Of a stretch of DNA of 64,000 nucleotides, positions 1 through 64,000 are shown piece after piece (position 1 is the first letter of the stretch; the number at the start of each line of letters is the position of its first letter). The DNA comes from Tridacna crocea (taxonomy: Eukaryota; Mollusca; Bivalvia; Cardiida; Cardiidae): contig OX031064.1 of NCBI GenBank assembly GCA_943736015.1, forward strand, positions 38,181,361-38,245,360, given 5' to 3'. The notes beneath the pieces are model-generated. The model was not told the origin of the DNA and did not search any database. It worked only from the letters and a program-made list of their open reading frames with translations. The translations under genes and the position numbers were made by a program.

Positions 1-300
1 ATGCAGATAAAACAGCAAAGTTTGTGGTGAAAGTGAAAGAGCACCGTTGGAATAGGAGAAAATGCAGCAGTGGGTTACCCACCTTTTCTCATTCTTTTAA
101 CAATGTTTTCAAATGCCTTCTTTTACAGGATCATTAAGTCTTACGCTTACAGTAAAAGTAATGATTTGTCCAAATTGAAAACATCTGAAGCTGGCAGATT
201 CAAATAATGGAATCAGACTTTGAAAGGGGAGAAAATGAAGTGTTTTCACTGTCCCCCAATGTTTTCAATAGGTCTCTTCCTTAACTTTTATTACATATGA
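1..300. mobile_element. Two degraded TTAA-hairpin MITE remnants
   Basis: Around 55-125 and 215-280 there are broken hairpin arms (GGAGAAAATG, CAATGTTTTC) like those of the family described at 894-1131. Neither has both ends. Confidence 0.45.
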
Positions 301-324
301 TTGTTTGATTAAGGGTGCAGTTGT

Positions 325-545
325 GCTAAGCACTTTAAGTCCTTACCAAATGACAAAATTTTGGACATGTCCAACCTGAAAGAATTTGTAGACAACAACA
401 GAGAGAAGAATTGAAATGAATTTTGTTTGTGGGCGGTTGGGAAACATTGTAGGAAAAGGAGAAAATGCTGGTAACCAGCATTTTCTCCTTTTCCCACAAT
501 GATTTCACATTTAGACTTCATTTTCAAGGTTGTTAAAACCTAGAA
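325..545 (-). mobile_element. TTAA-hairpin MITE, minus orientation, degraded ends
   Basis: Starts with the CCAAATGACAAAATTTTGGAC type end and carries a clear hairpin at about 448-510 (GGTAACC centre). The terminal TTAA motifs are no longer recognisable. Confidence 0.6.
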
Positions 546-893
546 TTGTATGACAAACGACTAAGGGGTACCGGTAATAGAAGCATTGTTAGACTTAGGT
601 CTACGTCATACAATACCCAAACAATACCAAATTTGTCTCACTAGATCAGATAAATATAAACCTATTGTCACCCGGCCATAAGATATGTACAAAGTATTAG
701 ATTAACTGGATTATAGTCAAGCAATATAAAGATAATCCTAGCTTAGCACAAAGAGATCTAAATGGACAATTTGACAAAAATTTCATAACCATGCCTGTTT
801 GAACATCATAAAAATTTTGCCTGAGTACTCTGTAATGGCCTGCTTATATATTCAATGAACAATTTGAAGTTATATACCAAACCATAAGCGACA
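546..893. other. No recognisable feature
   Basis: AT-rich sequence without a convincing exon, hairpin or known repeat. Confidence 0.5.
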
Positions 894-1131
894 TTAACTC
901 TTTACCACACAATCCCGACTTTTAACGACCCCCAAGGAAGTAACCTTTTGAAAACATTGTGGGAAAAGGAGAAAATGCTGGTAACCAGCATTTTCTCCTT
1001 TTCCCACAATGTTTTCTACCCTACCAAAGACAGAAATCATCAATTGGGTTACATTTGATTTGTCGTCTGCAAAATTTAATGCTTTCAATTTGGACCACTG
1101 TCTAATATTTTGTCGTTTAGTAAAGAGTTAA
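894..1131 (+). mobile_element. TTAA-hairpin MITE, complete reference copy
   Basis: Reference copy of the dominant family. It starts and ends with TTAA (894-897 and 1128-1131). The ends form a short terminal inverted repeat of the form TTAACYCWTTACC, with the same motif reversed at the right end. In plus orientation the left part reads CACAATCCCGACTTTTAACG, then comes a central palindrome at about 948-1012 with arms of about 31 bp (GAAAACATTGTGGGAAAAGG...) around a GGTAACC centre. The right part carries TTTGTCGTCTGC and TTTGGACCA. There is no coding capacity. TTAA flanks are the signature of piggyBac-type transposases (established knowledge), so this is inferred to be a non-autonomous element moved by one. 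Translations such as 'GKGENAGNQHFLLFPQ' found throughout the window are readings of this hairpin, not genes. Confidence 0.9.
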
Positions 1132-2440
1132 AGGGTCTTATAACAAGAGCACTTCATGTGGCTGCCAACCCTGGGCTGCATGTTACTTATTCAGTGAAGA
1201 TTCCAGTGTGTTGAAAAAGGGGGGAGAACTGTGTCAAAATGTTTGACATTCCTCAGCATTTGAGATATATAGGATCTGAGATTTTGGATAAAAATTTTTA
1301 AACAACAAAGTTCTGTGACTCATGCAAATTCCTGCGTAAATCACATTATGAAAGTAAAGTTCATGTAATAAATATAAAACAGAGACAAAAAAAGTATCAA
1401 CTGGGGAATTTTTATACACTGCTAGACTTTCCTTTCTTCATAGGCCTATGCATTCATGTTGTCAATTGTATGCACACAGACGGATTTCCAATTGGATCGA
1501 TGTGAAAAAAAATTGAAACATTCTATTCTATATCTGGCAATGATGCAGGTTACTAAAAAATATTAGGAATGCTATAAAAATTTTACATCTAGGCTTATAT
1601 TGTTTAAAATGACAAGTTTTGAAGTTACGATGTTATCCTTATTAACAAATTTATGTTAACCTATCCAAAAACTAACTGACATGAAAAATGGATTGCTGCA
1701 AAAAACCTGAAAATCCATGACACACTAAAATGTCATTTTGAGCTGATCAGATTCACTTCAGACTATCTTTTAAGCTTTTTCAATAATTTTAAGCAGTACA
1801 TACAAATTTGTATAATTTTTTTTCTGCTGCAAATCATTGATATGGATTCTACTTTCACACCAGTCAGGAACCATTACTGTCATAACCTCCAATATAAAAT
1901 CTTACCCCAGATTTTCAGTCCAGGGGTAAGTGTACCCTTGAAATAAGAAGCTAGAGGGAACAATGAAACAAGTCTAGGAAAAATGTTACCGAGCAAGCCT
2001 TTGGTAAGCTTAATAATATTTTTTTCTTGACAGGTTTATATAAATTAAAATTCTCAAACACCAATGAATGTCAGATCCTTTTTATCAAATAATGGTATTT
2101 GACAAATTACAGTTCAGAAGATGCAGAACCATCTATAGATACACCCAGGGTATTATCCATTCACTTCTCTGCAATATGGACAAAATGATGTCAAAAAATT
2201 ATATCAATCAAACATGTACAGGAAAAATTGTGATGGGTATATTACACTAAAATAGGGAGAAAATGTGATGAAAGATCTTATTAAACTCGTCAAGAAAAAA
2301 AGTTATTAAGCTTATCAAAGGATCCTTAATTTTTTTTTCTTAATTTGTTTAATAAGATTTTATCTTAAACTCAAGCTCGTGTCAAATCCTATAAAATTGA
2401 GTTGCTTTCCTCTATGGAGAATCAAAGAGAAGGGAAGGAT
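1132..2440. other. Unassigned AT-rich sequence
   Basis: No exon with good splice sites, no hairpin and no known repeat was seen. The 60-codon open frame near 2068-2250 has no recognisable domain. Confidence 0.5.
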
Positions 2441-2453
2441 TCAGACTAAGTAC

Positions 2454-2629
2454 TTAACTAGCACAACTTGTTCCATCCTGGGGACACCTTTGGAAAACAT
2501 TGTGAGAAAAGGAGCAATTGCTGGTAACCAACAGAATTTGTAAGTTATCTAATAATCCTTGCCAAATGGATGAAAATGCTTTGTGCTTAAACTCTATACA
2601 GACAACAACAAAATTTTGGACTGTTCCAC
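2454..2629 (+). mobile_element. Degraded TTAA-hairpin MITE
   Basis: The left hairpin arm is present (GAAAACATTGTGAGAAAAGG) with GGTAACC, but the right arm is lost, replaced by sequence resembling the distal end of the family. Confidence 0.45.
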
Positions 2630-2857
2630 TTAACTCTTTACCAAACGACAGATTTTGGATTAGTCCAAATTGAAACCATTTGCAGACGACAGAATAAATG
2701 AGACTCAAAAATTAAAATTTGATATTGAAAGAGTAAAAAACATTGTGGGAAAAGGAGAAAATGCTGGTTACCAGCATTTTCTCCTTTTCCCACATTGTTT
2801 TCAAAAGCTTTCCTTCTCAAGGTCGTTAAAAGTCGGGATTGTGTGGTAAAGAGTTAA
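2630..2857 (-). mobile_element. TTAA-hairpin MITE, complete
   Basis: Flanked by TTAA at 2630-2633 and 2854-2857. Minus orientation with a GGTTACC hairpin centre. Confidence 0.85.
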
Positions 2858-3050
2858 AAAGCAGTTGCAGAACACAGACCAAGTGTTGCTCAAATCATGA
2901 ATTTTGTCTTTGATAGGATTGCAAGCATCAATGCAAAGGGAGATAATGCTGGTTACCAGCATTTCTCCTTTTTCTTTTGTGTTTCCAACAAGCCCTCTTT
3001 CTGGTGGTCGTTAAAACTCCGGATTGTGTGGTTATGGGTAATAGGCTTTT
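2858..3050 (-). mobile_element. Degraded TTAA-hairpin MITE
   Basis: Hairpin with GGTTACC at about 2948-2962 and the ATTGTGTGG end at about 3020, directly abutting the previous copy. Confidence 0.5.
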
Positions 3051-3164
3051 ACTTCCCGACAGTTTGTTGTGGTGCCGCAACAGCGGCGGCACTATATTTT
3101 TATTCGGTTTTGAAAAGTACCTATGGAAGCAGCCATATTGTTTCCTCCGCTTCCAGTCATTTCG

Positions 3165-3300
3165 TAACTAGGCCATTTCGTACCTATGCCATTTCGTACC
3201 CAAATTTACTTTTTACCAATTTGTACTTACTTTGAGATAATTTCGTAACTACTTTGGTCATTTCATACCAATTTCAAAATCATTTCGGTCATTTAAAACT
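3165..3300. repeat. Degenerate short repeat of CATTTCGTACC
   Basis: The motif CATTTCGTA(A/C)C occurs five to six times with irregular spacing. It could be the inside of an unrecognised element. Confidence 0.4.
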
Positions 3301-3960
3301 TAGTTTAATACTATTTCCTTGTGTTGGTTGTCGAACAACAATTAATTTTGTACAAAGCTCGACAACTGCTTTTGTCATAATACAGCCCCGGTTAAAAATA
3401 AGGTAAATTTCGCAGAAGAATGACTATTTTTGTGTATTATCATTATTGTTTTTTTCTTGTTAAGTTTTAAGTTGTATTCTACAGAATGTCTAGGACTTCT
3501 CAGTTCATTTTTCACCGAGTACTGCAAAAGTTTACTTTGGTCAATTTTGAAATGGTGTAATGTGCCTTATTTCAGCAACAACTGATTTGCGGCGCCATTG
3601 ATGTTATGCATCAATATTTTCTTGTAATTACCGGTAATACACTTTGAAAGGTGATACAGTTTGAAAAATGGCCTTCACAGAACAGAGAAACATTCTTTGA
3701 ACTCTACTAGCTTAGCAAGTCTATTTTTTATTAGTCCTGGGGAAGAGGACTGATTGATTTCATGTAGTTAAATGTTGTTTTCAAGATTTTTTCACTTACA
3801 TTGCTGTGGCCAGTGCACCTTTCCATGATTTCCCGGATTTTCTTTTACCAAAACTCTGCAAAGTATTCTTTCTTCTGCTTTCCCTTAACCATCATCGAAG
3901 CGTGCTTTCCCACTTAACCATGGTCGAAAACAATGGTTAGTGGTGAGGGAGAAATGAATA
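3301..3960. other. Unassigned sequence
   Basis: No exon or repeat could be recognised in this stretch. Confidence 0.4.
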
Positions 3961-3964
3961 CTGT

Positions 3965-4060
3965 CTAAATGACTATCATCAATCCTTGGAAAGAAATTGG
4001 CTGAGCCACTGCAGCTCTCCTGTCCTGTAAACTACCAACTGAGCTACCTGGGCTCAGCAC
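3965..4060 (-). mobile_element. tRNA-headed SINE fragment
   Basis: On the minus strand it reads AGGTAGCTCAGTTGGTAG (tRNA A-box like) followed by the CCAATTTCTTTCC and TGATGATAGTCAT body shared with the SINE at 14682-14980. It is truncated and carries an insertion. Confidence 0.6.
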
Positions 4061-4160
4061 TGGGCAAGAAGACTTAGAAAATACTGCAGGAAAAGAAACA
4101 CAGGCTGGTAGCCAGCATGTTTCCCTTTTCCTGTGATTAATCTTTAACCCTTTCAATCAC
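4061..4160. mobile_element. Degraded hairpin related to the TTAA family
   Basis: An imperfect palindrome with GGCTGGTAGCCAGC centre and arms resembling GGAAAAG...CTTTTCC. Confidence 0.4.
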
Positions 4161-4246
4161 AAATACGATTATTTCAGCCAGATTCAATTTGTTGTTCACA
4201 TATGCTACTGAATTTGGACCTAACATTTTGTGGGCTGATCAAATCT

Positions 4247-4480
4247 TTAACCCTTTACCAAATAATCCATGGTTTTTACCACCCTGAGATAGAGGCCTTT
4301 TGAAAACTTTGTGGAAAAAGGAGACAATGCTGGAAACCAGCATTGTCTCCTTTTCCCACGATGTTTTTTGCCCAGCTGGAAACATATTTCAGTTCTTGAG
4401 TTGCGTTTATTTTGTCGCCTGCAAGTGCTTTCAACTTGGACCAGTCTAAAATTTTATCATTCAGGATAGGGTCAACTGTC
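4247..4480 (+). mobile_element. TTAA-hairpin MITE
   Basis: Left TTAA at 4247-4250. The hairpin reads GGAGACAATGCTGGAAACCAGC with the matching right arm CATTGTCTCC: the A-to-C change in the left arm is matched by T-to-G in the right arm. The right TTAA is lost. Confidence 0.75.
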
Positions 4481-4817
4481 ACATACTGACCTATCATTAA
4501 TAGGTATTATGTAGGAATATTCCTTCAAACCCTCCTTAACCTACTAAGATTATGATATTTGGTTGTAAACTTTGATTAACAATATCTCTTGAATTAAAAG
4601 CCTTATTTCATCCCATAAAACAGGCAGTAAAAAGCCAAACAAGGTTGGTACCCTTTTATTTCTAATTCAACTCTTATGCGGAGTGTTGAAAAACTGTCTC
4701 AAACAGAAGAAAGACGAAATTCATAACCAAAGTCAGTTGACAACATCTTTGAGTCAAGATTTGGGGACAATAACTTGCGGTAACTGAGGCTGAAAAGGAA
4801 AGATTTGTCTGCAATAG

Positions 4818-5097
4818 GTTGAAAACATTGTGGGAAAATGACCAAATGCTGGTTATTAGCATTTTCTCCTTTTCCCAAACATTTTAAACCATTACTACAC
4901 AATCCCTTCTTTGACGACTCTGAGAAAGAGGCCCTTAGAAAACATCGTAACATGGTAACCAGCATTTTCTCCTTTTCCTACAATGTTTTCTACCCTTCAC
5001 AAAACGAATTTCAAATTTTTCGTCACATTTATATTGTTGTCTGCAGATGCTTTCAATTCGGACCAGTCTAAGATTTCGTCGTTTGGTCAAGAGTTAA
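4818..5097 (+). mobile_element. Two adjoining TTAA-hairpin MITE copies, the first truncated
   Basis: A truncated hairpin (about 4818-4883) runs into a second copy that begins with TTAA at 4884-4887 and ends with TTAA at 5094-5097. Confidence 0.65.
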
Positions 5098-5151
5098 GAG
5101 CTTTCTTCCTGATGTTATTAAAGATACAGAATTACGGTATTTGGTTTAGCA

Positions 5152-5411
5152 TTTAATCATCCAATAAGATCCAGACTAGAGGAGACTAACAAAATCAAGA
5201 CCAAAGGAGACAGACAGGCAGATAAACAGAAGAATAAACGAGAAGAAAGAAGTAAAAACAAGTGGAATTCAGTTCATTTGCATTAATCATCCAATAAGAT
5301 CCAGACTAGAGGAGACTGACAAAATCAAGACCAAAGGAGACAGACAGGCAGATAAACAGAAGAATAAACGAGAAGAAAGAAGTAAAAACAAGTGGAATTC
5401 AGTTCATTTGA
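5152..5411 (+). repeat. Near-identical 130-bp tandem duplication
   Basis: Two copies with a period of exactly 130 bp (CCAATAAGATCCAGAC at 5161 and 5291) and very few differences. The purine-rich unit has no recognised function. It looks like a recent duplication. Confidence 0.85.
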
Positions 5412-5507
5412 ATTGACTCTAGCAGATGAAAATAATTCCATACTTGTCCCTACTGTAAACTTGTTTTGTTGGATGAAAAAAACAGACATGTAAGACAAGA
5501 AAACAAG

Positions 5508-6268
5508 AGGACAATGATGGCCCTGGAGTCACTCGCCTAAGCCTCTCAACAAAGGATGACTAATGACTGAAAATGTGGCCTGTAGAGCATACACAAGGTT
5601 TTTCTAAGATTTGACCTAGTGACCTAGTTTTTGACTCAACATGACTCGACATGACCCATTTTCGAACTCTTACAAGATTTAATCGAGGCAAACATTTGAC
5701 CAAGTTTCATGAGTATCGGACAAAAAATGCGGCCTCTAGAGTGTACACAAGGTTTTTCTAAGATTTGACCTAGTGACCTAGTTTTTGGCCCGACACAACC
5801 AATTTTCAAACTTGTCCAGGATTTAATCAAGGCAAACATTCTGACAAATTGTCATGAGTATCGGACTGAAAATGTGGCCTCTAGAGTGTACACAAGGTTT
5901 TCCTAAGATTTAAACTAGTGACCTAGTTTTTTATCCGACATGAAACATTTTCAGAATCGTTTGAGATTTTATCAAGGCAAACATCCTGTTCAAGTTTCAT
6001 GAGTATCAGACTGAAAATGTGGCCTCTAGAACATACACAAGGTTTTTCTCAGATTTGACTTAGTGACCTAGTTTTTGACCTGACTCATTTTTGATCTCAT
6101 ACGAGATTTTATAGAGGAAAACATTCTGACCAAGTTTCAGGAGTATCGGAGGAAAAATGTGGACTCTGGAGCATACACAAGGTAAAAAGTTGACGACAGA
6201 CGATGGACACAGCACTATCACAATAGCTCACTCTGAGCACTTCGTGCTAAGGTGAGCTAAAAATGCTG
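5508..6268 (-). mobile_element. Tandem-core element, type T1
   Basis: Ends are AACAAGAGG...ATGGCCCTGG on the left and GAGCACTTCGTGC...GGTGAGCTAAAAATG on the right. The core has about five units of 140-154 bp marked by ACACAAGGTTTTTCTAAG at 5591, 5745, 5890 and 6035, with a partial unit at 6175. A short GACGACAGACGATGGAC stretch follows. The layout matches the elements at 10123 and 41530 although the core sequence differs. Confidence 0.75.
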
Positions 6269-6309
6269 ATGGCCAGCTTTTTTCTCCTGTCCAAAAATGT
6301 TAATAGCCT

Positions 6310-6512
6310 TCTTCCAAAGGGTCCATAACTCTTTAAAACGACAAGTTTATAGACAGGTCCAAAATGAAAGCATCTGCAGATGACAGAATAAATGTGACTG
6401 AAGAATTGAAACTTAATTTGGGAAGGGTAGAAAACATCGTGGGAAAAGGAGAAAATGCTGGTTACCAAAAATTGTAGTTGTGTGGTAAAGGGTAAAAATA
6501 CAGGATTTTCTT
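6310..6512 (-). mobile_element. Truncated TTAA-hairpin MITE
   Basis: The left half is present up to the hairpin centre, then it jumps to the TTGTGTGGTAAAGGG end. One hairpin arm is deleted. Confidence 0.6.
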
Positions 6513-6521
6513 GTAACTGAT

Positions 6522-6750
6522 TTAACCCTTTACACACGATCCTGACCTTTAACACCCATATGAAAGAAGCCTTTTGAAAACATTGTGGAAAATGGAGAAA
6601 ATGCTAGTAACAAGCATTTTCTCTATTTCCTACAATGTTTTCCTCCCTTTCTAAAACAAATTTCAATTATTTTAGTCACATTCATTTTGTCGTCCACAAA
6701 TGCTTTGAATTTGAACCATTCTAAAATTCTGTCGTTTGGTAAAGAGTTAA
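6522..6750 (+). mobile_element. TTAA-hairpin MITE, complete
   Basis: TTAA at 6522-6525 and 6747-6750. It ends 57 bp downstream of the donor of the KIND exon, inside that intron. Confidence 0.85.
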
Positions 6751-6807
6751 CAGTTACTGATACGGGACTTTATGCAGGCAAAACTACAGTAAACAAAAGC
6801 TGCTTAC

Positions 6808-7039
6808 CAACATCTAAATCCAAGAAGCAAACATTCCCAACTTGATCAAAAGCAACTGTATCCGGTGTCACACAAAGTGTTTGAAACTGGTCAGGCGAGT
6901 TATTCACCACCTCAAGGACAAGACAGCATTCCCGACACAAAGCCCATAATTCGTCCTCAGGGAGACAGGAGTCTCGGGCCACCAGAACATCAGCCAGGCT
7001 GATGGTCTCGTCTCCTTGATCTCCCTGGTTGTCAGACAT
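6808..7039 (-). CDS. KIND-domain protein, first coding exon
   Basis: First coding exon of a minus-strand gene. The exon runs from an acceptor (TTCTATTTTCAG, exon base 7064) to a GTAAGC donor after 6808. An in-frame stop lies 15 bases upstream of the ATG at 7039, so MSDNQGDQ is the true N-terminus and bases 7040-7064 are 5' UTR from a spliced leader exon. It encodes 77 codons plus 1 nt. From residue 12 it reads ISLADVLVARDSCLPEDELW, then WALCRECC, TLCVTPDTVAF and GNVCFLDLD. This matches the KIND fold (non-catalytic kinase C-lobe) found in KNDC1, Spire, PTPN13 and FRMPD2, where it binds protein partners. The TLCVTPDTVAF stretch looks most like the KNDC1 type, from memory. Downstream exons should lie to the left but were not found before position 1. 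The family member is uncertain. Confidence 0.75.
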
Positions 7040-7064
7040 GTCCACTGTTAGTCTTTACACAGAT

Positions 7065-7979
7065 CTGAAAATAGAACGAAGGAACTTAAAACTTTTAACC
7101 TGTGAGATGACATAATTTCAGACTTGGCCATACTAAAAGTATATAATAACAGTAAGACAAATTAGATTTAGCTCACACTGTAAGAGTTTTCCTAGACAGG
7201 ATATAAAACAATGTGAGAAATGGAGAAAATGCTGATTGCAGCATTCTCCTTTCCCATAATGATTTGAAAAGCCTTATTTAATAGGGTTGTAACACAGAAT
7301 GAAGGAAAGGGATAAACTTTTACCAGACTAACACAGCACAAAAGTTTACACATTTTCATACTCAAAAGTCAAAACATTTGCAAATGTCAAATGCAGCTTA
7401 AATGATAGGTAGAGTGGATGAAAAGGTAGAAAATTTGTGGGGAAGAGATGAAAAAATTAATTACAAAGAAAAGAAAAACACAAGAATGGAATGATAAATT
7501 ATTGACTGAGTTGTCTCCCCTCATACCGGTTGATTCCCCTCCCCAAATCTTATTCCCCAGTCGTCCAAGACCATGATAAAACCTGTGATAACTTTAGTGC
7601 AGGATTGTAACTGCAAACATATCTGAGCTTTTGAAATCTATTACAAGACTTGAAATCTCCTCCCGTTTTCCAGTTTCAATGAAACAAAATCAATATTCCT
7701 TTTGTTGAACATGTTAAACAAACCGATAAATAAAACACACACATAGTTGTATTGAATGATCAATTCTGATTGTTGTTTTGTATCTAATCTCATTAAGTGT
7801 GTGCTTTGGGGTATATGCTTCTAGATCACTCTCAGATGTGCTCTAATTCTAAATAATTTTCTTTTAAGTCTGAACTGTGTTATGCATACTTGTCACAACT
7901 GGGTCTCTGAATATCACAGTTCAGTCAATTCTCCTAACAAAAGATTTCAGTTAAAGACCTTTCAAAAAATGCTACCTTT
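7065..7979. other. Upstream intron of KIND gene; one degraded hairpin
   Basis: A weak hairpin of the TTAA family lies at about 7205-7275. Otherwise nothing is recognisable, and the 5' UTR exon was not identified. Confidence 0.4.
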
Positions 7980-8196
7980 TTAACTCTTTACCACACAATC
8001 CCGACATTTAACGACCCTCAGAAAGAAAGCCTTTGAAAACACTGTGGGAAAAAGAGAAAATGCGTTTTCTCTTTTTCCCACAATTTTTCTACCCTTTCCC
8101 AATCAAATTTCAAAATTTCTAATTCATTTATTTTGTCGTCTGCAAATGCTTTCAATTTGGACTAGTCCAAAATTTCATCGTCTGGAAAAGGGTTAA
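7980..8196 (+). mobile_element. TTAA-hairpin MITE, shortened hairpin
   Basis: TTAA at 7980-7983 and 8193-8196. The GCTGGTAACCAGC centre is deleted, leaving arms meeting at AAAATGCGTTTT. Confidence 0.8.
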
Positions 8197-8199
8197 TAC

Positions 8200-8715
8200 A
8201 TTACAGGACAAATGAAAGCTTTAACCCTTCACTACACATTCCTTACATTTAACATAAGTATCTGAAAACCTTGCAGAAAATGCAGGAAATATTGCCAACC
8301 AGTATTTTTTTTTTCCTCTTTTCTACATCTTTTTCTATGCTAAAGACAAATCCAATTATTGGAACTACATTTTAAAGTGGACACAGAGCAGGCATTATTA
8401 GGTGTTATAGGGTTAAACTTCGCTTGACCTGTAGCTAATTAGCATAAAAATAATCATTGACTTTTATGTAGTTTTTATCTGGAATTAATTTTCCACTTCA
8501 ATTATATTTTATAAAAAATCAATTAACTATTTACCATGCAGCAAAATCTTACACTGGTCTGAATATACATGTACATGTATTCAAAGCATTTGCAGACCAC
8601 AAGTTAGAAGTAGCTGAAATTATGGATTTTTTTTTTACTTTGAAAAGGCATGCAGCATTCTGGAAAAAAAGGAGAAAGTACTGGCTATCAGCATTCCTTT
8701 TTTTTCACACTCAGT
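8200..8715. mobile_element. Degraded hairpin remnants
   Basis: Weak family similarity at 8218-8380 (left-end motif and broken hairpin) and 8625-8710. Confidence 0.35.
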
Positions 8716-8859
8716 TATAAGAGTATAGGACTTGTCAACGTGATGTTTATGTCACTTGAATGAATGAATGAATAGCGTTTTAAGGCCCGTCGACAACTTA
8801 GGTCATATTGGGCGCACTTACTTAGTAAACAATAATGTGAGGTGAAAATAATTTTTGAA

Positions 8860-9082
8860 TGGTGTTTTATGCCGCTTTCAACAGTATTTCAGTCATATCA
8901 CGGCGACAGTTCACATATATTATTCATGTTTCCTGTGCTTCACCAGTACTAGGCTAGGCTCTGAAGTGTCTTGCCCAAGGACACTCCTGTGAAAAAAACT
9001 CAGTAGAGCCAGCGAGGCTCGAACCTGGGACCTCCAGGTTATGAGTCCTGCACTTTACCACTGAGCCACACAGGACCCCGGT
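8860..9082 (-). mobile_element. tRNA-derived SINE, nearly complete
   Basis: On the minus strand: a tRNA-like head (TGTGGCTCAGTGGTAAAG, CAT anticodon position, GGTTCGAGCC B-box at about 9005-9080), a central TCCTTGGGCAAGACACTT at about 8968-8987, and a tail with GTGATATGACTGAAATA and GGCATAAAACACC. The central TTGGGCAAG-type segment recalls conserved SINE domains of marine invertebrates. Confidence 0.8.
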
Positions 9083-10120
9083 GAAAAATAATATACATGT
9101 GCAACAACATAAGACAAACATGATAAATGAGGAATGGACGAAAGACAAAATGATGCCCCTTTTGTCACCTTTTACGAAATGCATGCTGTCACTTTTGTTC
9201 CGCCAGATGAAATGGCAGATGTGACGATCGCTGGACTTTAGTAGTTTATTCTTATACCCCCCATTAAACCACACGGATTCCCACAGGCCAATTGATTCCC
9301 ATTCCAAACCCTATTTACATCGAGAAAAAAAAAATATAGGATTTGGAATAAGAACTGCACTTTTTGTCACTTGAGGGTGTGGGTTTGATTCCCATGGCTG
9401 CCATCAGTCAAAGCGTTGAGAATGCTGAAGTGGTATTTGTCAAGGAAACCCATTGTGTGGAATTAATAGTTTGAAAGAAAAAGAGACATACTGTTCAAAT
9501 ATTGGCTTAAAAGTCAACCCACTAAGCAAACGAATACCTTTCCGGTTAAAGGGAGAGTGCTCATGTACCTTAAGACTATCATTTTGAAATATCTTTACCC
9601 TTTTACATTTAATTTCCAATATTACAATCAATTACTTTGATCTATAAATATTCATGAGCAATCACATGGAGAAGCGTGCAATCATAGGACGAACAAGCCA
9701 TGGAACGAATTGGTTTGGAATGAAAAAGAAGGCAAATTTGTATCATTGATCCAATAAAAGGCTATGAGCGATAGAAGCTATTTTCAATAAAAAATAAGTA
9801 TCTCAACGATCGATGGCCCGATATATTTTAATATGCCATTTCAAATTACATATCTGAGTGTTACCGAAAAACTCATTTACCTGAGAAAAAATGAGTTTAA
9901 CTGGGTTTATTTCCTTCGGCTTTGCACAAAATAAAATACATGGTTATCAAAATTCAATCTTGAACTCATAGTGGTATTGTCTTCGACAAATACCACAAAA
10001 ATTACTTACAGTCCTTCGGATTAGATGCTAGGTCACCTTTGAAAATATTGTACCAAAAAGAGAAGCTGCTAATACAACTTAATTCTTTTTACAGGGTTCC
10101 ACAAACAAAATTTACACAAA
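9083..10120. other. Unassigned sequence
   Basis: No exon with splice sites or known repeat was identified. Confidence 0.4.
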
Positions 10121-10122
10121 TT

Positions 10123-11314
10123 AAACAAGAGGGCCAAGATGGCCCTGGTTTGCTCACCTTAATTTTTGAGAAGACCATAGCCAATTTTTTCACAATCTAA
10201 ACAACCATTTCAGAGAAGAATAATTTTTAAGAATTTCTTCATGTCTGTATAGTGTAAATAGCCCACAGCCATCAGAGCCATGTTTCTTGATGGATCAAAA
10301 TATTTCAAGCATTCTTGAAAAGGGTCAATGAAGATACATTTCTGTGAAATTATTTCAGAATCTGATCAGCCGTTTCACAGAAGAATTTTAAAAAATTCCT
10401 TCATGGCATATAGTGCAAGTAGCCCCCATTCACCAGAGCCATGTTTATTGACGAATCAAACTTTCATGAACACCTTTTGAAAAGGGTCACCAAAGGAACA
10501 TTTCTGTGAGATAATTTCAAAATCTGACCAGCAGTTTCAGAGAAGAAGAGTTTTTAAGAATATCTTCATTTCCCTATAGTGCAAGTAGCCCCCATTCACC
10601 AGAGCCACATTTTTTGACGGATCAAACTTTCGCGAACAATTTTTGAAAAGAGTCATCCAAGGAACATCTGTGTGAAACTATTTCAAATTCTGACCAGCGG
10701 TTTCAGAGAAGAAGAATTTTAAAGAATTTCTTCATTTCTGTATAGTGCAAGTAGCCCCCATTCACTAGAGCCATGATTCTTGACGGATCAAAATTTCGCG
10801 AACAGTTTTTGAAAAGGGTCATCCAAGGAACATCTCTGTGAAATAATTTCAAAATCTGACCAGCCGTTTCAGAGAAGAAGAATTTTTAAGAATTCCTTTA
10901 CTTCTGTATAGTGCAAGAAGCCCCCATTCACCAGAGCCATGTTTCTTGACAGATCAAAATTTCATGAACAAGTTTTGAAAAGGGTCACCCAAGCTACATC
11001 TCTGTGAAATTATTTTCTGACCAGTGGTTTCAGAAGAGAAGATTTTTGAAGAATTTCCTAGAAAATCCATTTGGTTGCCATGGCAACCAGAGTTTTTGAC
11101 AGAATCATATTCTGTCAACAACTTTTAAAGAGGACCTCCAAAGGAACATTCCAGCCAAGTTTGGTCAAAATTGGCCCAGTGGTTTAGGAGGAGTTGATGT
11201 TTAAAGAATTGTTGACGATGCACAATGCACGATGGACGACGCATGACGGACGACGGACACCCAGTGATCCTAAAAGCTCCCCTTGAGCATGTTGTGCTCA
11301 GGTGAGCTAAAAAT
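10123..11314 (-). mobile_element. Tandem-core element, type T2
   Basis: Left end AAGAGGGCCAAGATGGCCC, a short hairpin. The core has six to seven units of about 165 bp marked by AGTGCAAGTAGCCCCCATTC (10412, 10579, 10744 and others). A GGTTGCCATGGCAACCAGAG segment follows, then a GACGAC-rich stretch and the right end GAGCATGTTGTGCTCAGGTG. It is the same family as 41530-43035 in opposite orientation. The 3' hairpin and tandem core recall non-autonomous Helitron-like elements, but that is inference. Confidence 0.75.
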
Positions 11315-13560
11315 GGTATAGAAAAAAACACTTACAGGAAAGAACAGCTGTTAACTTCAAATGGAATGGACAAATCAGTTGGAAAGGGCTACAGAATTAA
11401 TTCTCAGGGTTGATTATTATTAAACAACCCTATTTTTAATTACCATGATGAGAAAGAAAAACAGTTCCCAAATACATTATAGTAGTTAAATTATCAGAAA
11501 AATTCTTATCTTGATCTTCTCTGTCTGAAATGGCATGACATGCAGCTGCCCTGAAATATTAAGCAAGCCATAACTATGCAGACTGATATAAAATCAATTC
11601 ACTAAGCAATCTGAAGATTATAATTACTTAATGATAACTTAAAAACATCTATGTGTACTTTGTAACATTCCAAAATTCAAAAATAAAATCACAAGCTTTG
11701 TTGTCCATAAATGTAAACAAACATAAATGACATACACTAATGTTTCAGTTTATTTTCTCTGTTATTTAAATACCTGCATGATTGAACTAAGCACAATAAT
11801 CAACCCCTTTTCCATAAAGGTGACAGGTTTAACAAAAGGTGAAAACAAAAATTAAATATGGCAATAAAATTGTTAAGTAAATAGTTTCACACGTTAAAGC
11901 ATGTATGATACCATCAATAAACACTTGCCTTAGACATACAGTGAATAAAGCATGAATTAGTCAAGAAAGAAGTCTTTTTTTATAAAATAAACATATACTA
12001 GCAAATTATCCTGAAAAAAAATGTGGTAAAAGGGAAAATTCCTCATTAAGAGAAAATTTTCCTTTGACTATATTTTTGACAATCTTCTTTCACAGAAGGC
12101 TGACCACATATAAGTGCCTCTCTTACAGGGAGAAAGGGATAAATAGGCGTTTTTCAACAGTTGGATGCACTTTTTCATAGTTACAGTGTGATAAAAAAGA
12201 GCAAATGCCAAAATTTCTTTTGTACTATCATACTGGTTAAACAGATGTGTGACAAGCACAATTAAACTTGACTCCTTTCATTCCTTTGTATAACACTTCT
12301 TTTTTAACACTTGAAATGAAAAAGGGTAAGAAAAAGGCCATGCATTATCATGATACTTGTCAATTTTTAGCATTCTCTCAAATCTGATTACTTTTTATAA
12401 TACTGTCTGTATAACTTGCAAGAAAATAAGCATCAAATGTCACAAGAGAGTGGAAGTATTGTTTGTTAATTATCAATCACTTCTGTTAACATTTTTCACA
12501 ACCCCCAGGAAAATTTTTGAAAACAGTATGTCAAAAGGAAAAGATGCAATTAGTAAAAAACATTTTTTCTTTCCTTTTCTTTCAATGTACACTACACTTA
12601 CAGACAAATACAATAATTAAACTTGTCCTATTAGTCAGCTGGTATTGAACAGGGGTCATATGACACATTCGTATATCATTTTATATCTACATGAACCATC
12701 CTTGCAGTAATTGAATGTATACAGAATACCATATTGCAGTATCTTTATGGTGCTTGTATTTACTTGAAGCAGCATGAGAAATGTTGATATTGCATCAGAC
12801 CAAAGATAATTTAGTATCAGATATCAGTATTTCCTTAAACAATGAGATGCAAATAAAATTAACAGAAAAATTACTCCAATGTGATGTTCCTTTTATCATA
12901 ACCATGATAACTATTCCTAACATGTTCAATAACAGAAAACTGCTTTTATTGTTAATTTTATTCAAGAGGGGTATATGAAAAAAAAAAACTTTACAAAAGA
13001 ATACAATACAATAAATTCTAGGTGCTTTAGAGTGTAGGTACTTTGTTTTACGAATGGTGGATGTACATGTATATTATAGTGTAGCATTTTAACTAATCAT
13101 ATTGCAAACCAATATGAAGGTAGTCTGGCAAGGGTAATATCATCATACCATATATTGAACCCTGTACATATTTTAATATTTCATCCAATGTGATTTTACC
13201 ATATGCAATACATGTATTTCAGTCAGACAACTTATTGATATAATATGAATATATACCTCTAATGTAAATAACAAAATAAAAGATCGGAAAAATTTGCCTA
13301 GCTCTTTCCGACATCATTTAGGATTAACCTCTAGATGGCACGAGGAACCAAGCAATGTTTCAGCAAAATGGGCAGTGCTGATTGTCTGACAGTATCAGAT
13401 TGCACATTTGAGTGGTCTGATCTTGATCCACACAAGGTGCAAAGTTAAAAGTAGTGAAAATGAAGTCTTTATATCATTTCCAGGCAAAAATATCTATTAA
13501 CCTAGAAGCAGAAATTTGTAAATGTATTAGATGATTGACAAGGTGAATGTGTTACATACA
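11315..13560. other. Unassigned AT-rich sequence
   Basis: The 60-90 codon open frames here have no domain, no good splice sites and a base composition like the surrounding DNA. A weak hairpin remnant is at about 12500-12600. Confidence 0.45.
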
Positions 13561-13599
13561 GCACTTTTACTAAAGACTTCACCAGAGGAACTTTAGACT

Positions 13600-14290
13600 G
13601 GTTCAGAATGGAAGCATGTCCAGACAACCAGAGAAATAATGACTCAAGTGACGGGATAAATTTTTGAAAGGGTAGAAACCATTGCGGAAAAAGGGAACAA
13701 AATACTAATTAACAGTATTTTTACCTTTTCCCACAATTAATGTTTTCAAAATCCTCCTGCCTTGTAACCGACTGTAAAAACAGTGTTGGCTCACAGAGGG
13801 GGTAATTCCCCTGTTATAAGAGAAATTCAATAGATACCCAGGGAAAATCTAGACACCATTTTTTATGTACATAAAATTCCCATTAAATCTTTACAAAATG
13901 ATAAAATGTATAGACTAAACCAAATACAATGCATTTCCAGACAACAAATTAAACTGGACTGAAACTCAGTGAAATTAGTTTTGAGAAGGGTTGGAAAACA
14001 TTGAGGGCAAGGACAAAGCATGGTTGCCGGCATTTGCTTCTTTCCCTGCGTTTTCAAAGCACTCAAGAGCTTTCTTGGGGCATTACTTAACTTGGGATCA
14101 TAATGGCAAAGGATTCATTTTTCATTTGACAAGTAACATCTGTAAGATAACCAGTTCAGCAAGGGCTGGGATTAAGAGTCCTTTTGAAACCAATGTAGGA
14201 AAAGGACAAAAATGCTGGTTTCCAGCATTTTCCCCTTTTCCCACAATACTCTCTTACTAAAAGAGACAAATTTCATAATTTGAGTCCCTG
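13600..14290. mobile_element. Cluster of degraded TTAA-hairpin MITEs
   Basis: Three hairpins lie at about 13670-13755, 13993-14055 and 14185-14250. All are diverged and lack both TTAA ends. Confidence 0.5.
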
Positions 14291-14505
14291 GTTTGAAATG
14301 GCTCTGTGAGAGAAGCCTTTGGAAAACATTGTGGGAAAAGGAGAAAATGCTGATAACCAGCATTTTCTCCTTTTCCCTCTATGTTTTCTACCCTCAAAGA
14401 ACACATTTCACTTTTTGTGCCACATTAATTTTGTTTCCTGCAATTGCTTTCAATCTCGAATCTGGACCAGTCTAAAGTTTTGTCATTTGGTTAAGAGTTA
14501 CATGT
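14291..14505 (+). mobile_element. TTAA-hairpin MITE, left end lost
   Basis: Good hairpin at about 14321-14385 and a right end reading TTTGGTTAAGAGTTAC, where the terminal TTAA has mutated. Confidence 0.65.
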
Positions 14506-14681
14506 ACATCTCCATAAGGTAACTGCTAGCCAACCCCTGAAAAGGTAGAAGTCATAAAACTCTTGCAACTGTAAAGATGTAATTAAATAGATAAGTATAT
14601 ATTACAAACAGGTTTCAACAATATCAAATACATCTTGTCCTGCTTTTAAAAAGTGACCTTGTTTCCAAATCACCATGCCCC

Positions 14682-14980
14682 GGTAGCTCAGTTGGTAGCG
14701 TACAAAAATTGAGAACAGGGGGTCGTGAGTTCAAACCCCTGCTTGGCCAATTTCTTTCCCAGGACTGATGATAGTCATTGTGGCAGGATTCATTCCTCTC
14801 CCACTGCTGACCATGGTTTCAATGATGGTTATGTGGGAAAGCAGCCAGTGGCTTGGAAAGAAAATTGTGCGGAGTACTGGTAAAAAAGACCCCATGAAAG
14901 CACTGATAGGTGCACAGGCTGCCACGATGTACTGGAATAATGTTGAAAATGGCGTTAAACACTATAGAATGAATCAATTT
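14682..14980 (+). mobile_element. tRNA-derived SINE
   Basis: Head CCCCGGTAGCTCAGTTGG with a B-box-like GAGTTCAAACCCC at 14728-14740. The body has CCAATTTCTTTCC and TGATGATAGTCAT, and the tail TGTTGAAAATGGCGTTAAAC. The head resembles a tRNA but its anticodon arm is disrupted, so it is not a working tRNA. Confidence 0.75.
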
Positions 14981-15018
14981 ATTGTTTACAAATCAGACAG
15001 TTTTGTCCCTTTGTAAAT

Positions 15019-15440
15019 GAGTCATGCCCTGTGAAAAAGGGGCTTAACTCATTACCAAACGACAACATTTAAAATTTAGGCTTGTCCAAATCGAAAGCAT
15101 TTGCAGACGACAAAACAAAAGGGACTGAAAATTTGAAATTTGTTTAGTAAAGGGTAGAAAACATTGTGGGAAAAGGAGAAAATGCTGGTTTCCAGCATTT
15201 TCTCCTTTTCCTGCAAAGTTTTCTAAACGCTTTTTTCTAAGGGTCATCAAAAGTAGGGATTGTGTGGTAATGGGTTAATGCATCTGTAACCCATGTCAGC
15301 CTCTGCAGTTTGGAAAGGATAATGTTCATGAGTAGAGACTTTCTGCCGTTTGTCAATTTTCTGCATGTCCAAAGGCCATTCTATCTCAGGATTTAGCCCC
15401 TTGTTGGACGAAATAGTTTTAATGGATCCAAGACTTACTT
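15019..15440 (+). mobile_element. Hairpin element F4 split by a TTAA MITE
   Basis: Left piece GTCATGCCCTGTGAAAAAGG up to 15047 and right piece from 15275 (TTAATGCATCTG..., TTTTCTGCATGTCCAAAGG). It matches the uninterrupted copy at 46150-46345, where a single TTAA sits at the junction. The hairpin of this copy is eroded. Confidence 0.7.
15044..15278 (-). mobile_element. TTAA-hairpin MITE nested in F4 element
   Basis: TTAA at 15044-15047 and 15275-15278. Comparison with the empty site at 46150-46345 shows that TTAA was duplicated on insertion. Confidence 0.9.
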
Positions 15441-15478
15441 TGTATAATGCATCAAGGAGATATATTATTATAAAAATA

Positions 15479-15706
15479 TAAACTCCTTACCAAACGACAA
15501 AATTTTATGACTGGTCCAAATTGAAAGCATAAATTGCAGACAATAAGATTAATGTGACTCAAAAATTTAAATTTGTTCTGGGAGCATAGAAAACATTGCG
15601 GGAAAAGGAGAAAATGCGATTACCAGCATTTTCTCCTTTTCCCATGTTTTCAAAAGGCTTCTTCTTCAGGGTCGTGAAAACCATTGCTTGTTTGGGAAAG
15701 GGATAA
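15479..15706 (-). mobile_element. TTAA-hairpin MITE, ends mutated
   Basis: Starts TAAACTCCTTACCAAACGAC and ends GGGAAAGGGATAA, with a clear hairpin at about 15586-15652. One base of each TTAA has changed. Confidence 0.7.
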
Positions 15707-15842
15707 AGGTGGCCCTTCAGACTTTAGAATGAAAATTTTAAAAGAATGCAGAAAATCATCCTAATACTCTCAAAGCCATTCATAAAATCCCATTTTTTTT
15801 TTTAATTTGGTGAGATGTTAAAAACCTAAATACGCACCTCTA
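15706..15842 (+). mobile_element. Fragment of F5 inverted-end element
   Basis: Begins AGGTGGCCCTTCAGAC and ends with AATTTGGTGAGATG...CACCTC. It is an internally deleted relative of 21712-22232. Confidence 0.55.
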
Positions 15843-15944
15843 AGATCCTTTGTGTGCCAGAGCATGGCCTGACTGTGCATGTATTTCAACACTTTACCAA
15901 AAAATATTTTCACTTGTCAGCATATTGTCCATAATAAAACATTT

Positions 15945-16275
15945 TGCAGACTATTATTTCAGAAATAATCTTCTTTCTATCATGATTTATCATACAATAA
16001 ACCACAGTTGTGAGTTATGAGGCACAATAAATAATCCACGAGTACAATAGCCCCAGTGGTTTGTTCATTGCGCCTCATAACTCACATGGTTTATTTAAGA
16101 AATAATCTTCTTTCTATTGTGGTATATCGTTCAATAAACCACAGTTGTGAGTTATGAGGCACAATAAATAATCCACGAGGGCGATAGCCCAAGTGGGTTA
16201 TTCATTGCGCCTCATAACTCACAACGTGGTTTATTGAACGATATACCGCGATAGAAAGAAGATTATTTCGATTCT
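15945..16275. mobile_element. Two foldback units of one palindromic element
   Basis: The sequence ACCACAGTTGTGAGTTATGAGGC and its reverse complement GCCTCATAACTCACA recur at about 16000-16090 and 16137-16235, with outer arms AATAATCTTCTTTCTA / TAGAAAGAAGATTATT. A third outer arm is at 16470-16500. Confidence 0.75.
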
Positions 16276-16739
16276 AACTTGGCAAATTCTTAATGAAAGG
16301 AAAACAAGTTCAAACTAAGAGTAAAAACGCGGATGAAGATTCTGTTCCATTGAATAACTCACTCATTGAATGACGTCACTCTACATGGATTGTCGCAGAT
16401 TTTACAACGTTTTCCTTGCACTGTGTTTATAGAGCCAAAGTCGCGTGTCATGTTATAATGAACGATAAACCACGATAGAAAGAAGATTATTTCGATTCTA
16501 ACATGATCAACTCTCAATGAAAGGAAAACAAGTTCAAACTCAGAGTAAAAATGCGGATGCAGAGTACATTCCATTGAATAACTAACTTACTTACTTTATA
16601 CAGAATGACGTCACTCTATATAGAATGACATCACTACAACGTATATTTTACCACGCTTTCATTGCACTGTGTTAATAGAACTGAATTCACGTGTCATCTT
16701 AGAATATTAGATTAAACGTTGCCCAAATGATGATATTAA

Positions 16740-16845
16740 AGGGCATAGGAAGTACCATGGCAAAAGGAGAAAAAATAGGGGATCTGCATTTTCTCATTTT
16801 CCAAAAATGTTTTCAAAAGCTTTCTTCTTCAGGGCAATGTCAAAG
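16740..16845. mobile_element. Degraded TTAA-family hairpin
   Basis: Broken arms GGCAAAAGGAGAAAA and TTTTCTCATTTTCC; no ends. Confidence 0.4.
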
Positions 16846-17163
16846 AATAATTTTATTTTAATTTTCTGACTACTTTTTATACAAAGCATTTTTTCCTTTT
16901 GACATAAAAATGTAATCTCATCTACAAGTTGGAAGTGCAGGTTACAAGATCCTTGGCTCATATGATGGGATTTATCTTTGACAAGCAAGTAAACATTAGA
17001 GATATAGAAGAAAGTGCCATTGTCAATCAGTTTTCTGCATTCCGACATGTTTTGAGAAACCTTCTACATTGAACTTCAAACATAAGGGGACTATTTAGCC
17101 AAGTGTAAAAATTAGTGGTCTTTATCAACACCAAATTATTTGTACTGCAACAGTGTATGTATT

Positions 17164-17369
17164 TTAACCCATCACCACACAATCCCTACTTTTGACGACC
17201 CGAGAAAGAAACCTTTAAAAAACATTGTGGGAAAAGGAGAAAATGCTGGTAACCATGATTTCTACTCTTCACAAAACAAATTTCAAATTTTCAGTCACTT
17301 TTATTTTGTCGTCTGCAAATGCTTTTAATTTGGATAAACCTAAAATTTTGTCCTTTGGTAATGAGTTAA
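17164..17369 (+). mobile_element. TTAA-hairpin MITE lacking one hairpin arm
   Basis: TTAA at 17164-17167 and 17366-17369. The right hairpin arm is deleted, so it no longer folds. Confidence 0.8.
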
Positions 17370-17595
17370 CTCTTTCCCAAACAAGCCCTGCTTTTTACAT
17401 GTCTTCAGTACAAGTCTTTAGAAAACACTGTGGGAAAAGGAGAAATTGCTCGCAACAAGCAATTTCTCCTTTTCCCACAGTGTTTTCTAGCCTATCGGAA
17501 AACTTTCTGCCATTCTCATCAAATTCAAATTGTCATCTGCAAACACTTTGAGTTTGGGACGGCCTAAAACTTCTCATTTGGAAAAGGCAAAGAAG
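17366..17595 (+). mobile_element. TTAA-hairpin MITE, GCTCG subfamily, sharing a TTAA
   Basis: Starts from the same TTAA that ends the previous copy. The hairpin reads CACTGTGGGAAAAGGAG with AAATTGCTCG and the paired arm AGCAATTT...CACAGTG, so the changes relative to the main family are compensated. The right end is eroded. Confidence 0.75.
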
Positions 17596-17769
17596 ATCAG
17601 CTTGGCGAATACTGTAACAAAGGCTAAAAATAATCGTAACCTTTTATCGTCTATTCCTTGTTCAAATATCCAAAGATCCCATTTCAAATTCTGTGACATC
17701 AGATCTCGATGTACAATGTCCTTCGAAGCACCTTGAGCTAGTTTTCTGAGGTGCTTTTTTTCTAAAAGG
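17578..17769 (-). pseudogene. Possible protein-kinase catalytic-loop fragment
   Basis: On the minus strand, after a good acceptor-like sequence (TTATGTTTCCTTTTAG), an open frame reads KKHLRKLAQGASKDIVHRDL then MSQN. This fits the kinase catalytic loop HRDLxxxN. The following residues (KWDLWIFEQG) do not give a proper DFG motif and the frame runs into MITE sequence before stopping, so a decayed kinase fragment is more likely than a working exon. There is no ATG before the loop and no good donor. A chance match is possible. Confidence 0.3.
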
Positions 17770-18486
17770 AAACATAATTACCAACCTATTAGATGCTAAT
17801 TAATCCATTTCACACCAAAGTTTCTGTTGTAGACTCCAAGCTTATATACATCTTATTTTCTGCAGCTTCTTTTCTTTTTGCAATACTGTGTCCACACTCT
17901 TTTAACAGAACTGTAAATTAAATCAAACATGATTACATTTATTTACTAGTAAGAAAATGCGCTGAGTTTTAACCTAACACTAAAATTTTAATGCAAAAAA
18001 AAAAAATTTGAGTCTTCGGTAACCTTTTTCCACAATGTTTTCTACCATATCAAGGACAAAATTCATCATTTGAGCTACAAATTATTTGTTACCTGCAATT
18101 GTATTCAATATAACAGCACAGTACAAAATTTTGGAGTTTGGTTTTACATAACATAATACCATGACAAAATTTTAGACTTGACTTTCGTGGAAAGATTTCA
18201 AAGACAAAAAAATCAAGTGTAGCTATGATAATAGTTACGTGTTACATAAAAATAAAAGGGAGAAATTGCTGGCTACAAGAAGAATTTTCTACTTTTTAAA
18301 CAATATTTTCGATAGCCTTGTTTATCTGAGGATCATAAACTTCTGCTAGGCACCACATGGTACTTGGTGAGCTCTTTTCTAGTTCAAATCAGTGATGGTA
18401 GCAGAACTTACATAACATTCCAAATAAAATCTAAATATTCCACATGAAAAAGTTCCTGATGTACGTGACAAAATTTCTCCAACGAG
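17770..18486. other. Unassigned, with degraded hairpin remnants
   Basis: Eroded MITE pieces at about 18020-18150 and 18170-18330; otherwise nothing recognised. Confidence 0.4.
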
Positions 18487-18698
18487 TTAATTTACTCTGA
18501 CCAGTCCAATTTGAAAGCATTTGCAGACTGCAAAACAAACATAACTCAAAAATTTAAACTTGACTTCAGAAGAGTGAAATTCATTTTGGGAAAAGGAGAA
18601 ATTACTGGATATCAGCATTTTCTCCATTTCCTACAATGTTTTCAGAAGGCTGATTCCTCTCTGATGTAAATCCCATGGATTGTTTGGTAAAGGGTTAA
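18487..18698 (-). mobile_element. TTAA-hairpin MITE
   Basis: TTAA at 18487-18490 and 18695-18698. The hairpin is diverged (GATATC in place of GGTTACC). Confidence 0.75.
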
Positions 18699-19328
18699 AG
18701 AGCTATACTTTGAACCTGAAAATGCCAAATATAGACTTCAGGCATTTTCAACTTAGAAATATGATCCAAATAATTGCAATTTCATGTCTGTGTTTGTCAG
18801 TTTTTCAGTTAGGTAGATCAAGATCATAGATCAAGATCATGCTGTATGGTTTGTGTAGCCTGATCTTGATCCACAGTGAATGTAAAAGACAACTATGAAC
18901 TATAGCCATGAAAGGTGCTTTTAGAGATAATTTTGACACATTTTCAATCCTACATGTAGGTCCCAATTTTTTGTCTAATCCATTAGTCTTCTGAATTTAA
19001 AACATTTCAAAAGACTTAGAAAATCTAAGCGATCCTTAAGTATAAGGTAAAGAAGTATGTTATAAATCCTTGAACTTTAAGATGTAAATTTAATAAAACA
19101 TACACTTTAGATTTCTATAATATCAGCAAAACATTCAACACTTTTAAGTAGGACTGTTTTACAATAGGTAAAACCAATTTTGTCCCGCCAAAAAATATTT
19201 ATCGTATTGCTTTACACTTATCTACGTTATGTGAAACCCTAGATTGTTTCCCCATTTCACTTAGGCAGTAGGCCCTATAGATTACTTGAAATATGAGAAA
19301 ATATATATTGAAATAATGGAAAAAACAG
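18699..19328. other. Unassigned; one GATCTTGATC repeat
   Basis: At about 18805-18880 the motif GATCAAGATCATG faces CTGATCTTGATCCAC, a small inverted repeat also seen at 22900, 26430, 30200, 30440 and 61040. Confidence 0.4.
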
Positions 19329-19560
19329 TTAAATCTTTACCACACAATCCCTAGTTTTAACGACCCTGAGATACTGAGGCCTTTTGAAAACATTGTGGGA
19401 AAAGGAGAAAATGCTGGTAACCAGCATTTTCTCCTTTTCCCACAATGTTTTCTACCTTATCAGAAAGGGATTTCAATTTTTAAGTTTATGTTAATTTGTC
19501 GTCTGCAAATGCTTTCAAATTTGGACCAGTCTAATATTTTGTCGTTTGGTAATGAGTTAA
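19329..19560 (+). mobile_element. TTAA-hairpin MITE, complete
   Basis: TTAA at both ends (19329-19332, 19557-19560) and a perfect hairpin. Confidence 0.9.
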
Positions 19561-19603
19561 ATCTTTATAAAAGCCTCTAACCCTTTAGCTGCTAACTGCT
19601 ACT

Positions 19604-19842
19604 TTAAACTCTTTACCAAACGACAAAATATTGGACTATTCCAACTTGAAGGCATTTGCAGATGACAAAATGAATGTTACTCAAAAATTGAAATTTGTTT
19701 TGTAAAAGGATAGAAAAAATTGTGTGAAAAGGAGAAAATGCTGGTTACCAGCATTTTTTCCTTTACCTACCATATTTTCTAAAGGCTTCTTTCTCAGTGT
19801 CATCAAAAGTAGGGATTGTGCGGTAATGCCGTAATGGGTTAA
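19604..19842 (-). mobile_element. TTAA-hairpin MITE, complete
   Basis: TTAA at 19604-19607 and 19839-19842. A short duplication GGTAATGCCGTAATG lies near the right end. Confidence 0.85.
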
Positions 19843-19868
19843 GGACCTTTTGCACAGAACTAATAAAT

Positions 19869-20066
19869 TTAACTCATTACCAAAAGCATTTGTAGACAAC
19901 AAAATAAAAGTGACTGAAAATTTGATATTTGTTTTGTGAAGAGCAGAAAACATTGTGGTAAAAGGAGAAAATACTGGTTACCAGGATTTTCTCCTTTTCC
20001 CACAAGGTTTTCAAAAGGCTTCTTTTATAGTGCAGTGAAAACCAGGATTGTTAGGCAAAGAGTTAA
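19869..20066 (-). mobile_element. TTAA-hairpin MITE, internally shortened
   Basis: TTAA at 19869-19872 and 20063-20066. Part of the CGACAAAATTTT region is missing. Confidence 0.8.
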
Positions 20067-20202
20067 AATGTTCAAAAATAACAAAATGCTGGTAACCAGC
20101 TGCTCTAGGGTTTGGAAAAAAAAGCAGTCCAATTGTAAGATTATGAGGAAAACAAAGCTGTCAGGCAAAAAAATGACTCAAGTTCTGTAAATAGGGCATA
20201 AT

Positions 20203-20434
20203 TATAACCCATTACCACACAATACCGATTTTTAACGATCCTGAGAAAGATGCCTTTTGAAAACATTGTAGGAAAAGGAGAAATTGCTGGTTACCAGCAC
20301 TTTCTCCTTTTCCCACCATGTCTTTTACCCCATTAAAGAGTAAAATCATCACTTAAGCAACATCTGATTTGCCATCTACAAATGGTTTCAATTTGGACAA
20401 GTTAAAAATTTTGTTGTTCCGTAAAAAGAGTTAA
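20203..20434 (+). mobile_element. TTAA-hairpin MITE next to an F4 element
   Basis: The right TTAA (20431-20434) is followed by TGCACCTACAAAAAGTATCC, the same F4 junction as at 15278. The left end is TATAA. Confidence 0.75.
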
Positions 20435-20590
20435 TGCACCTACAAAAAGTATCCACCAAGGTCACTCACCTACACTGTCAACACAGGCTGACCCGAGTCA
20501 AAACTTTTTGTTATTAGTAAATCTTCTGCATGTCCAAGGACCGTTGTACCTAAGAATTTAGCCAGTTCTGAGACAAAATTGATCTTAAAT
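20435..20590 (+). mobile_element. F4 hairpin element, right part
   Basis: AAAAAGTATCCACCAAGGTC and CAGGCTGACCCGAGTCAAAA form imperfect arms, followed by TTCTGCATGTCCAAGGACC as in 46150-46345. Confidence 0.6.
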
Positions 20591-20594
20591 TAAT

Positions 20595-20821
20595 TTAACT
20601 CATTACCAAACGACAAAATTTTAGGCTTGTCCAAATCGAAAGCATTTGCAGACGACAAAATGAAAGTGACAGAAAATTTGAAATTTGTTTTGAGAAGGGT
20701 AGAAAACATTGTGGGAAAAGGAGAAAATGCTGGTTACCAGCATTTTCTCCTTTTCCCACAATGTTTTCTAAAGGCTTCTTTCTCAGGGGCGTCAAAAGTA
20801 GGTTGTGTGGTAATGGGTTAA
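20595..20821 (-). mobile_element. TTAA-hairpin MITE, complete
   Basis: TTAA at 20595-20598 and 20818-20821, with a perfect hairpin around GGTTACC. Confidence 0.9.
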
Positions 20822-21032
20822 ACATCAGATCTGTTGTACACTAGTCTGAATTGAAAGTATTTGAAAATGCTAAAATAAATGCGGCTGAAAAATTTAATAT
20901 TATTTAAGGAAGGGTAGAAAACATTGTGGGAAAAGGAGAAAATGCTGGTTACAAGCATTTTATACTTTTCCCACAATGTTTTCAAAAGGCCTTTTTCCAA
21001 GGGTCATTTAAAAAAAGTGGACATTTAGTTAA
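20818..21032 (-). mobile_element. TTAA-hairpin MITE abutting the previous copy
   Basis: Probably shares the TTAA at 20818-20821; right TTAA at 21029-21032. The first 30 bp are diverged. Confidence 0.6.
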
Positions 21033-21711
21033 AAGCGGTGTATCCTCCAAGTTCTTCTAGTTGTAATCTAACACTCTTTGACTCCACTTTAATTTTATAC
21101 GTCTACCTGTAGGATGAGTTTGCAATTTACTATAGCTTTGGTTGGACCATTTATAATAAATGTCAAGACTTTATGGCATAATATGTGTAGTTTGATCTGA
21201 ATTTACAATCCTGATGTCATGCAAGAAATTTATATCTAAAGACAGATTACAGATTCCTCTACATGAATATTGAGTGCAATTGCAGATGAAAAATTATTAC
21301 AAGTCATGTGGTTCAAAAGTCCAGGGATTCATTCTTAACTTCAAAGCAATGTTGAGAGAGAAAAAAATCCTCTCCCATTCTCTCTCATAGGCTATTATCA
21401 GTCCTTTGAAAGATTTCGGTCAACCTGTACCCAGAATCAAACCAGTGGCCCCTGGATTACAAGCCCTCTACATATTTAGAGACCTGACAAGCTCTCAAGC
21501 TTGGAAACATTAATGTTTATTCAAATACTAGATGGTAAAGTTCTTTCTCAGTTTCATAAAATACTACCTTACATATCCTATGTTAATTCTTTACAAAAAA
21601 GGTCATAAATCTGACCTGATCTACATTATACAAGTCATACACCAGTTTCATTATTCTCTTAAAAAGCCTGTGTAACAAGAGGGCTACTATATGCCTGTAT
21701 CACTCCACTAC
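21033..21711. other. Unassigned sequence
   Basis: No exon or repeat recognised. Confidence 0.4.
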
Positions 21712-22232
21712 CTTTAAAGGTGGCCCTTCAGATTTTGGGACGAAAATTTTACAAGTGTACTAAAGAATCATCCTTATACTCCAAAAGCCTTATAATTTTC
21801 ATTCATAAAACCCCAGTAGTCGAAAACTACCGACAACAAGACAAATCAGAGATTTACTACAGCCCAGGTTGTCACAGTCTATTTTTACATGAGCAACGCC
21901 CTCGTTTACATATACAGATGAAGCTTCAAACATAGTGTCTGAAGAAGACATTATGGAAAATAATTACATATTTGTTATGTTCTGGAATTTCAGCGTCATT
22001 ATTCACATGCCAGTTAATATTCCCACAATGCTTTTTTTTTATTTTTGGCTGCAAATCTAAAAATAGCTTAAGAGGCTACGTAGCCTTTTAAGGGATTTAC
22101 CATCAATTTTTTTTTCTGTAATTTTATGATTCTTAATTACAGATGAATTTTATTATTTTTTCATATAAATTTCATTGATATATATATTTTTCAATTTGGT
22201 GGGATGTGAAAATTCTAAATATCCACCTTTAA
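21712..22232 (+). mobile_element. F5 element with TTTAAAGGTGG inverted ends
   Basis: Left end TTTAAAGGTGGCCCTTCAGA; right end ATATCCACCTTTAAA. A related, inverted copy covers 28065-28468 and a fragment 15706-15842. It also contains AGGCTACGTAGCCT. No transposase was seen, so it is non-autonomous. Confidence 0.65.
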
Positions 22233-22545
22233 ACTTTTTTTGGAAAAAATAGCTTAGCTCCCCTTCCCTCCAAAAAAAACAGCAATATCTTTATCAAATG
22301 CAAAGAGAATACAAACAGGTCCTATCAACCATGAAATGTTCATACCAAATGTCAATTGATACACTTTAAAAACAAGTGCTTTGAAAAGAAGATTTCTCGA
22401 AATTAAAAATAGATCTAAAAAACATTTTTTTAATGGAAAAAAGTAATGAAACAACATTTTAGAGGCTAAGGCACCATGTAATCTTAAAGCTGCCATACAG
22501 CAGCTGTAGACCAAGAGGGATACCTTTAGGCAATATACCAGCACC

Positions 22546-22774
22546 TTAACTCTTTACCAAACGACAAAATTTTAGGCTTGTCCAAATCGAAAGCATTTAC
22601 ATATGACAAAATAAATGTGACTGAAAATTTTAAATTTGTTTTGTGAAGAGTAGAAAACATTGTGGGAAAAGGAGAAAATGCTGGTTACCAGCATTTTCTC
22701 CTTTTCCCACATTGTTTTCTAAAGGCTTCTTTCTCAGGGTCATTAAAAGTAGGAATTGTGTGGTAATGGGTTAA
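22546..22774 (-). mobile_element. TTAA-hairpin MITE, complete
   Basis: TTAA at 22546-22549 and 22771-22774. Confidence 0.9.
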
Positions 22775-23317
22775 GCTCATTGCAGGCCAAATGTCGACAA
22801 CTGGCATCAAATAAGTTCAATTCCAAGGTTGCTTATATTTAACAGAATGTTGTAGCAGTGTGAACAATGCTGATTAAAATTCAAACTGCAAGATTTTGTG
22901 CAATCTGATCTTGATGTATGTTGGCAAGTAGGCAACTATACTAGTAGTATAGTTACAAAAGGCACTAACAGGATTCAGCATTCAATTTGCACACATTATA
23001 GACTCGGATTACATTTATACTAGTTAAACAATAGGCTTCCTAAAGCTGGACTGATATGTTGCAATAAATTGGACAATTTCTCAATGAATGACTCGTGTTC
23101 TTGTCTTAGGTACTTTGATTTTGAAACATGATAATGATTTAATGTAAGAAACATAATATAGAAAGATGTGCATCATGTTCATTGTTATGAATAATGTATG
23201 TAAGGGGTATTTACCTCAAGTAGTGTAATAATTCATATTTCAGCAAAACAGTAAATTTCAAGACAGAGCAACTATTTGTAGTGGTACCTCTTTTCCAAAC
23301 GAAAAAACTTGACTATT
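22775..23317. other. Unassigned; GATCTTGATG repeat fragment
   Basis: A piece of the GATCTTGATC repeat at about 22890-22925; otherwise nothing recognised. Confidence 0.4.
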
Positions 23318-23540
23318 CTTGACTCATTATCACAAAATCCCTACTTTTGACGACCCTGAGAAAGAAGCCTTTAGAAAACATTGTGGGAAAAGGAGAAAAT
23401 CCTGGTAACCAGCATTTTCTCCTTTTCTCACAATGATTTCTACCCTTCACGAAACAAATTTAAATTTTCAGTCACTTTTATTTTGTCGTCTGCAAATGCT
23501 TTTGATTTGGACAAGCCTCAAATATTGTTGTTTGATAATA
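23318..23540 (+). mobile_element. TTAA-hairpin MITE, ends eroded
   Basis: The left-end motif CACAAAATCCCTAC and a good hairpin at about 23372-23438; the TTAAs are mutated. Confidence 0.7.
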
Positions 23541-23569
23541 ATTATGAATTGTAGTCTGCATAATGCTTT

Positions 23570-24270
23570 CAATTAACTCATTGTGGAAAATGAGGAAATG
23601 CTGCTTTCCAGTATTAAATCTCCTTTTCCCACAATGTTTTAGAAAGCCAAGTCTTCCAACAGCCTTAAAACTCGGGATTAGGTGGTAAAGGTTTAAGTAT
23701 TTTATGGATTAAGACTAAAAATTCTCAAAATAAAACAATACTAAATCACTGCTCGTTATGGAAAGGTCAATAAATCACGATTGATACAAAGGAAAATTTG
23801 TTCAATACAAGTTAACGCCATTGTTTTTTATACACCAAGAAATTCAAAGGTTGAACTCTTTTGTCAAACTACAAAAATACTTCTTGAAATTGAGAGCATC
23901 GGCAGGTGACAATTTCAAATATGACTCAAATGACGGAATTTGCCTTTAATACGGTAGAAAACATTATGAAAAAATGAGAAAATGTTATTTATCATCATTT
24001 TTTCTTTTCCCACGTTTCAAAAGATTCATCCAAAGGTTTGCTAAAACTTGGGATTGTGGGATTTTAAAGGACTAACTCTTTACTCTAAAAAAAAAATTTA
24101 GACCCCTCTAAACAGAAAGCAATTGAATTTACAGATGCCAAATTAAGAGTAACTAAAATGATTTAACCTGTTCATGAAAGGGTAGAAAAAAATGTAGGTA
24201 AAGGAGAAAATGCTTGTTCATAGTATTTCTCCTTTTTCCATGGTGTATGTAAAAGTCTTCATTTTGAGAG
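23570..24270 (-). mobile_element. Three degraded TTAA-hairpin MITEs in a row
   Basis: Hairpin cores at about 23583-23645, 23950-24010 and 24185-24245, all in minus orientation and much diverged. Confidence 0.5.
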
Positions 24271-24275
24271 TTGTT

Positions 24276-24504
24276 TCACCCATTACCACACAATCCCTAC
24301 TTTTGACGCCCCTGAGAAAAAGGCCTTTAGAAAACATTGTGGGAAAAGGAAAAAAATGCTGGTAACCAGCATTTTCTCCTTTTCCCACAGGGTTTTCTTC
24401 CCTTCACAGAACAAATTTCAAATTTTCAGTCACTTTTATTTTGTCATCTGCAAATACTTTCAATCTGGACAAGTCTATAATATTGTCGTTTGGTAATGAG
24501 TTAA
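24276..24504 (+). mobile_element. TTAA-hairpin MITE
   Basis: Left end CACCCATTACCACACAATCC (TTAA mutated to TTCA), right TTAA at 24501-24504. Confidence 0.8.
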
Positions 24505-24589
24505 ATACTCAGAAGGATGTCTTGCAAAGACTAGACTCTAGTGGAAGGCAAAATCACTTGTTGAAATTGAAAATATTCACAGATGATCA

Positions 24590-24905
24590 CCATTAATTTT
24601 GTCAATGAAAGGGTAGGAAATAGAATGAAAAGGAGAACCAGCATTTTCTCCTTTTACCCTGATGCTTTTTAATTATGTAGTAAAAGATTAAACTGCTCAA
24701 GATCAAGCAAAATCTAGTTCAACTATTGTTGAAATTTAATATTAAATTCTTTATTAGTTATTACACAAAAAAATTATTGGTTAACTCAAAATTAAACTGT
24801 TCAATACACTCAATGAAAACAGTCCACATCAGAATTTTTTTTCTTTGAGAGGACAAAAAACATTGTAGGAAAAGAAAAATTTTGATAGCTTACTTAATGT
24901 TTTAA
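24590..24905. mobile_element. Degraded hairpin remnants
   Basis: Short hairpin GGAGAACCAGCATTTTCTCC at about 24633-24653 and an isolated left arm at about 24855-24880. Confidence 0.4.
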
Positions 24906-24982
24906 AAGCCACATATCTCAGAGTCATTAAAATGGCTGATTCTGGGTTGCAGTTCAAGTGAAAGAAAATAACATGTTGGTAT

Positions 24983-25213
24983 TTAACCCTTTACCAAACA
25001 ACAAAATCTCAGACTGGTCCAAACTGAAAGCACCAGTCCTGTAGACCACAAAATAAACATAACTCAGAAATTTTGATTCTTTGGATGGGTAGGAAACATT
25101 GTGGGAAAAGGAGAAAATGCTGGTTACCAGCATTTTCTCCTTTGCCCACAATGTTTTCAAAAGACCTTTTCCTTAGGGTCGTTAAAAGTCGGGATTTTGT
25201 GGTAAAGGGTAAT
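24983..25213 (-). mobile_element. TTAA-hairpin MITE
   Basis: Left TTAA at 24983-24986. The right end GGTAAAGGGTAATT has lost its TTAA. Confidence 0.8.
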
Positions 25214-25394
25214 TTCAAGAAAGCTTTGTAGAAAGTGTAATACAGTTTATTTGTTATGAGCAACTTTCCTATTTTCCCTGTTACAAAATCTTAATATTCA
25301 AAACGGCTTAATATTCCTGGCGATATAATGTTATTTGTGACTTTTCATTGGGATTATTTCAACACCTCCATTTTAGTATTGACAGTCACGATAT

Positions 25395-25605
25395 CCCATT
25401 TCTATGCTATCCCAACTTACAGCAGAAAGCTTTTGAAAACATTGTGGAACGAGGAAAAAAGCTGGAAACCAGCAGTTTCTCTTTTTCCCACAATGTTTTC
25501 CACTCTTCCCGAAACAAACTTCAATATTTTTTTAAATCATCTGCAAAATTACTGCCTTAAATTTGCCCACGTGAAAAGTTTTGTCATTTTGTAAAAAGTT
25601 GAGTA
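25395..25605 (+). mobile_element. Degraded TTAA-hairpin MITE
   Basis: Hairpin CATTGTGGAACGAGGAAAAA with partner TTTTTCCCACAATG at about 25438-25500. Confidence 0.55.
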
Positions 25606-26489
25606 TAAATGAAATAAATACCTACCTACATCTACCTAAAGGCACAATATGCAATCCTTATAAACTAAAAATTTCATTCAATCTTTTTACGGCCATAAAA
25701 CCACGTACATACAATAAAAACAAGAAAAATATGGTCAGTCCAGGTATAAATCCATTTTTTTTCTATTTGTTAATGATCAAAATGTACATGATTGAACTTT
25801 AATAGCACACCTATTCTGTATTTAAAACTCTATCCCCAAACTTGAATCACGTCCAAATAAAGTAGTTTAGCACAGTGTCTTTATGTTAACACATACCTTT
25901 CTTTCAGAGATCACAAGAAGAGTTCAATATCTAACCCTTTGACAAACGGTCTTATGTATTTAAAGTCTTCCAGCAGAAAACTGTTGAAAAAAATTGTGAG
26001 AAAAATATCATATTCCCTACTTCATTACCTATGAATTTTTTTAATATTTCAGAGACAGATCCCATTACTATGGCAAAATTTATTTTGTGTTTTCTGAAAT
26101 TAATTCTTTTGATATGGATGAGTCTAAAATCTGTTATTCAAGTAAAGAGTTTACCAGTCTACACTCTTGTATTGATAATCACTTCAGTGAATATTGGAAG
26201 TTCGACCCTACCCAGTCGAAATATTACCTATCAAATTATTCCAATTTGTGCAGGTTTTAGCATGCTGTGGAAGAAGGGAAATAACTCTGTAAGACCAATA
26301 AATTTGACAGATCAATATCTTCTTACCTGAGAAAACCTTTATCTACCTTATAGCCATAGGCTGCTCAGCATGACTCACCAACTTTTGTGTAGACAGACAG
26401 ATTAAGATAAGACTGCACAGAGTGCAGTCTGATCTTTGATCTAGTGTCTGGTGACGACATATTACCCTCCCCCCCCCACCCTCCACCCT
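25606..26489. other. Unassigned; open frames without support
   Basis: Contains 73- and 99-codon open frames (25581-25802, 26031-26330), neither with a domain or splice support. An 8-9 bp C run lies near 26469, and a GATCTTTGATC repeat copy at about 26390-26450. Confidence 0.4.
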
Positions 26490-26718
26490 TTAACCCTATA
26501 CCCCATAAGGCATTTCTATGGTATCTCTAATTGACCCTGAATAACAGCAAGGATTAAACTGTTTCTTATGTGTATATAACACCTTTTGATAGCATAGAAA
26601 ACATTGTGGCAAAAGGTGAAATTGCTCGTCAAGAGCAATTTCACCTTTTGCCGCAATGTTTTCCAAAGGTTCCTACAAACAATGCGTAGAAATGAGTATC
26701 TGTGGAGTAAAGGGTTAA
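26490..26718 (+). mobile_element. TTAA-hairpin MITE, GGTGAAATTGCTC subfamily
   Basis: TTAA at 26490-26493 and 26715-26718. The hairpin at about 26597-26662 reads GGCAAAAGGTGAAATTGCTC with the matching arm GAGCAATTTCACCTTTTGCC. Both arms differ from the main family at paired sites. Confidence 0.85.
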
Positions 26719-26762
26719 AAAAAAGAAATACATGTACCTTTCAAATAGCATCATTTGGGTTG

Positions 26763-28009
26763 ATAACTTATTACCAAATGACTAAATTTTAGACTTATCC
26801 AAACTGAAAGCTTTTGCAGACAACAACATAAAAACAACTGAAAATTTGAAATTTGTGTTGTGAAGGGTAGAAAATATTGTGCGAAAAGGAGAAAATGCTG
26901 GTTACCTTCTTTTCCAACAATGTTTTCTAATGCCTGGCGTCCACTAGGACGCGGAGGGGACAAGGAAGCTTCGCGGTAAAAATAAATTGATTTCGGCATA
27001 CCTTCCTGTGAGAAACATCGATTCCGTACAGAAATGTATTTATCCTCGGACTGTCCCCGGACTTCTTGCTAGCATATTTGGGATTGTCCGCGTAAACAAT
27101 CCGGAATAGTTCCCGAAAGTTCAGGCGTGAAAGCGGATCGTTTCAGGACAACGTGGACACGTTTAGGATTACACCAGGAAACGTTTGGGACAACCAGTTT
27201 CAGTGCACGACAATAGGCGGAGACGGTACGGAAATGCAGAGGTTGCATTCATAGTTTATATTAGAGTGCTTGGATCTCTCGTTCCATAGACTGACATCCA
27301 CAAATTTGCAGTGTATCAGAGAAAATAACGTCGCTCTAGACAAACAAGGATTAAAATTACCACAAACTCCGGTCGACTGTTTTTTTCCATGGTCAACTTT
27401 TTTTTCTTTTTTGTCTCGGCATATTGTGTGCAAGAGAGATTAAAAACATCTCCACCCTGGTGAAAGTCAAACTGCAAGTGACAGAGCACCGATTTTGATA
27501 TGTTTAGGGAGTGGGTTGCCTAGATACGAAAGTCATGCGACATTTTCCATCCATTAGTCAGAGAGCATACCGCGACCGCTCTGAACGTTCAGGAAAGGTT
27601 CCGCGAACCTTCTGTATCGATTCCTCCTAGTGTCCGCAAGCTGTCCGCGTTGCTGAAGCTTTCTGGAATATATGCGGAAGACTCCGGATGTCCTGACGAT
27701 GTCCTTACGACGTCCTGATGACAACGCGGACAAGATGCCGAAGGTGTAAGGAAATTCATTTCCGCGTCCAAATTTTGCTCTCGATCAAAATTTCGACGCG
27801 GACAAAATTGCCGATCCGGAAGGCTCCGAATCGGGCTGAAGCATCTAGGACAACAATAAGAGGCCATCAGGAACATGCGGAAGCTTTGCCGAATATTAAA
27901 TTTGTTGTCCGCATGCTATCCGCGTATTGTCCTGGCCCTAGTGGACGCCTGGTCTAAAGGCTTTTTTCTCAGGGGCGTCAAAAGTAGGGATTGTGTGGTA
28001 ATGGGTCAA
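26763..28009 (-). mobile_element. TTAA-hairpin MITE interrupted by a 1-kb transposon
   Basis: The left part runs to about 26929 and the right part resumes at about 27952 (TCTAAAGGCTTTTTTCTCAG) to the GTCAA end at 28009. The hairpin itself is partly deleted. Confidence 0.75.
26930..27956. mobile_element. Nested DNA transposon with CCTGGCGTCCACTAGG ends
   Basis: Terminal inverted repeats CCTGGCGTCCACTAGG (left) and CCTAGTGGACGCCTGG (right), inserted in the MITE with a likely TCTAA duplication on both sides. Near the right it is rich in CGGAC/GTCCG motifs. The open frames inside (27589-27876, 27718-27957) show no transposase domain, so it is probably non-autonomous. Confidence 0.75.
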
Positions 28010-28064
28010 CCCTTTACTACGAAACAAAATTTTAGATCTGTTTGAATTGAAAGCATAATCATGT

Positions 28065-28468
28065 CCTTAAAAGGCTATGTAGTCTCCTACGCTTTCTTAG
28101 ATTTCCCGCCAAAAATTTTTAAAAAAGCATTGTGGGAATGTTATGTAGCTAGCACGTGACTATTGACGCTTTAATTTCATAACATAACAAGCATGCAATT
28201 ATTTTCCATAAGTCCTCTTCTGACGCTATGTTTGAAGCTTCATCTGTATATTTCTGGTACGTAAATGAACAAGTTGCTCATGTAAAAATAGACTGTGTTT
28301 CCCGTCGGTGTCGACCTTGGCCCTGGTAAATCGCGAATTTCTCTTGTTGTCGGATGGTTTTCGACCACTGGAGTTTTATGAATGAAAATTAAAAGGCTTC
28401 GTCAGTATAAGGATGACTTTTCTGTATCTTTGTAAAATTCTCATCCCAAAATCTGAAGGGCCTCCTTA
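28065..28468 (-). mobile_element. F5 inverted-end element, inverted copy
   Basis: Shares TGAAGCTTCATCTGTATA-type sequence, CATGTAAAAATAGACTGTG and the AAATCTGAAGGGCC end with 21712-22232 in reverse orientation. Confidence 0.6.
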
Positions 28469-28694
28469 ACCCATTACCACACAATCCCTCCTTTTGACCA
28501 CCCTGAGAAGGAAGCATTTACAAAACATTGTGAGAAAAGGAGAAAATGCTGGCAACCAGCATTTTCTCCTTTTCCCATAATTTTTTCTACCCTTCACAAA
28601 ACAAACTTTAAATTTTCAGTCAATTTCATTTTGTTGTCTGCAAAATGCTTTTGATTTGGACAAGCCTAAAATACTGTCTTTGGTTTTGAGTTAA
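28466..28694 (+). mobile_element. TTAA-hairpin MITE, complete
   Basis: TTAA at 28466-28469 and 28691-28694. The hairpin centre is GGCAACC. Confidence 0.85.
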
Positions 28695-29106
28695 ATTGCT
28701 TTTTCTACGAGTCATTTTTAAAACTCCGGACTGGCTGGTAAAGGTTTCAAAGGCAAAGGCCTCAAAGAATTCAATTCATTTTGTCTGCCACAATGTCTCA
28801 GGGGTTAATTCACTTTACAGAATTTAATTGAACAGACACCCATGATGTACAATGACAGAGTAAAGTATAACCATTGTGCATGAATAGCCAATGTGGAGCA
28901 TAAAACACCATATCCCTTCAACAATGGGACTTGTAAAGCATATTATCATGCCCATTATCACTAGATAAAGAATCCCGGGTCTAATCGAGATTATCTGTCA
29001 CAGTTTTGAAAATTTCATCTGAAGATTTGGTCAATGCTGAATATACCAACACATGACCACCTGCAGAAAATGTGTGTAATCCCACAGCAAACCTCTCTTA
29101 GTAATA
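28695..29106. other. Unassigned sequence
   Basis: A fragment of MITE right end at about 28715-28745; the rest is unrecognised. Confidence 0.4.
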
Positions 29107-29553
29107 TTAACTCATTACCAAACGGCAAAATTGTAGGTGTGTCCTAATCGAAAGCATTTGCGGATAACAAGATAAAGGTGACTGAAAATTTGAAATTTGT
29201 TTTGTGAAGGGTAGAAAACATCGTGTTTTTCAGCATTTTTTCCTTTTCCTATAATGTTTTCTTAACCCTTTACCACACAATCCCGACTTTTAACACCTCT
29301 GGGAAAGAAGCCTTTTGAAAACATTGTGGGAAAAAGAGAAAATGCTGGTTACAAGTGCTTGTAACCAGCATTTTCTCTTTTTCCCACAATGTTTTCTTCC
29401 CTTTCTAAAACAAATTTCAATTCTTTAGTCACATATATTTTGTCGTCTGAAATTCTTTCAATTTAGATCAATCTAAAATTTCATTGTTTTGTAATGGGTT
29501 AAGGCTTCTTTCTCAGGATCATCAAAAGTAGGGATTGTGTGGTAATGGGTTAA
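29107..29553 (-). mobile_element. TTAA-hairpin MITE hosting another copy
   Basis: Outer TTAA at 29107-29110 and 29550-29553. It is interrupted at a TTAA inside the TTTTCTTAAGGCTTC segment by the copy at 29262-29502. Confidence 0.85.
29262..29502 (+). mobile_element. TTAA-hairpin MITE nested within a relative
   Basis: TTAA at both ends (29262-29265, 29499-29502). The hairpin loop region carries an extra GTTACAAGTGCTTGTAAC palindrome at its tip. Confidence 0.9.
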
Positions 29554-29579
29554 AAAAAAACAGTGATGAAGGGAAAATG

Positions 29580-29728
29580 TTCATTTTATGTTCAACATCG
29601 TTTTCAACATTATTATAGTCAGTTATGCAGCTGCCAGTGCACCCATCTATATTTTCAGGACCTTTATACCGATTGTTCACAACAGCATTCTTCCCAAACC
29701 AATGGCTGCTTTTGCAATTAAACATCGT
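29580..29728 (-). mobile_element. SINE fragment
   Basis: On the minus strand it matches the body of the SINE at 14682-14980 (TTGGGAAGAATGCTGTTGTG, ...ATAATGTTGAAAACGATG). The tRNA-like head is missing. Confidence 0.6.
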
Positions 29729-29942
29729 TTAACTCTTTACCAAACGACAAAATTTTGGACTAGTCCAAATTGAAAGGATTTGCAGAAGACAAATAAATGT
29801 AAATCAAAAATTGGGAAGGGTAGAAAACATTGTTGGAAAAGGAGAAAATGCTGGTTTCCAGCATTTTCTCCTTTTCCAACAATGTTTTCAAAAGCTCTTT
29901 CTCAGGGTCATTAAAAGTCAGGATTATGTGATAAAGAGTTAA
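29729..29942 (-). mobile_element. TTAA-hairpin MITE, complete
   Basis: TTAA at 29729-29732 and 29939-29942. Both arms read GTTGGAAAAGGAG / CTCCTTTTCCAAC, a paired G-to-T and C-to-A difference. Confidence 0.9.
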
Positions 29943-30789
29943 AAATCATATTCACAAGCAAGACAAGTATAAATCCCATCAAATGAGAACATCAAGAAAT
30001 ATTGAAGCATAGTATACAGGCGACTGCAAATTGTAAGGCCAAAAAACTTCACAGCCCTGATTAAAATTGCTGAGTAGTGCCCTACCTGTATTATCAACCA
30101 ATTGTAGACATTCAAAATTCCTCGCGTTTTTCAATTCAGAATATGTTTGTATGAAACAAACCCCTGAGGCATGTTTCACTACTATAAGTTGCTCTTGCAG
30201 CAAGTGTTAATCAAGATCAGGCAGCACAAAACATCCAGCCGGATCTTTGATCTACACTGTTTGTTTTGCTGATACACTACAAACAAAAGTAGCCGTGAAA
30301 TAGTGATTATTTGGGTTATATTTTTCAGATAAAAATTTCTGTGGTTTACTGGACCCTTTAACCCTTGGGCTACTAAGCGTGAGTGACTGACCTCAAGACA
30401 GTGTAGATAAAGACTAGACTGCATAGAATGTGCAGTCTGATCTTGAATATACACTGTGTAGTAAGGATATATGTTTCCTCCAAATACTTTTAAAATAGCA
30501 ACATTTGGCTTTTGAATGTCAACTTGAAAATTTCATGCAGATATAAGTTATTTGGCAGGATTAGGGTTAAGGGTTAGCCCTTCAGGCCTCCTTCTAAAAT
30601 AGAATTTTCCTGTGTCGCAAACATTCCTGTGATTTACTATCCTATGAAAATGTAATAGAAAAATAGATCTACTCTATTGAATTTTTTTCTTTCATAACAA
30701 CTTCAGTTTGGACAATTAGTTAGATCTACTTTTTTACTCATTTTAGTTGAAAATACTTCAACTTATAGCTAATTAACATGAATATTGTA
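29943..30789. repeat. GATCTTGATC-type repeat fragments in unassigned DNA
   Basis: Two copies of the small inverted repeat at about 30205-30260 and 30395-30465; the latter contains CTGCATAGAATGTGCAG. No exon was seen. Confidence 0.45.
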
Positions 30790-31978
30790 GCTATAGAGCG
30801 GGTGCACGTAATTCCGAACGACGTTTAATTCCGAACAAGTTCCCATTTATGACCTTAGTTCTTTTGCACTATACTACAGTACAGATATGACATCATATGT
30901 ATATCAAAACTATATTACTCTTTCCTGTTTCGCCGGTTTCGAGTCGATACTGTGATTATATCTTCCACAATTTCAACTTTGTTTTGCAACCCTTAATCGG
31001 GTGAGTAAAATTGTGACATTCGCTAATCCAACGACACTGTTTCTTAAGGTTACCTCACGGCACAAAAACGCTAAAAATCTGATTTTGTATTGTTTTCTTA
31101 ATGGTGAAACTATTATTTACCAGCACCAACAGACATTTTAAAGCATTACAAATGGTTAATGAAGATATTAGACTGTTCGGATTTAGAACCTTATTTTCCC
31201 AGACTGGTTTTAATTACGAATTAGGTAAATAGTGTTAACTGCAATAACTGAAGTTGCGATAATAGTGAGAAAATTCGTTCACTGATACGAGCTCGTTTCA
31301 TTTGCATGGGTCATGTTATAAAAAATATATCCATTGTTATGTTGATATCTTGAGCATTGCTGTAAAATGATGTTGAGAACTTTGTGACAATAGGAGATAT
31401 TGAGCATCATTAGCAAATATTCCTTATGGTCGCAATATTTTCAAAACTTTTCAGCTATGCAAACTAGGCAACAAGATTTCAAGGGATTTCTCCTCCTGTT
31501 CTGTTCGGTGATTTAGTAGATCTAGATCTAGTGACCCATAGATGTTAATTAGACTGTTATCCCATCAGCATACCACGATATCTGTGAGAGAACCCCAGTC
31601 AAGATAGATATCTGTCCAGAGTTGTCGTTGTTTGCATACACAAGTGTGTTCGCAACTACCCTCAACTTCTGGTACAGGTAAAGACTGCTATTAACGTGTG
31701 TTTGAAGGGGTAATTTTTGAAAATTGCCAACGTGTTCGGATTTACAACCACATGTGTTCGGATTTATAACCAGTGTTCGTAATTTCAACCCTTTGGTTAC
31801 ACTGAAGAAATGCCCATAACTCAATATCGGCGCACTATATTGTGTTAGTTATTAGTCACAACTGAAAGGAATACACAAAAGATGATACAAATGACATCAC
31901 ATGTTCAGTAAGTGGTTTTATTTACGAACAGCAGATCATCATGCTTAGGTGTTCGGTAATGGGTACACTCGCTCTATA
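30790..31978. mobile_element. DNA transposon with TATAGAGCG inverted ends
   Basis: The left end reads TATAGAGCGGGTGCACGTAA...TTCCGAAC and the right end GTTCGGTAATGGGTACACTC then GCTCTATA, giving imperfect inverted ends of about 30 bp. The motif GTTCGGA/TTCCGAAC recurs inside at several sites. At about 1.19 kb with no transposase frame it is non-autonomous. A TA duplication is possible. Confidence 0.65.
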
Positions 31979-32694
31979 TCGTAAAATATAATGCTTATTT
32001 GAAAATGAAATCTTTCTTTCATAAGTTGAAAGCTTCTTTCATAGCAAAGAATGAATGGAGCTTTCTCAAAGAGGAAAACAATCATACTTAATCCTACATG
32101 TAGTATTTATATCTAGCTCTTTATTCTTTTAATTCAAGAGTATAGTTTGAAAAAGAAACCTGCCAGTGCCTGTCGTGAGGTAAATCTACCTTCTTTTATT
32201 AAAACTAAAAGGTGTATGGAATCTCCCGCTCAGGAAACTCACACTAACTGGGTCTCAGCAACCTTACCGGAACTTTGGCCCAAACGAATGATTGTCCGAT
32301 CCGGGACCGAAACGACACATGGCCGAAACAACCCGAGAACCTTCGTAACTGTCAGAAAAAGTCCCCTTGTTAAATACTTTTTGATGTAAGTAAAACGACG
32401 TTTTGCGGCGACTTTTCCAATTCGTAGTATGGATAAAATAATCTGCTTGACTTGAAAAGCAGAAAACTATATGTTACCAGACAACTGAGATAAATTAGAT
32501 AAGATTTGTTAAATAGATACAGAACCGGACATAACCTTTTTCCGGATACACGAATCGTCATTTGAAGTGCATAACCTTTTGCTCAGCGGCAAGTTATTCG
32601 AAAAATGATGATCGATGGACTCAAATAGGATACAAGATAGATATACAACAGTTTATACTCTAAGCCTGTTTGAAATATATTGACCAGCTGAGGG
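31979..32694. other. Unassigned sequence
   Basis: Contains an 80-codon open frame (32147-32389) with no domain. Nothing else recognised. Confidence 0.4.
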
Positions 32695-33030
32695 GTTTAG
32701 CTCTTTTCAAAACAACAAAATTTTAAACTTGTCCAATTCTACAGCATTTGTACCTTCAGTCTGAAGGTGTCTGCTCCGATGCTATTTTTGTGACTGGTCT
32801 TCGCTAACAAAGACCAGTCACAAAAATAGCATCGGAGCAGACACCTTCAGACTGAAGGTACAGCATTTGCAGAAGACAAATTTATGTCACTGAAAATTTG
32901 GAACTTGACTTTTATAGTGTGTACAAAATTGTGAGGAAAGGAAAAATGTGGGTTACCAGCATTTTTTCCTTCACTACAATGTTTTCAAAAGGATTCTAAG
33001 GGTTGTTAAATTCTGGGTTAGCCTAACTCT
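32695..33030 (-). mobile_element. TTAA-hairpin MITE split by a foldback element
   Basis: The MITE is recognisable on both sides of 32751-32860. Its hairpin is at about 32933-32985 and its ends are eroded. Confidence 0.7.
32751..32860. mobile_element. Perfect 110-bp foldback with target duplication
   Basis: Two 51-bp arms (TACCTTCAGTCTGAAGGTGT... and its exact complement) around an 8-base loop at 32802-32809. The flanks repeat CAGCATTTG directly (32742-32750 and 32861-32869), a 9- or 10-bp target duplication. Since CAGCATTTGCAG is the normal uninterrupted MITE sequence, the insertion boundaries are exact. Confidence 0.9.
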
Positions 33031-33526
33031 TACCAAACAACAAAATTTCAAACTTGTCTATATTGAAAGAAATTGCAAGCTGTACATGTCAGAATTTGGG
33101 ACTTATCCCAAAAGAAGTTGTGTATGACTTCCTTATTTACTTAGAAAGTAAAGTTTTTGGGAGAAAAATCTTACCTTAAAAGAGCTCCAGATAAGATCGG
33201 GCAATGGTATTCTAAATCTATAATTTCTCTTCCAAACCCTTCATTGTGTGTACTTATTAGAATTGTCTTCAATGTCTTGATGAGATGATTCTAATGAGTA
33301 CTCATAGCATAGAGCTTAGTGGAGAATAATTGATATTTTCATTCTGAAACCAAAATTACTTCTACTATCTGGAGCTCTGTACCTGTAGCATTTCTGACTG
33401 AATCTTTAAACACATATTTTTTGTTAGGCCTGATTGAAAATTTGAAATTTGAAGTGGGAAATGGAGAAATTGTTTTTGAAAGGATTCTTTTTCAGGGTTG
33501 TTTATATGTAATTGTTGGGTTAGTGT
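33031..33526. other. Unassigned, with MITE scraps
   Basis: Partial left end of the MITE at about 33025-33085 and a right end at about 33430-33525; no exon seen. Confidence 0.4.
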
Positions 33527-33748
33527 TTAACCATTAACACACAATCCCGACGTACAAGGACTGTGGCTTAAAAGTTTTTTGAGAACACTGTGGGATATTG
33601 AGGAAAAACTTAAAGACAGCATCTTCTTTTTTTACTACAGTGTTTTCTTCTTATCAAAGGAAACCAAATTTTAATTAGTCAACTTTTGTCATCTCCAAAA
33701 TGCTTTCAGTTTGGGAAAGTGTATAATTTTGTCCTGACAAAGGGATAA
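33527..33748 (+). mobile_element. TTAA-hairpin MITE, diverged hairpin
   Basis: Left TTAA at 33527-33530; the right end is mutated (GGGATAA). Confidence 0.6.
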
Positions 33749-34274
33749 GGTATAATGAATAACACTGCTAATGTAAATTTCAGGCCTTTGAATGGTGAAG
33801 AATTTCTTCTAACAGTTGTGTTATTTCAAACGCCTTAAGGCTTTTTCTCTGAAATTTTGAATAAGATTTGGAAATGGTCCTGCCTTGGTCTTCTTCAAAA
33901 TTTTGCAAAAGAATTAAATTCCTTTAAAAACTGTGGTTGCTATGGCAATGAAACTGGAAAAATATTGAAAATCTTTGAAAATTTTCTTACGATAAGCACA
34001 AGGTACTATGAAGGTATTCTTTCTCTAATCACTCCATACTTAGCTACAAATTAGCTTAAAATATTAGGCTTTATATACCTTGATTTTTTTTTAAAAAGTT
34101 AAGATTAATTTCCAATTTTTAACATAATATCAAACATCTGATTAAGAGGGATAGTTGATTATGGTTGAGGACCATTTCTCCATCCCTAGATCATGCATAC
34201 TTTATGTCAACATAATATGATTTATTATTACAACAGACTCACCTCATCATCAAGAAAGATAGAAGATAATTACG

Positions 34275-34432
34275 ATGGAGTCCGACATAGTTGCGAAATA
34301 CAACTGTGAAGGAGATGGAAGATGCCGGGACATGTTTTGGGAGTTCATATACATAATTGTGATTCCTGTTGGCGTGCTGTTTGTGGTTGTCCTTATTGTC
34401 AGTATCATCTTGTGCTGTGGATCATGTAAAAG
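34275..34432 (+). CDS. Sarcoglycan-like membrane protein, exon 1 (TM exon)
   Basis: Coding exon 1 of a single-pass membrane protein. The exon probably starts at 34237 after TTACAACAG. An in-frame TAG lies 12 bases before the ATG at 34275, so translation starts here in this transcript. A GTGAGT donor follows 34432. Residues 1-22 (Cys 11, Cys 17) are hydrophilic. Residues about 24-46 (FIYIIVIPVGVLFVVVLIVS) form one membrane helix. CCGSC at 47-51 and basic residues follow, giving a cytosolic C-terminus and possible palmitoylation sites. From memory, the helix and CC pair followed by the 37346 tail resemble the end of alpha/epsilon-sarcoglycan (dystrophin complex). No ectodomain exons were found upstream, so this may be an alternative promoter product or a different short protein. 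Confidence 0.75.
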
Positions 34433-34554
34433 GTGAGTGATTCTTGATATCAGATGAAATATTTAGTCTCGTCAATTTAGTTTTTCCGAAATAGGCCCAC
34501 TTCTTCCTGGACATTCAGGTTGATAAAACTTTTCTTTTGCATTATTGTAAATTC

Positions 34555-34720
34555 TTAACCCTTTACCAAAAGTTCAGAAATTGATATTTGTTTCTGGCAG
34601 GGTAGAAAACCTTGAGGAGAAAATGCTGGTTACCAGCATTTTCTCCTTTTCCCGTAATATTTTCAAAATGCTTCCATATCAGGGTCATGAAAACCAGGGA
34701 TTACGGCACTGGGGGAGTAG
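34555..34720 (-). mobile_element. Truncated TTAA-hairpin MITE in intron 1
   Basis: TTAA at 34555-34558; part of the left half and of the left arm is deleted. Confidence 0.65.
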
Positions 34721-34812
34721 CAGAAAAAATAATACTGATTGCTAGCATTTAATCCCTTTTCCCACAATGTCCCACAGCCTTTCAAAACTTAGCTCATTCA
34801 TAATTATGATCA

Positions 34813-35010
34813 GGGCCGGTATTCACCAACCATTCTTAAGAACATTCTTGGTCTTATTCTTCAAATGTTGTTAATTTGAAAGTAACAGAACTTCTGATTG
34901 GCTAAACCAAATGGTTTAGCCAATCAGAAGTTCTGTTACTTTCACAGTCAGAAAATCTTGAAGAATAAGACAAAGAATGTTCTTAAGAATGGTTGGTGAA
35001 CGCAGACCCA
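34813..35010. mobile_element. CCAAT palindromic MITE (F2), reference copy
   Basis: Almost the whole 198 bp folds on itself: GTATTCACCAACCATTCTTA faces TAAGAATGGTTGGTGAA, and the centre is CTGATTGGCTAAACC / GGTTTAGCCAATCAG. Each arm therefore carries a consensus CCAAT box (AGCCAATCAG). Other copies are at 52416, 54061, 54969, 57077, 57287 and 62158. Confidence 0.85.
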
Positions 35011-35189
35011 GCACTTCATTCATTGTCTCAAGGTTCCTAGGCGAACACTGTTTGCCATGGCAGAACATCTATATATTTCCTTATACAAATACAAGCTTTA
35101 CATTTATAACTATCTGTGTGATAGACCATAATAAAGTCCTGAATTTACAGACAACAACTAAAATGTTTTTCAATTGATAATATATGTCT

Positions 35190-35330
35190 TTGAATAAATA
35201 GAAAATGTTGTGGGAAAAGGAGAAAATGCTGGATACTTGCATTTTCTTCTTTTTCTTAATGTTTTCAGAAGCCTTCTATCCCAGGATCCTTAAAAACTTC
35301 AGATTATGTGGTAAAGATTTATATTTTAGC
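35190..35330 (-). mobile_element. Degraded TTAA-hairpin MITE in intron 1
   Basis: Hairpin GTGGGAAAAGGAGAAAATGC with a mutated right arm, 20 bp before the microexon acceptor region. Confidence 0.5.
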
Positions 35331-35353
35331 CCAACATTTTAAATAAATTTCAG

Positions 35354-35380
35354 GAAGAAGAAAAGTCCCCCAGCTGATGA
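35354..35380 (+). CDS. Sarcoglycan-like membrane protein, 27-nt microexon 2
   Basis: Acceptor AAATTTCAG and donor GTAAGT frame 27 nt. Joined to exon 1 it adds R/KKKSPPAD and ends in phase 2 (GA). It is the shared splice point for both tail versions: exon 3a at 37346 or exons 3b and 4 at 39005 and 40626. The total coding length is divisible by three in both cases, which supports the model. Confidence 0.8.
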
Positions 35381-35394
35381 GTAAGTATAAGATG

Positions 35395-35815
35395 AATACT
35401 TTGGTCAACTCTTTACTTTGCGACAAAATCTTAGGATCATCGTAACTGGAAGTATTTGCAGACAGAAAACTGTGATAGATGAATTTTGTCTTTGAAAGGT
35501 TTGTTGTTTAAAAATATGAAAATTTATATGAGGACATTATTGCATTTTCAGTCCGAGTGCTTGAAAAATGAATTTCAAAACCAGATTAACCGTTTCCCAA
35601 GCAATTCCTAGTTTTCACCACTCTGAAAAAGCAGTCTTTTGAAAACATTTTGGGAAAAGGAGAAAATGCTGGTAACCAGTTAAAAGTATGGAAGTTGATG
35701 TGAGGACAATATTTACGTTAATACATGTTCAGTCCAAGTGTTAGACAAATGAATTTCAAAACCAGATAAATAGTTGAGAGATAGTTCTATCTTTGGTTAA
35801 CTCTTTACCTAGTTT
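35395..35815. mobile_element. MITE scraps and a short direct duplication
   Basis: MITE ends at about 35400-35500 and a left half at about 35585-35680. ATGAATTTCAAAACCAGAT occurs at about 35568 and 35749, showing a local duplication of about 180 bp. Confidence 0.5.
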
Positions 35816-36782
35816 TTAGCTCTACTGGCTTTCAGCCAGCAGAGCTTATGTCATGGCGTGGTTTCCGTCGTCCGTCCGTCTGTCTGTCCGTCCGTCCGTT
35901 AGTCTTTTTCTTGTTTACGCGATAAAGTCTTCATTTCTGGTCAGATTTTCGTGAAACTTACACAGTTTGTTTATCTCATCAATAGCTTTAACCCTATTGA
36001 TTTTGAAAAAAATCCAACAAACAGTATGGGAAAAGTAGCCATTTCAAGTTGAAAACTTTAATTTCTTGTTTACGCGATAAAGTCTTCATTTTTGGTTAGA
36101 TTTCTGTGAAACTTACACAGTTTATTTATCTCATCGATAGCTTTAACCCTATTGATTTTGAAAAAAATCCAAGTAACAGTATGGGAAAAGTAGCCCTTTC
36201 AAGTTTAAAATTTCCATTTCTTGTTTACACGATAAAGTCTGTATTTTTGTTCAGATTTCCATGAAACTTGCAGAGTTTGTTTATCTTATCAATAGCTTCT
36301 ACCTTATTGATTTTGGAAAAAATCCAACCAACAGTATGGGAAAAGTAGCCATTTCAAGTTGAAAATTTTCATTTCTTGTTTACACGATAAAGTCTTCATT
36401 TTTGGTCAGATTTCTGTGAAACTTACACAGTTTGTTTATCTAATCGATAGCTTTAACCCTATCGATTTTGAAAAAAATCTGTCAAACAGAATGGGAAAAA
36501 TAGCCATTTCAGATTGAACAATTTCATTGCCTGTTTAGATGATAAAGTATTTATTTGTGATCAGATTTTTATGAATTTTTCAGCTTGTTTATCCCATCAG
36601 TAGCTTTTTAACCCTTTTGAGTTTGAAAAAATTCAACAAACAGTAATGGAAAAGTAGCCATTTTGAGTTGAAAATGTCAACTTTTTTGTCTTTTTGTGTA
36701 ATGAATTCCTACGTATGCTTTATTTAAAAGCAAACTCTCTGCCAGTAGAGCATATTCAGGCCCTTCAGGGCCTTCTGGTTAA
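35816..36782 (+). mobile_element. Tandem-core element, type T3
   Basis: Left end TTTTAGCTCTACTGGCTTTC with the hairpin CTGGCTTTCAGCCAG, then a GTCCGTCCGTC microsatellite at 35868-35900. About five units of 155 bp follow, marked by TTGTTTACGCGATAAAGTC (35911, 36065, about 36221, about 36377). The right end AGGCCCTTCAGGGCCTTCTG is a hairpin. Same plan as T1 and T2 but a different core. Confidence 0.8.
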
Positions 36783-36785
36783 ATT

Positions 36786-36988
36786 AACTTTTACCCATTA
36801 CCACACAATCCTGACTTTTAACGACCCTGAGAAAGAATTCTTTTGAAAACATTGTGAGAAAATGCTGGTAACAAGCATTTTCTCCTTTTCACACAATGTT
36901 TTCTACCCTATCAAAGAAAAATTGCACCATTTGAGCCACATTCAACTGCTTTCAATTTGGAGGAGGCTAAAATTGTGTCAAGGGTTAA
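36786..36988 (+). mobile_element. TTAA-hairpin MITE
   Basis: Left-end motif CCCATTACCACACAATCC at 36793; right TTAA 36985-36988. Part of the left arm is deleted. Confidence 0.75.
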
Positions 36989-37345
36989 TGGGTTTATGCT
37001 ATTATTCAAATTTAAGTGCATTGTAACCTCCACACTACTTACTTTTGGCTGCTACTTGGCCTTTAATAACATTTTTCTTGACATGTTTTAAAGAGTTTGT
37101 GGAGAACTTGTCAAATAGATTCAGAGTTTGAGACCTTGAATCTCAAGTTTTTTTCAGGTTAAGATAATTTTGTAAAATATAGAGAGTTGTTGAGATACAT
37201 CTCTGAATGATCAGAACACATAGTGATTGCATCCAAAGAGCTTGTATTTATATGGAAAATTATAAAGGACAGTCGCCATTTTGTCTAACAGTTCTACTTT
37301 TTACTCGTTGTTTAGAGTATATTTTTTAGTTTTATTTATCCGCAG

Positions 37346-37559
37346 CCCACAGTTATTCAGATATAACTCGATAAAGAGAGCCACTCTGAACCTGCGACAC
37401 TTGTCACACAACCGTGACACACCTCTGCTGTCCAGCCATGCAGAAAGGGATGTAAGAACGCTCTCTCTTAATTTTGATGGGGAACATCAATATCGCAGAC
37501 CAGGATCAGCAAGTGCACCAGGCACTCTCCAGAGGTTTTTATCCTTCAGTGATTCATGA
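37346..37559 (+). CDS. Sarcoglycan-like membrane protein, alternative tail exon 3a
   Basis: Acceptor TTTTATTTATCCGCAG and exon start at 37346 in the phase left by the microexon (GA+C), open to a TGA at 37557-37559. It gives residues 62-132 of a 132-residue isoform. It begins DPQLFRYNSIKRATLNLRHL then SHNRD. From memory this aligns with the DIQLVHH...KELRDMSKNRE stretch of the epsilon-sarcoglycan cytosolic tail: DxQL, SI, LR, LS and NRD/NRE line up. The rest is Ser/Arg-rich. There is no usable donor that keeps phase, so it is best read as an alternative 3' terminal exon. No AATAAA was spotted nearby. Confidence 0.65.
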
Positions 37560-37569
37560 TCAGTTTCTA

Positions 37570-37803
37570 TTAACCCTTTACCAACTAAACAACTAAATTT
37601 TAGATTGGTTCAAATTGAAAGGACTTGCAGACAACAAAATATACAACTCAAAAATTGAAATTTAATTCCAGCAGGGTAGAAAACGTTGTGGAAAAAGAAA
37701 GAAATAATGCTGGTTACCAGCATTTTCTCCTTTTCCCGCAATGTTTTCAAAAGGCTTCTGTCTCAGGGTTGTAAAAACCAGGGATTCTTTGGTAAAGAGT
37801 TAA
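37570..37803 (-). mobile_element. TTAA-hairpin MITE just after exon 3a
   Basis: TTAA at 37570-37573 and 37800-37803. It starts 11 bp after the stop codon, so it would form the 3' UTR of the short-path isoform. Confidence 0.85.
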
Positions 37804-37961
37804 TTGTAGTTTAATTGCTCAGCTGTTTTCGGGGAAATCTTATTGTCCCAGTCCTAGCCCCTTTAACGTCATGGTTTTGTCATCATGTAAAATCTTTGAC
37901 ATTTTATATCTCAGATGTTACTGAAGACACCTCAAACACAGATAATGTGTTGACTATTTAA

Positions 37962-38189
37962 GTTTTTCCCAAACAATCCCGAAATTAAACAACCCCAAGA
38001 AAGAGGCCTGTAGAAAAAATTGTGGGAAATGGAGAAAAAGCTGGTAAACAGCATTTCCTTCTAATCCCACAATGTTTTCTACTCGTTGAAAGTCAAGTTT
38101 TTTTTTTTTTTGAGTCGTGGTTATTTTGTTGTTTGCAAGTGCTTTCAATTTAGACTGGTCCAAAAATTTGTCATTTGGATGAGAGTTAA
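37962..38189 (+). mobile_element. TTAA-hairpin MITE
   Basis: Right TTAA 38186-38189; left end TTTTTCCCAAACAATCCCG. The hairpin is weakened and a T12 run lies in the right half. Confidence 0.7.
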
Positions 38190-38339
38190 ACAGGGGCAGA
38201 CAATCATCAAAATGTTTTTGGCACAGTTAAACCCCTTTATTGACTTACGTTTTAAAAGAGATTTAATATTTAATAATATCAGTTATGTTATTACTGAAGA
38301 TATTAACTTCAAACTTGGAAAGAAAGTTGTGTCAATACT

Positions 38340-38435
38340 GCTGTGAGAAAGGAAACACCTGGGTGCGTCACTAACTGCGATGATATGACCTAAGTTGTTA
38401 AAATGGCGTTAAACTTCAATACAAACCATATGAAA
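38340..38435 (-). mobile_element. SINE tail fragment
   Basis: ATGATATGACCTAAGTTGTT and AATGGCGTTAAAC match the tail half of the SINEs in the window. Confidence 0.5.
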
Positions 38436-38583
38436 CCAATTCTATGATGTTGTCAGTTAAAAAGGTTGATCTTGCTCATTTTTAGGATTTGAGTCTTTTG
38501 TGTTGCAACTGTTTTCTCTCAACTCTTTACCACATTTTTAAGACATATCCATATTGAAAGCATTTGCAGTTGACATACTAGTA

Positions 38584-38812
38584 TTAACTCATTACCAAAC
38601 AACAATATTTTAGACTGATTCAAATTGAAAGCAATTGCAGACGATAAAATAAAAGTGACTGAAAATTTGAAATTTGTTTTGTGAAGGGTAGAAAACATTG
38701 TGGGAAAAGGAGAAAATGCTGGTTACCAGCATTTTCTCCTTTTCCCACAATGTTTTCTGAAGGCTTTTTTCTCAAGGGCGTCAAAAGTAGGGATTGTGTG
38801 GTAATGGGTTAA
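38584..38812 (-). mobile_element. TTAA-hairpin MITE, complete
   Basis: TTAA at 38584-38587 and 38809-38812, with a perfect hairpin. Confidence 0.9.
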
Positions 38813-38824
38813 ATATGCCCTGAT

Positions 38825-38975
38825 GATGGTTTTAGTCCTTGACAGAGTAGAAAACATTATAGAAAGAGAAGAAAATGCTGGTTTCCAGCATTTTCTCCTC
38901 TTCCCACAATCTTTTCTAAAACCTTCCTGTCTTGGATCCGTATAACCTGGGATTGTTTGTTGAAGGGTTTATGTT
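38825..38975 (-). mobile_element. Left-truncated TTAA-hairpin MITE
   Basis: Hairpin ATAGAAAGAGAAGAAAATGC with partner CATTTTCTCCTCTTCCCAC, ending about 30 bp before the exon 3b acceptor. Confidence 0.6.
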
Positions 38976-39004
38976 TATTTTTTTACATCATTATCACATT
39001 TCAG

Positions 39005-39112
39005 AGATCGACAGAACCGATATGACTATGAGAGGCCTACAAGTTCTACACTCAGACGTCACAGAGAACGGTCAACAAGCCAAGCAAGGGGTGAAGCCAA
39101 TATAGGTTCAGG
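39005..39112 (+). CDS. Sarcoglycan-like membrane protein, exon 3b
   Basis: Acceptor TTATCACATTTCAG and donor GTAAAC. 108 nt in phase with the microexon (GA+A) and with exon 4 (GG+G). It reads EDRQNRYDYERPTSSTLRRH then RERSTSQARGEANIGS. It is Arg/Ser/Tyr-rich, cytosolic and probably disordered. It replaces exon 3a to give the 120-residue isoform. Confidence 0.75.
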
Positions 39113-39159
39113 GTAAACGCTCTTTTCAATGTACACTTTTTCTTTGGATTATGGAAGTT

Positions 39160-39369
39160 TCTCAGCTCACCCTTTTTAAAAACCCTGGGAAAGAAGCGTT
39201 TTAAAAATATTGTGTGAAAGGGAGAAAATACCCAACACCTTTTTCTCCTGTTCCAAGGATGTTTCCTATCCTATCAAAGAAAAATTGCCAAAAAAATTGA
39301 TCCTCATTTAAAGTGTTGTCTACAGATGCTTTCATTTTTGACAAGACTAAAATTTTGTCGTCTGGTTAA
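39160..39369 (+). mobile_element. TTAA-hairpin MITE, diverged
   Basis: The hairpin is broken. Its right end shares TTAA 39366-39369 with the next copy. Confidence 0.6.
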
Positions 39370-39595
39370 CTCTCTCCCAAACAAGCCCTTGTTTTTACGT
39401 GTCTGCAGTACAAGTCTTTTGAAAACATTGTGGGAAAAGGAGAAATTGCTTGTAAGGAGCACTTTCTCCTTTTCCCACAGTGTTTCCTGTCCGTTTGGAT
39501 AATTTTCTGCCATTGTTATGAAAGTTAAAATTGTCGTCTGCAAACTCTTTCAGTTTGGAAGAGTCTGAAATTTGTCATTTGGGAAAGGGTCAAGA
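39366..39595 (+). mobile_element. TTAA-hairpin MITE, CAAGCCC subfamily
   Basis: Begins TTAACTCTCTCCCAAACAAG like 17366-17595, and like it follows another copy directly. The hairpin carries GAAATTGCTTG. Confidence 0.75.
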
Positions 39596-39904
39596 GATAA
39601 AGGGAGCTATCCATATTTTTATCGTCTTACATTTATCACTGAATTAAGTGAGACTATTCTTAGCAAACCATTATGAAAGAACTAAGACGAAAGTAAGCAA
39701 AGAGTATTTTTAGAATGCTATTTCCTTAATGGACCAATTAGCATCTGTAGATATTTTTAGATTTTTCACAAGAATTTCACAAAAAAGTTGTGGAAATGTC
39801 ACATGTAACAGGTCAGTTACAAGGATTCATACTCAAATTAGTGTAATAACTGTCATAACTGATGTAATGAAGATAGACAAAATTACACTGTGAAATGATA
39901 ATCC

Positions 39905-40137
39905 TGCTACATGTGAATTTACCAGACAGCAACATTTTGGATTGATCTAAATTGAAAGCATTTGCAGACAAAAAAATAAAAGAGAATCAAAAATTAAAAT
40001 TCAATTTGGGAAGGGTAGAAAACATTGTGGGAAAAGGAGGAAACGCTGGTTACCAACATTTTCTCCTTTTCCCACAGTATTTCCAATAGGTGTCTTTCAC
40101 AGAAGTGTTAAAAGTCGGGATTGTGTGGTAAAGGGTT
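39905..40137 (-). mobile_element. TTAA-hairpin MITE
   Basis: Starts TTTACCAGACAGCAAC and ends GGTAAAGGGTTTA, fused to the next copy. Confidence 0.75.
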
Positions 40138-40352
40138 TACCCTTTATCAAACAAGCCCTGGTTTTTACAACCCTAAGATAGAGGCCTTTTGAAAACATTG
40201 TGGGAAAAGGAGAAAATGCTGGTAACCAGCATTTTCTCCTTTTCCCACAATGTTTTCTACCCTGCTGGAAACAAGTTTCAGTTTTTGAGTTACATTTATA
40301 TTGTCGTCTGCAAGTGGGATGAGTCTAAATTTTTGTTGTTTGGTAAAGGGTC
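40134..40352 (+). mobile_element. TTAA-hairpin MITE
   Basis: Begins TTTACCCTTTATCAAACAAG and has a perfect hairpin at about 40192-40256. The right end is GGTAAAGGGTCA. Confidence 0.8.
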
Positions 40353-40625
40353 ACACATCTTAATTTGCACCCTATTGCATCATTTTTCCCATGGTTATTG
40401 AGATTGCAATTTTTTTTCGCAGAAAGTTGTTGGTGTATACTAAAGGGAATACTATTTTGTCGCAGCTTTCCAGATGTTTGTACATGCTTCTTGTTGCATA
40501 AGAAAATGTTGATAATAAGCTTGACCTTCAATTTTGTGTAATTTCAAATTTTCACGTGTAGCTGGAAGCAAGTATAAACATACTTAAACATAATGTTCTT
40601 CATAGAGTATATTATTTTGTTACAG

Positions 40626-40695
40626 GGTGGAGTATGCTGAAGTCCATCATGGTCTTACTGCAGCAATAGCCAGAGGCCAGGGACAAGTTGAATAG
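40626..40695 (+). CDS. Sarcoglycan-like membrane protein, exon 4 (C-terminus)
   Basis: Acceptor TATTTTGTTACAG; coding to TAG at 40693-40695. It adds GVEYAEVHHGLTAAIARGQG then QVE, ending the 120-residue isoform (363 coding nt including stop over four exons). VEYAEV at residues 99-104 fits the ITIM pattern V/I/L/S-x-Y-x-x-V/L/I, a possible SH2-phosphatase docking site if phosphorylated. A VHH also occurs in the sarcoglycan tail, so relationship through this exon is possible too. Confidence 0.75.
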
Positions 40696-40858
40696 CATTC
40701 ACTTTGAACCTAATAGCAGCAGCGTCATTCAGTTTTTGACAAGATTGTGAGAAATTACTAATGAACCCATTTGTCAACATTCATTTGGTCTAGGAGATAT
40801 CAAGGGAAGTGGTGACTGACAGAGTACATTTCTAATGCTGAGTATTTTTGTGTTTTGT

Positions 40859-41087
40859 TTAACCCATTACCACTCAATCCCTACTTTTGACGCCCCTGAG
40901 AAAGAAGCCTGTTGAAAACACTGCGGGAAAAGGAGAAAATGCTGGTAACCAGCATTTTCTCCTTTTCCCACAGTGTTTTTTACCCTTCCCAAACCAAATT
41001 TTAATTTTTCAGTCAGCTTTATTTTGTCGTCTGCAAATGCTTTCAATTTGGACCAGTCTAAAATTTTCTCGTGTGGTAAAGAGTTAA
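40859..41087 (+). mobile_element. TTAA-hairpin MITE, complete
   Basis: TTAA at 40859-40862 and 41084-41087. The arms read CACTGCGGGAAAAGG and CCTTTTCCCACAGTG. Confidence 0.9.
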
Positions 41088-41112
41088 AGCAGTATAATCC
41101 ATCCACATATAT

Positions 41113-41338
41113 TTTCTTACTCGATAGATACTCATTTTCACATATTAACAACAGAGAGCTTTTGAAAACATCGTGGGAATAGGAGAAATTGCTCGTAACG
41201 AGCAATTTCTCCTATTCCCACAATGTTTTCCACTCAATCAGATATCTGTGTCCTCATTTGTCCATATTTTTGACATCATATCTTTATTTGCTGCTGAAAT
41301 GGAAGAGCCTGAAATTGGCATATCAGGTAAAGAGTTAA
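41113..41338 (+). mobile_element. TTAA-hairpin MITE, TAGATACTCATTT subfamily
   Basis: The left part has GATAGATACTCATTTTC, shared with 50667 and 51500. The hairpin is GGAATAGGAGAAATTGCTCG with a fully paired CGAGCAATTTCTCCTATTCC. Right TTAA 41335-41338. Confidence 0.8.
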
Positions 41339-41529
41339 AAATTTTAATCCGTCCATTTATATTGTTAAGGGATATTGTCCATTTTACATGTTTGATTTGC
41401 AAGTTTAAAAGATAATGATACTGCAGTCATGACTTAACCCTTAACCTGACACCAAAGTTTGAGCCTTGTCTAAGTTTAAAGCATTTGCAGAAAACAATTT
41501 CAACATGTGTCATCCTCTGATGGTGCATT

Positions 41530-43035
41530 TTTAGCTCACCTGAGCACAACGTGCTCAAGGGGAGCTTTTAGGATCACCCAGCGTCCGTTGTCTGTCTTGC
41601 GTCGTCCGTCGTGCGTCGTCAACAATTCTTTAAACATCAACTCCTCCTAAACCGCTGGGCCAATTTGGACTAAACTTGGCAGGAATGTTCCTTGGGAGGT
41701 CCTCTTTAAAAATTGTTCACAGAATTTGATTCCATCAAAAACTCTGGTTGCCATGGCAACCACATGGAATTTTTTAGCAAATTCTTTAAAAATCTTCTCC
41801 TCTGAAACCGCTGGTCGGATTTTGAAATAATTTCACAGAGATGTTCCTTGGGTGACCCTTTTCAAAAATTGTTCGTGAAATTTTGATCCGTCAAAAAATG
41901 TGGCTCTGGTGAAAGGGGGCTACTTGCACTATACAGAAATGAAGAAATTCTTAAAATAATCTTCTCTGAAACTGCTGGTCAGATTTTGAAATAATTTTAC
42001 AGAGTTGTCCCTTGGGTGACCCTTTTCAAAAATTGTTCGCGAAATTCGCTGGTCGGATTTTGAAATAATTTCACAGAGATGTTCCTTGGGTGACCCTTTT
42101 CAAAACGTGTTCGCGAAATTTTGATTGGTCAAGAAACATGGCTCTGGTGAATGGGGGCTACTTGCACTATAGGGAAATGAAGAAATTCTTGAAAAATCTT
42201 CTTCTCTGAAACCGCTGCTCAGATTTTGAAATAATTTCTCAGGTATGTTCCTTGGGTGACCCTTTTCAAACAGTGTTCGCGAAATTCTGATCAGTCAAGA
42301 AACATGGCTCTGGTGAATGGGGGCTACTTGCACTTCAGGGAGATGAAGAAATTCTTTAAAATCCTTCTTCTGTGAAATGGCTGGACAGATTTTGAAATGA
42401 TTTCACAGAGATGATCCTTGGGTGACCCTTTTCAAAAATTTTCACGAAATTTTGATTTGTCAAGAAACATGGCTCTGGTGAATGGGGGCTACTTGCACTA
42501 TATGGAAATTAAAAAAAATTCTTGAAAATTCTTTTTCTCTGAAACCCCTAGTCCGATTTCAAAATAATTTGACAGAGATGTTCCTTGGGTGACCTTTTTC
42601 TAAAAGTGCACATATAATTTTGATCCATCAAGAAACATGGTTTTTGTGAATGGGGGCTACTTGCACTATACGGACATGATGAAATTCTTGAAAATTCTCT
42701 TTCTCTGAAACCCCTGGTCAGACTTTAAAAGAAATTGTTCGAAATGTTCCTTGGGTGACCCTTTTCAAAACTTGTTCGTAAATTTTGATCCATCAAGAAA
42801 CATGGCTTTGGTGGATGGGGGCTACTTGCTCTTATACAGAAATGAAGAATTCTTAAAAATTCTTCTTTTTGCAGTTGATTTCGAAATGACTTTTACAGGT
42901 GACCTTTTGAAAATTGATTGGCAAAATTATAGATTTGGTTCCAATGTTTCAATACCTCAAAAAAAAAAAAGAAATAGGCTATGGTCATCTCAAAAATTCA
43001 GGTGAGCGATCCAGGGTCATCTTGGCCCTCTTGTT
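41530..43035 (+). mobile_element. Tandem-core element, type T2, plus orientation
   Basis: Left end TTTTTAGCTCACCTGAGCAC with a hairpin, GTCGTCCGTCGTGCGTCGTC, CTCTGGTTGCCATGGCAACC, then about seven units of about 166 bp marked by ATGGGGGCTACTTGCACTA (42153, 42319, 42485 and others). Right end AGGTGAGCGATCCAGGGTCA...GGCCCTCTTGTTT. It is the inverted counterpart of 10123-11314, and could lie within the 3' UTR of the upstream gene. Confidence 0.8.
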
Positions 43036-43039
43036 TTCT

Positions 43040-43175
43040 TTGATAGGATTGAAAACATCATTGGAAAAGGAGAAAATGCTGGTGACAGGCAATTTCTCCT
43101 TTTCCCATGACGTTTTCAAAAGGCTTTTTTCCCAGGGTCATTAAAAGTCAGCATTGTTCAGCAAATGGTTTAAAT
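43040..43175 (-). mobile_element. Left-truncated TTAA-hairpin MITE
   Basis: Hairpin GGAAAAGGAGAAAATGCTGG with CTCCTTTTCCCATGACG, directly after the T2 element. Confidence 0.6.
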
Positions 43176-44185
43176 ACATTGTAGGTTATGATAAAAAAAA
43201 ATATCTGTTTTTCTTAAGAGTTCTCAAATGTAGTAGCGTCTGTTACCTGTAGCTATTTACAAAAAGTGACATAGTTTTCAAACTAAGCCTGTAATCCTAC
43301 AAGGCCTTCTATCTAATTTGGGTGAATTTTGAAGGGAAGCCACCGAACTATACCAACTTGAGTACTTGGGCAGATTAACTATATTAAACTGTTAAAGATT
43401 GTATCATGTGCCAAAAACTGAAGATGTGCAATATTATAACTTTCAGTTTGTAGTATAATATAAATGATTTTTGTGAATATGTTGTCATTTTGTACCATAG
43501 CATGAAAGATTTTGTATTTCTATTAATATTTTGCAAGTTGCCTCTTTTCAGTTTTATTCTGGAGCGCAATAATTACTTGTCATTCATGTTTACTTTAAAT
43601 TATCAAATATAACTTTGCAGATTTTTTGTCTGTCTTTGATATTCATGTCAGAAAGAATCTTGAGTGAATTAGTCTATACTATGTGCTGTTAAAAGAATTA
43701 AAGCTTTCATCTGAAGGTGTTAACCCTGAACGAAACTAGCCTTTGTTTTATCGACCTTTTGATTGAAAGCAAAGAGGCCTCTGAAAACATTGTTGGATAA
43801 GGACAAATGCTTGTAGCCAGCATTTTCCGCGCAATGTTTTAAAGCCCCGCATAGCCATATCGGATACTTTTAATAGGGATGAATGTAAACTGTTGAAATT
43901 AGTTAAGATATCAAGTAATTACTGTGAGTTACATGAAAAGGTTCATGTCACACTAGTCTTGCGATTTATATTTTTACAGAATTTAGGCTCTAACCAGCAT
44001 TTTCTCCTATTCTCTATATGGTTCAAAAGGCTTTTATTTCATGGTTATTAAAAGTAGGGACAGTTTGGTACAGGGTTTATCTTGGTCATTCTTGTTTCCA
44101 GATTTTTGGGATTTTACTGTATACTATAATTTTTAGTAAAATTTTGATTATAATTGATTGTTTTTGTGTTTTATAGGCAAAGTAG
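43176..44185. other. Unassigned, with small MITE scraps
   Basis: Eroded hairpin pieces at about 43735-43840 and 43990-44080. An ATTAAA at 43697-43702 could end a plus-strand transcript, but this is weak. Confidence 0.35.
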
Positions 44186-44189
44186 ACTA

Positions 44190-44415
44190 TCCCATTACCA
44201 TACAATCCCTACTTTTGATGCCCCTGAGAAAGAAGCCTTTAGAAAACAGTGTGGGAAAAGGAGAAAATGCTGGTAACCAGCATTTTCTCCTTTTCCCACA
44301 ATGTTTTCTACCCTTCACAAAACAAAATTCAAATTTTTGGTCACTTTGATTTTGTCGTCTGCAAATGTTTTCAATTAGGACAAGCCTAAAATTTTCTCAT
44401 GTGGTAAAGGGCTAT
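44190..44415 (+). mobile_element. TTAA-hairpin MITE, ends eroded
   Basis: CCCATTACCATACAATCCC to GTGGTAAAGGGC, with a perfect hairpin at about 44242-44308. Confidence 0.8.
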
Positions 44416-44734
44416 AAGATTGGTGCTAAGAACAGTGGTGCTACTATATACTTACTTGAGTACTATTTCAGCATGTACTCTGCCATTTTCAATTTTTTGT
44501 TACATAGAAAAATATACTTTATACATATTTTTTACCCATTTTTGTTTGTTTTATGGGACATGTCTGCCCTTCTATGCAAGTGTTGTGATTTTGTATTAGA
44601 ATTTTAGATTTAGGTATATTAAAAAGAAAAAGAGTGTAGATTCTCTGTGTGCTTTTATCTTTTTTCTTGTCATATGCATTAGATTGTAAAGAAGACATTC
44701 TGTACCTTTCAGCCATGTTGCATGTTTTATCGTT

Positions 44735-44995
44735 TTCAAAGCAATCCCAAATTTAAATGATAACATAATTGAAAATGCAGAAAACGCTGGGACCCAGCTT
44801 TTTTCTCTGTTTCCCACAACAGTTTTCTAAATTTTCAACACCATGCTCTGAACAATACCAAGCTTTTACTGCTCTGACGAAAAAGGCTTTTGAAAACATG
44901 GGAAGCATTGAAAATGCTGGTAACCAGCATTTTTTCTGTTACATTTTCACTTTTTCCACCACATGTTTGATCTTCTAAAGACATTCAATTTTTAT
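44735..44995 (+). mobile_element. Two degraded TTAA-family hairpins
   Basis: Hairpins at about 44775-44825 and 44893-44955, with arms eroded. Confidence 0.5.
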
Positions 44996-45004
44996 GAGAT
45001 ATTT

Positions 45005-45225
45005 AATCCTTTACAAAACGAAAAAAGATTAGACTGGTTCAAGTTGAAGGTACTTGCAGACGACAAAATAAACATAACTCAAAATTTGAAATTTCTTTCC
45101 AGCAGGGTAGAAAATGTTGTGTGAAAAGGAGATTACCAGCATTTTCTCCTTTTCATACCATGTTTTCAAAAGGCTTCTATCTCGGGGTCGTAAAAACAAG
45201 GGATTGGTTGGTAAACTGCAAAACT
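45005..45225 (-). mobile_element. TTAA-hairpin MITE, left arm shortened
   Basis: CCTTTACAAAACGAAAAAAG to GGTTGGTAAAC; the left hairpin arm has lost about 15 bases. Confidence 0.65.
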
Positions 45226-45329
45226 GCTTGAAAAGATAGTAAGTTGTATTAGTACTGGTTTGAGAAAGCCAGAAAACACATGTGTGTCATCAACTGCCAT
45301 GTTATGACCTTAGCTGTTAAACCCCAATA

Positions 45330-45535
45330 CAACCAAACAACCAAACTGAGGGTATTTGCAGACGACAATTTAAATATTGCTCACATAATGGAGTTGTTCT
45401 TTGAAATGGCAGAAAATGTTGTGGGAAAAAGAGAAAATGCTGATTACCATCATTTTCTCTTTTTTCCCCAGAACATTTTCAACTGTTTTATTCCCCAAGG
45501 TTGGGTAGACTCTGGATTATTTGGTAAAGGGTTAA
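45330..45535 (-). mobile_element. TTAA-hairpin MITE, left end lost
   Basis: Right TTAA 45532-45535; hairpin at about 45412-45480. It follows a SINE-tail scrap (45280-45335). Confidence 0.65.
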
Positions 45536-45589
45536 ACTGTAGTGTACCAAATGAAAGGGATTTTTTTCCCTAAGAAGAAAAGACAAGAC

Positions 45590-46150
45590 GTTCCGAAATT
45601 TAACCTGCAGACTGCTCAGCACGGCTGAAGGACCTGTTGCACACAGTGTAAATGAAGACCAGACTCCATTAAACGTGCAGTCCGATCTTGGATCTGCATT
45701 GCCCAATAAGGAGAACTTTTTTTCCCCAAAGTACCTTTGAATTAGCAAACTATGGTGTGTAGTATCAGTTTGAAAGATTCAGTCGACTAATTTGCCAGTT
45801 TAATGATTAAAACGTTTCAGCAAGACCATGTTTTACAGAGCTGCACATTATGGAGATGAGATCAGGCACTTTAGAAAAAGAATCCTAATTTTGATATTTC
45901 ATTATTGGCAAAAAAGTTGGTCTTCAAGGTTGCATTTTATTTCCCCAGCAGGGGAAAAGTAAAAAGATTAGGGATTTATATATATAGAAAGTCAAAAGTA
46001 CGTGGAATCAATCCTTTATGTATAAAATCAATTCATCATCATGTTGAAAACGTTTTGCCACAAGATATACTGTCTTTGTTTGTCACCAGTCTCTTTTTAA
46101 GGTTAATATTCTGACAAAAAGAAAACGAAAAAGGTGAATATAGAAAAAAA
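45590..46150. other. GATCTTGATC repeat copy and unassigned DNA
   Basis: A repeat at about 45610-45700 (CAGACTCCATTAAACGTGCAG, GATCTTGGATC). The remainder is unrecognised. Confidence 0.4.
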
Positions 46151-46345
46151 ATGAATAAGCCATGCTCTGTAAAAAAGGGGTTTAATGCATATGCAAAAAG
46201 TATCGACTCAGGTCAGCCTGCGCCGTCTGCGCAGGCCGAACTGAGTCAATACTTTTTGCCAGTGATAAGTTCTCTGCATGTCAGAGGACCAGTCATCCTC
46301 ATGATTCAGTGGGTTCTTAGGAAAAACATTTCGCTATAATTATGT
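46150..46345 (+). mobile_element. F4 hairpin element, uninterrupted
   Basis: GCCATGCTCTGTAAAAAAGG, TTTAATGCATATGC, then a hairpin AAAAAGTATCGACTCAGGTC / CGAACTGAGTCAATACTTTT and TTCTCTGCATGTCAGAGGAC. It provides the empty-site comparison for 15019-15440. Confidence 0.75.
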
Positions 46346-46411
46346 AACGACATGCCTGGTATCATAGATGACGCAGATGCATTGAACCCCCCCCTTTTGC
46401 CAGAGTGCCAC

Positions 46412-47334
46412 TTAAATTATCTGCAGAGCCACCATGGTTTTCAAGAGCTGAACAAGTTCTGCTGCCATCTTGGGATCCATGGTCGGGTTGTACCTTAGAA
46501 GCATTGACTGTTGCGTAACTTTTGAGGGTGCGGCCATCTTCCCTTGTCCTAGAGCTCTGCCGCGCTGTGTTCCCGATGGTTGCGGGTTCTGGGAGGAGAG
46601 AAGCTGAGATAACAGCATTTGCTCAATCTGGGTTTCCAGAGATAGCTGTGGAACGAGTAAGGACATTCCTGGAAGCTGACCCATTGGAAATGCTGATGGG
46701 CGCGCAGATCGGCCAAAGGTTGGTAGTGGTTGCATAGGCTGTCCTACAATCGGCTGTTGCTTCATAGTTTGTCCCATAGCTGGTCGTGGCATAGCTTGTT
46801 CTTCACCAGCTTCTTGTTGAACTGGTTGTCCTGCAGCCGGTTGTTGTTGCATAGGTTGTCCTGAAGCCGACTGTTGTTGCACAGGTTGCTCCTCACCTGC
46901 TTCTTGTTGCATAGGTAATCCAACTGGTAGTTGTTGCTGGTTGGGTTGTCCTACAGTTGGCTGCTGTTGCAAGACTTGTTCTTCACCGGGTTGGTTTTGC
47001 AAAGGTCCTAAAGCCACCTTTTGCTGCATAGGTAGTCCGATACCTGGTTGCAGTTGAATTGTTTCCGAACTGGGTTGCTGTGAAATAGGTTGTCCTACGG
47101 CCGGTATAGATAATAGCTGTGGGTCAGCTGATATTGGAATGGACGGAAGTTGGTTTCCTGTGCCTAATTTATTTTGTTGACCACTACCCGGTAGAAAGTT
47201 CTCTCCCGCCAGAAGTGCGTAAAGGCCTTTCATATCCGCGCCGATGTCCTTTTTAGGCATACCAAATTGTCGACCAGGTAGCAAAGGATTCGTCTTCATC
47301 ACACCCGGTCCTTGCAACTGACCAGCACTCAGTC
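46412..47334 (-). CDS. Secreted Gln/Pro-rich repeat protein, exon 2
   Basis: Main exon of a 326-residue protein (58 + 923 coding nt). Acceptor TTTATTTAAACAG; stop TAA at 46412-46414. After the signal peptide the mature chain has no Cys. Residues about 25-105 are Gly/Pro/Leu-rich (GMPKKDIGADMKGLYALLAG). Residues about 136-220 hold a 30-residue repeat starting GEEQ three times at exact intervals, made of GQPMQQQP-type units, with Gln near 30% there. The C-terminal about 35 residues (NPTMDPKMAAELVQLLKTMV) look amphipathic and helical. Gln-rich secreted proteins without Cys occur in invertebrate extracellular matrices such as shell or byssus; that role is inference only. It sits about 4 kb from the Kazal gene on the same strand. 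Family not recognised. Confidence 0.85.
46718..46987 (-). repeat. 90-bp in-frame tandem repeat within exon 2
   Basis: Three units of 90 bp, each beginning with the codons for GEEQ. The third is more diverged. Confidence 0.8.
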
Positions 47335-47950
47335 CTGTTTAAATAATAAACAGATTTGTAAGTCTTCAAATATATACTGCCAATGCGCAAAACAGAATGA
47401 TATATATGTATAACAATGTAACAATTCTTATTCGGTGGTACCGTCTTCTCGCTGTTAAAAAAGGGAAAATGTTCATAAATATATACTATTATTTTAAACA
47501 ATAGGTTATACATTGGGCAATGAAAAATTTAAGGCAATATTAGTTTGTGAAATGATAACTTGTCAGTGTTTGAGTGTCTCATATTATAAGTACACTCGAT
47601 TATGTTCACGCTGTGATTAATTTTATCAAGCTTTCTTTTTATAGCGTCAAAAAAACATGGTATTCTGTTCATGCTTCCACTCGTCACAACTCGGTCGTTT
47701 CCATAACTGCAAGTAACTTGGTCGACTGATCACCTGAGGTCAAATCCAGTGAAAATGTTACAATGTCCTGAGGTTTTATTGTCTTTTATATGATACTCTT
47801 ACAAAAGAGAGCAAGGCCTTGTCACCAGTTTAGTATCTCGTATCTTATGTTGAAAAGCCACCATGTCCTACTAGCAGAATGTCACACTCTTCTGAGGTGA
47901 TAAGATGGTTTCTTAGACCTAACAGTCATCAAAATTAAAAAAAAATATCA
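47335..47950. other. Intron of Gln-rich gene, unassigned
   Basis: No repeat or exon recognised in this part of the intron. Confidence 0.45.
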
Positions 47951-47964
47951 TACATGTACATTAT

Positions 47965-48478
47965 TAGTTGTACGATTAGGTGGCAGGAGACTTGGAAAGT
48001 TGTTCACGGCTGTGGTTAATCATGTCGGCCCAAGCCGAAGGCGAGGGTGCGACATGAATCACCACAGCCGGGAACAACTTTCCAAGTCCCCTGCAGCCTG
48101 ACCGTACAACGAATTTATTATACTGCAAAGTTTCACGTTTCAAAGCGCGCTAATCGAAATTTTCCTGTATTACTATCTCACAAATCGAGCATGATGACGA
48201 AATAGAAATTCCCTTCTGAATGCCCCAATTCAATGAAAACTGATTGGAAACTGACGTCACTAAAACGTATAGTTTGGTGCATAAATGTGCAGTCCAGATG
48301 GTGATCGATCGACGCCGTCATTTTGGATGTTGTGTTGCACGTGTAGCGTTGTTTACGGGGGACTCAAAAGGGAAACTGGCTTTGCGTGGTTTTAGCCAGG
48401 GAACATGATACATAATATATGTTCCCGGCATGTTAACCAATCAGATTACGAGAAATTTCTTTGCAGTATGATAAAACA
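47965..48478. mobile_element. Foldback element in the intron of the Gln-rich gene
   Basis: The left part is a strong hairpin: AGACTTGGAAAGTTGTTC and CACGGCTGTGG face CCACAGCCGGGAACAACTTT. The outer TTATACTGCAAAG (48118) faces CTTTGCAGTATGATAA (48460), suggesting a composite of about 0.5 kb. Confidence 0.65.
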
Positions 48479-48951
48479 CATGATAGATCTACCATGGCGT
48501 ACTAACAAAATATTGACGTGTTTCATTTGTCAAAATTTTCTTATAATACGATAACTGTATACACAATTTAATTATAGAGGCATGTTAACAAGATAGGACG
48601 AGAAACTGGCATGATAAAATGGTAACCGAATGATAAGATATTGCTTCAAACAGACAACACGGTATTAAAACTAAGAATAGTTTGAGGAAAAAGCACGACC
48701 CTTAGAGAAGATAGCGTAAAATAAGTTCAGAAAATAGCTCGGCCTTTGACAAGATAGCATGAGGCATTGACCCTTTAAGCGATAGACTCAGGCTGAACCT
48801 ACTTTTTGCGGACATTGTAGATGCAGCAAAGGAATTAAATCCTTAATATTATAAAAAAAAAAAGTAGTTAAACAATTTGTAACACCATCATGAGTATTCT
48901 TAGACAAAAGTCTGTCCTATACCAAGTTCTCTGCATGCAATTTTTAGGCAT
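48479..48951. other. Unassigned intron sequence
   Basis: Short A11 run near 48853; nothing else recognised. Confidence 0.4.
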
Positions 48952-49180
48952 TTAACCCTTTCCCAAATGACAAAATTTTGGACTAGACCAAATTGAAAGC
49001 GGTTGCAGACAACAAATCTAATGCAATGCAAATGATGATTTTTGTGTATGAAAGGGTAGAAAACATTGTTCGAATAGGAGAAAATGCTGGTTACCAGCAT
49101 TTTCTCCTTTTCATACAATGTTTTCAAAAGCCTTCTTTCCCAGCATCGTAAAAAATAGGGATTGTTTGGGAAAGGGTTAA
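48952..49180 (-). mobile_element. TTAA-hairpin MITE in the intron, complete
   Basis: TTAA at 48952-48955 and 49177-49180, with a good hairpin (GTTCGAATAGG at the left base, slightly unpaired). Confidence 0.85.
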
Positions 49181-49982
49181 ATAGCAATTTACCTGAAAAA
49201 ATTTCAGAACGCCTATTCTGCTATAGGGTTTAGCAGAAAGATGCTTGAATTACATGGAGTTATTTAGATTTGTGCGTTGGTAAAGAACATTGACGGAAAA
49301 GAAGAAAATGCTCGCTAAAAGAGTCGTATTCTTTTCTTACAACGCTTTCGAAAGCTATAATATTCATGATTGTTACAACACAGACTATGATTGTTTATTT
49401 AGTTAAGGACGTGTTTCAGTGAACAAATAGTAAAAAATTATAGTAAATACCATTATGTGCAAAAAATGCATGGATCATGGCTATTTTGACTCGATATCAA
49501 CGACAAAAATACATGTGCAGTAAGATGCGCGCGTACATTTGTCATATACGCTTTTAAGCTGATAAATAAAATGTAACCTACACATTCAATAAGTAGGAGA
49601 GACCGACACATTGGGATCTTCAAAGAATATCTGGTCAGAAAGTCTCAAGTTATCGGAAATACGGAAAACAGATCAGATTGCACGTTCTGTGAAGTCTGAC
49701 ATTGATCTGTATTGTCCGCAATACATTGCACGGCATGCTTCGTGCTTAGACAGTATGACTGTGTTCTACAAATCTTGTTCGAAGAAGTACATTATTCAAC
49801 CTACACAACGATAAGTTTGACACAAAACAATTAAAGATTTCTCTGATATAACATACAGATTCCAAAATTCTTTTTGTGAAAGTTCAAAGTTTCATCTGTC
49901 TACCAAACTTACTATCAGAAATATTACTAGAAAAGTTTTCTGGTAGCAAATAAGTAAGTTGTTAAAAGACTTAAGTACTTAC
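49181..49982. other. Remaining intron, one eroded hairpin
   Basis: Eroded MITE hairpin at about 49275-49345. The rest, including a 67-codon open frame at 49611-49814, is unassigned. Confidence 0.4.
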
Positions 49983-50040
49983 CGATATAACATATCGAAA
50001 TAAAGAGACTGATTTTCGTAACGACTCCAAATTCCACCAT
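49983..50040 (-). CDS. Secreted Gln/Pro-rich repeat protein, exon 1 (signal peptide)
   Basis: Begins with ATG at 50040-50038 and reads MVEFGVVTKISLFISICYIG across the splice, with donor GTAAGT. The phase (ATC G + GA) matches exon 2, which continues LSAGQLQGPG. The hydrophobic run plus LSA-G gives a plausible signal peptide cleaved near residue 23. An AAATATAT sequence and a possible acceptor (ATCCAACAG) lie just upstream, so a leader exon is possible. Confidence 0.85.
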
Positions 50041-50275
50041 TCTGCCACTCTGTTGGATATATTTAGAAAAGAAGAACTTTAAATTTTTTTCCAAGTACCA
50101 AGTTACTTAGTTGAAATGTTTGCCTGTGCAATGCCCTGCAATCTTGACAATTAAAAGGAACGCTGATGCTTTTAAATGGAATGGTGATTCAGTCCACAAG
50201 GTTTTTCGTGACAAATGCCATCACGAACATAGAGAGGGAAGATATTAATTATACTTTAGTCTTTTGTTTATCATC

Positions 50276-50497
50276 ATGCAATCGTCATTTTTCATGAAAG
50301 TAGTACCCCTCATTTTTTATGCGGTTCTGTGTTGGTCAGTGGTATGGGCGTATGTTTTGTACACAAGAAGTCATTGGCAAAGCTCTTTAGGGCACAAGCA
50401 GAGTTTTGACGGATCTCTGAAAGTCATAATACAGGTAGTTGCTGCCGTGATATGGCCTTTTCTTTTTGAACAAGAGAAATCATTTTGTCGTCGTTAA
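50276..50497 (+). CDS. Possible small hydrophobic protein
   Basis: An uninterrupted frame of 73 residues from ATG at 50276, divergent from the Gln-rich gene 235 bp away. It reads MQSSFFMKVVPLIFYAVLCW then SVVWAYVLYTRSHW, so it starts with a signal-anchor-like segment, and a second hydrophobic stretch (VIIQVVAAVIWPFLF) lies near the end. No family recognised and no splice or poly(A) support. It may be a chance frame. Confidence 0.25.
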   Translation: MQSSFFMKVVPLIFYAVLCWSVVWAYVLYTRSHWQSSLGHKQSFDGSLKVIIQVVAAVIWPFLFEQEKSFCRR

Positions 50498-50550
50498 TAA
50501 CGTTTTTTTTTTTCGGTGTGTGTGTGGGGGGGGGGGGGGGGGGGGGGCTA
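50498..50550 (+). repeat. Poly-T/poly-G low-complexity tract
   Basis: T10, GTGTGTGTG, then an uninterrupted G run of about 22 bases at 50526-50547. Confidence 0.9.
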
Positions 50551-50666
50551 ATAACCACAGTTACTGAGACTTAGATGTGCTTCCAAATGGTTAAGCGCAA
50601 AGTGTGTGTACAAAACGATTTATTATTTTTTTGTTAAGATCTAAAGCATGTGTGTCCTGTTTGGTC

Positions 50667-50886
50667 TTAACCCTTTACTCCATAGATACTCATTTCTTCG
50701 CATTGCTTGTAAGAGCCTTTGGAAAACATTCTGGCAAAAGGTGAAATTGCTCGTGACGAGCAATTTCACCTTTTGTCACAATATTTTCTATGCTATCAAA
50801 ATGTGTCATATACACATAAGAAACGGCTTCATCCTTGCAGTTCATTTAGAGATACCATAGAAATGCCTCATGGGATAAAGGGTTAA
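50667..50886 (+). mobile_element. TTAA-hairpin MITE, GGTGAAATTGCTC subfamily
   Basis: TTAA at 50667-50670 and 50883-50886. Hairpin GGCAAAAGGTGAAATTGCTC / GAGCAATTTCACCTTTTGTC. Confidence 0.85.
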
Positions 50887-50984
50887 ACAGCCAATTGGCT
50901 ACAATGACTGACTGAAGCACACCAGAATGTACATGTACGTCAATTCTTTCATTGGTACTTATACAAATACCTATTCTACCCATA

Positions 50985-51185
50985 TTTCTTTATATATAGA
51001 CATGTACATGTATATTCAGAATGTGAAGTATCTACAGTTATCTATTCCACCCATATTTTTTTATATAGACATGTACATGTATATTCAGTATGTGAAGTAT
51101 CTACAGTTATCTATTCTACCCATATTTTTTCATATAGACATGTACATATATATTCAGTATGTGAGGTATCTACAGTCATCTGTAT
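50985..51185 (+). repeat. 69-bp minisatellite, about three units
   Basis: GACATGTACATGTATATTC recurs at 50999, 51068 and 51137, a period of exactly 69 bp. Because 69 is a multiple of three the frame stays open (YIDMYMYIQ), but there is no sign it is a gene. Confidence 0.85.
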
Positions 51186-51499
51186 CTAGCGTAAGTTGGC
51201 TTTGTCGTTTGAAAACTCTTAACATTTTTTGTTTGATTAATTTTCTATAATACTGAAATCAGCAATGAATTGTGCTGTCAAGCTATCTATGTTGTTACAG
51301 GGATATATATTTGGTTTCACACGCTAAATTGATACAGTAGTTCCCAAACTTTCAGTTGTCATCAAAGATGCTTGTACAAAAAATTTGGAACTACTTTTTG
51401 TTGCCGACATTATCTTCCGCTTCTGCTTTGTATTTTTGTATCAAAATGAATGTCGAAATCCCTGGACATGTATTTACCAACAATTTCTAAATTACATTC
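51186..51499. other. Unassigned sequence
   Basis: Nothing recognised. Confidence 0.4.
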
Positions 51500-51727
51500 T
51501 TAACCCTTTACTCAATATATATTCATTTTAACACAGTGAAGAAAACAGCCTTAGGAAAACATTATGGAAAAAGGTGAAATTGCTCAAATGAGCAATTTCA
51601 CCTTTTTCCACAATGTTTTCTATGGAATCTGTATCGTTAAACTCCTTAATAGCCACATTTCAGTTGTTGTCTGCAGCTTCTTTGAATTTGGGACGGTCTC
51701 ACAATGGTATATCAGGGAATGGGTTAA
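51500..51727 (+). mobile_element. TTAA-hairpin MITE, GGTGAAATTGCTC subfamily
   Basis: TTAA at 51500-51503 and 51724-51727. Hairpin GGAAAAAGGTGAAATTGCTC with TTTCACCTTTTTCCAC. The G/C pair of the 26490 copy is an A/T pair here. Confidence 0.85.
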
Positions 51728-52415
51728 TATAAGGATAAACCTATTAGAATTGGCATATTAGAAATTGTAATATTTTAAAATTTTGAAAATTCCGTATATG
51801 TGGACTAAGGACGTTGTTTACGATGATTTTTAAATACGGGGGCCTGATGGAAAGGTCTCCGAGTTAGTATGTAGCTCTTTTTTCATGTTTCTTTATCGTT
51901 GCCGCAAATTTCATGCAACTTTATGTCACTATGAATAATGCGCATGAACAGTGACATCAATTACATACTCATCTACGTGACGGGGCAGTAATTAGCATCG
52001 TCGTGGAAACTTTCAACACGTGACCTAAACCAGACAAATGCTGTCCTTTTTCCGTTCACACATTTGACAACCTTGATGGGAATCAGTAGAAATTGCCTGT
52101 ACATAATGAGCTATTTGTTCTTTTTTCCGCCACGCATGTAGATGTTTGTTTCGTGTAAAGTTTATAAAAACTGGTTTTTAAGGACACATTTTAATTCGTC
52201 CGTAGGAAGCTTCAGGATGGTGACGAGTTAAAGGGTAAAACACGTGATAACAGTCCACGTCATTAAAAATCTGCTGCACCCTGCTGTTAAAAAAGGAAAT
52301 TAACATTTTCCTGCCTGTCAGACTTTACCAAATCTACTATTTAAATGGCGCATTGTAATAAAGTATATTTGCCCCAAAAGAGTCTGTATTGTGATCGAGC
52401 TGCCGATCAGCATCA
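51728..52415. other. Unassigned sequence
   Basis: No exon or repeat recognised. Confidence 0.4.
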
Positions 52416-52614
52416 GGGCCCGTATTCCTCCACAATTCTTAAGATCGTTCTCTGTCTTATTCTTCAAGATTTTCTGATAGTGAAAATAAGAGAACATCTG
52501 ATTGGCTAAACCATATGGTTTAGCCAATCAGAAGTTCTGTTACTTCCACACTGACGAAATTTTGAAGAATAAGACTAAGAATATTCTTAGGAATGGTTAG
52601 TGAATACGAGCCCC
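52416..52614. mobile_element. CCAAT palindromic MITE
   Basis: Centre GATTGGCTAAACCATATGGT / GGTTTAGCCAATC. The outer arms are somewhat diverged (CTCCACAATTC). Confidence 0.85.
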
Positions 52615-52935
52615 GTCTACATAACCTCTTTTGAAAGAATAAGACCAGTCCAGAAGAAAGGCTAGTGCGATAACATTTTTTTCCTAGTCTTGCTTAACAT
52701 TTTTTCATATCTTCCATATATCCATTACGAATTCTTTATACGTTCTAACACATGTTTTGAGAAAACTACTGCTTCATATAAACAACTTTTTCAAAGTTCA
52801 TTTCACTGAACATCATTTAAGAAAAAAAGGAGAGGAAGAGCAACAATTTTACTTTTATATTCATCCTATCTATTTCAGATGCAGGTAGGCTATTTATTTC
52901 GGATGTCGTCGTCATTAGAGTCATAGATCCACATG

Positions 52936-53212
52936 ATTGGCTTGCAACATGCGAAATGGGGCATTCGGACATTTGCGTAAAGTGTCGTCTAGGATGAGCC
53001 TGCGCAGTCCGTGCAGGCTCATCCGAGACGGCACTTTACGACTACATGAGACTTTGTGCAACAGTAGACTTGCACAAAAACAGAAAATGACATAAAAGTG
53101 GAAGGTGCTGCCTCGGATCAGCGTGTTGCAGTCCGCGCGGACTAATCATGGCGAGACGACACTTTACACACATTTCCGGATACCTCTTTTTGCGTGTCGC
53201 GGGCCATTTATT
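52936..53212. mobile_element. GC-rich double-hairpin MITE (F3)
   Basis: Inverted ends GGGGCATTCGGACATTTGCG and the reverse at about 53170-53210. The inside has two hairpins with GTAAAGTGTCGTC...GACGGCACTTTAC arms and TGCGCAGTCC loops. Confidence 0.8.
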
Positions 53213-53654
53213 GTCAGCAGAAACTTCTATCTAGACTAGACTAAGATTTTGCCATCTGACACAGGGTTAAAAATGCCTTTCTGTCCCTTATATTTTTATG
53301 TGTTAGGGCACTTTTCGATTCCAAGGGACAAATGCTTTGGCAGAAAGTCTTTGTTCTGTACGCGGAGGAATTTTGCCTAGAATGAGCTGCCCTAACAAAT
53401 CAGGGTTACCGAAAGCTTTCTTGCTGTTAAAACTAGATTAAAACTTTATTTGTTGCGATGTGTCTTTTTTCGAAAATAGTCATTTACTATGATAAGTCAT
53501 ATCTAAATAGTTATAAGTTGTGATAAATCATTTTTAACAAGGTGTGATTGTGTCAAATATGAGACACATCCTTTTATGTCACACTGTTTTTTATTCCAAG
53601 GACCAAAGTGGAAATGAGGGATTCATAAACCCTTTTTTGTGTAACCTTTCGCAT
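53213..53654. other. Unassigned sequence
   Basis: Nothing recognised apart from a MITE-end scrap at 53230-53270. Confidence 0.4.
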
Positions 53655-53883
53655 TTAATCCATTACCACACAATCCCTACTTTTGACGCCCCTGAGAAAG
53701 AAGCCTTTAGAAAACATTGTTGGAAAAGAAGAAAATGCTGGTAACCAGTATTTTCTCCTTTTCTCACAATGTTTTCTACTCTTCACAAAACAAATTTCAA
53801 ATTCTCAGTCAGTTATATTTCGTCGTCTGCAAATGCTTTCGATTTGGACAAACCTAAAATTTTGTCGTTTGGTAATGAGTTAA
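53655..53883 (+). mobile_element. TTAA-hairpin MITE, complete
   Basis: TTAA at 53655-53658 and 53880-53883. Confidence 0.9.
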
Positions 53884-54060
53884 ATATAGTTGGATATAAT
53901 TTGATTACCGTGATCATTCTATCTCATGTATACAGTGCTTTTACTTTACGACAATTTTTATGCAGAGATAAATCTATCTATATGTTTATGTTTTTGGCTG
54001 GCATGAAAACAGTCCTCATGGTTTCAGATTATTTTTCCCAAGTCATAGAAAAAATTCTGG

Positions 54061-54257
54061 TTTCGTATTCAACAACCATCCTTAGAAAGATTCTTAGTCT
54101 TTTTCTACAAAATTTTGTCAATGTGAAAGTAACAGAACTTCTGATTGGCTAAACAATTTGGTTTAGCCAATCAGAAGCTCTGTTACTTTTACAGACAGGG
54201 AATCTCGAAGAACAAGACAAAGAATGTTCTTAAGAATATTTGGTGAGTACGGACCCT
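54061..54257. mobile_element. CCAAT palindromic MITE near the Kazal gene's end
   Basis: Centre GATTGGCTAAACAATTTGGT; it ends about 140 bp downstream of the Kazal stop codon. Confidence 0.85.
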
Positions 54258-54305
54258 GATTTCATTGAAATAAGGTAGATACGTTGTATTTGTCTTTCTT
54301 GAAAA

Positions 54306-54311
54306 TTTAAT
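54306..54311 (-). promoter_or_regulatory. Possible poly(A) signal ATTAAA of the Kazal gene
   Basis: ATTAAA on the minus strand about 87 bp after the stop codon; a common variant of AATAAA. Confidence 0.35.
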
Positions 54312-54397
54312 TCCTGAAATACAGTGTACAAGAAAACAATACACGATGTTACTATTGCTGCTGTCTCGTGCTCTTCTGTACGATGACAGTGTCTGGT

Positions 54398-54440
54398 CTA
54401 CATGCAAGGGCAAGCATTTTCGCAGGCAATAATCTTCCCC
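54398..54440 (-). CDS. Two-Kazal secreted protein, last exon
   Basis: Acceptor TTTCTTTTTTCCAG; 43 coding nt to TAG at 54398-54400. With the GA of the preceding exon it encodes EGKIIACENACPCM. This supplies the end of the second Kazal domain and parallels SGRAKQCNGPCPC, which ends the first. A longer open frame on this strand (reading GEDYCLRKC) is in a different phase and is not used. Confidence 0.8.
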
Positions 54441-54547
54441 CTGGAAAAAAGAAAGATTAAGACGGGTTAACAAGAGCACTGCATGCGGATCACAACTCTC
54501 GATTGTATTTACTTCTGGAAATAAATTGCACACCGGCAAGTGGTGGG

Positions 54548-54812
54548 ATAATAATTGGGTTGCAACCTGCGAAAAAGGGCATTCGGGCATTTGCGTAAAG
54601 TGTCGTCTCGGTAGTCCGCGCAGGCTAATCCGAGACGGCACTTTACTACTACACTCGATTTTGTGCAACTTTTGACTTGCGCAAAACAGAAAATTGCATA
54701 AAAATGGAAAGTGTCGTTTCGGATTAGCCTGCGCAGACTACTCAGGCTGATCCTAGACGACACCTTACGCAAATATCCGAATGCCCCTTTTCGCATGTTA
54801 TGAGCCATTATG
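54548..54812. mobile_element. GC-rich double-hairpin MITE (F3) in the Kazal gene intron
   Basis: Inverted ends of about 45 bp (CGAAAAAGGGCATTCGGGCA and CGAATGCCCCTTTTCGCATG) around two hairpins. Confidence 0.85.
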
Positions 54813-54968
54813 CAATAGGGAATGCATGATACCAAGAAAGTCATCACAAAATTATGAACCCATAAAATCCAGTTTGTCTCACAAAAGGCTGATTCCTGAG
54901 GTTGAAATAGAATTGTTTTTGATTAAGCCAAAAATAAACCAAAAGCAAATTATTTTCACACAGTGCAC

Positions 54969-55170
54969 CCAGGGTTTGTATTCACCAAGCGTTCTTAAAA
55001 CATTGCTCTTATTCTTCAAGATTTCCCGGTGACTGTGAAAGTAACAGGACTTCTGATTGGCTAAACCATTTGGTTTAGCCAATCAGAAGTCCTGTTACTT
55101 TTACACTGACAAAATTCTGAAGAATAAGACTGAGAATGTTCTTAAGAATGGTTAGTGAATACAGACCATG
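54969..55170. mobile_element. CCAAT palindromic MITE
   Basis: Nearly perfect: GTAACAGGACTTCTGATTGG / CCAATCAGAAGTCCTGTTAC, a paired change relative to other copies (AGAACT to AGGACT). Confidence 0.9.
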
Positions 55171-55382
55171 GACAGGTCAACTTGAGTCGATACTGTTTTG
55201 CAGATTGATTTTTAACGGAGCATGGCCCAAATCTATACAATGTTATCTTTTATTTCAAGCAACATTACCAGTTGAAAAGGGTATTACTTTGACAAAATTA
55301 GTGAGGGTTACCGGCCTTATATCGATTTCCGATAGCCAAAACTTGAAGTAAATATCGTTAGTAGTGACAAGGATATAAGACA

Positions 55383-55680
55383 TTATTTCATGCTTTCCGG
55401 TATAGGATATCGAGAAATAGCAATGAAAATATTTTTCGATCTTACACTGGTACCATCATTGAAAATACCGATTTTCGTGTTCTTGTTGACAAGGTTAATT
55501 GCGCGTGCCTCACAACCATATGGAAATATGACGTCATATACCTTATATTTCACGCGCTTGACGTAATATTGTAATGCGTTGCTTTGCGGGAGGGGTACGC
55601 CACGGGGAATAAAGGAAAAGAACTGTACTGGATTTTGATAAAAGTTTCTCCCAGAAAGGGTTAAAAGCATGAAATAAATA
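55383..55680. mobile_element. Short element with TATTTCATGCTTT inverted ends
   Basis: TATTTCATGCTTT at 55385 and AAAGCATGAAATA at 55664. It contains the palindrome ATGACGTCAT, a CRE-type site. The 95-codon frame inside has no domain. Confidence 0.6.
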
Positions 55681-55689
55681 GAATATTAA

Positions 55690-55835
55690 TTTTGTTCTTT
55701 TTCGGTGAAAGATCGAAATTTATTTCATCGAGCGTCCACCATCAGTAATATTTTCACGAGTGGCTGCGCCACTCGTGAAAATATTACTGATGGTGTTCAC
55801 GATCTTTTCGATCTTTCACCGAAAAAAAACCCCCA
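55690..55835. mobile_element. Near-perfect hairpin in the Kazal gene intron
   Basis: Inner arms CACCATCAGTAATATTTTCA and CGAGTGGC around TGC are exactly complementary (55738-55796). Outer arms TTTTTCGGTGAAAGATCGAAA face TTTCGATCTTTCACCGAAAA. Confidence 0.85.
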
Positions 55836-56334
55836 AATATCCTGTATTTGTCTCGGTTTTTGCACGACAATGGGGATACAGACTATGCAGATACTGACAG
55901 TGCTGCAACAAAAATCAACGTTACATAGCAAGAAAAAAAAAAAGCGTTTGAATTTAAGAAAAAAGAGAGCCACAACAGCTCTGTATCGCTCAGTTGTTTT
56001 ATAGATAACAGATAAGGACAAATAAGCCACAGTCGGCAAACACATTAAGCCTCGTGAAGCTTGACGTATTGCAATAAAGTTTAATGAAGAAAATAAAAAG
56101 ACCCTCAAAAGGTCATATTTATTGCACTGGCAGTGTGTCAATACGTGGGAGGTCTGATCGTTCACAGCAAAGATCAATTAATTCTTACATAGAGCCTTCA
56201 GTGATGAAGTTTCTTATTTTTAATAAAAAGCAGAAAAGGTATCATTTTTCAACGGCAAAGGATCGAATCTAAATTTTCTAATTCGAAATCCAATCCATTC
56301 ACCAATAAGCCATGGAAGACCCTGAAGTGACAGG
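55836..56334. other. Unassigned intron sequence
   Basis: An A-rich run at 55931-55945; nothing else recognised. Confidence 0.4.
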
Positions 56335-56563
56335 TTAACTCTTTACCACACAAGAAAATTTTAGAATGGTCCAAGTTGAAACAATTTGCAGATGACAAAA
56401 TAAAGGTGGCTGAAACATTGAAATTTGTTCTGGGAAGGGTAGAATACACTGTGGGAAAAGGAGAAAATGCTGGTCACCAGCATTTTCTCCGTTTCCCACA
56501 GTGTTTTCAGAAGGCCTCTTTCTCAGGGGCGTCAAAAGTAGGGATTGTGCGGTAATGGCTTAA
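56335..56563 (-). mobile_element. TTAA-hairpin MITE beside the Kazal exon
   Basis: TTAA at 56335-56338 and 56560-56563; it begins 30 bp past the donor of the Pro-rich exon. Confidence 0.9.
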
Positions 56564-56593
56564 TGGATAGCAAACTAAATAAAATATACATAC

Positions 56594-57040
56594 TCGCAAG
56601 TAGCCTTACAACTGTTGTCGTATTCTTCCCCATCAATACTACATACGGGGTCCTTTTCGTTTCCACAGAAACAGTTTCTGTCATTGAAGTCAGGACGGGA
56701 AGTCGGCGCGTACACTGGCGGCTGAGTCGGTGCGAATACAGGTTGTATTGGTTCGAACAAAAAGTAAAACGGGTCGTAGAAGAAAGGAGCTGGCGTCGGT
56801 GCAGGCGGTGCAGGTGCTGGCGGTGGAGTAGGTCGGACTGCAGGTGGGCGTGGCTGTACAGCAGGCTGAGGCGGGTACACAGGTTGACGAGGAGTTGGTG
56901 GGGGGCGTCGACGCCGTTGTGGTGGAGCTGTGCCTTCTATTTCAGGACCTTCGGTTGCTGGTGGTGGGTTTGGTCTCCTTCGTGGTTGAGGTTGAGCTCG
57001 TCTGCATGGACAAGGCCCATTGCATTGCTTTGCTCTACCG
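56594..57040 (-). CDS. Two-Kazal secreted protein, Pro-rich linker exon
   Basis: Acceptor CCAAAATTCAG, donor GTATGT; 447 nt, starting and ending in phase with its neighbours. The first 13 residues (SGRAKQCNGPCPC with the upstream AG) finish Kazal domain 1. A linker of about 115 residues follows, rich in Pro and Arg (RRRRPPPTPRQPVYPPQPAV), then Phe/Tyr-rich FFYDPFYFLFEPIQPVFAP. Kazal domain 2 starts CFCGNEKDPVCSIDGEEYDN with C-x7-C-x10-C-x3-C spacing, and is cut by the intron right after its fifth Cys. Kazal domains are secreted serine-protease inhibitors; here the P1 region would be close to GNEKDPV. Target protease unknown. Confidence 0.85.
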
Positions 57041-57076
57041 CTGAATTTTGGATAAAAAGAACAAACATGGGAATCC

Positions 57077-57284
57077 GGGTCTGTATTCACTGACCATTCT
57101 TAAGAACGTTCTTGGTCTCAGTCTCCAGAATTTTTTTCTAAATTTGAAAGTAACGCAACGTCTGAATGGCTAAACCGAAAGGTTTAGCCAATCAGAAGTT
57201 TCGTTACTTTCAAATTAAGAAATTCTTGGAGAATAAGACTAGGAATATTCTTAAAAAAAAGTTGGTGAATACGGGCCCAGGGCT
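57077..57284. mobile_element. CCAAT palindromic MITE 36 bp from an exon
   Basis: GTCTGTATTCACTGACCATT faces the reverse at 57245-57280; centre GGCTAAACCGAAAGGTTTAGCC. Directly upstream of the linker exon acceptor. Confidence 0.85.
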
Positions 57285-57286
57285 CG

Positions 57287-57490
57287 TACTTATCGACCAT
57301 TTATATTAAGATAACTCCATTAGCTCTCATGAACTTTCAAATTTTTGAAACTTATGCAGTTTCTAATAGACTAAAGCCAACGCAGCTAAATTAGATGATT
57401 CAGCCAATCGGAAGTTGTGTTTTTTTTCTAAATTTAAAATTAGGCTAAGAACGGCAATGAGGATTATTAATGAATGAGGCCCTATTAAGA
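57287..57490. mobile_element. Degraded CCAAT palindromic MITE
   Basis: GGCTCGTACTTATCGACCAT and AGCCAATCGGAAGTTGTG remain; the pairing is largely lost. Confidence 0.55.
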
Positions 57491-59196
57491 ATCGAGATCA
57501 AGTAATGGCATAGTTCTTTGGATAGTACGTTCCTCCGTGCACAAGACTGGCACTTCATATTTTGGAAAAGTAAAGAGCGTCTTTTTTCCTTTCCCAATCC
57601 CGTTTTCACATTGTATTTGTGTTCTAAAGATTATTCTATGTTCATTATTCTTAAATTGCAAGGATGTAATAATACCGTCAGCTGAAAATGAGCATCTATG
57701 AAACACACTCCAAGTAACGGTGTTCATTTTTGTCCACTAGGGAGGGATGAAGTGTTGCATCATTTAAAAAACTAATCCTTATTCTGTTAAATAACTTAAA
57801 CAAAATTAATTTTGACAGCAAAACCCCAAATATTGCTATTTTAGAGTTTTGTCTTGGGGAATATTATCGGACAGTCGCTCTCAGTAGCCTAAGAAATTAA
57901 TTCTCTTTTTAACAGCGATTGTAAAACAGATTATTTTATCTAATCTCTACGGTTACTGGCTGGAAACGTTCATCAGCTCTCTTGGCGTTAAGTGTGTATT
58001 TGACAGTATTGATCCGGCTTGTCATGAGTTAAGAACCCGAAACATTTCATGTGAGAGACCTCAAGATTCCAAAAACTAAATTCTCGACCTATGTAGCCTT
58101 CATCAAAAGTGATAATCTACGGCTCCTAACTCTCATTGTTAACGTAGCATCCTGCTAATGGAGAACAATTATTGCCATTATACATTATCCTACAAAATTT
58201 ACTATGGTTAAAAATGAGTATTGTTGTTCTTTAACCGAGCCACTTTTTCCTTTTTGGTCTTCTTAGAGTTACCATTTATAAATCTAAAACCACTACATTC
58301 TCGTTACATTTATCAGCTAATGAGAAATTTTATTCCATGTTGCACTAGAGGCGTTATGAAGGTAATGTCTTAAAGACGGAAGCTGCCGAGACTGGCCGAA
58401 AGAACTTTACGAAAACGTCGATGTTTGCCTATTAGTTAGGGGCAGTAGACCATGAACTCGAGAGAAAAAAAAAACAAGATGCTGAAAGTATATAGAGATA
58501 TTGTGCGTTTTTCAAAGTTGAGTGACACCTGCCTCTCAAGAATGACAACTTTCACACCAAAAAAGAAAGGTAAACACCCGTCGATTTCTCCATCAAAGTT
58601 ACGGAAACAAAGTAATCAAAAGCCACAAAATACATTAACGTCAACTGCCCACTTTCTGTCTAACAGACTGTTATATTTCATCATAAAACAATCATCTTTG
58701 AGAGAAGTCATTGTTACTTTTTGTTTTCATTGATGTTTGCTTTCTTTTCATGTTTAGGTGGAAACAAGGACGTTCTAATGTAGAGAACGATAATTAATTT
58801 GGTATTATTTATGAGGCGCTTTATGATGACAGTAAACGCACAAACATGCTTTTCTACTTTAGAAATACTCAGTCTAATTAATAATTTTATACTGAGACGT
58901 GTAAAAACAACGCAATAATTACAATATTTACATACAGGTTCCATTGAGACTCTTACGTTGGTACATACTTCGTAAAAGTAAAGGCTCCTAAAGGTAAAGC
59001 ATGGGAGAATGAAGTTATGGAAAACGACTTATATGGAAAACAAAATGGGGTAAACAGGATCACTGACTATAACAAACTATGTGTGCACGTTTGCCTTTAG
59101 CGCAACATTCAAAAGCGCTATCGCTGCAGGACTGCAGGAACATAATGGTAATGTATTGATTAAGAAACCGTGGACCATTTATATAACCATAGATTT
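57491..59196. other. Unassigned intron of the Kazal gene
   Basis: About 1.7 kb without a recognisable exon or known repeat. The open frames at 58452-58733 and 58714-58944 show no domain. Confidence 0.4.
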
Positions 59197-59222
59197 TTTT
59201 TTTTTTTGGGGGGGGGGGGGGT
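59197..59222 (+). repeat. T/G homopolymer tract
   Basis: About 13 T followed by about 12 G. Confidence 0.85.
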
Positions 59223-59359
59223 AAACTTTTCGGTGCATGCGTCAACACCGTATCTCTGATCGGTACAAGTAACAGTTCCTACCATAATAAATGGACAAGA
59301 AAATTTAGCCTTTTCAATTTTGAGAACGTTTCGTGGACGACAGACCATGATAAGACTTA

Positions 59360-59460
59360 AATGGTTTGGATGTTTATTGGTGTTTAACGCCGCTTCCAAC
59401 ATTATTTCAGTCATATCACGGTGACAGCTCACATTATTCATGTTTCCTTGTGTTGACCTA
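59360..59460 (-). mobile_element. SINE tail fragment
   Basis: GGTGTTTAACGCCGCTTCCA and CAGTCATATCACGGTGACAG match the tail half of the SINE at 8860-9082. Confidence 0.6.
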
Positions 59461-60084
59461 AATGGTAGATTTGTCATTAAAATGGTAAATAACTGAGATA
59501 AAAAGCAACATTATCCGCATCTCAACAAATTTGACATAAACGGCAATAAGTACATGCTTAAAGCAATATATTTCCGAGTTCTGAGGTTTCCAAATGTCAA
59601 ACGAATAAATTGATTTTGCGACTGTATGGTATGCTCAAAGGTGAAATTTCGCTCTTGTAATAATTCAAGCAAATAAAAGTGTCTTTCAGGAAACAACTTC
59701 ATAGAGAAAGTCTTGATCATGAATTGCAGGTCGTGTTTTTTTTTTATCTGAGGTCTTTTAATTCCGATTATTCATGACTTCTTTTTTTCGAACTATGAAT
59801 CGTGTTGGACACGATGTGGTATTACACATGACAAGGCGAAACTTTGCTTTCATACATAATCACTGGTTATATAATTAGCTATACAGACACAGTTTTACAG
59901 GCTTTTTTTGGGGGGATGGACGTACACCTTTGCTTTCTTTACAACAACAAAATAGTTTTATAATTGTCTTGTGCAAACGCTTTAGCTCAGGTTTTATAGA
60001 ACCCGCAGACTAAAATGGAATTTTAGAAGACAATATAGCTTGTACTCTTGGAATCGCAATTATATAGGTATCAGTGTCTCGACT
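59461..60084. other. Unassigned intron sequence
   Basis: Nothing recognised. Confidence 0.4.
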
Positions 60085-60292
60085 GAAAGTTCCGGGGTAA
60101 TGCAGAGAAATGACCCTCTCCTACAAAATGACCCCTGGGTCATTTTTCTACATAGACGGTCATTTCTCTACATAGAATAATGACCCGGGTCATTCCTCTA
60201 CATAGTGAAATGATTTCTGGGGTCATTTATCTCTGTAGAATAATGACCCGGGTCATTTTGCAGGAGAAGGTCATTTCTCCGCATTACACCAG
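60085..60292. repeat. AATGACCC/GGGTCATT palindrome cluster
   Basis: Nested palindrome: GTAATGCAGAGAAATGACC faces GGTCATTTCTCCGCATTAC, and inside are AATGACCCGGGTCATT (60178 and 60241) and AATGACCCCTGGGTCATT. At least ten TGACC/GGTCA half-units lie in 200 bp. Confidence 0.85.
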
Positions 60293-60384
60293 CAGTTTTT
60301 GAAAATGTTTTAATGGTGAAAATTAATTTCGAAGGCTTAATGGACAAGCATACCCAAGGATGATATCACGAACAATTCTATTCA

Positions 60385-60480
60385 TGAAAATTGTTTCTTG
60401 AATTTGAAAGACAAGCCATCTGATTGGCTGAGAAATATACTTTCAGCCAATCAGATGGCGAGTATTGAAAATGTCTCAAT
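60385..60480. mobile_element. Palindrome with CCAAT boxes, different family
   Basis: GCCATCTGATTGGCTGA faces TCAGCCAATCAGATGGC. It has the same inverted CCAAT core as F2 but different arms. Confidence 0.7.
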
Positions 60481-60784
60481 TTGGTATGTGAACACGACAT
60501 GTAGCCGTCAAAATAATAGACCATGTAATTTACGCACTGACTGACCGTTTGTTAACCCGTAACCTATTCGTTTTTGAAATAAAAGACAGTAAAACCTCGT
60601 TAATAGATTGTTAGCGACATGTTTATTAGTCTTTATTACTATAAATACCCTTTTGACATGTCAAGGACATTTTTTCCCGCCCTTTTTTCTTCTGACTGTT
60701 TTTTCGTCACTAAGTTAGCATTTTTATTTTGGCTTTACGACGTGGTTACTTATCAGAATAAATAAGAAGCATGCCGTGTAAGAT

Positions 60785-61095
60785 TTATTTGTTTGTATTG
60801 TATTTAACTTCGTTTTCAACATAATTTCAGTATCGTCATGGCAACTATGACGTGTATCGTGTTCCTTTTCATATCTAATCGAAGGCAATAGCGAACGAAA
60901 AGTATGGAAATTACCAACATTTACTCCTTTTCCCACGTGTTCCTTTTCATATCCAATCGAAGGCAATAGCGAAAAATATAGAAAGTATGTTCAGTTTTGA
61001 CTGAGGAAGGATTCTATGCCGTAATGACCTTTTAAGCACAGTGTAGATCAGGATCAGAGTGTATAGAACGTACAGTCTGTGCTAGGATCCCTACT
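60785..61095. mobile_element. SINE-tail, MITE and GATCTTGATC-type scraps
   Basis: SINE tail at 60790-60855. A direct repeat of GTTCCTTTTCATATC with TCGAAGGCAATAGCGAA (60859 and 60940) brackets a MITE arm piece. A GATC-type repeat is at 61035-61085. Confidence 0.45.
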
Positions 61096-61125
61096 TTCTG
61101 ATAATGAGGTATTCCCTCTTCCTCT

Positions 61126-61351
61126 ACCCTTTACCACACAATCCCGACTTTTAACGATCCCGAGAAAGAAGCCTATAGAAAACATTGTGGGAAAAGGAGA
61201 AAATGCTGGTACCCAACATTTTCTCCTTTTCCCACAATATTTTCTACCCTATCAAAGTCAAAAATCATCATACTAACAAGATTTAATTTGTTGACTGCAG
61301 ATGCTTTGAATTTGGTCTTTTCCAAAAATCTGTCGTTTGGTAAGGAGTTAA
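61126..61351 (+). mobile_element. TTAA-hairpin MITE
   Basis: CCCTTTACCACACAATCCCG to GGTAAGGAGTTAA; shares its right TTAA (61348-61351) with the next copy. Confidence 0.8.
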
Positions 61352-61470
61352 TTCTTTACCACACAATCCCGACTTTTAATGACCTTGAGAAAGAAAGCTT
61401 TCGAAAATATTGTGGGAAAAGGAGAAAATGCTGGTAACCAGCATTTTCTCCTTTTCCCACAATATTTATA
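61348..61470 (+). mobile_element. TTAA-hairpin MITE, right half missing
   Basis: Begins at the shared TTAA and ends just after a perfect hairpin. Confidence 0.8.
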
Positions 61471-61865
61471 GCCAATAAACTGTTTGAAAACATTAATGCT
61501 GACCTCTCCTGGCTGCTTTTTAAAAGAAGCTAACTTGTTTGGGTAACTTTGGCTCACGCCGAAAGATAAAAGATCTAGTCGCCATTGGATGAGTGGTTCC
61601 CATATGCAGTAAATTGCAAAAAAAAAAACTAACTCTCTTTTTACACAGAGGGCAATGCAAATCTACAGAGCTATCCCGGCAAAAGTCTAAGTAAATCCTA
61701 CAACATAGGCGAAATGGAAACTAAAGGAGAGTTTATTCTTTCCGACCGTGCTACGCGTTACCAAATTTTACACAAACTATAGTATAAGGCAATTAATTGT
61801 GTAACTTTGGCTTACGTGCTGGAAGATAATAGATCTAGTTGCCTTTAGATGAATGATTCCCATAT
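61471..61865. other. Unassigned; short direct duplication
   Basis: GTAACTTTGGCT...GATAA(A)AGATCTAGT with following GATGA...TTCCCATAT occurs at 61542 and 61801, a divergent duplication about 260 bp apart. Confidence 0.5.
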
Positions 61866-61867
61866 AA

Positions 61868-62052
61868 TTTAGTTGGTTGGTTGGTTGTATTACGGTTTAA
61901 CGCCACTTTAACTGTTAACGTCATATCATGGCGGTCGGTGACGCACATGTGTTTCCTGGCTTTCTCACACCGGCACTTACACTACTTTCTTTCCAAAGCC
62001 ACCGACTACTTTTCTCACATGCTTCAGCAGAGGTGAGAGGCGAAAATAATAT
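61868..62052 (-). mobile_element. SINE tail fragment
   Basis: Four GGTT units, then CGGTTTAACGCCACTTTAAC and GTCATATCATGGCGGTCGGT, as in SINE tails. Confidence 0.55.
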
Positions 62053-62157
62053 AATTTAGTAATGCAAAAAAATGAGCTCTCTTTGCATAGAGAAGACAAT
62101 GATATACATGCACTGCTTCCTCATATCAGATATGAGCCATGCTTTATGAAAAGGGCG

Positions 62158-62300
62158 GTTCAATTTGTAAGTAACACAACTTCTGATTGGCTAAACCATT
62201 CGGTTTAGCCAATCAGAAGTTGTGTTACTTACAAATGTAGAAAATTCTGGAGAATAAGACAAAGAACGTTATTGAGAATGGTTGGTGAATACGGGCCTTG
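62158..62300. mobile_element. CCAAT palindromic MITE, left truncated
   Basis: TTTGTAAGTAACACAACTTC / GAAGTTGTGTTACTTACAAA exact arms; ACACAAC replaces ACAGAAC on both sides. Confidence 0.85.
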
Positions 62301-63015
62301 ATCACGGTCTAAACAGATTTGTGGAAAAGAAAAGTTAATACATTCACTTTATTTTCCATTTTCTCCTGACAAAGTAACGTCATTAAATATAAAAGAAAAA
62401 AAAAAAAACAGACGATAATGGGGGAGGGAGGGGGATTCGATTGTCTCTCTTTCCTCAACTAAAAAGACTTAAATGTAACCAATTAACAGAGTTGTCCTTT
62501 GCCTGTATTTCTTTGGTTTTTAATCCTTGGTTCCCTTGGGTATGTTGCGATAAATTTAGTAATGCTAAAGTATAATGTATGTGTATGGCCCCCTGTAATT
62601 CAAATCAAATTCTGTTCTGAATCATCAGGAATTACGTTTATATCGAATTGTAAACTCATCTAACTACATGTACTTGAAATAGTATTAAGAACATAGCTGT
62701 TCAGTGCAAGAAAAACAAGGATATAAATAAATCCCGTATTCCCCATATCAGGACCAATGTAGTACTGAGGAAGAATCAAGGGGAAAAAACCTGAAAGATC
62801 TGGCCCTCATTCGGGTTATAAATTTGCATACAGGTCCCTTGAGTGTCCCAGTACCCTTTTGCTATTTTACTGGGACAATCGCATATTTTTCCTGACCCCC
62901 TTTAATCATTTTTATAGTTATCGATGGGTAACCTTTTTTATAGATAGATAGCTGACATTTAAAGATACAAATGAAGACATAAAGTAAAGATGGCTCTTGT
63001 CAAACATGTCAGCGC
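62301..63015. other. Unassigned intron sequence
   Basis: An A-rich run (62395-62410) and a GGGGGAGGGAGGGGG stretch near 62420; otherwise nothing. Confidence 0.4.
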
Positions 63016-63019
63016 TTTG

Positions 63020-63460
63020 TCGAGTTTTAACGACCCTGACGGAGAATTATTTTGAAATCATTGTGGGAAAAAGGAGAAAATGCTGGTAACCAGCCTTTTC
63101 TCCTTTTTTCCCACAACGCTTCCTAACCTTTCAAAAAACAATTCTATCAATTGAGCCACTCAAAGTTTAATTAGTCGTCTGCAAATGCTTTCATGTGGTG
63201 TCTGTGGCTGTGAGGTAGAGCGCCGGCCTCGTAACCTAAAGGTCCAAAGTTCGAGACCTGGGAGCGGGTACCAAGTTTGGGATTTTTCATTGGCCCACTC
63301 ATTCGGCTCGAGTACTGGTGTAGTTCCAGGGAAGCAGAAATGAGAGAGCTTAGCATAAGTCGTAAGAACTTGTTTCTCAATCGATGTACATATATTTAAA
63401 CTAAACTAAATGCTTTCAATTTGGAAGAATCCAAAACACTGTTGTCAGGTAAAGGCTAAA
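63020..63460 (+). mobile_element. TTAA-hairpin MITE split by a SINE
   Basis: Left end lost; hairpin at about 63055-63118. The right half is interrupted at 63194-63407 and resumes ATGCTTTCAATTTGGAAG. Confidence 0.8.
63194..63407 (+). mobile_element. tRNA-headed SINE with 11-bp target duplication
   Basis: Flanked by AAATGCTTTCA (63183-63193 and 63408-63418). The head has TGGCTGTGAGGTAGAGCG (A-box) and AAGTTCGAGACC (B-box). The 3' end is AAACTAAACT. A different family from 8860 and 14682. Confidence 0.85.
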
Positions 63461-63599
63461 CTCTTACTTTTTACCGAACAACAAAACTTGTCCAAATTCA
63501 AAGCACTAAAACGACAGTTTATCAGATCGTTAAATAACGTATTAAAGGATCAATTGTTTACTCTTTATAATTATTATGGGAAAAAGCAGAGAAGAAGAG

Positions 63600-63695
63600 A
63601 GAAACAGCAGAACTACAAGTAGATCTAGTAGTAGTAGTAGTATAGGAGGTTTTAATATTAGTAGTTACTGTTGTTGTTGTTGTTGTTGTTGTTAT
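63600..63695 (+). repeat. AGT and TGT trinucleotide microsatellites
   Basis: (AGT)5 near 63628-63642 and (TGT)8 near 63669-63692, 55 bp inside the intron from the Kazal 1 exon donor. Confidence 0.85.
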
Positions 63696-63750
63696 AGAAA
63701 TAGTGGTAGAAGAGACAGAAAAGAGATTATTGATATAACTAGTCACACAC

Positions 63751-63871
63751 CTGCAGTTCAGAAGACAATTATTTCGGAAGGTTTTTCCATTCAAAGCACA
63801 AACAGGGCTCACTGTTTTCGGGCACTGTTTCCGACAACCTCGGACTTTTTGGGCTTCGCTGATACTTGTCG
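63751..63871 (-). CDS. Two-Kazal secreted protein, Kazal 1 exon
   Basis: Acceptor TTTCGTTTCATTTTAG, donor GTGTGT; 121 nt (2 nt + 39 codons + 2 nt). It reads ATSISEAQKVRG, then Kazal domain 1, CRKQCPKTVSPVCALNGKTF then RNNCLLNC, with C-x3-C-x7-C-x10-C-x3-C spacing. The AG left at the end joins C of the linker exon. ATSISEAQ looks like the end of a signal peptide whose start lies beyond 64,000. The gene is therefore 5'-incomplete here. Confidence 0.85.
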
Positions 63872-64000
63872 CTAAAATGAAACGAAAGCAAATCGAAAAG
63901 AAATGAGTTTTAAATCTTAAACAAGCTTTCTGAAACACTGTGGTAAATTTTGCGAATAGCGAAGAACGGTATAAGAATGCACAGACCGTGGTCAGAATGG

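Follow-up and report, generated by a model that had tools for sequence, protein, structure and literature searches.

The window analyzed here, a 64-kb stretch of the Tridacna crocea genome (contig OX031064.1), contains a dense family of ~230-bp elements that end in TTAA and have a 33-pair palindrome at their center. A profile model of the element with 231 columns, whose numbering is used for all pairs below, produced 97 matches in the 64 kb, many of them partial. Of the 17 matches with both end tetranucleotides aligned, 15 begin and end with TTAA and the remaining two have it on the right side only, a count that must be read with the knowledge that the other 80 matches were gapped or cut short at their ends and that local alignment favors matching ends. 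The termini read TTAACCCTTTACC or TTAACTCTTTACC, with CCCT following TTAA in some copies and CTCT in others. CC[C/T]T after TTAA is the terminal motif stated for piggyBac/TTAA MITEs (PMC2872659). Judged by their TTAA ends, shortness, and copy number, the repeats probably are non-autonomous, TTAA-flanked MITEs of the piggyBac type, an assignment that forms part of the joint explanation proposed below. The 5'-RR termini given for Kolobok (PMC9587614) do not match the element ends. The window also includes 15 open reading frames of at least 100 aa, several of which overlap copies of the element. When a degenerate pattern of the core was searched for in IMG/VR (five stretches) and GTDB genomes (88 stretches, 80 of them listed), there was one match per stretch among the matches listed, and a profile search of these 93 loci yielded three weak matches of 18–20 bits that were judged to be chance.

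The CMITEs, which are TTAA/piggyBac MITEs described from Acropora corals, likewise have TTAA flanks and mostly CCCTTT-type ends, and their internal region is more conserved between families than are their TIRs; the authors propose a role in transposition for this region (PMC2872659). However, CMITEs are about 100 bp in length, whereas the elements described here span ~230 bp and carry a conserved 33-pair palindrome with matched changes. The main text of that paper mentions no palindrome, hairpin, or secondary structure. Near-perfect palindromes of similar arm length are described for the Made1/mir-548 MITEs (37 bp in Made1), but Made1 is palindromic from end to end (PMC1784062), whereas the palindrome reported here is central and lies apart from the TIRs.

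The palindrome of the reference main-family copy folds into a hairpin of 34 pairs (−39.1 kcal/mol, z −17.3). In the initial annotation, six copies (17366, 26490, 29729, 41113, 50667, and 51500) were said to differ from the main hairpin in both arms at paired positions and to have changed termini as well. All six are present, and each carries at least one paired change in both arms (Table 1). The claim regarding termini held for five of them, which differ from the consensus at 5–9 of 26–28 end sites (14 + 14 end columns), but 29729 differs at only 2 of 28 and is a main-family copy rather than a subfamily of its own. Because some main-family copies vary equally at their end columns (0–7 differences), the change in the subfamilies is clearer in the inner flanks.

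Table 1. Copies of the element discussed in the text, with positions in the window and numbers of flank and arm sites that differ from the main consensus.
Element	Position	Strand	Features	Flank	Arms
Reference main-family element	20595..20823	+	TTAA ends; perfect hairpin 20700-20770		
Subfamily C element	26490..26718	+	TTAA ends; hairpin 26597-26663	70/121	10/66
Subfamily C element	50667..50886	-	TTAA ends; hairpin 50722-50788	67/112	11/66
Subfamily E element	51500..51727	-	TTAA ends; hairpin 51555-51622	57/121	11/65
Subfamily B element	41109..41338	-	Hairpin 41164-41232; degenerate left end and approximate start	67/121	7/66
Subfamily D element	17366..17590	-	Hairpin 17419-17489; no TTAA at the far end, whose position is approximate	48/119	7/66
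Second copy of subfamily D, a sister in which pairs are broken	39366..39593	-	116 C-A, 134 G-A, 139 C-A	45/120	7/66
Main-family copy, one matched change	29729..29942	+	Hairpin 29823-29889; 120/164 G-C to T-A		
Copy whose loop holds a palindromic 13-nt insertion; stem of 38 pairs	29262..29502	-	Template-switch footprint		
Copy with adjacent matched changes at 117, 118	43037..43170	+	Five other pairs mismatched		
Copy with matched changes 114, 115, 127	45340..45535	+	Four other pairs mismatched		
Main-family copy, matched 116/168 change	40859..41087	-	Change common to 56335-56563		

The flanks of subfamilies B, C, and E depart from those of the main family at 47–60% of sites, but their arms do so at only 11–17%. 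Each of the three carries three to five matched pairs and no unmatched doubles, with transversions inside the conserved part. The matched pairs of the C copies are 122/162, where G-C became C-G (GGGAAAAGG to GGCAAAAGG with GCC), 129/155, where A-T became T-A (GGAG/CTCC to GGTG/CACC), 134/150, and 139/145. All four are common to both copies; 26490 has two single changes, and 50667 has three that are absent from 26490. The E copy has matched pairs at 122, 129, 134, and 139 along with one single change, and its fifth matched pair, at 140, hinges on gap placement and was included in the consensus comparison and excluded from the 73-copy shuffle count. Subfamily B (the 41113 copy) is matched at 125, 134, and 139 and has one single change. 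In the D copy at 17366, pairs 116 and 134 are matched, accompanied by one unmatched double and one single change, and its sister at 39366 has no matched change, two unmatched doubles, and three single changes.

Covariation of the arms in register was confirmed against shuffles, slid registers, and tree simulation. Matched double changes occupied 47 of 2322 cells in the 73 usable copies (24 of the 97 matches were dropped for gaps), compared with 16.6 ± 3.7 and a maximum of 29 in 2000 shuffles. Double changes numbered 87 in register and 36–51 in eight slid registers. In the 39 copies free of gaps, 35 of which were distinct, both sides had changed in 25 cells, a value that none of 500 shuffles reached (7.2 ± 2.5) and that slid registers lowered to 7–14. 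A tree simulation, rescaled after its initial version overshot the single changes (600 vs. 381, with 19 of 500 runs attaining 47 matched changes), gave 8.2 or 10.1 distinct matched pair types at its two rates. The 27 types observed were reached in none of 400 runs at either rate.

The matched excess was weaker once the six subfamily copies were removed (30 vs. 21.7, P = 0.05). Outside the subfamilies it comes from the 39 copies that are well preserved (13 matched vs. 3.4), in which unmatched doubles were raised as well (8 vs. 3.7, P = 0.04), and the 28 decayed copies had no matched excess (17 vs. 17.8). As a share of all doubles, matched changes were only marginally above simulation in the full set (28 and 31 of 400 runs reached the observed share) and not above it once the subfamilies were excluded (130 and 116 of 400).

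Between the consensuses of three flank-defined groups, termed U, S, and T, the flanks differ at 19/108, 18/110, and 20/99 sites (16–20%), values that are inflated because the groups were picked by flank distance, whereas the arms differ at 0/65, 0/64, and 0/63. The contrast is significant (P = 3e-5 to 2e-4) and remains so with CpG columns removed (5e-5 to 3e-4), and the core therefore looks constrained in spreading lineages. Across 29 copies, diversity is also lowest in the inner core, at 0.06–0.07 for columns 122–161 compared with 0.16–0.20 for the TIR-containing bins.

Uniform arms might instead reflect exchange among copies, with ectopic gene conversion centered on the palindrome spreading a few hairpin versions among elements that have different flanks. 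Five copies with 10–20% diverged flanks do have arms identical to the consensus, and the 116/168 C-G version is found in D, in two main-family copies, and in one decayed copy; copy 24276, a relative of the main-family copy at 40859, is altered at this pair on one side only. Nevertheless, the correlation between left and right flanks persists across the core (Mantel r 0.53–0.57, 50 copies), such that no breakpoint is seen at the hairpin. In 29 copies r is 0.28–0.37, and the halves of the left flank there are uncorrelated with each other (r −0.01). Exchange of flanks at the hairpin is thus unsupported by the Mantel tests. Conversion alone would also leave unexplained why new changes are matched, and we consider this account improbable.

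Inserted single copies decay: most of their arm changes lack a match, and their arms change almost as often as their flanks. Alleles seen in only one copy amount to 0.50 per column in the arms vs. 0.66 in the flanks, and the once-seen arm alleles comprise four matched events vs. 27 unmatched cells. Compared with these, the four changes that the two C copies have in common, all of which are matched, stand out (Fisher 0.0013, for classes picked after the data had been seen). The contrast between once-seen and common arm alleles was weak (Fisher 0.04 for alleles seen at least three times and 0.37 for those seen at least twice). In the 29-copy main cluster, only 12 of the 69 cells with arm alleles seen at least twice are matched. 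Because 25 of 28 such repeated alleles show no grouping by flank (p ≥ 0.1) and look recurrent, and because clustering is seen for only 13% of the 97 flank alleles, once-seen alleles are only a suggestive marker of change after insertion. Close sisters have unmatched arm variants in common: copy 23319 shares 113 A>T with 17164 and 121 G>A with 53655. This indicates that a mismatch is no bar to spreading. Equal accumulation of mismatches in arms and flanks, which the initial annotation regarded as incompatible with its proposal, is nearly what once-seen alleles display, and it is not observed between lineages.

A few copies carry signs that one arm has been rewritten from the other. The 29262-29502 copy has a 22-nt center, compared with 8–9 nt in well-preserved copies, and this center extends the stem to give a fold of 38 pairs with a 4-nt loop (−43.3 kcal/mol). 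By flank, 6522-6750 is its second closest copy, and the same variant at 127 is unpaired there. In 45340..45535, AACATT and AATGTT are swapped between the arms. Matched changes fall in adjacent pairs four times vs. 0.80 expected (13 of 2000 placements reach four), and single changes exhibit no such clustering (87 vs. 83.6). A second palindromic family in the window, unrelated to the main one, also has matched changes in single copies. In 198 cells it has four matched and two unmatched doubles, against an expectation of 0.67 doubles, and 11 single changes.

These observations are what would be expected if the palindrome had no function and its arms were kept alike by template switching during replication alone, a mechanism described for RNA genes (PMC8794818) and for yeast quasi-palindromes (PMC3820800). 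In the RNA genes, multi-base matched changes and loop changes are likewise explained in one step (PMC8794818), but the present case concerns a DNA transposon whose decaying copies serve as a built-in control. The lack of arm differences between group consensuses nevertheless speaks against switching alone, because arm-to-arm copying should not lower the per-site rate. So does the fact that most once-seen arm changes stay unmatched. A loss of pairing away from the center, expected if switching works best centrally, was not significant (Spearman 0.20, P 0.27, 52 copies), yet diversity follows that direction, and the outer edge of pairing is rather sharp, near columns 107–109. Switching as the sole cause is therefore unlikely.

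Alternatively, the core might be a duplex site with dyad symmetry to which a dimer of transposase or host protein binds, with matched changes serving to equalize the half-sites and no hairpin needed. The low diversity of the inner core relative to the TIR bins agrees with such a site. So does the near balance of transitions and transversions among matched changes (14 and 13, a ratio about equal to the 210 and 171 of single changes). However, 33 contiguous pairs that continue up to the center are long for a dimer-binding site, and B, C, and E have their transversions within the conserved part. The fold-back footprint in 29262-29502 further shows that folding of the strand does occur on occasion. 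The TTAA ends of piggyBac and piggyBat do carry palindromes bound by two C-terminal domains of a transposase dimer, but these are part of the ends and only about 14–19 bp in length (PMC11707139). A protein site of this type as the full explanation appears rather unlikely. Selection may act on pairing itself or on symmetric sequence, and the data from the window fit both. If pairing itself were needed to transpose, hairpin-templated rewriting would renew it and freshly perfect copies would found subfamilies, a structure-selected DNA hairpin that we regard as conceivable but not favored.

The initial annotation also raised small-RNA production as a reason for folding, and this part of its proposal fared poorly. 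Single strands of eight copies do fold into stems of 30–38 pairs (DNA parameters), and Made1 MITEs are reported to have given rise to human mir-548 (PMC1784062). However, no Rfam family matched at gathering score in the window. Sub-threshold matches in 20500-20900 numbered 25 and belonged to many families with no relation to one another, the best of them scoring 46.8 bits vs. a gathering score of 90 (mir-9457). Matched changes also lack the transition bias that G-U intermediates would give, and one survey found molluscs without a dedicated endo-siRNA pathway (PMC12479628). Selection on an RNA hairpin that yields 20–24-nt small RNAs is thus very improbable.

The original suggestion was that either folding is selected or arms are repeatedly copied onto each other. 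Core constraint and template-switch footprints provide evidence for both halves, and neither alone suffices. We therefore favor, with a probability of roughly one-half, a TTAA MITE whose cis-acting palindromic core is kept in spreading lineages and whose arms are rewritten by template switching. The central palindrome of ~66 bp, constrained in this window, would tend to persist in lineages able to spread, and it may aid transposition, either by forming a DNA hairpin or cruciform or by offering protein a symmetric site to bind. Once inserted, copies are not maintained and gather the mostly unmatched arm mutations described above. A stalled polymerase could fold back or jump strands such that one arm is rewritten from the other, and new core variants would be paired chiefly for this reason, as footprints in a few copies suggest and as we assume for the subfamilies. 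Copies rewritten to good pairing may then found subfamilies. The D copy at 39366, whose doubles are all unmatched, counts against this explanation, as does the restriction of the evidence to a single window.

Decayed copies supply a built-in neutral control, by which the effect of mutation on the hairpin can be compared with what spreading lineages keep. If the pattern holds genome-wide, the family would offer a natural test of whether TTAA MITEs need a palindromic core to transpose, as well as a way to measure template-switch rewriting of inverted-repeat arms in an animal genome. In the TIRs of 31 copies, there were 10 matched and seven unmatched doubles in 411 cells, and eight of the 10 matched doubles were located at one column.

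At 32-42% GC per 2-kb step, the window is rich in AT; it contains no tRNA and looks like animal DNA. Copies of one element crowd it. Two of the five ORFs run against Pfam carry Kazal-type domains, one over the cut-off and one slightly under it. A profile seeded with 16 full-length copies of the main family yields 97 matches on both strands of the window once overlaps are removed, many of them partial. The full element is ~230 bp long and has short inverted ends of TTAACYCTTTACC type, with TTAA at both ends in 15 of the 17 matches in which both end tetranucleotides are aligned. In its central palindrome, model columns 109-141 pair with 143-175 (33 pairs) on either side of a single unpaired base, and single strands of the eight copies that were folded give 30-38-pair stems. 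The element is best read as a TTAA MITE whose core is constrained in spreading lineages and whose arms are occasionally rewritten by template switching.

The initial annotation held that hairpin subfamilies keep their pairing through matched changes, in which both partners are altered and still pair. Such changes are real. Among 73 copies with a near-complete hairpin (no more than 8 gaps; 24 matches left out), 2322 cells, each one pair in one copy, have letters on both sides: 1854 are unchanged, 381 are changed on a single side, and the double changes comprise 47 paired and 40 unpaired cells. In 2000 shuffles of the 3' letters, matched cells average 16.6 +/- 3.7 (maximum 29) and unmatched cells 22.5. 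There are 87 double changes in register, compared with 36-51 when the partner is slid by 1-4 columns. The 39 gap-free copies (35 distinct) agree, with 25 both-side-changed cells versus 7.2 +/- 2.5 expected and a covariation score of 0.127 versus 0.083 shuffled and 0.032-0.068 slid.

Simulations along a tree, with the rate set to reproduce the single changes (an unscaled first run overshot them), give 8.2 distinct matched pair types, or 10.1 at a higher rate, versus 27 observed (0/400 runs at each rate). At the two rates, at least 47 matched cells are reached in 2/400 and 7/400 runs, and the observed matched share of double changes in 28/400 and 31/400, or 130/400 and 116/400 without the six subfamily copies. 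When per-copy mutation load is allowed for, 47 matched doubles compare with 23.5 expected; after removal of the six subfamily copies, 30 compare with 21.7 expected (P 0.05). Outside the subfamilies, 39 well-preserved copies have 13 matched doubles versus 3.4 expected (P 5e-5) and an excess of unmatched doubles as well (8 vs 3.7, P 0.04); 28 decayed copies have 17 matched doubles versus 17.8. The covariation signal is therefore located in the subfamilies and the well-preserved copies.

Changes in individual copies are listed in the table relative to the main-family consensus. Subfamilies B-E differ from the main family at 11-17% of arm sites, and in the flanks at 38-40% of aligned sites for D and 47-60% for B, C and E, an alignment near the limit of trust at 55-60% difference.

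Hairpin copies and other features of the window (single numbers are copy starts or handles)
Feature	Position	Observation
Subfamily C copy	26490	4 matched changes common to both C copies (122, 129, 134, 139; numbers are 5' columns of pairs), 0 unmatched doubles, 2 single changes, none common
Subfamily C copy	50667	the same 4 matched, 0 unmatched doubles, 3 single
Subfamily B copy	41113	3 matched, 1 single
Subfamily E copy	51500	5 matched (140 hinges on gap placement), 1 single
Subfamily D copy	17366	2 matched, 1 unmatched double, 1 single
Subfamily D copy, sister of 17366	39366	0 matched, 2 unmatched doubles, 3 single
Main-family copy	29729	1 matched, 1 single
Copy with adjacent matched changes	2857	
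Copy with adjacent matched changes	4237	
Copy with adjacent matched changes	43037	
Copy with adjacent matched changes	45340	
Copy with 13-nt palindromic loop insertion	29262-29502	centre 22 nt (8-9 nt in well-preserved copies)
Main-family copy	7980-8195	hairpin centre shortened; 127/157 matched change as in 29262-29502
Second palindromic MITE family, GGGCCCGTATTCACCAA-like ends	34811-35010	handle 34877
Second family	52414-52615	handle 52480
Second family	54058-54258	handle 54122
Second family	54970-55169	handle 55034
Second family	57076-57279	handle 57135
Second family	62101-62299	handle 62163
Palindrome	32761-32850	45-bp arms, 2 mismatches; nested within a main-family copy
Palindrome, GCCTGCGCAG-type centre	46193-46259	
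Palindrome, GCCTGCGCAG-type centre	52976-53040	
Palindrome, GCCTGCGCAG-type centre	20443-20510	
Palindrome, GCCTGCGCAG-type centre	54708-54766	
Palindrome	55737-55795	near-perfect, 29-bp arms; no further match across the window under the E-value applied
Inverted array	10183-11057	about five 166-bp units
Inverted array	42047-42867	about five 166-bp units
Glutamine-rich repetitive ORF	46412-47317 (-)	301 aa; no Pfam match at E 0.01

The cleanest comparison is among three less diverged groups, U (10 copies), S (4) and T (4), defined by their flanks. Pairwise, their consensuses differ in the flanks at 19/108, 18/110 and 20/99 sites and in the arms at 0/65, 0/64 and 0/63 (P 8e-5, 2e-4 and 3e-5; without CpG columns 1e-4, 3e-4 and 5e-5), a contrast biased towards flank differences by selection on flank distance, with U and T hand-picked from nearest neighbors within the main cluster. 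Across the 29 main-cluster copies, per-column diversity is 0.06-0.07 in columns 122-161 and 0.14-0.32 in flank bins, with 0.16-0.20 in bins covering the TIRs; the outer part of the hairpin (columns 112-121 and 162-171), at 0.16-0.20, varies as much as the flanks. The 43 fuller copies differ from the consensus at 0.085 of arm sites and 0.209 of flank sites. On reasoning, when an arm is rewritten from its partner a mutation is either duplicated or undone, with no expected lowering of the per-site rate, so arm copying alone is inadequate to explain the low arm divergence.

Individual copies decay. In the same 29 copies, the 66 arm columns hold 33 once-seen alleles (0.50 per column) and the 111 non-CpG flank columns hold 73 (0.66), and alleles seen at least three times reach 0.136 per arm column versus 0.423 per flank column (Fisher 0.04 for the once-seen versus common contrast; 0.37 for alleles seen at least twice). 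Arm changes come near the pace of the flanks among once-seen alleles, and are absent between the U, S and T consensuses. The 33 once-seen arm cells include 22 mismatched, 5 wobble and 6 matched, the last from four events (29729, 6750, 4475 and 45004), which indicates that the pairing of inserted copies is not maintained. Arm alleles seen at least twice occupy 69 cells, of which 12 are matched, 35 are mismatched, 21 form wobbles and 1 has a gap; 25 of these 28 alleles scatter over flank clusters and look recurrent. The other three cluster by flank: 116 T>C is matched in two of three carriers, and neither carrier of 113 A>T is matched, nor is either carrier of 121 G>A, so a mismatch is no invariable bar to spreading. 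The four shared C changes, all matched, contrast with those seen once, among which 4 events are matched and 27 cells are not (Fisher 0.0013, with classes set after seeing the data).

Template switching can create and repair stems, according to excerpts of PMC8794818, in which isolated changes are deemed uninformative and multi-base changes are enriched. Here, 13 extra nucleotides in the 29262-29502 copy carry the reverse complement of its arm on across the loop, which leaves a loop of 4 nt on a stem of 38 pairs. The variant at 127 pairs in this copy and is unpaired in 6522-6750, its second nearest copy by flank; 7980-8195 and 29262-29502 are not among each other's nearest six by flank. Outside the subfamilies, adjacent-pair matched changes occur four times versus 0.80 under random placement (13/2000 reach 4), and single changes are not clustered in this way (87 vs 83.6 expected). 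Two of these copies, 2857 and 4237, are decayed, with 8 and 11 mismatched pairs; in 45340, AACATT and AATGTT are swapped between arms. Distinct matched changes comprise 14 transitions and 13 transversions, and single changes 210 and 171, ratios that give no hint of G-U intermediates. Across 52 copies, pairing shows no clear fall-off towards the outer columns (Spearman 0.20, P 0.27); it drops near columns 107-109 (0.86 at 109, 0.32 at 108, 0.76 at 107, 0.10 at 106).

Either selection for folding, whether for transposition or small RNAs, or arm copying had been proposed initially. Core constraint (0/63-65 arm versus 16-20% of flank sites) and template-switch footprints bear this out in part; small RNAs are unsupported, with 0 Rfam matches in the window at gathering score. 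The evidence in this window does not separate a hairpin function from a dyad-site function. Palindromes are bound by dimers of piggyBac-type transposases (PMC11707139, in part of its text), so a duplex-site reading stays viable. The closest match to the main family is the coral CMITEs, which have TTAA and an internal region better conserved between families than the TIRs; excerpts of PMC2872659 give them mostly CCCTTT-type ends and propose a transposition role for that region. Among the literature matches listed, no title or abstract opening concerns matched changes in a MITE hairpin, which is weak evidence of absence.

The six copies of the second palindromic family are unrelated to the main family. 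Relative to the 34877 copy, the 198 cells of their central 33-pair hairpin include 11 single changes and 6 double changes, 4 of them matched and 2 unmatched, where 0.67 doubles are expected. Matched change here indicates that the pattern is not tied to one sequence and favors a mutational contribution. Outer arms align in five copies (45-51 identities, 7-15 mismatches, 2-14 gaps), and those of the sixth give no alignment. Read by eye, CAGCATTTG flanks both sides of the 32761-32850 palindrome and looks like a 9-bp target duplication. The GCCTGCGCAG-centred palindromes are related to one another and are a possible third hairpin family. The inverted arrays, 79-88% complementary over their five longest arm pairs, are reminiscent of the satellite-like repeats that oyster Helentrons reportedly carry (PMC7492417).
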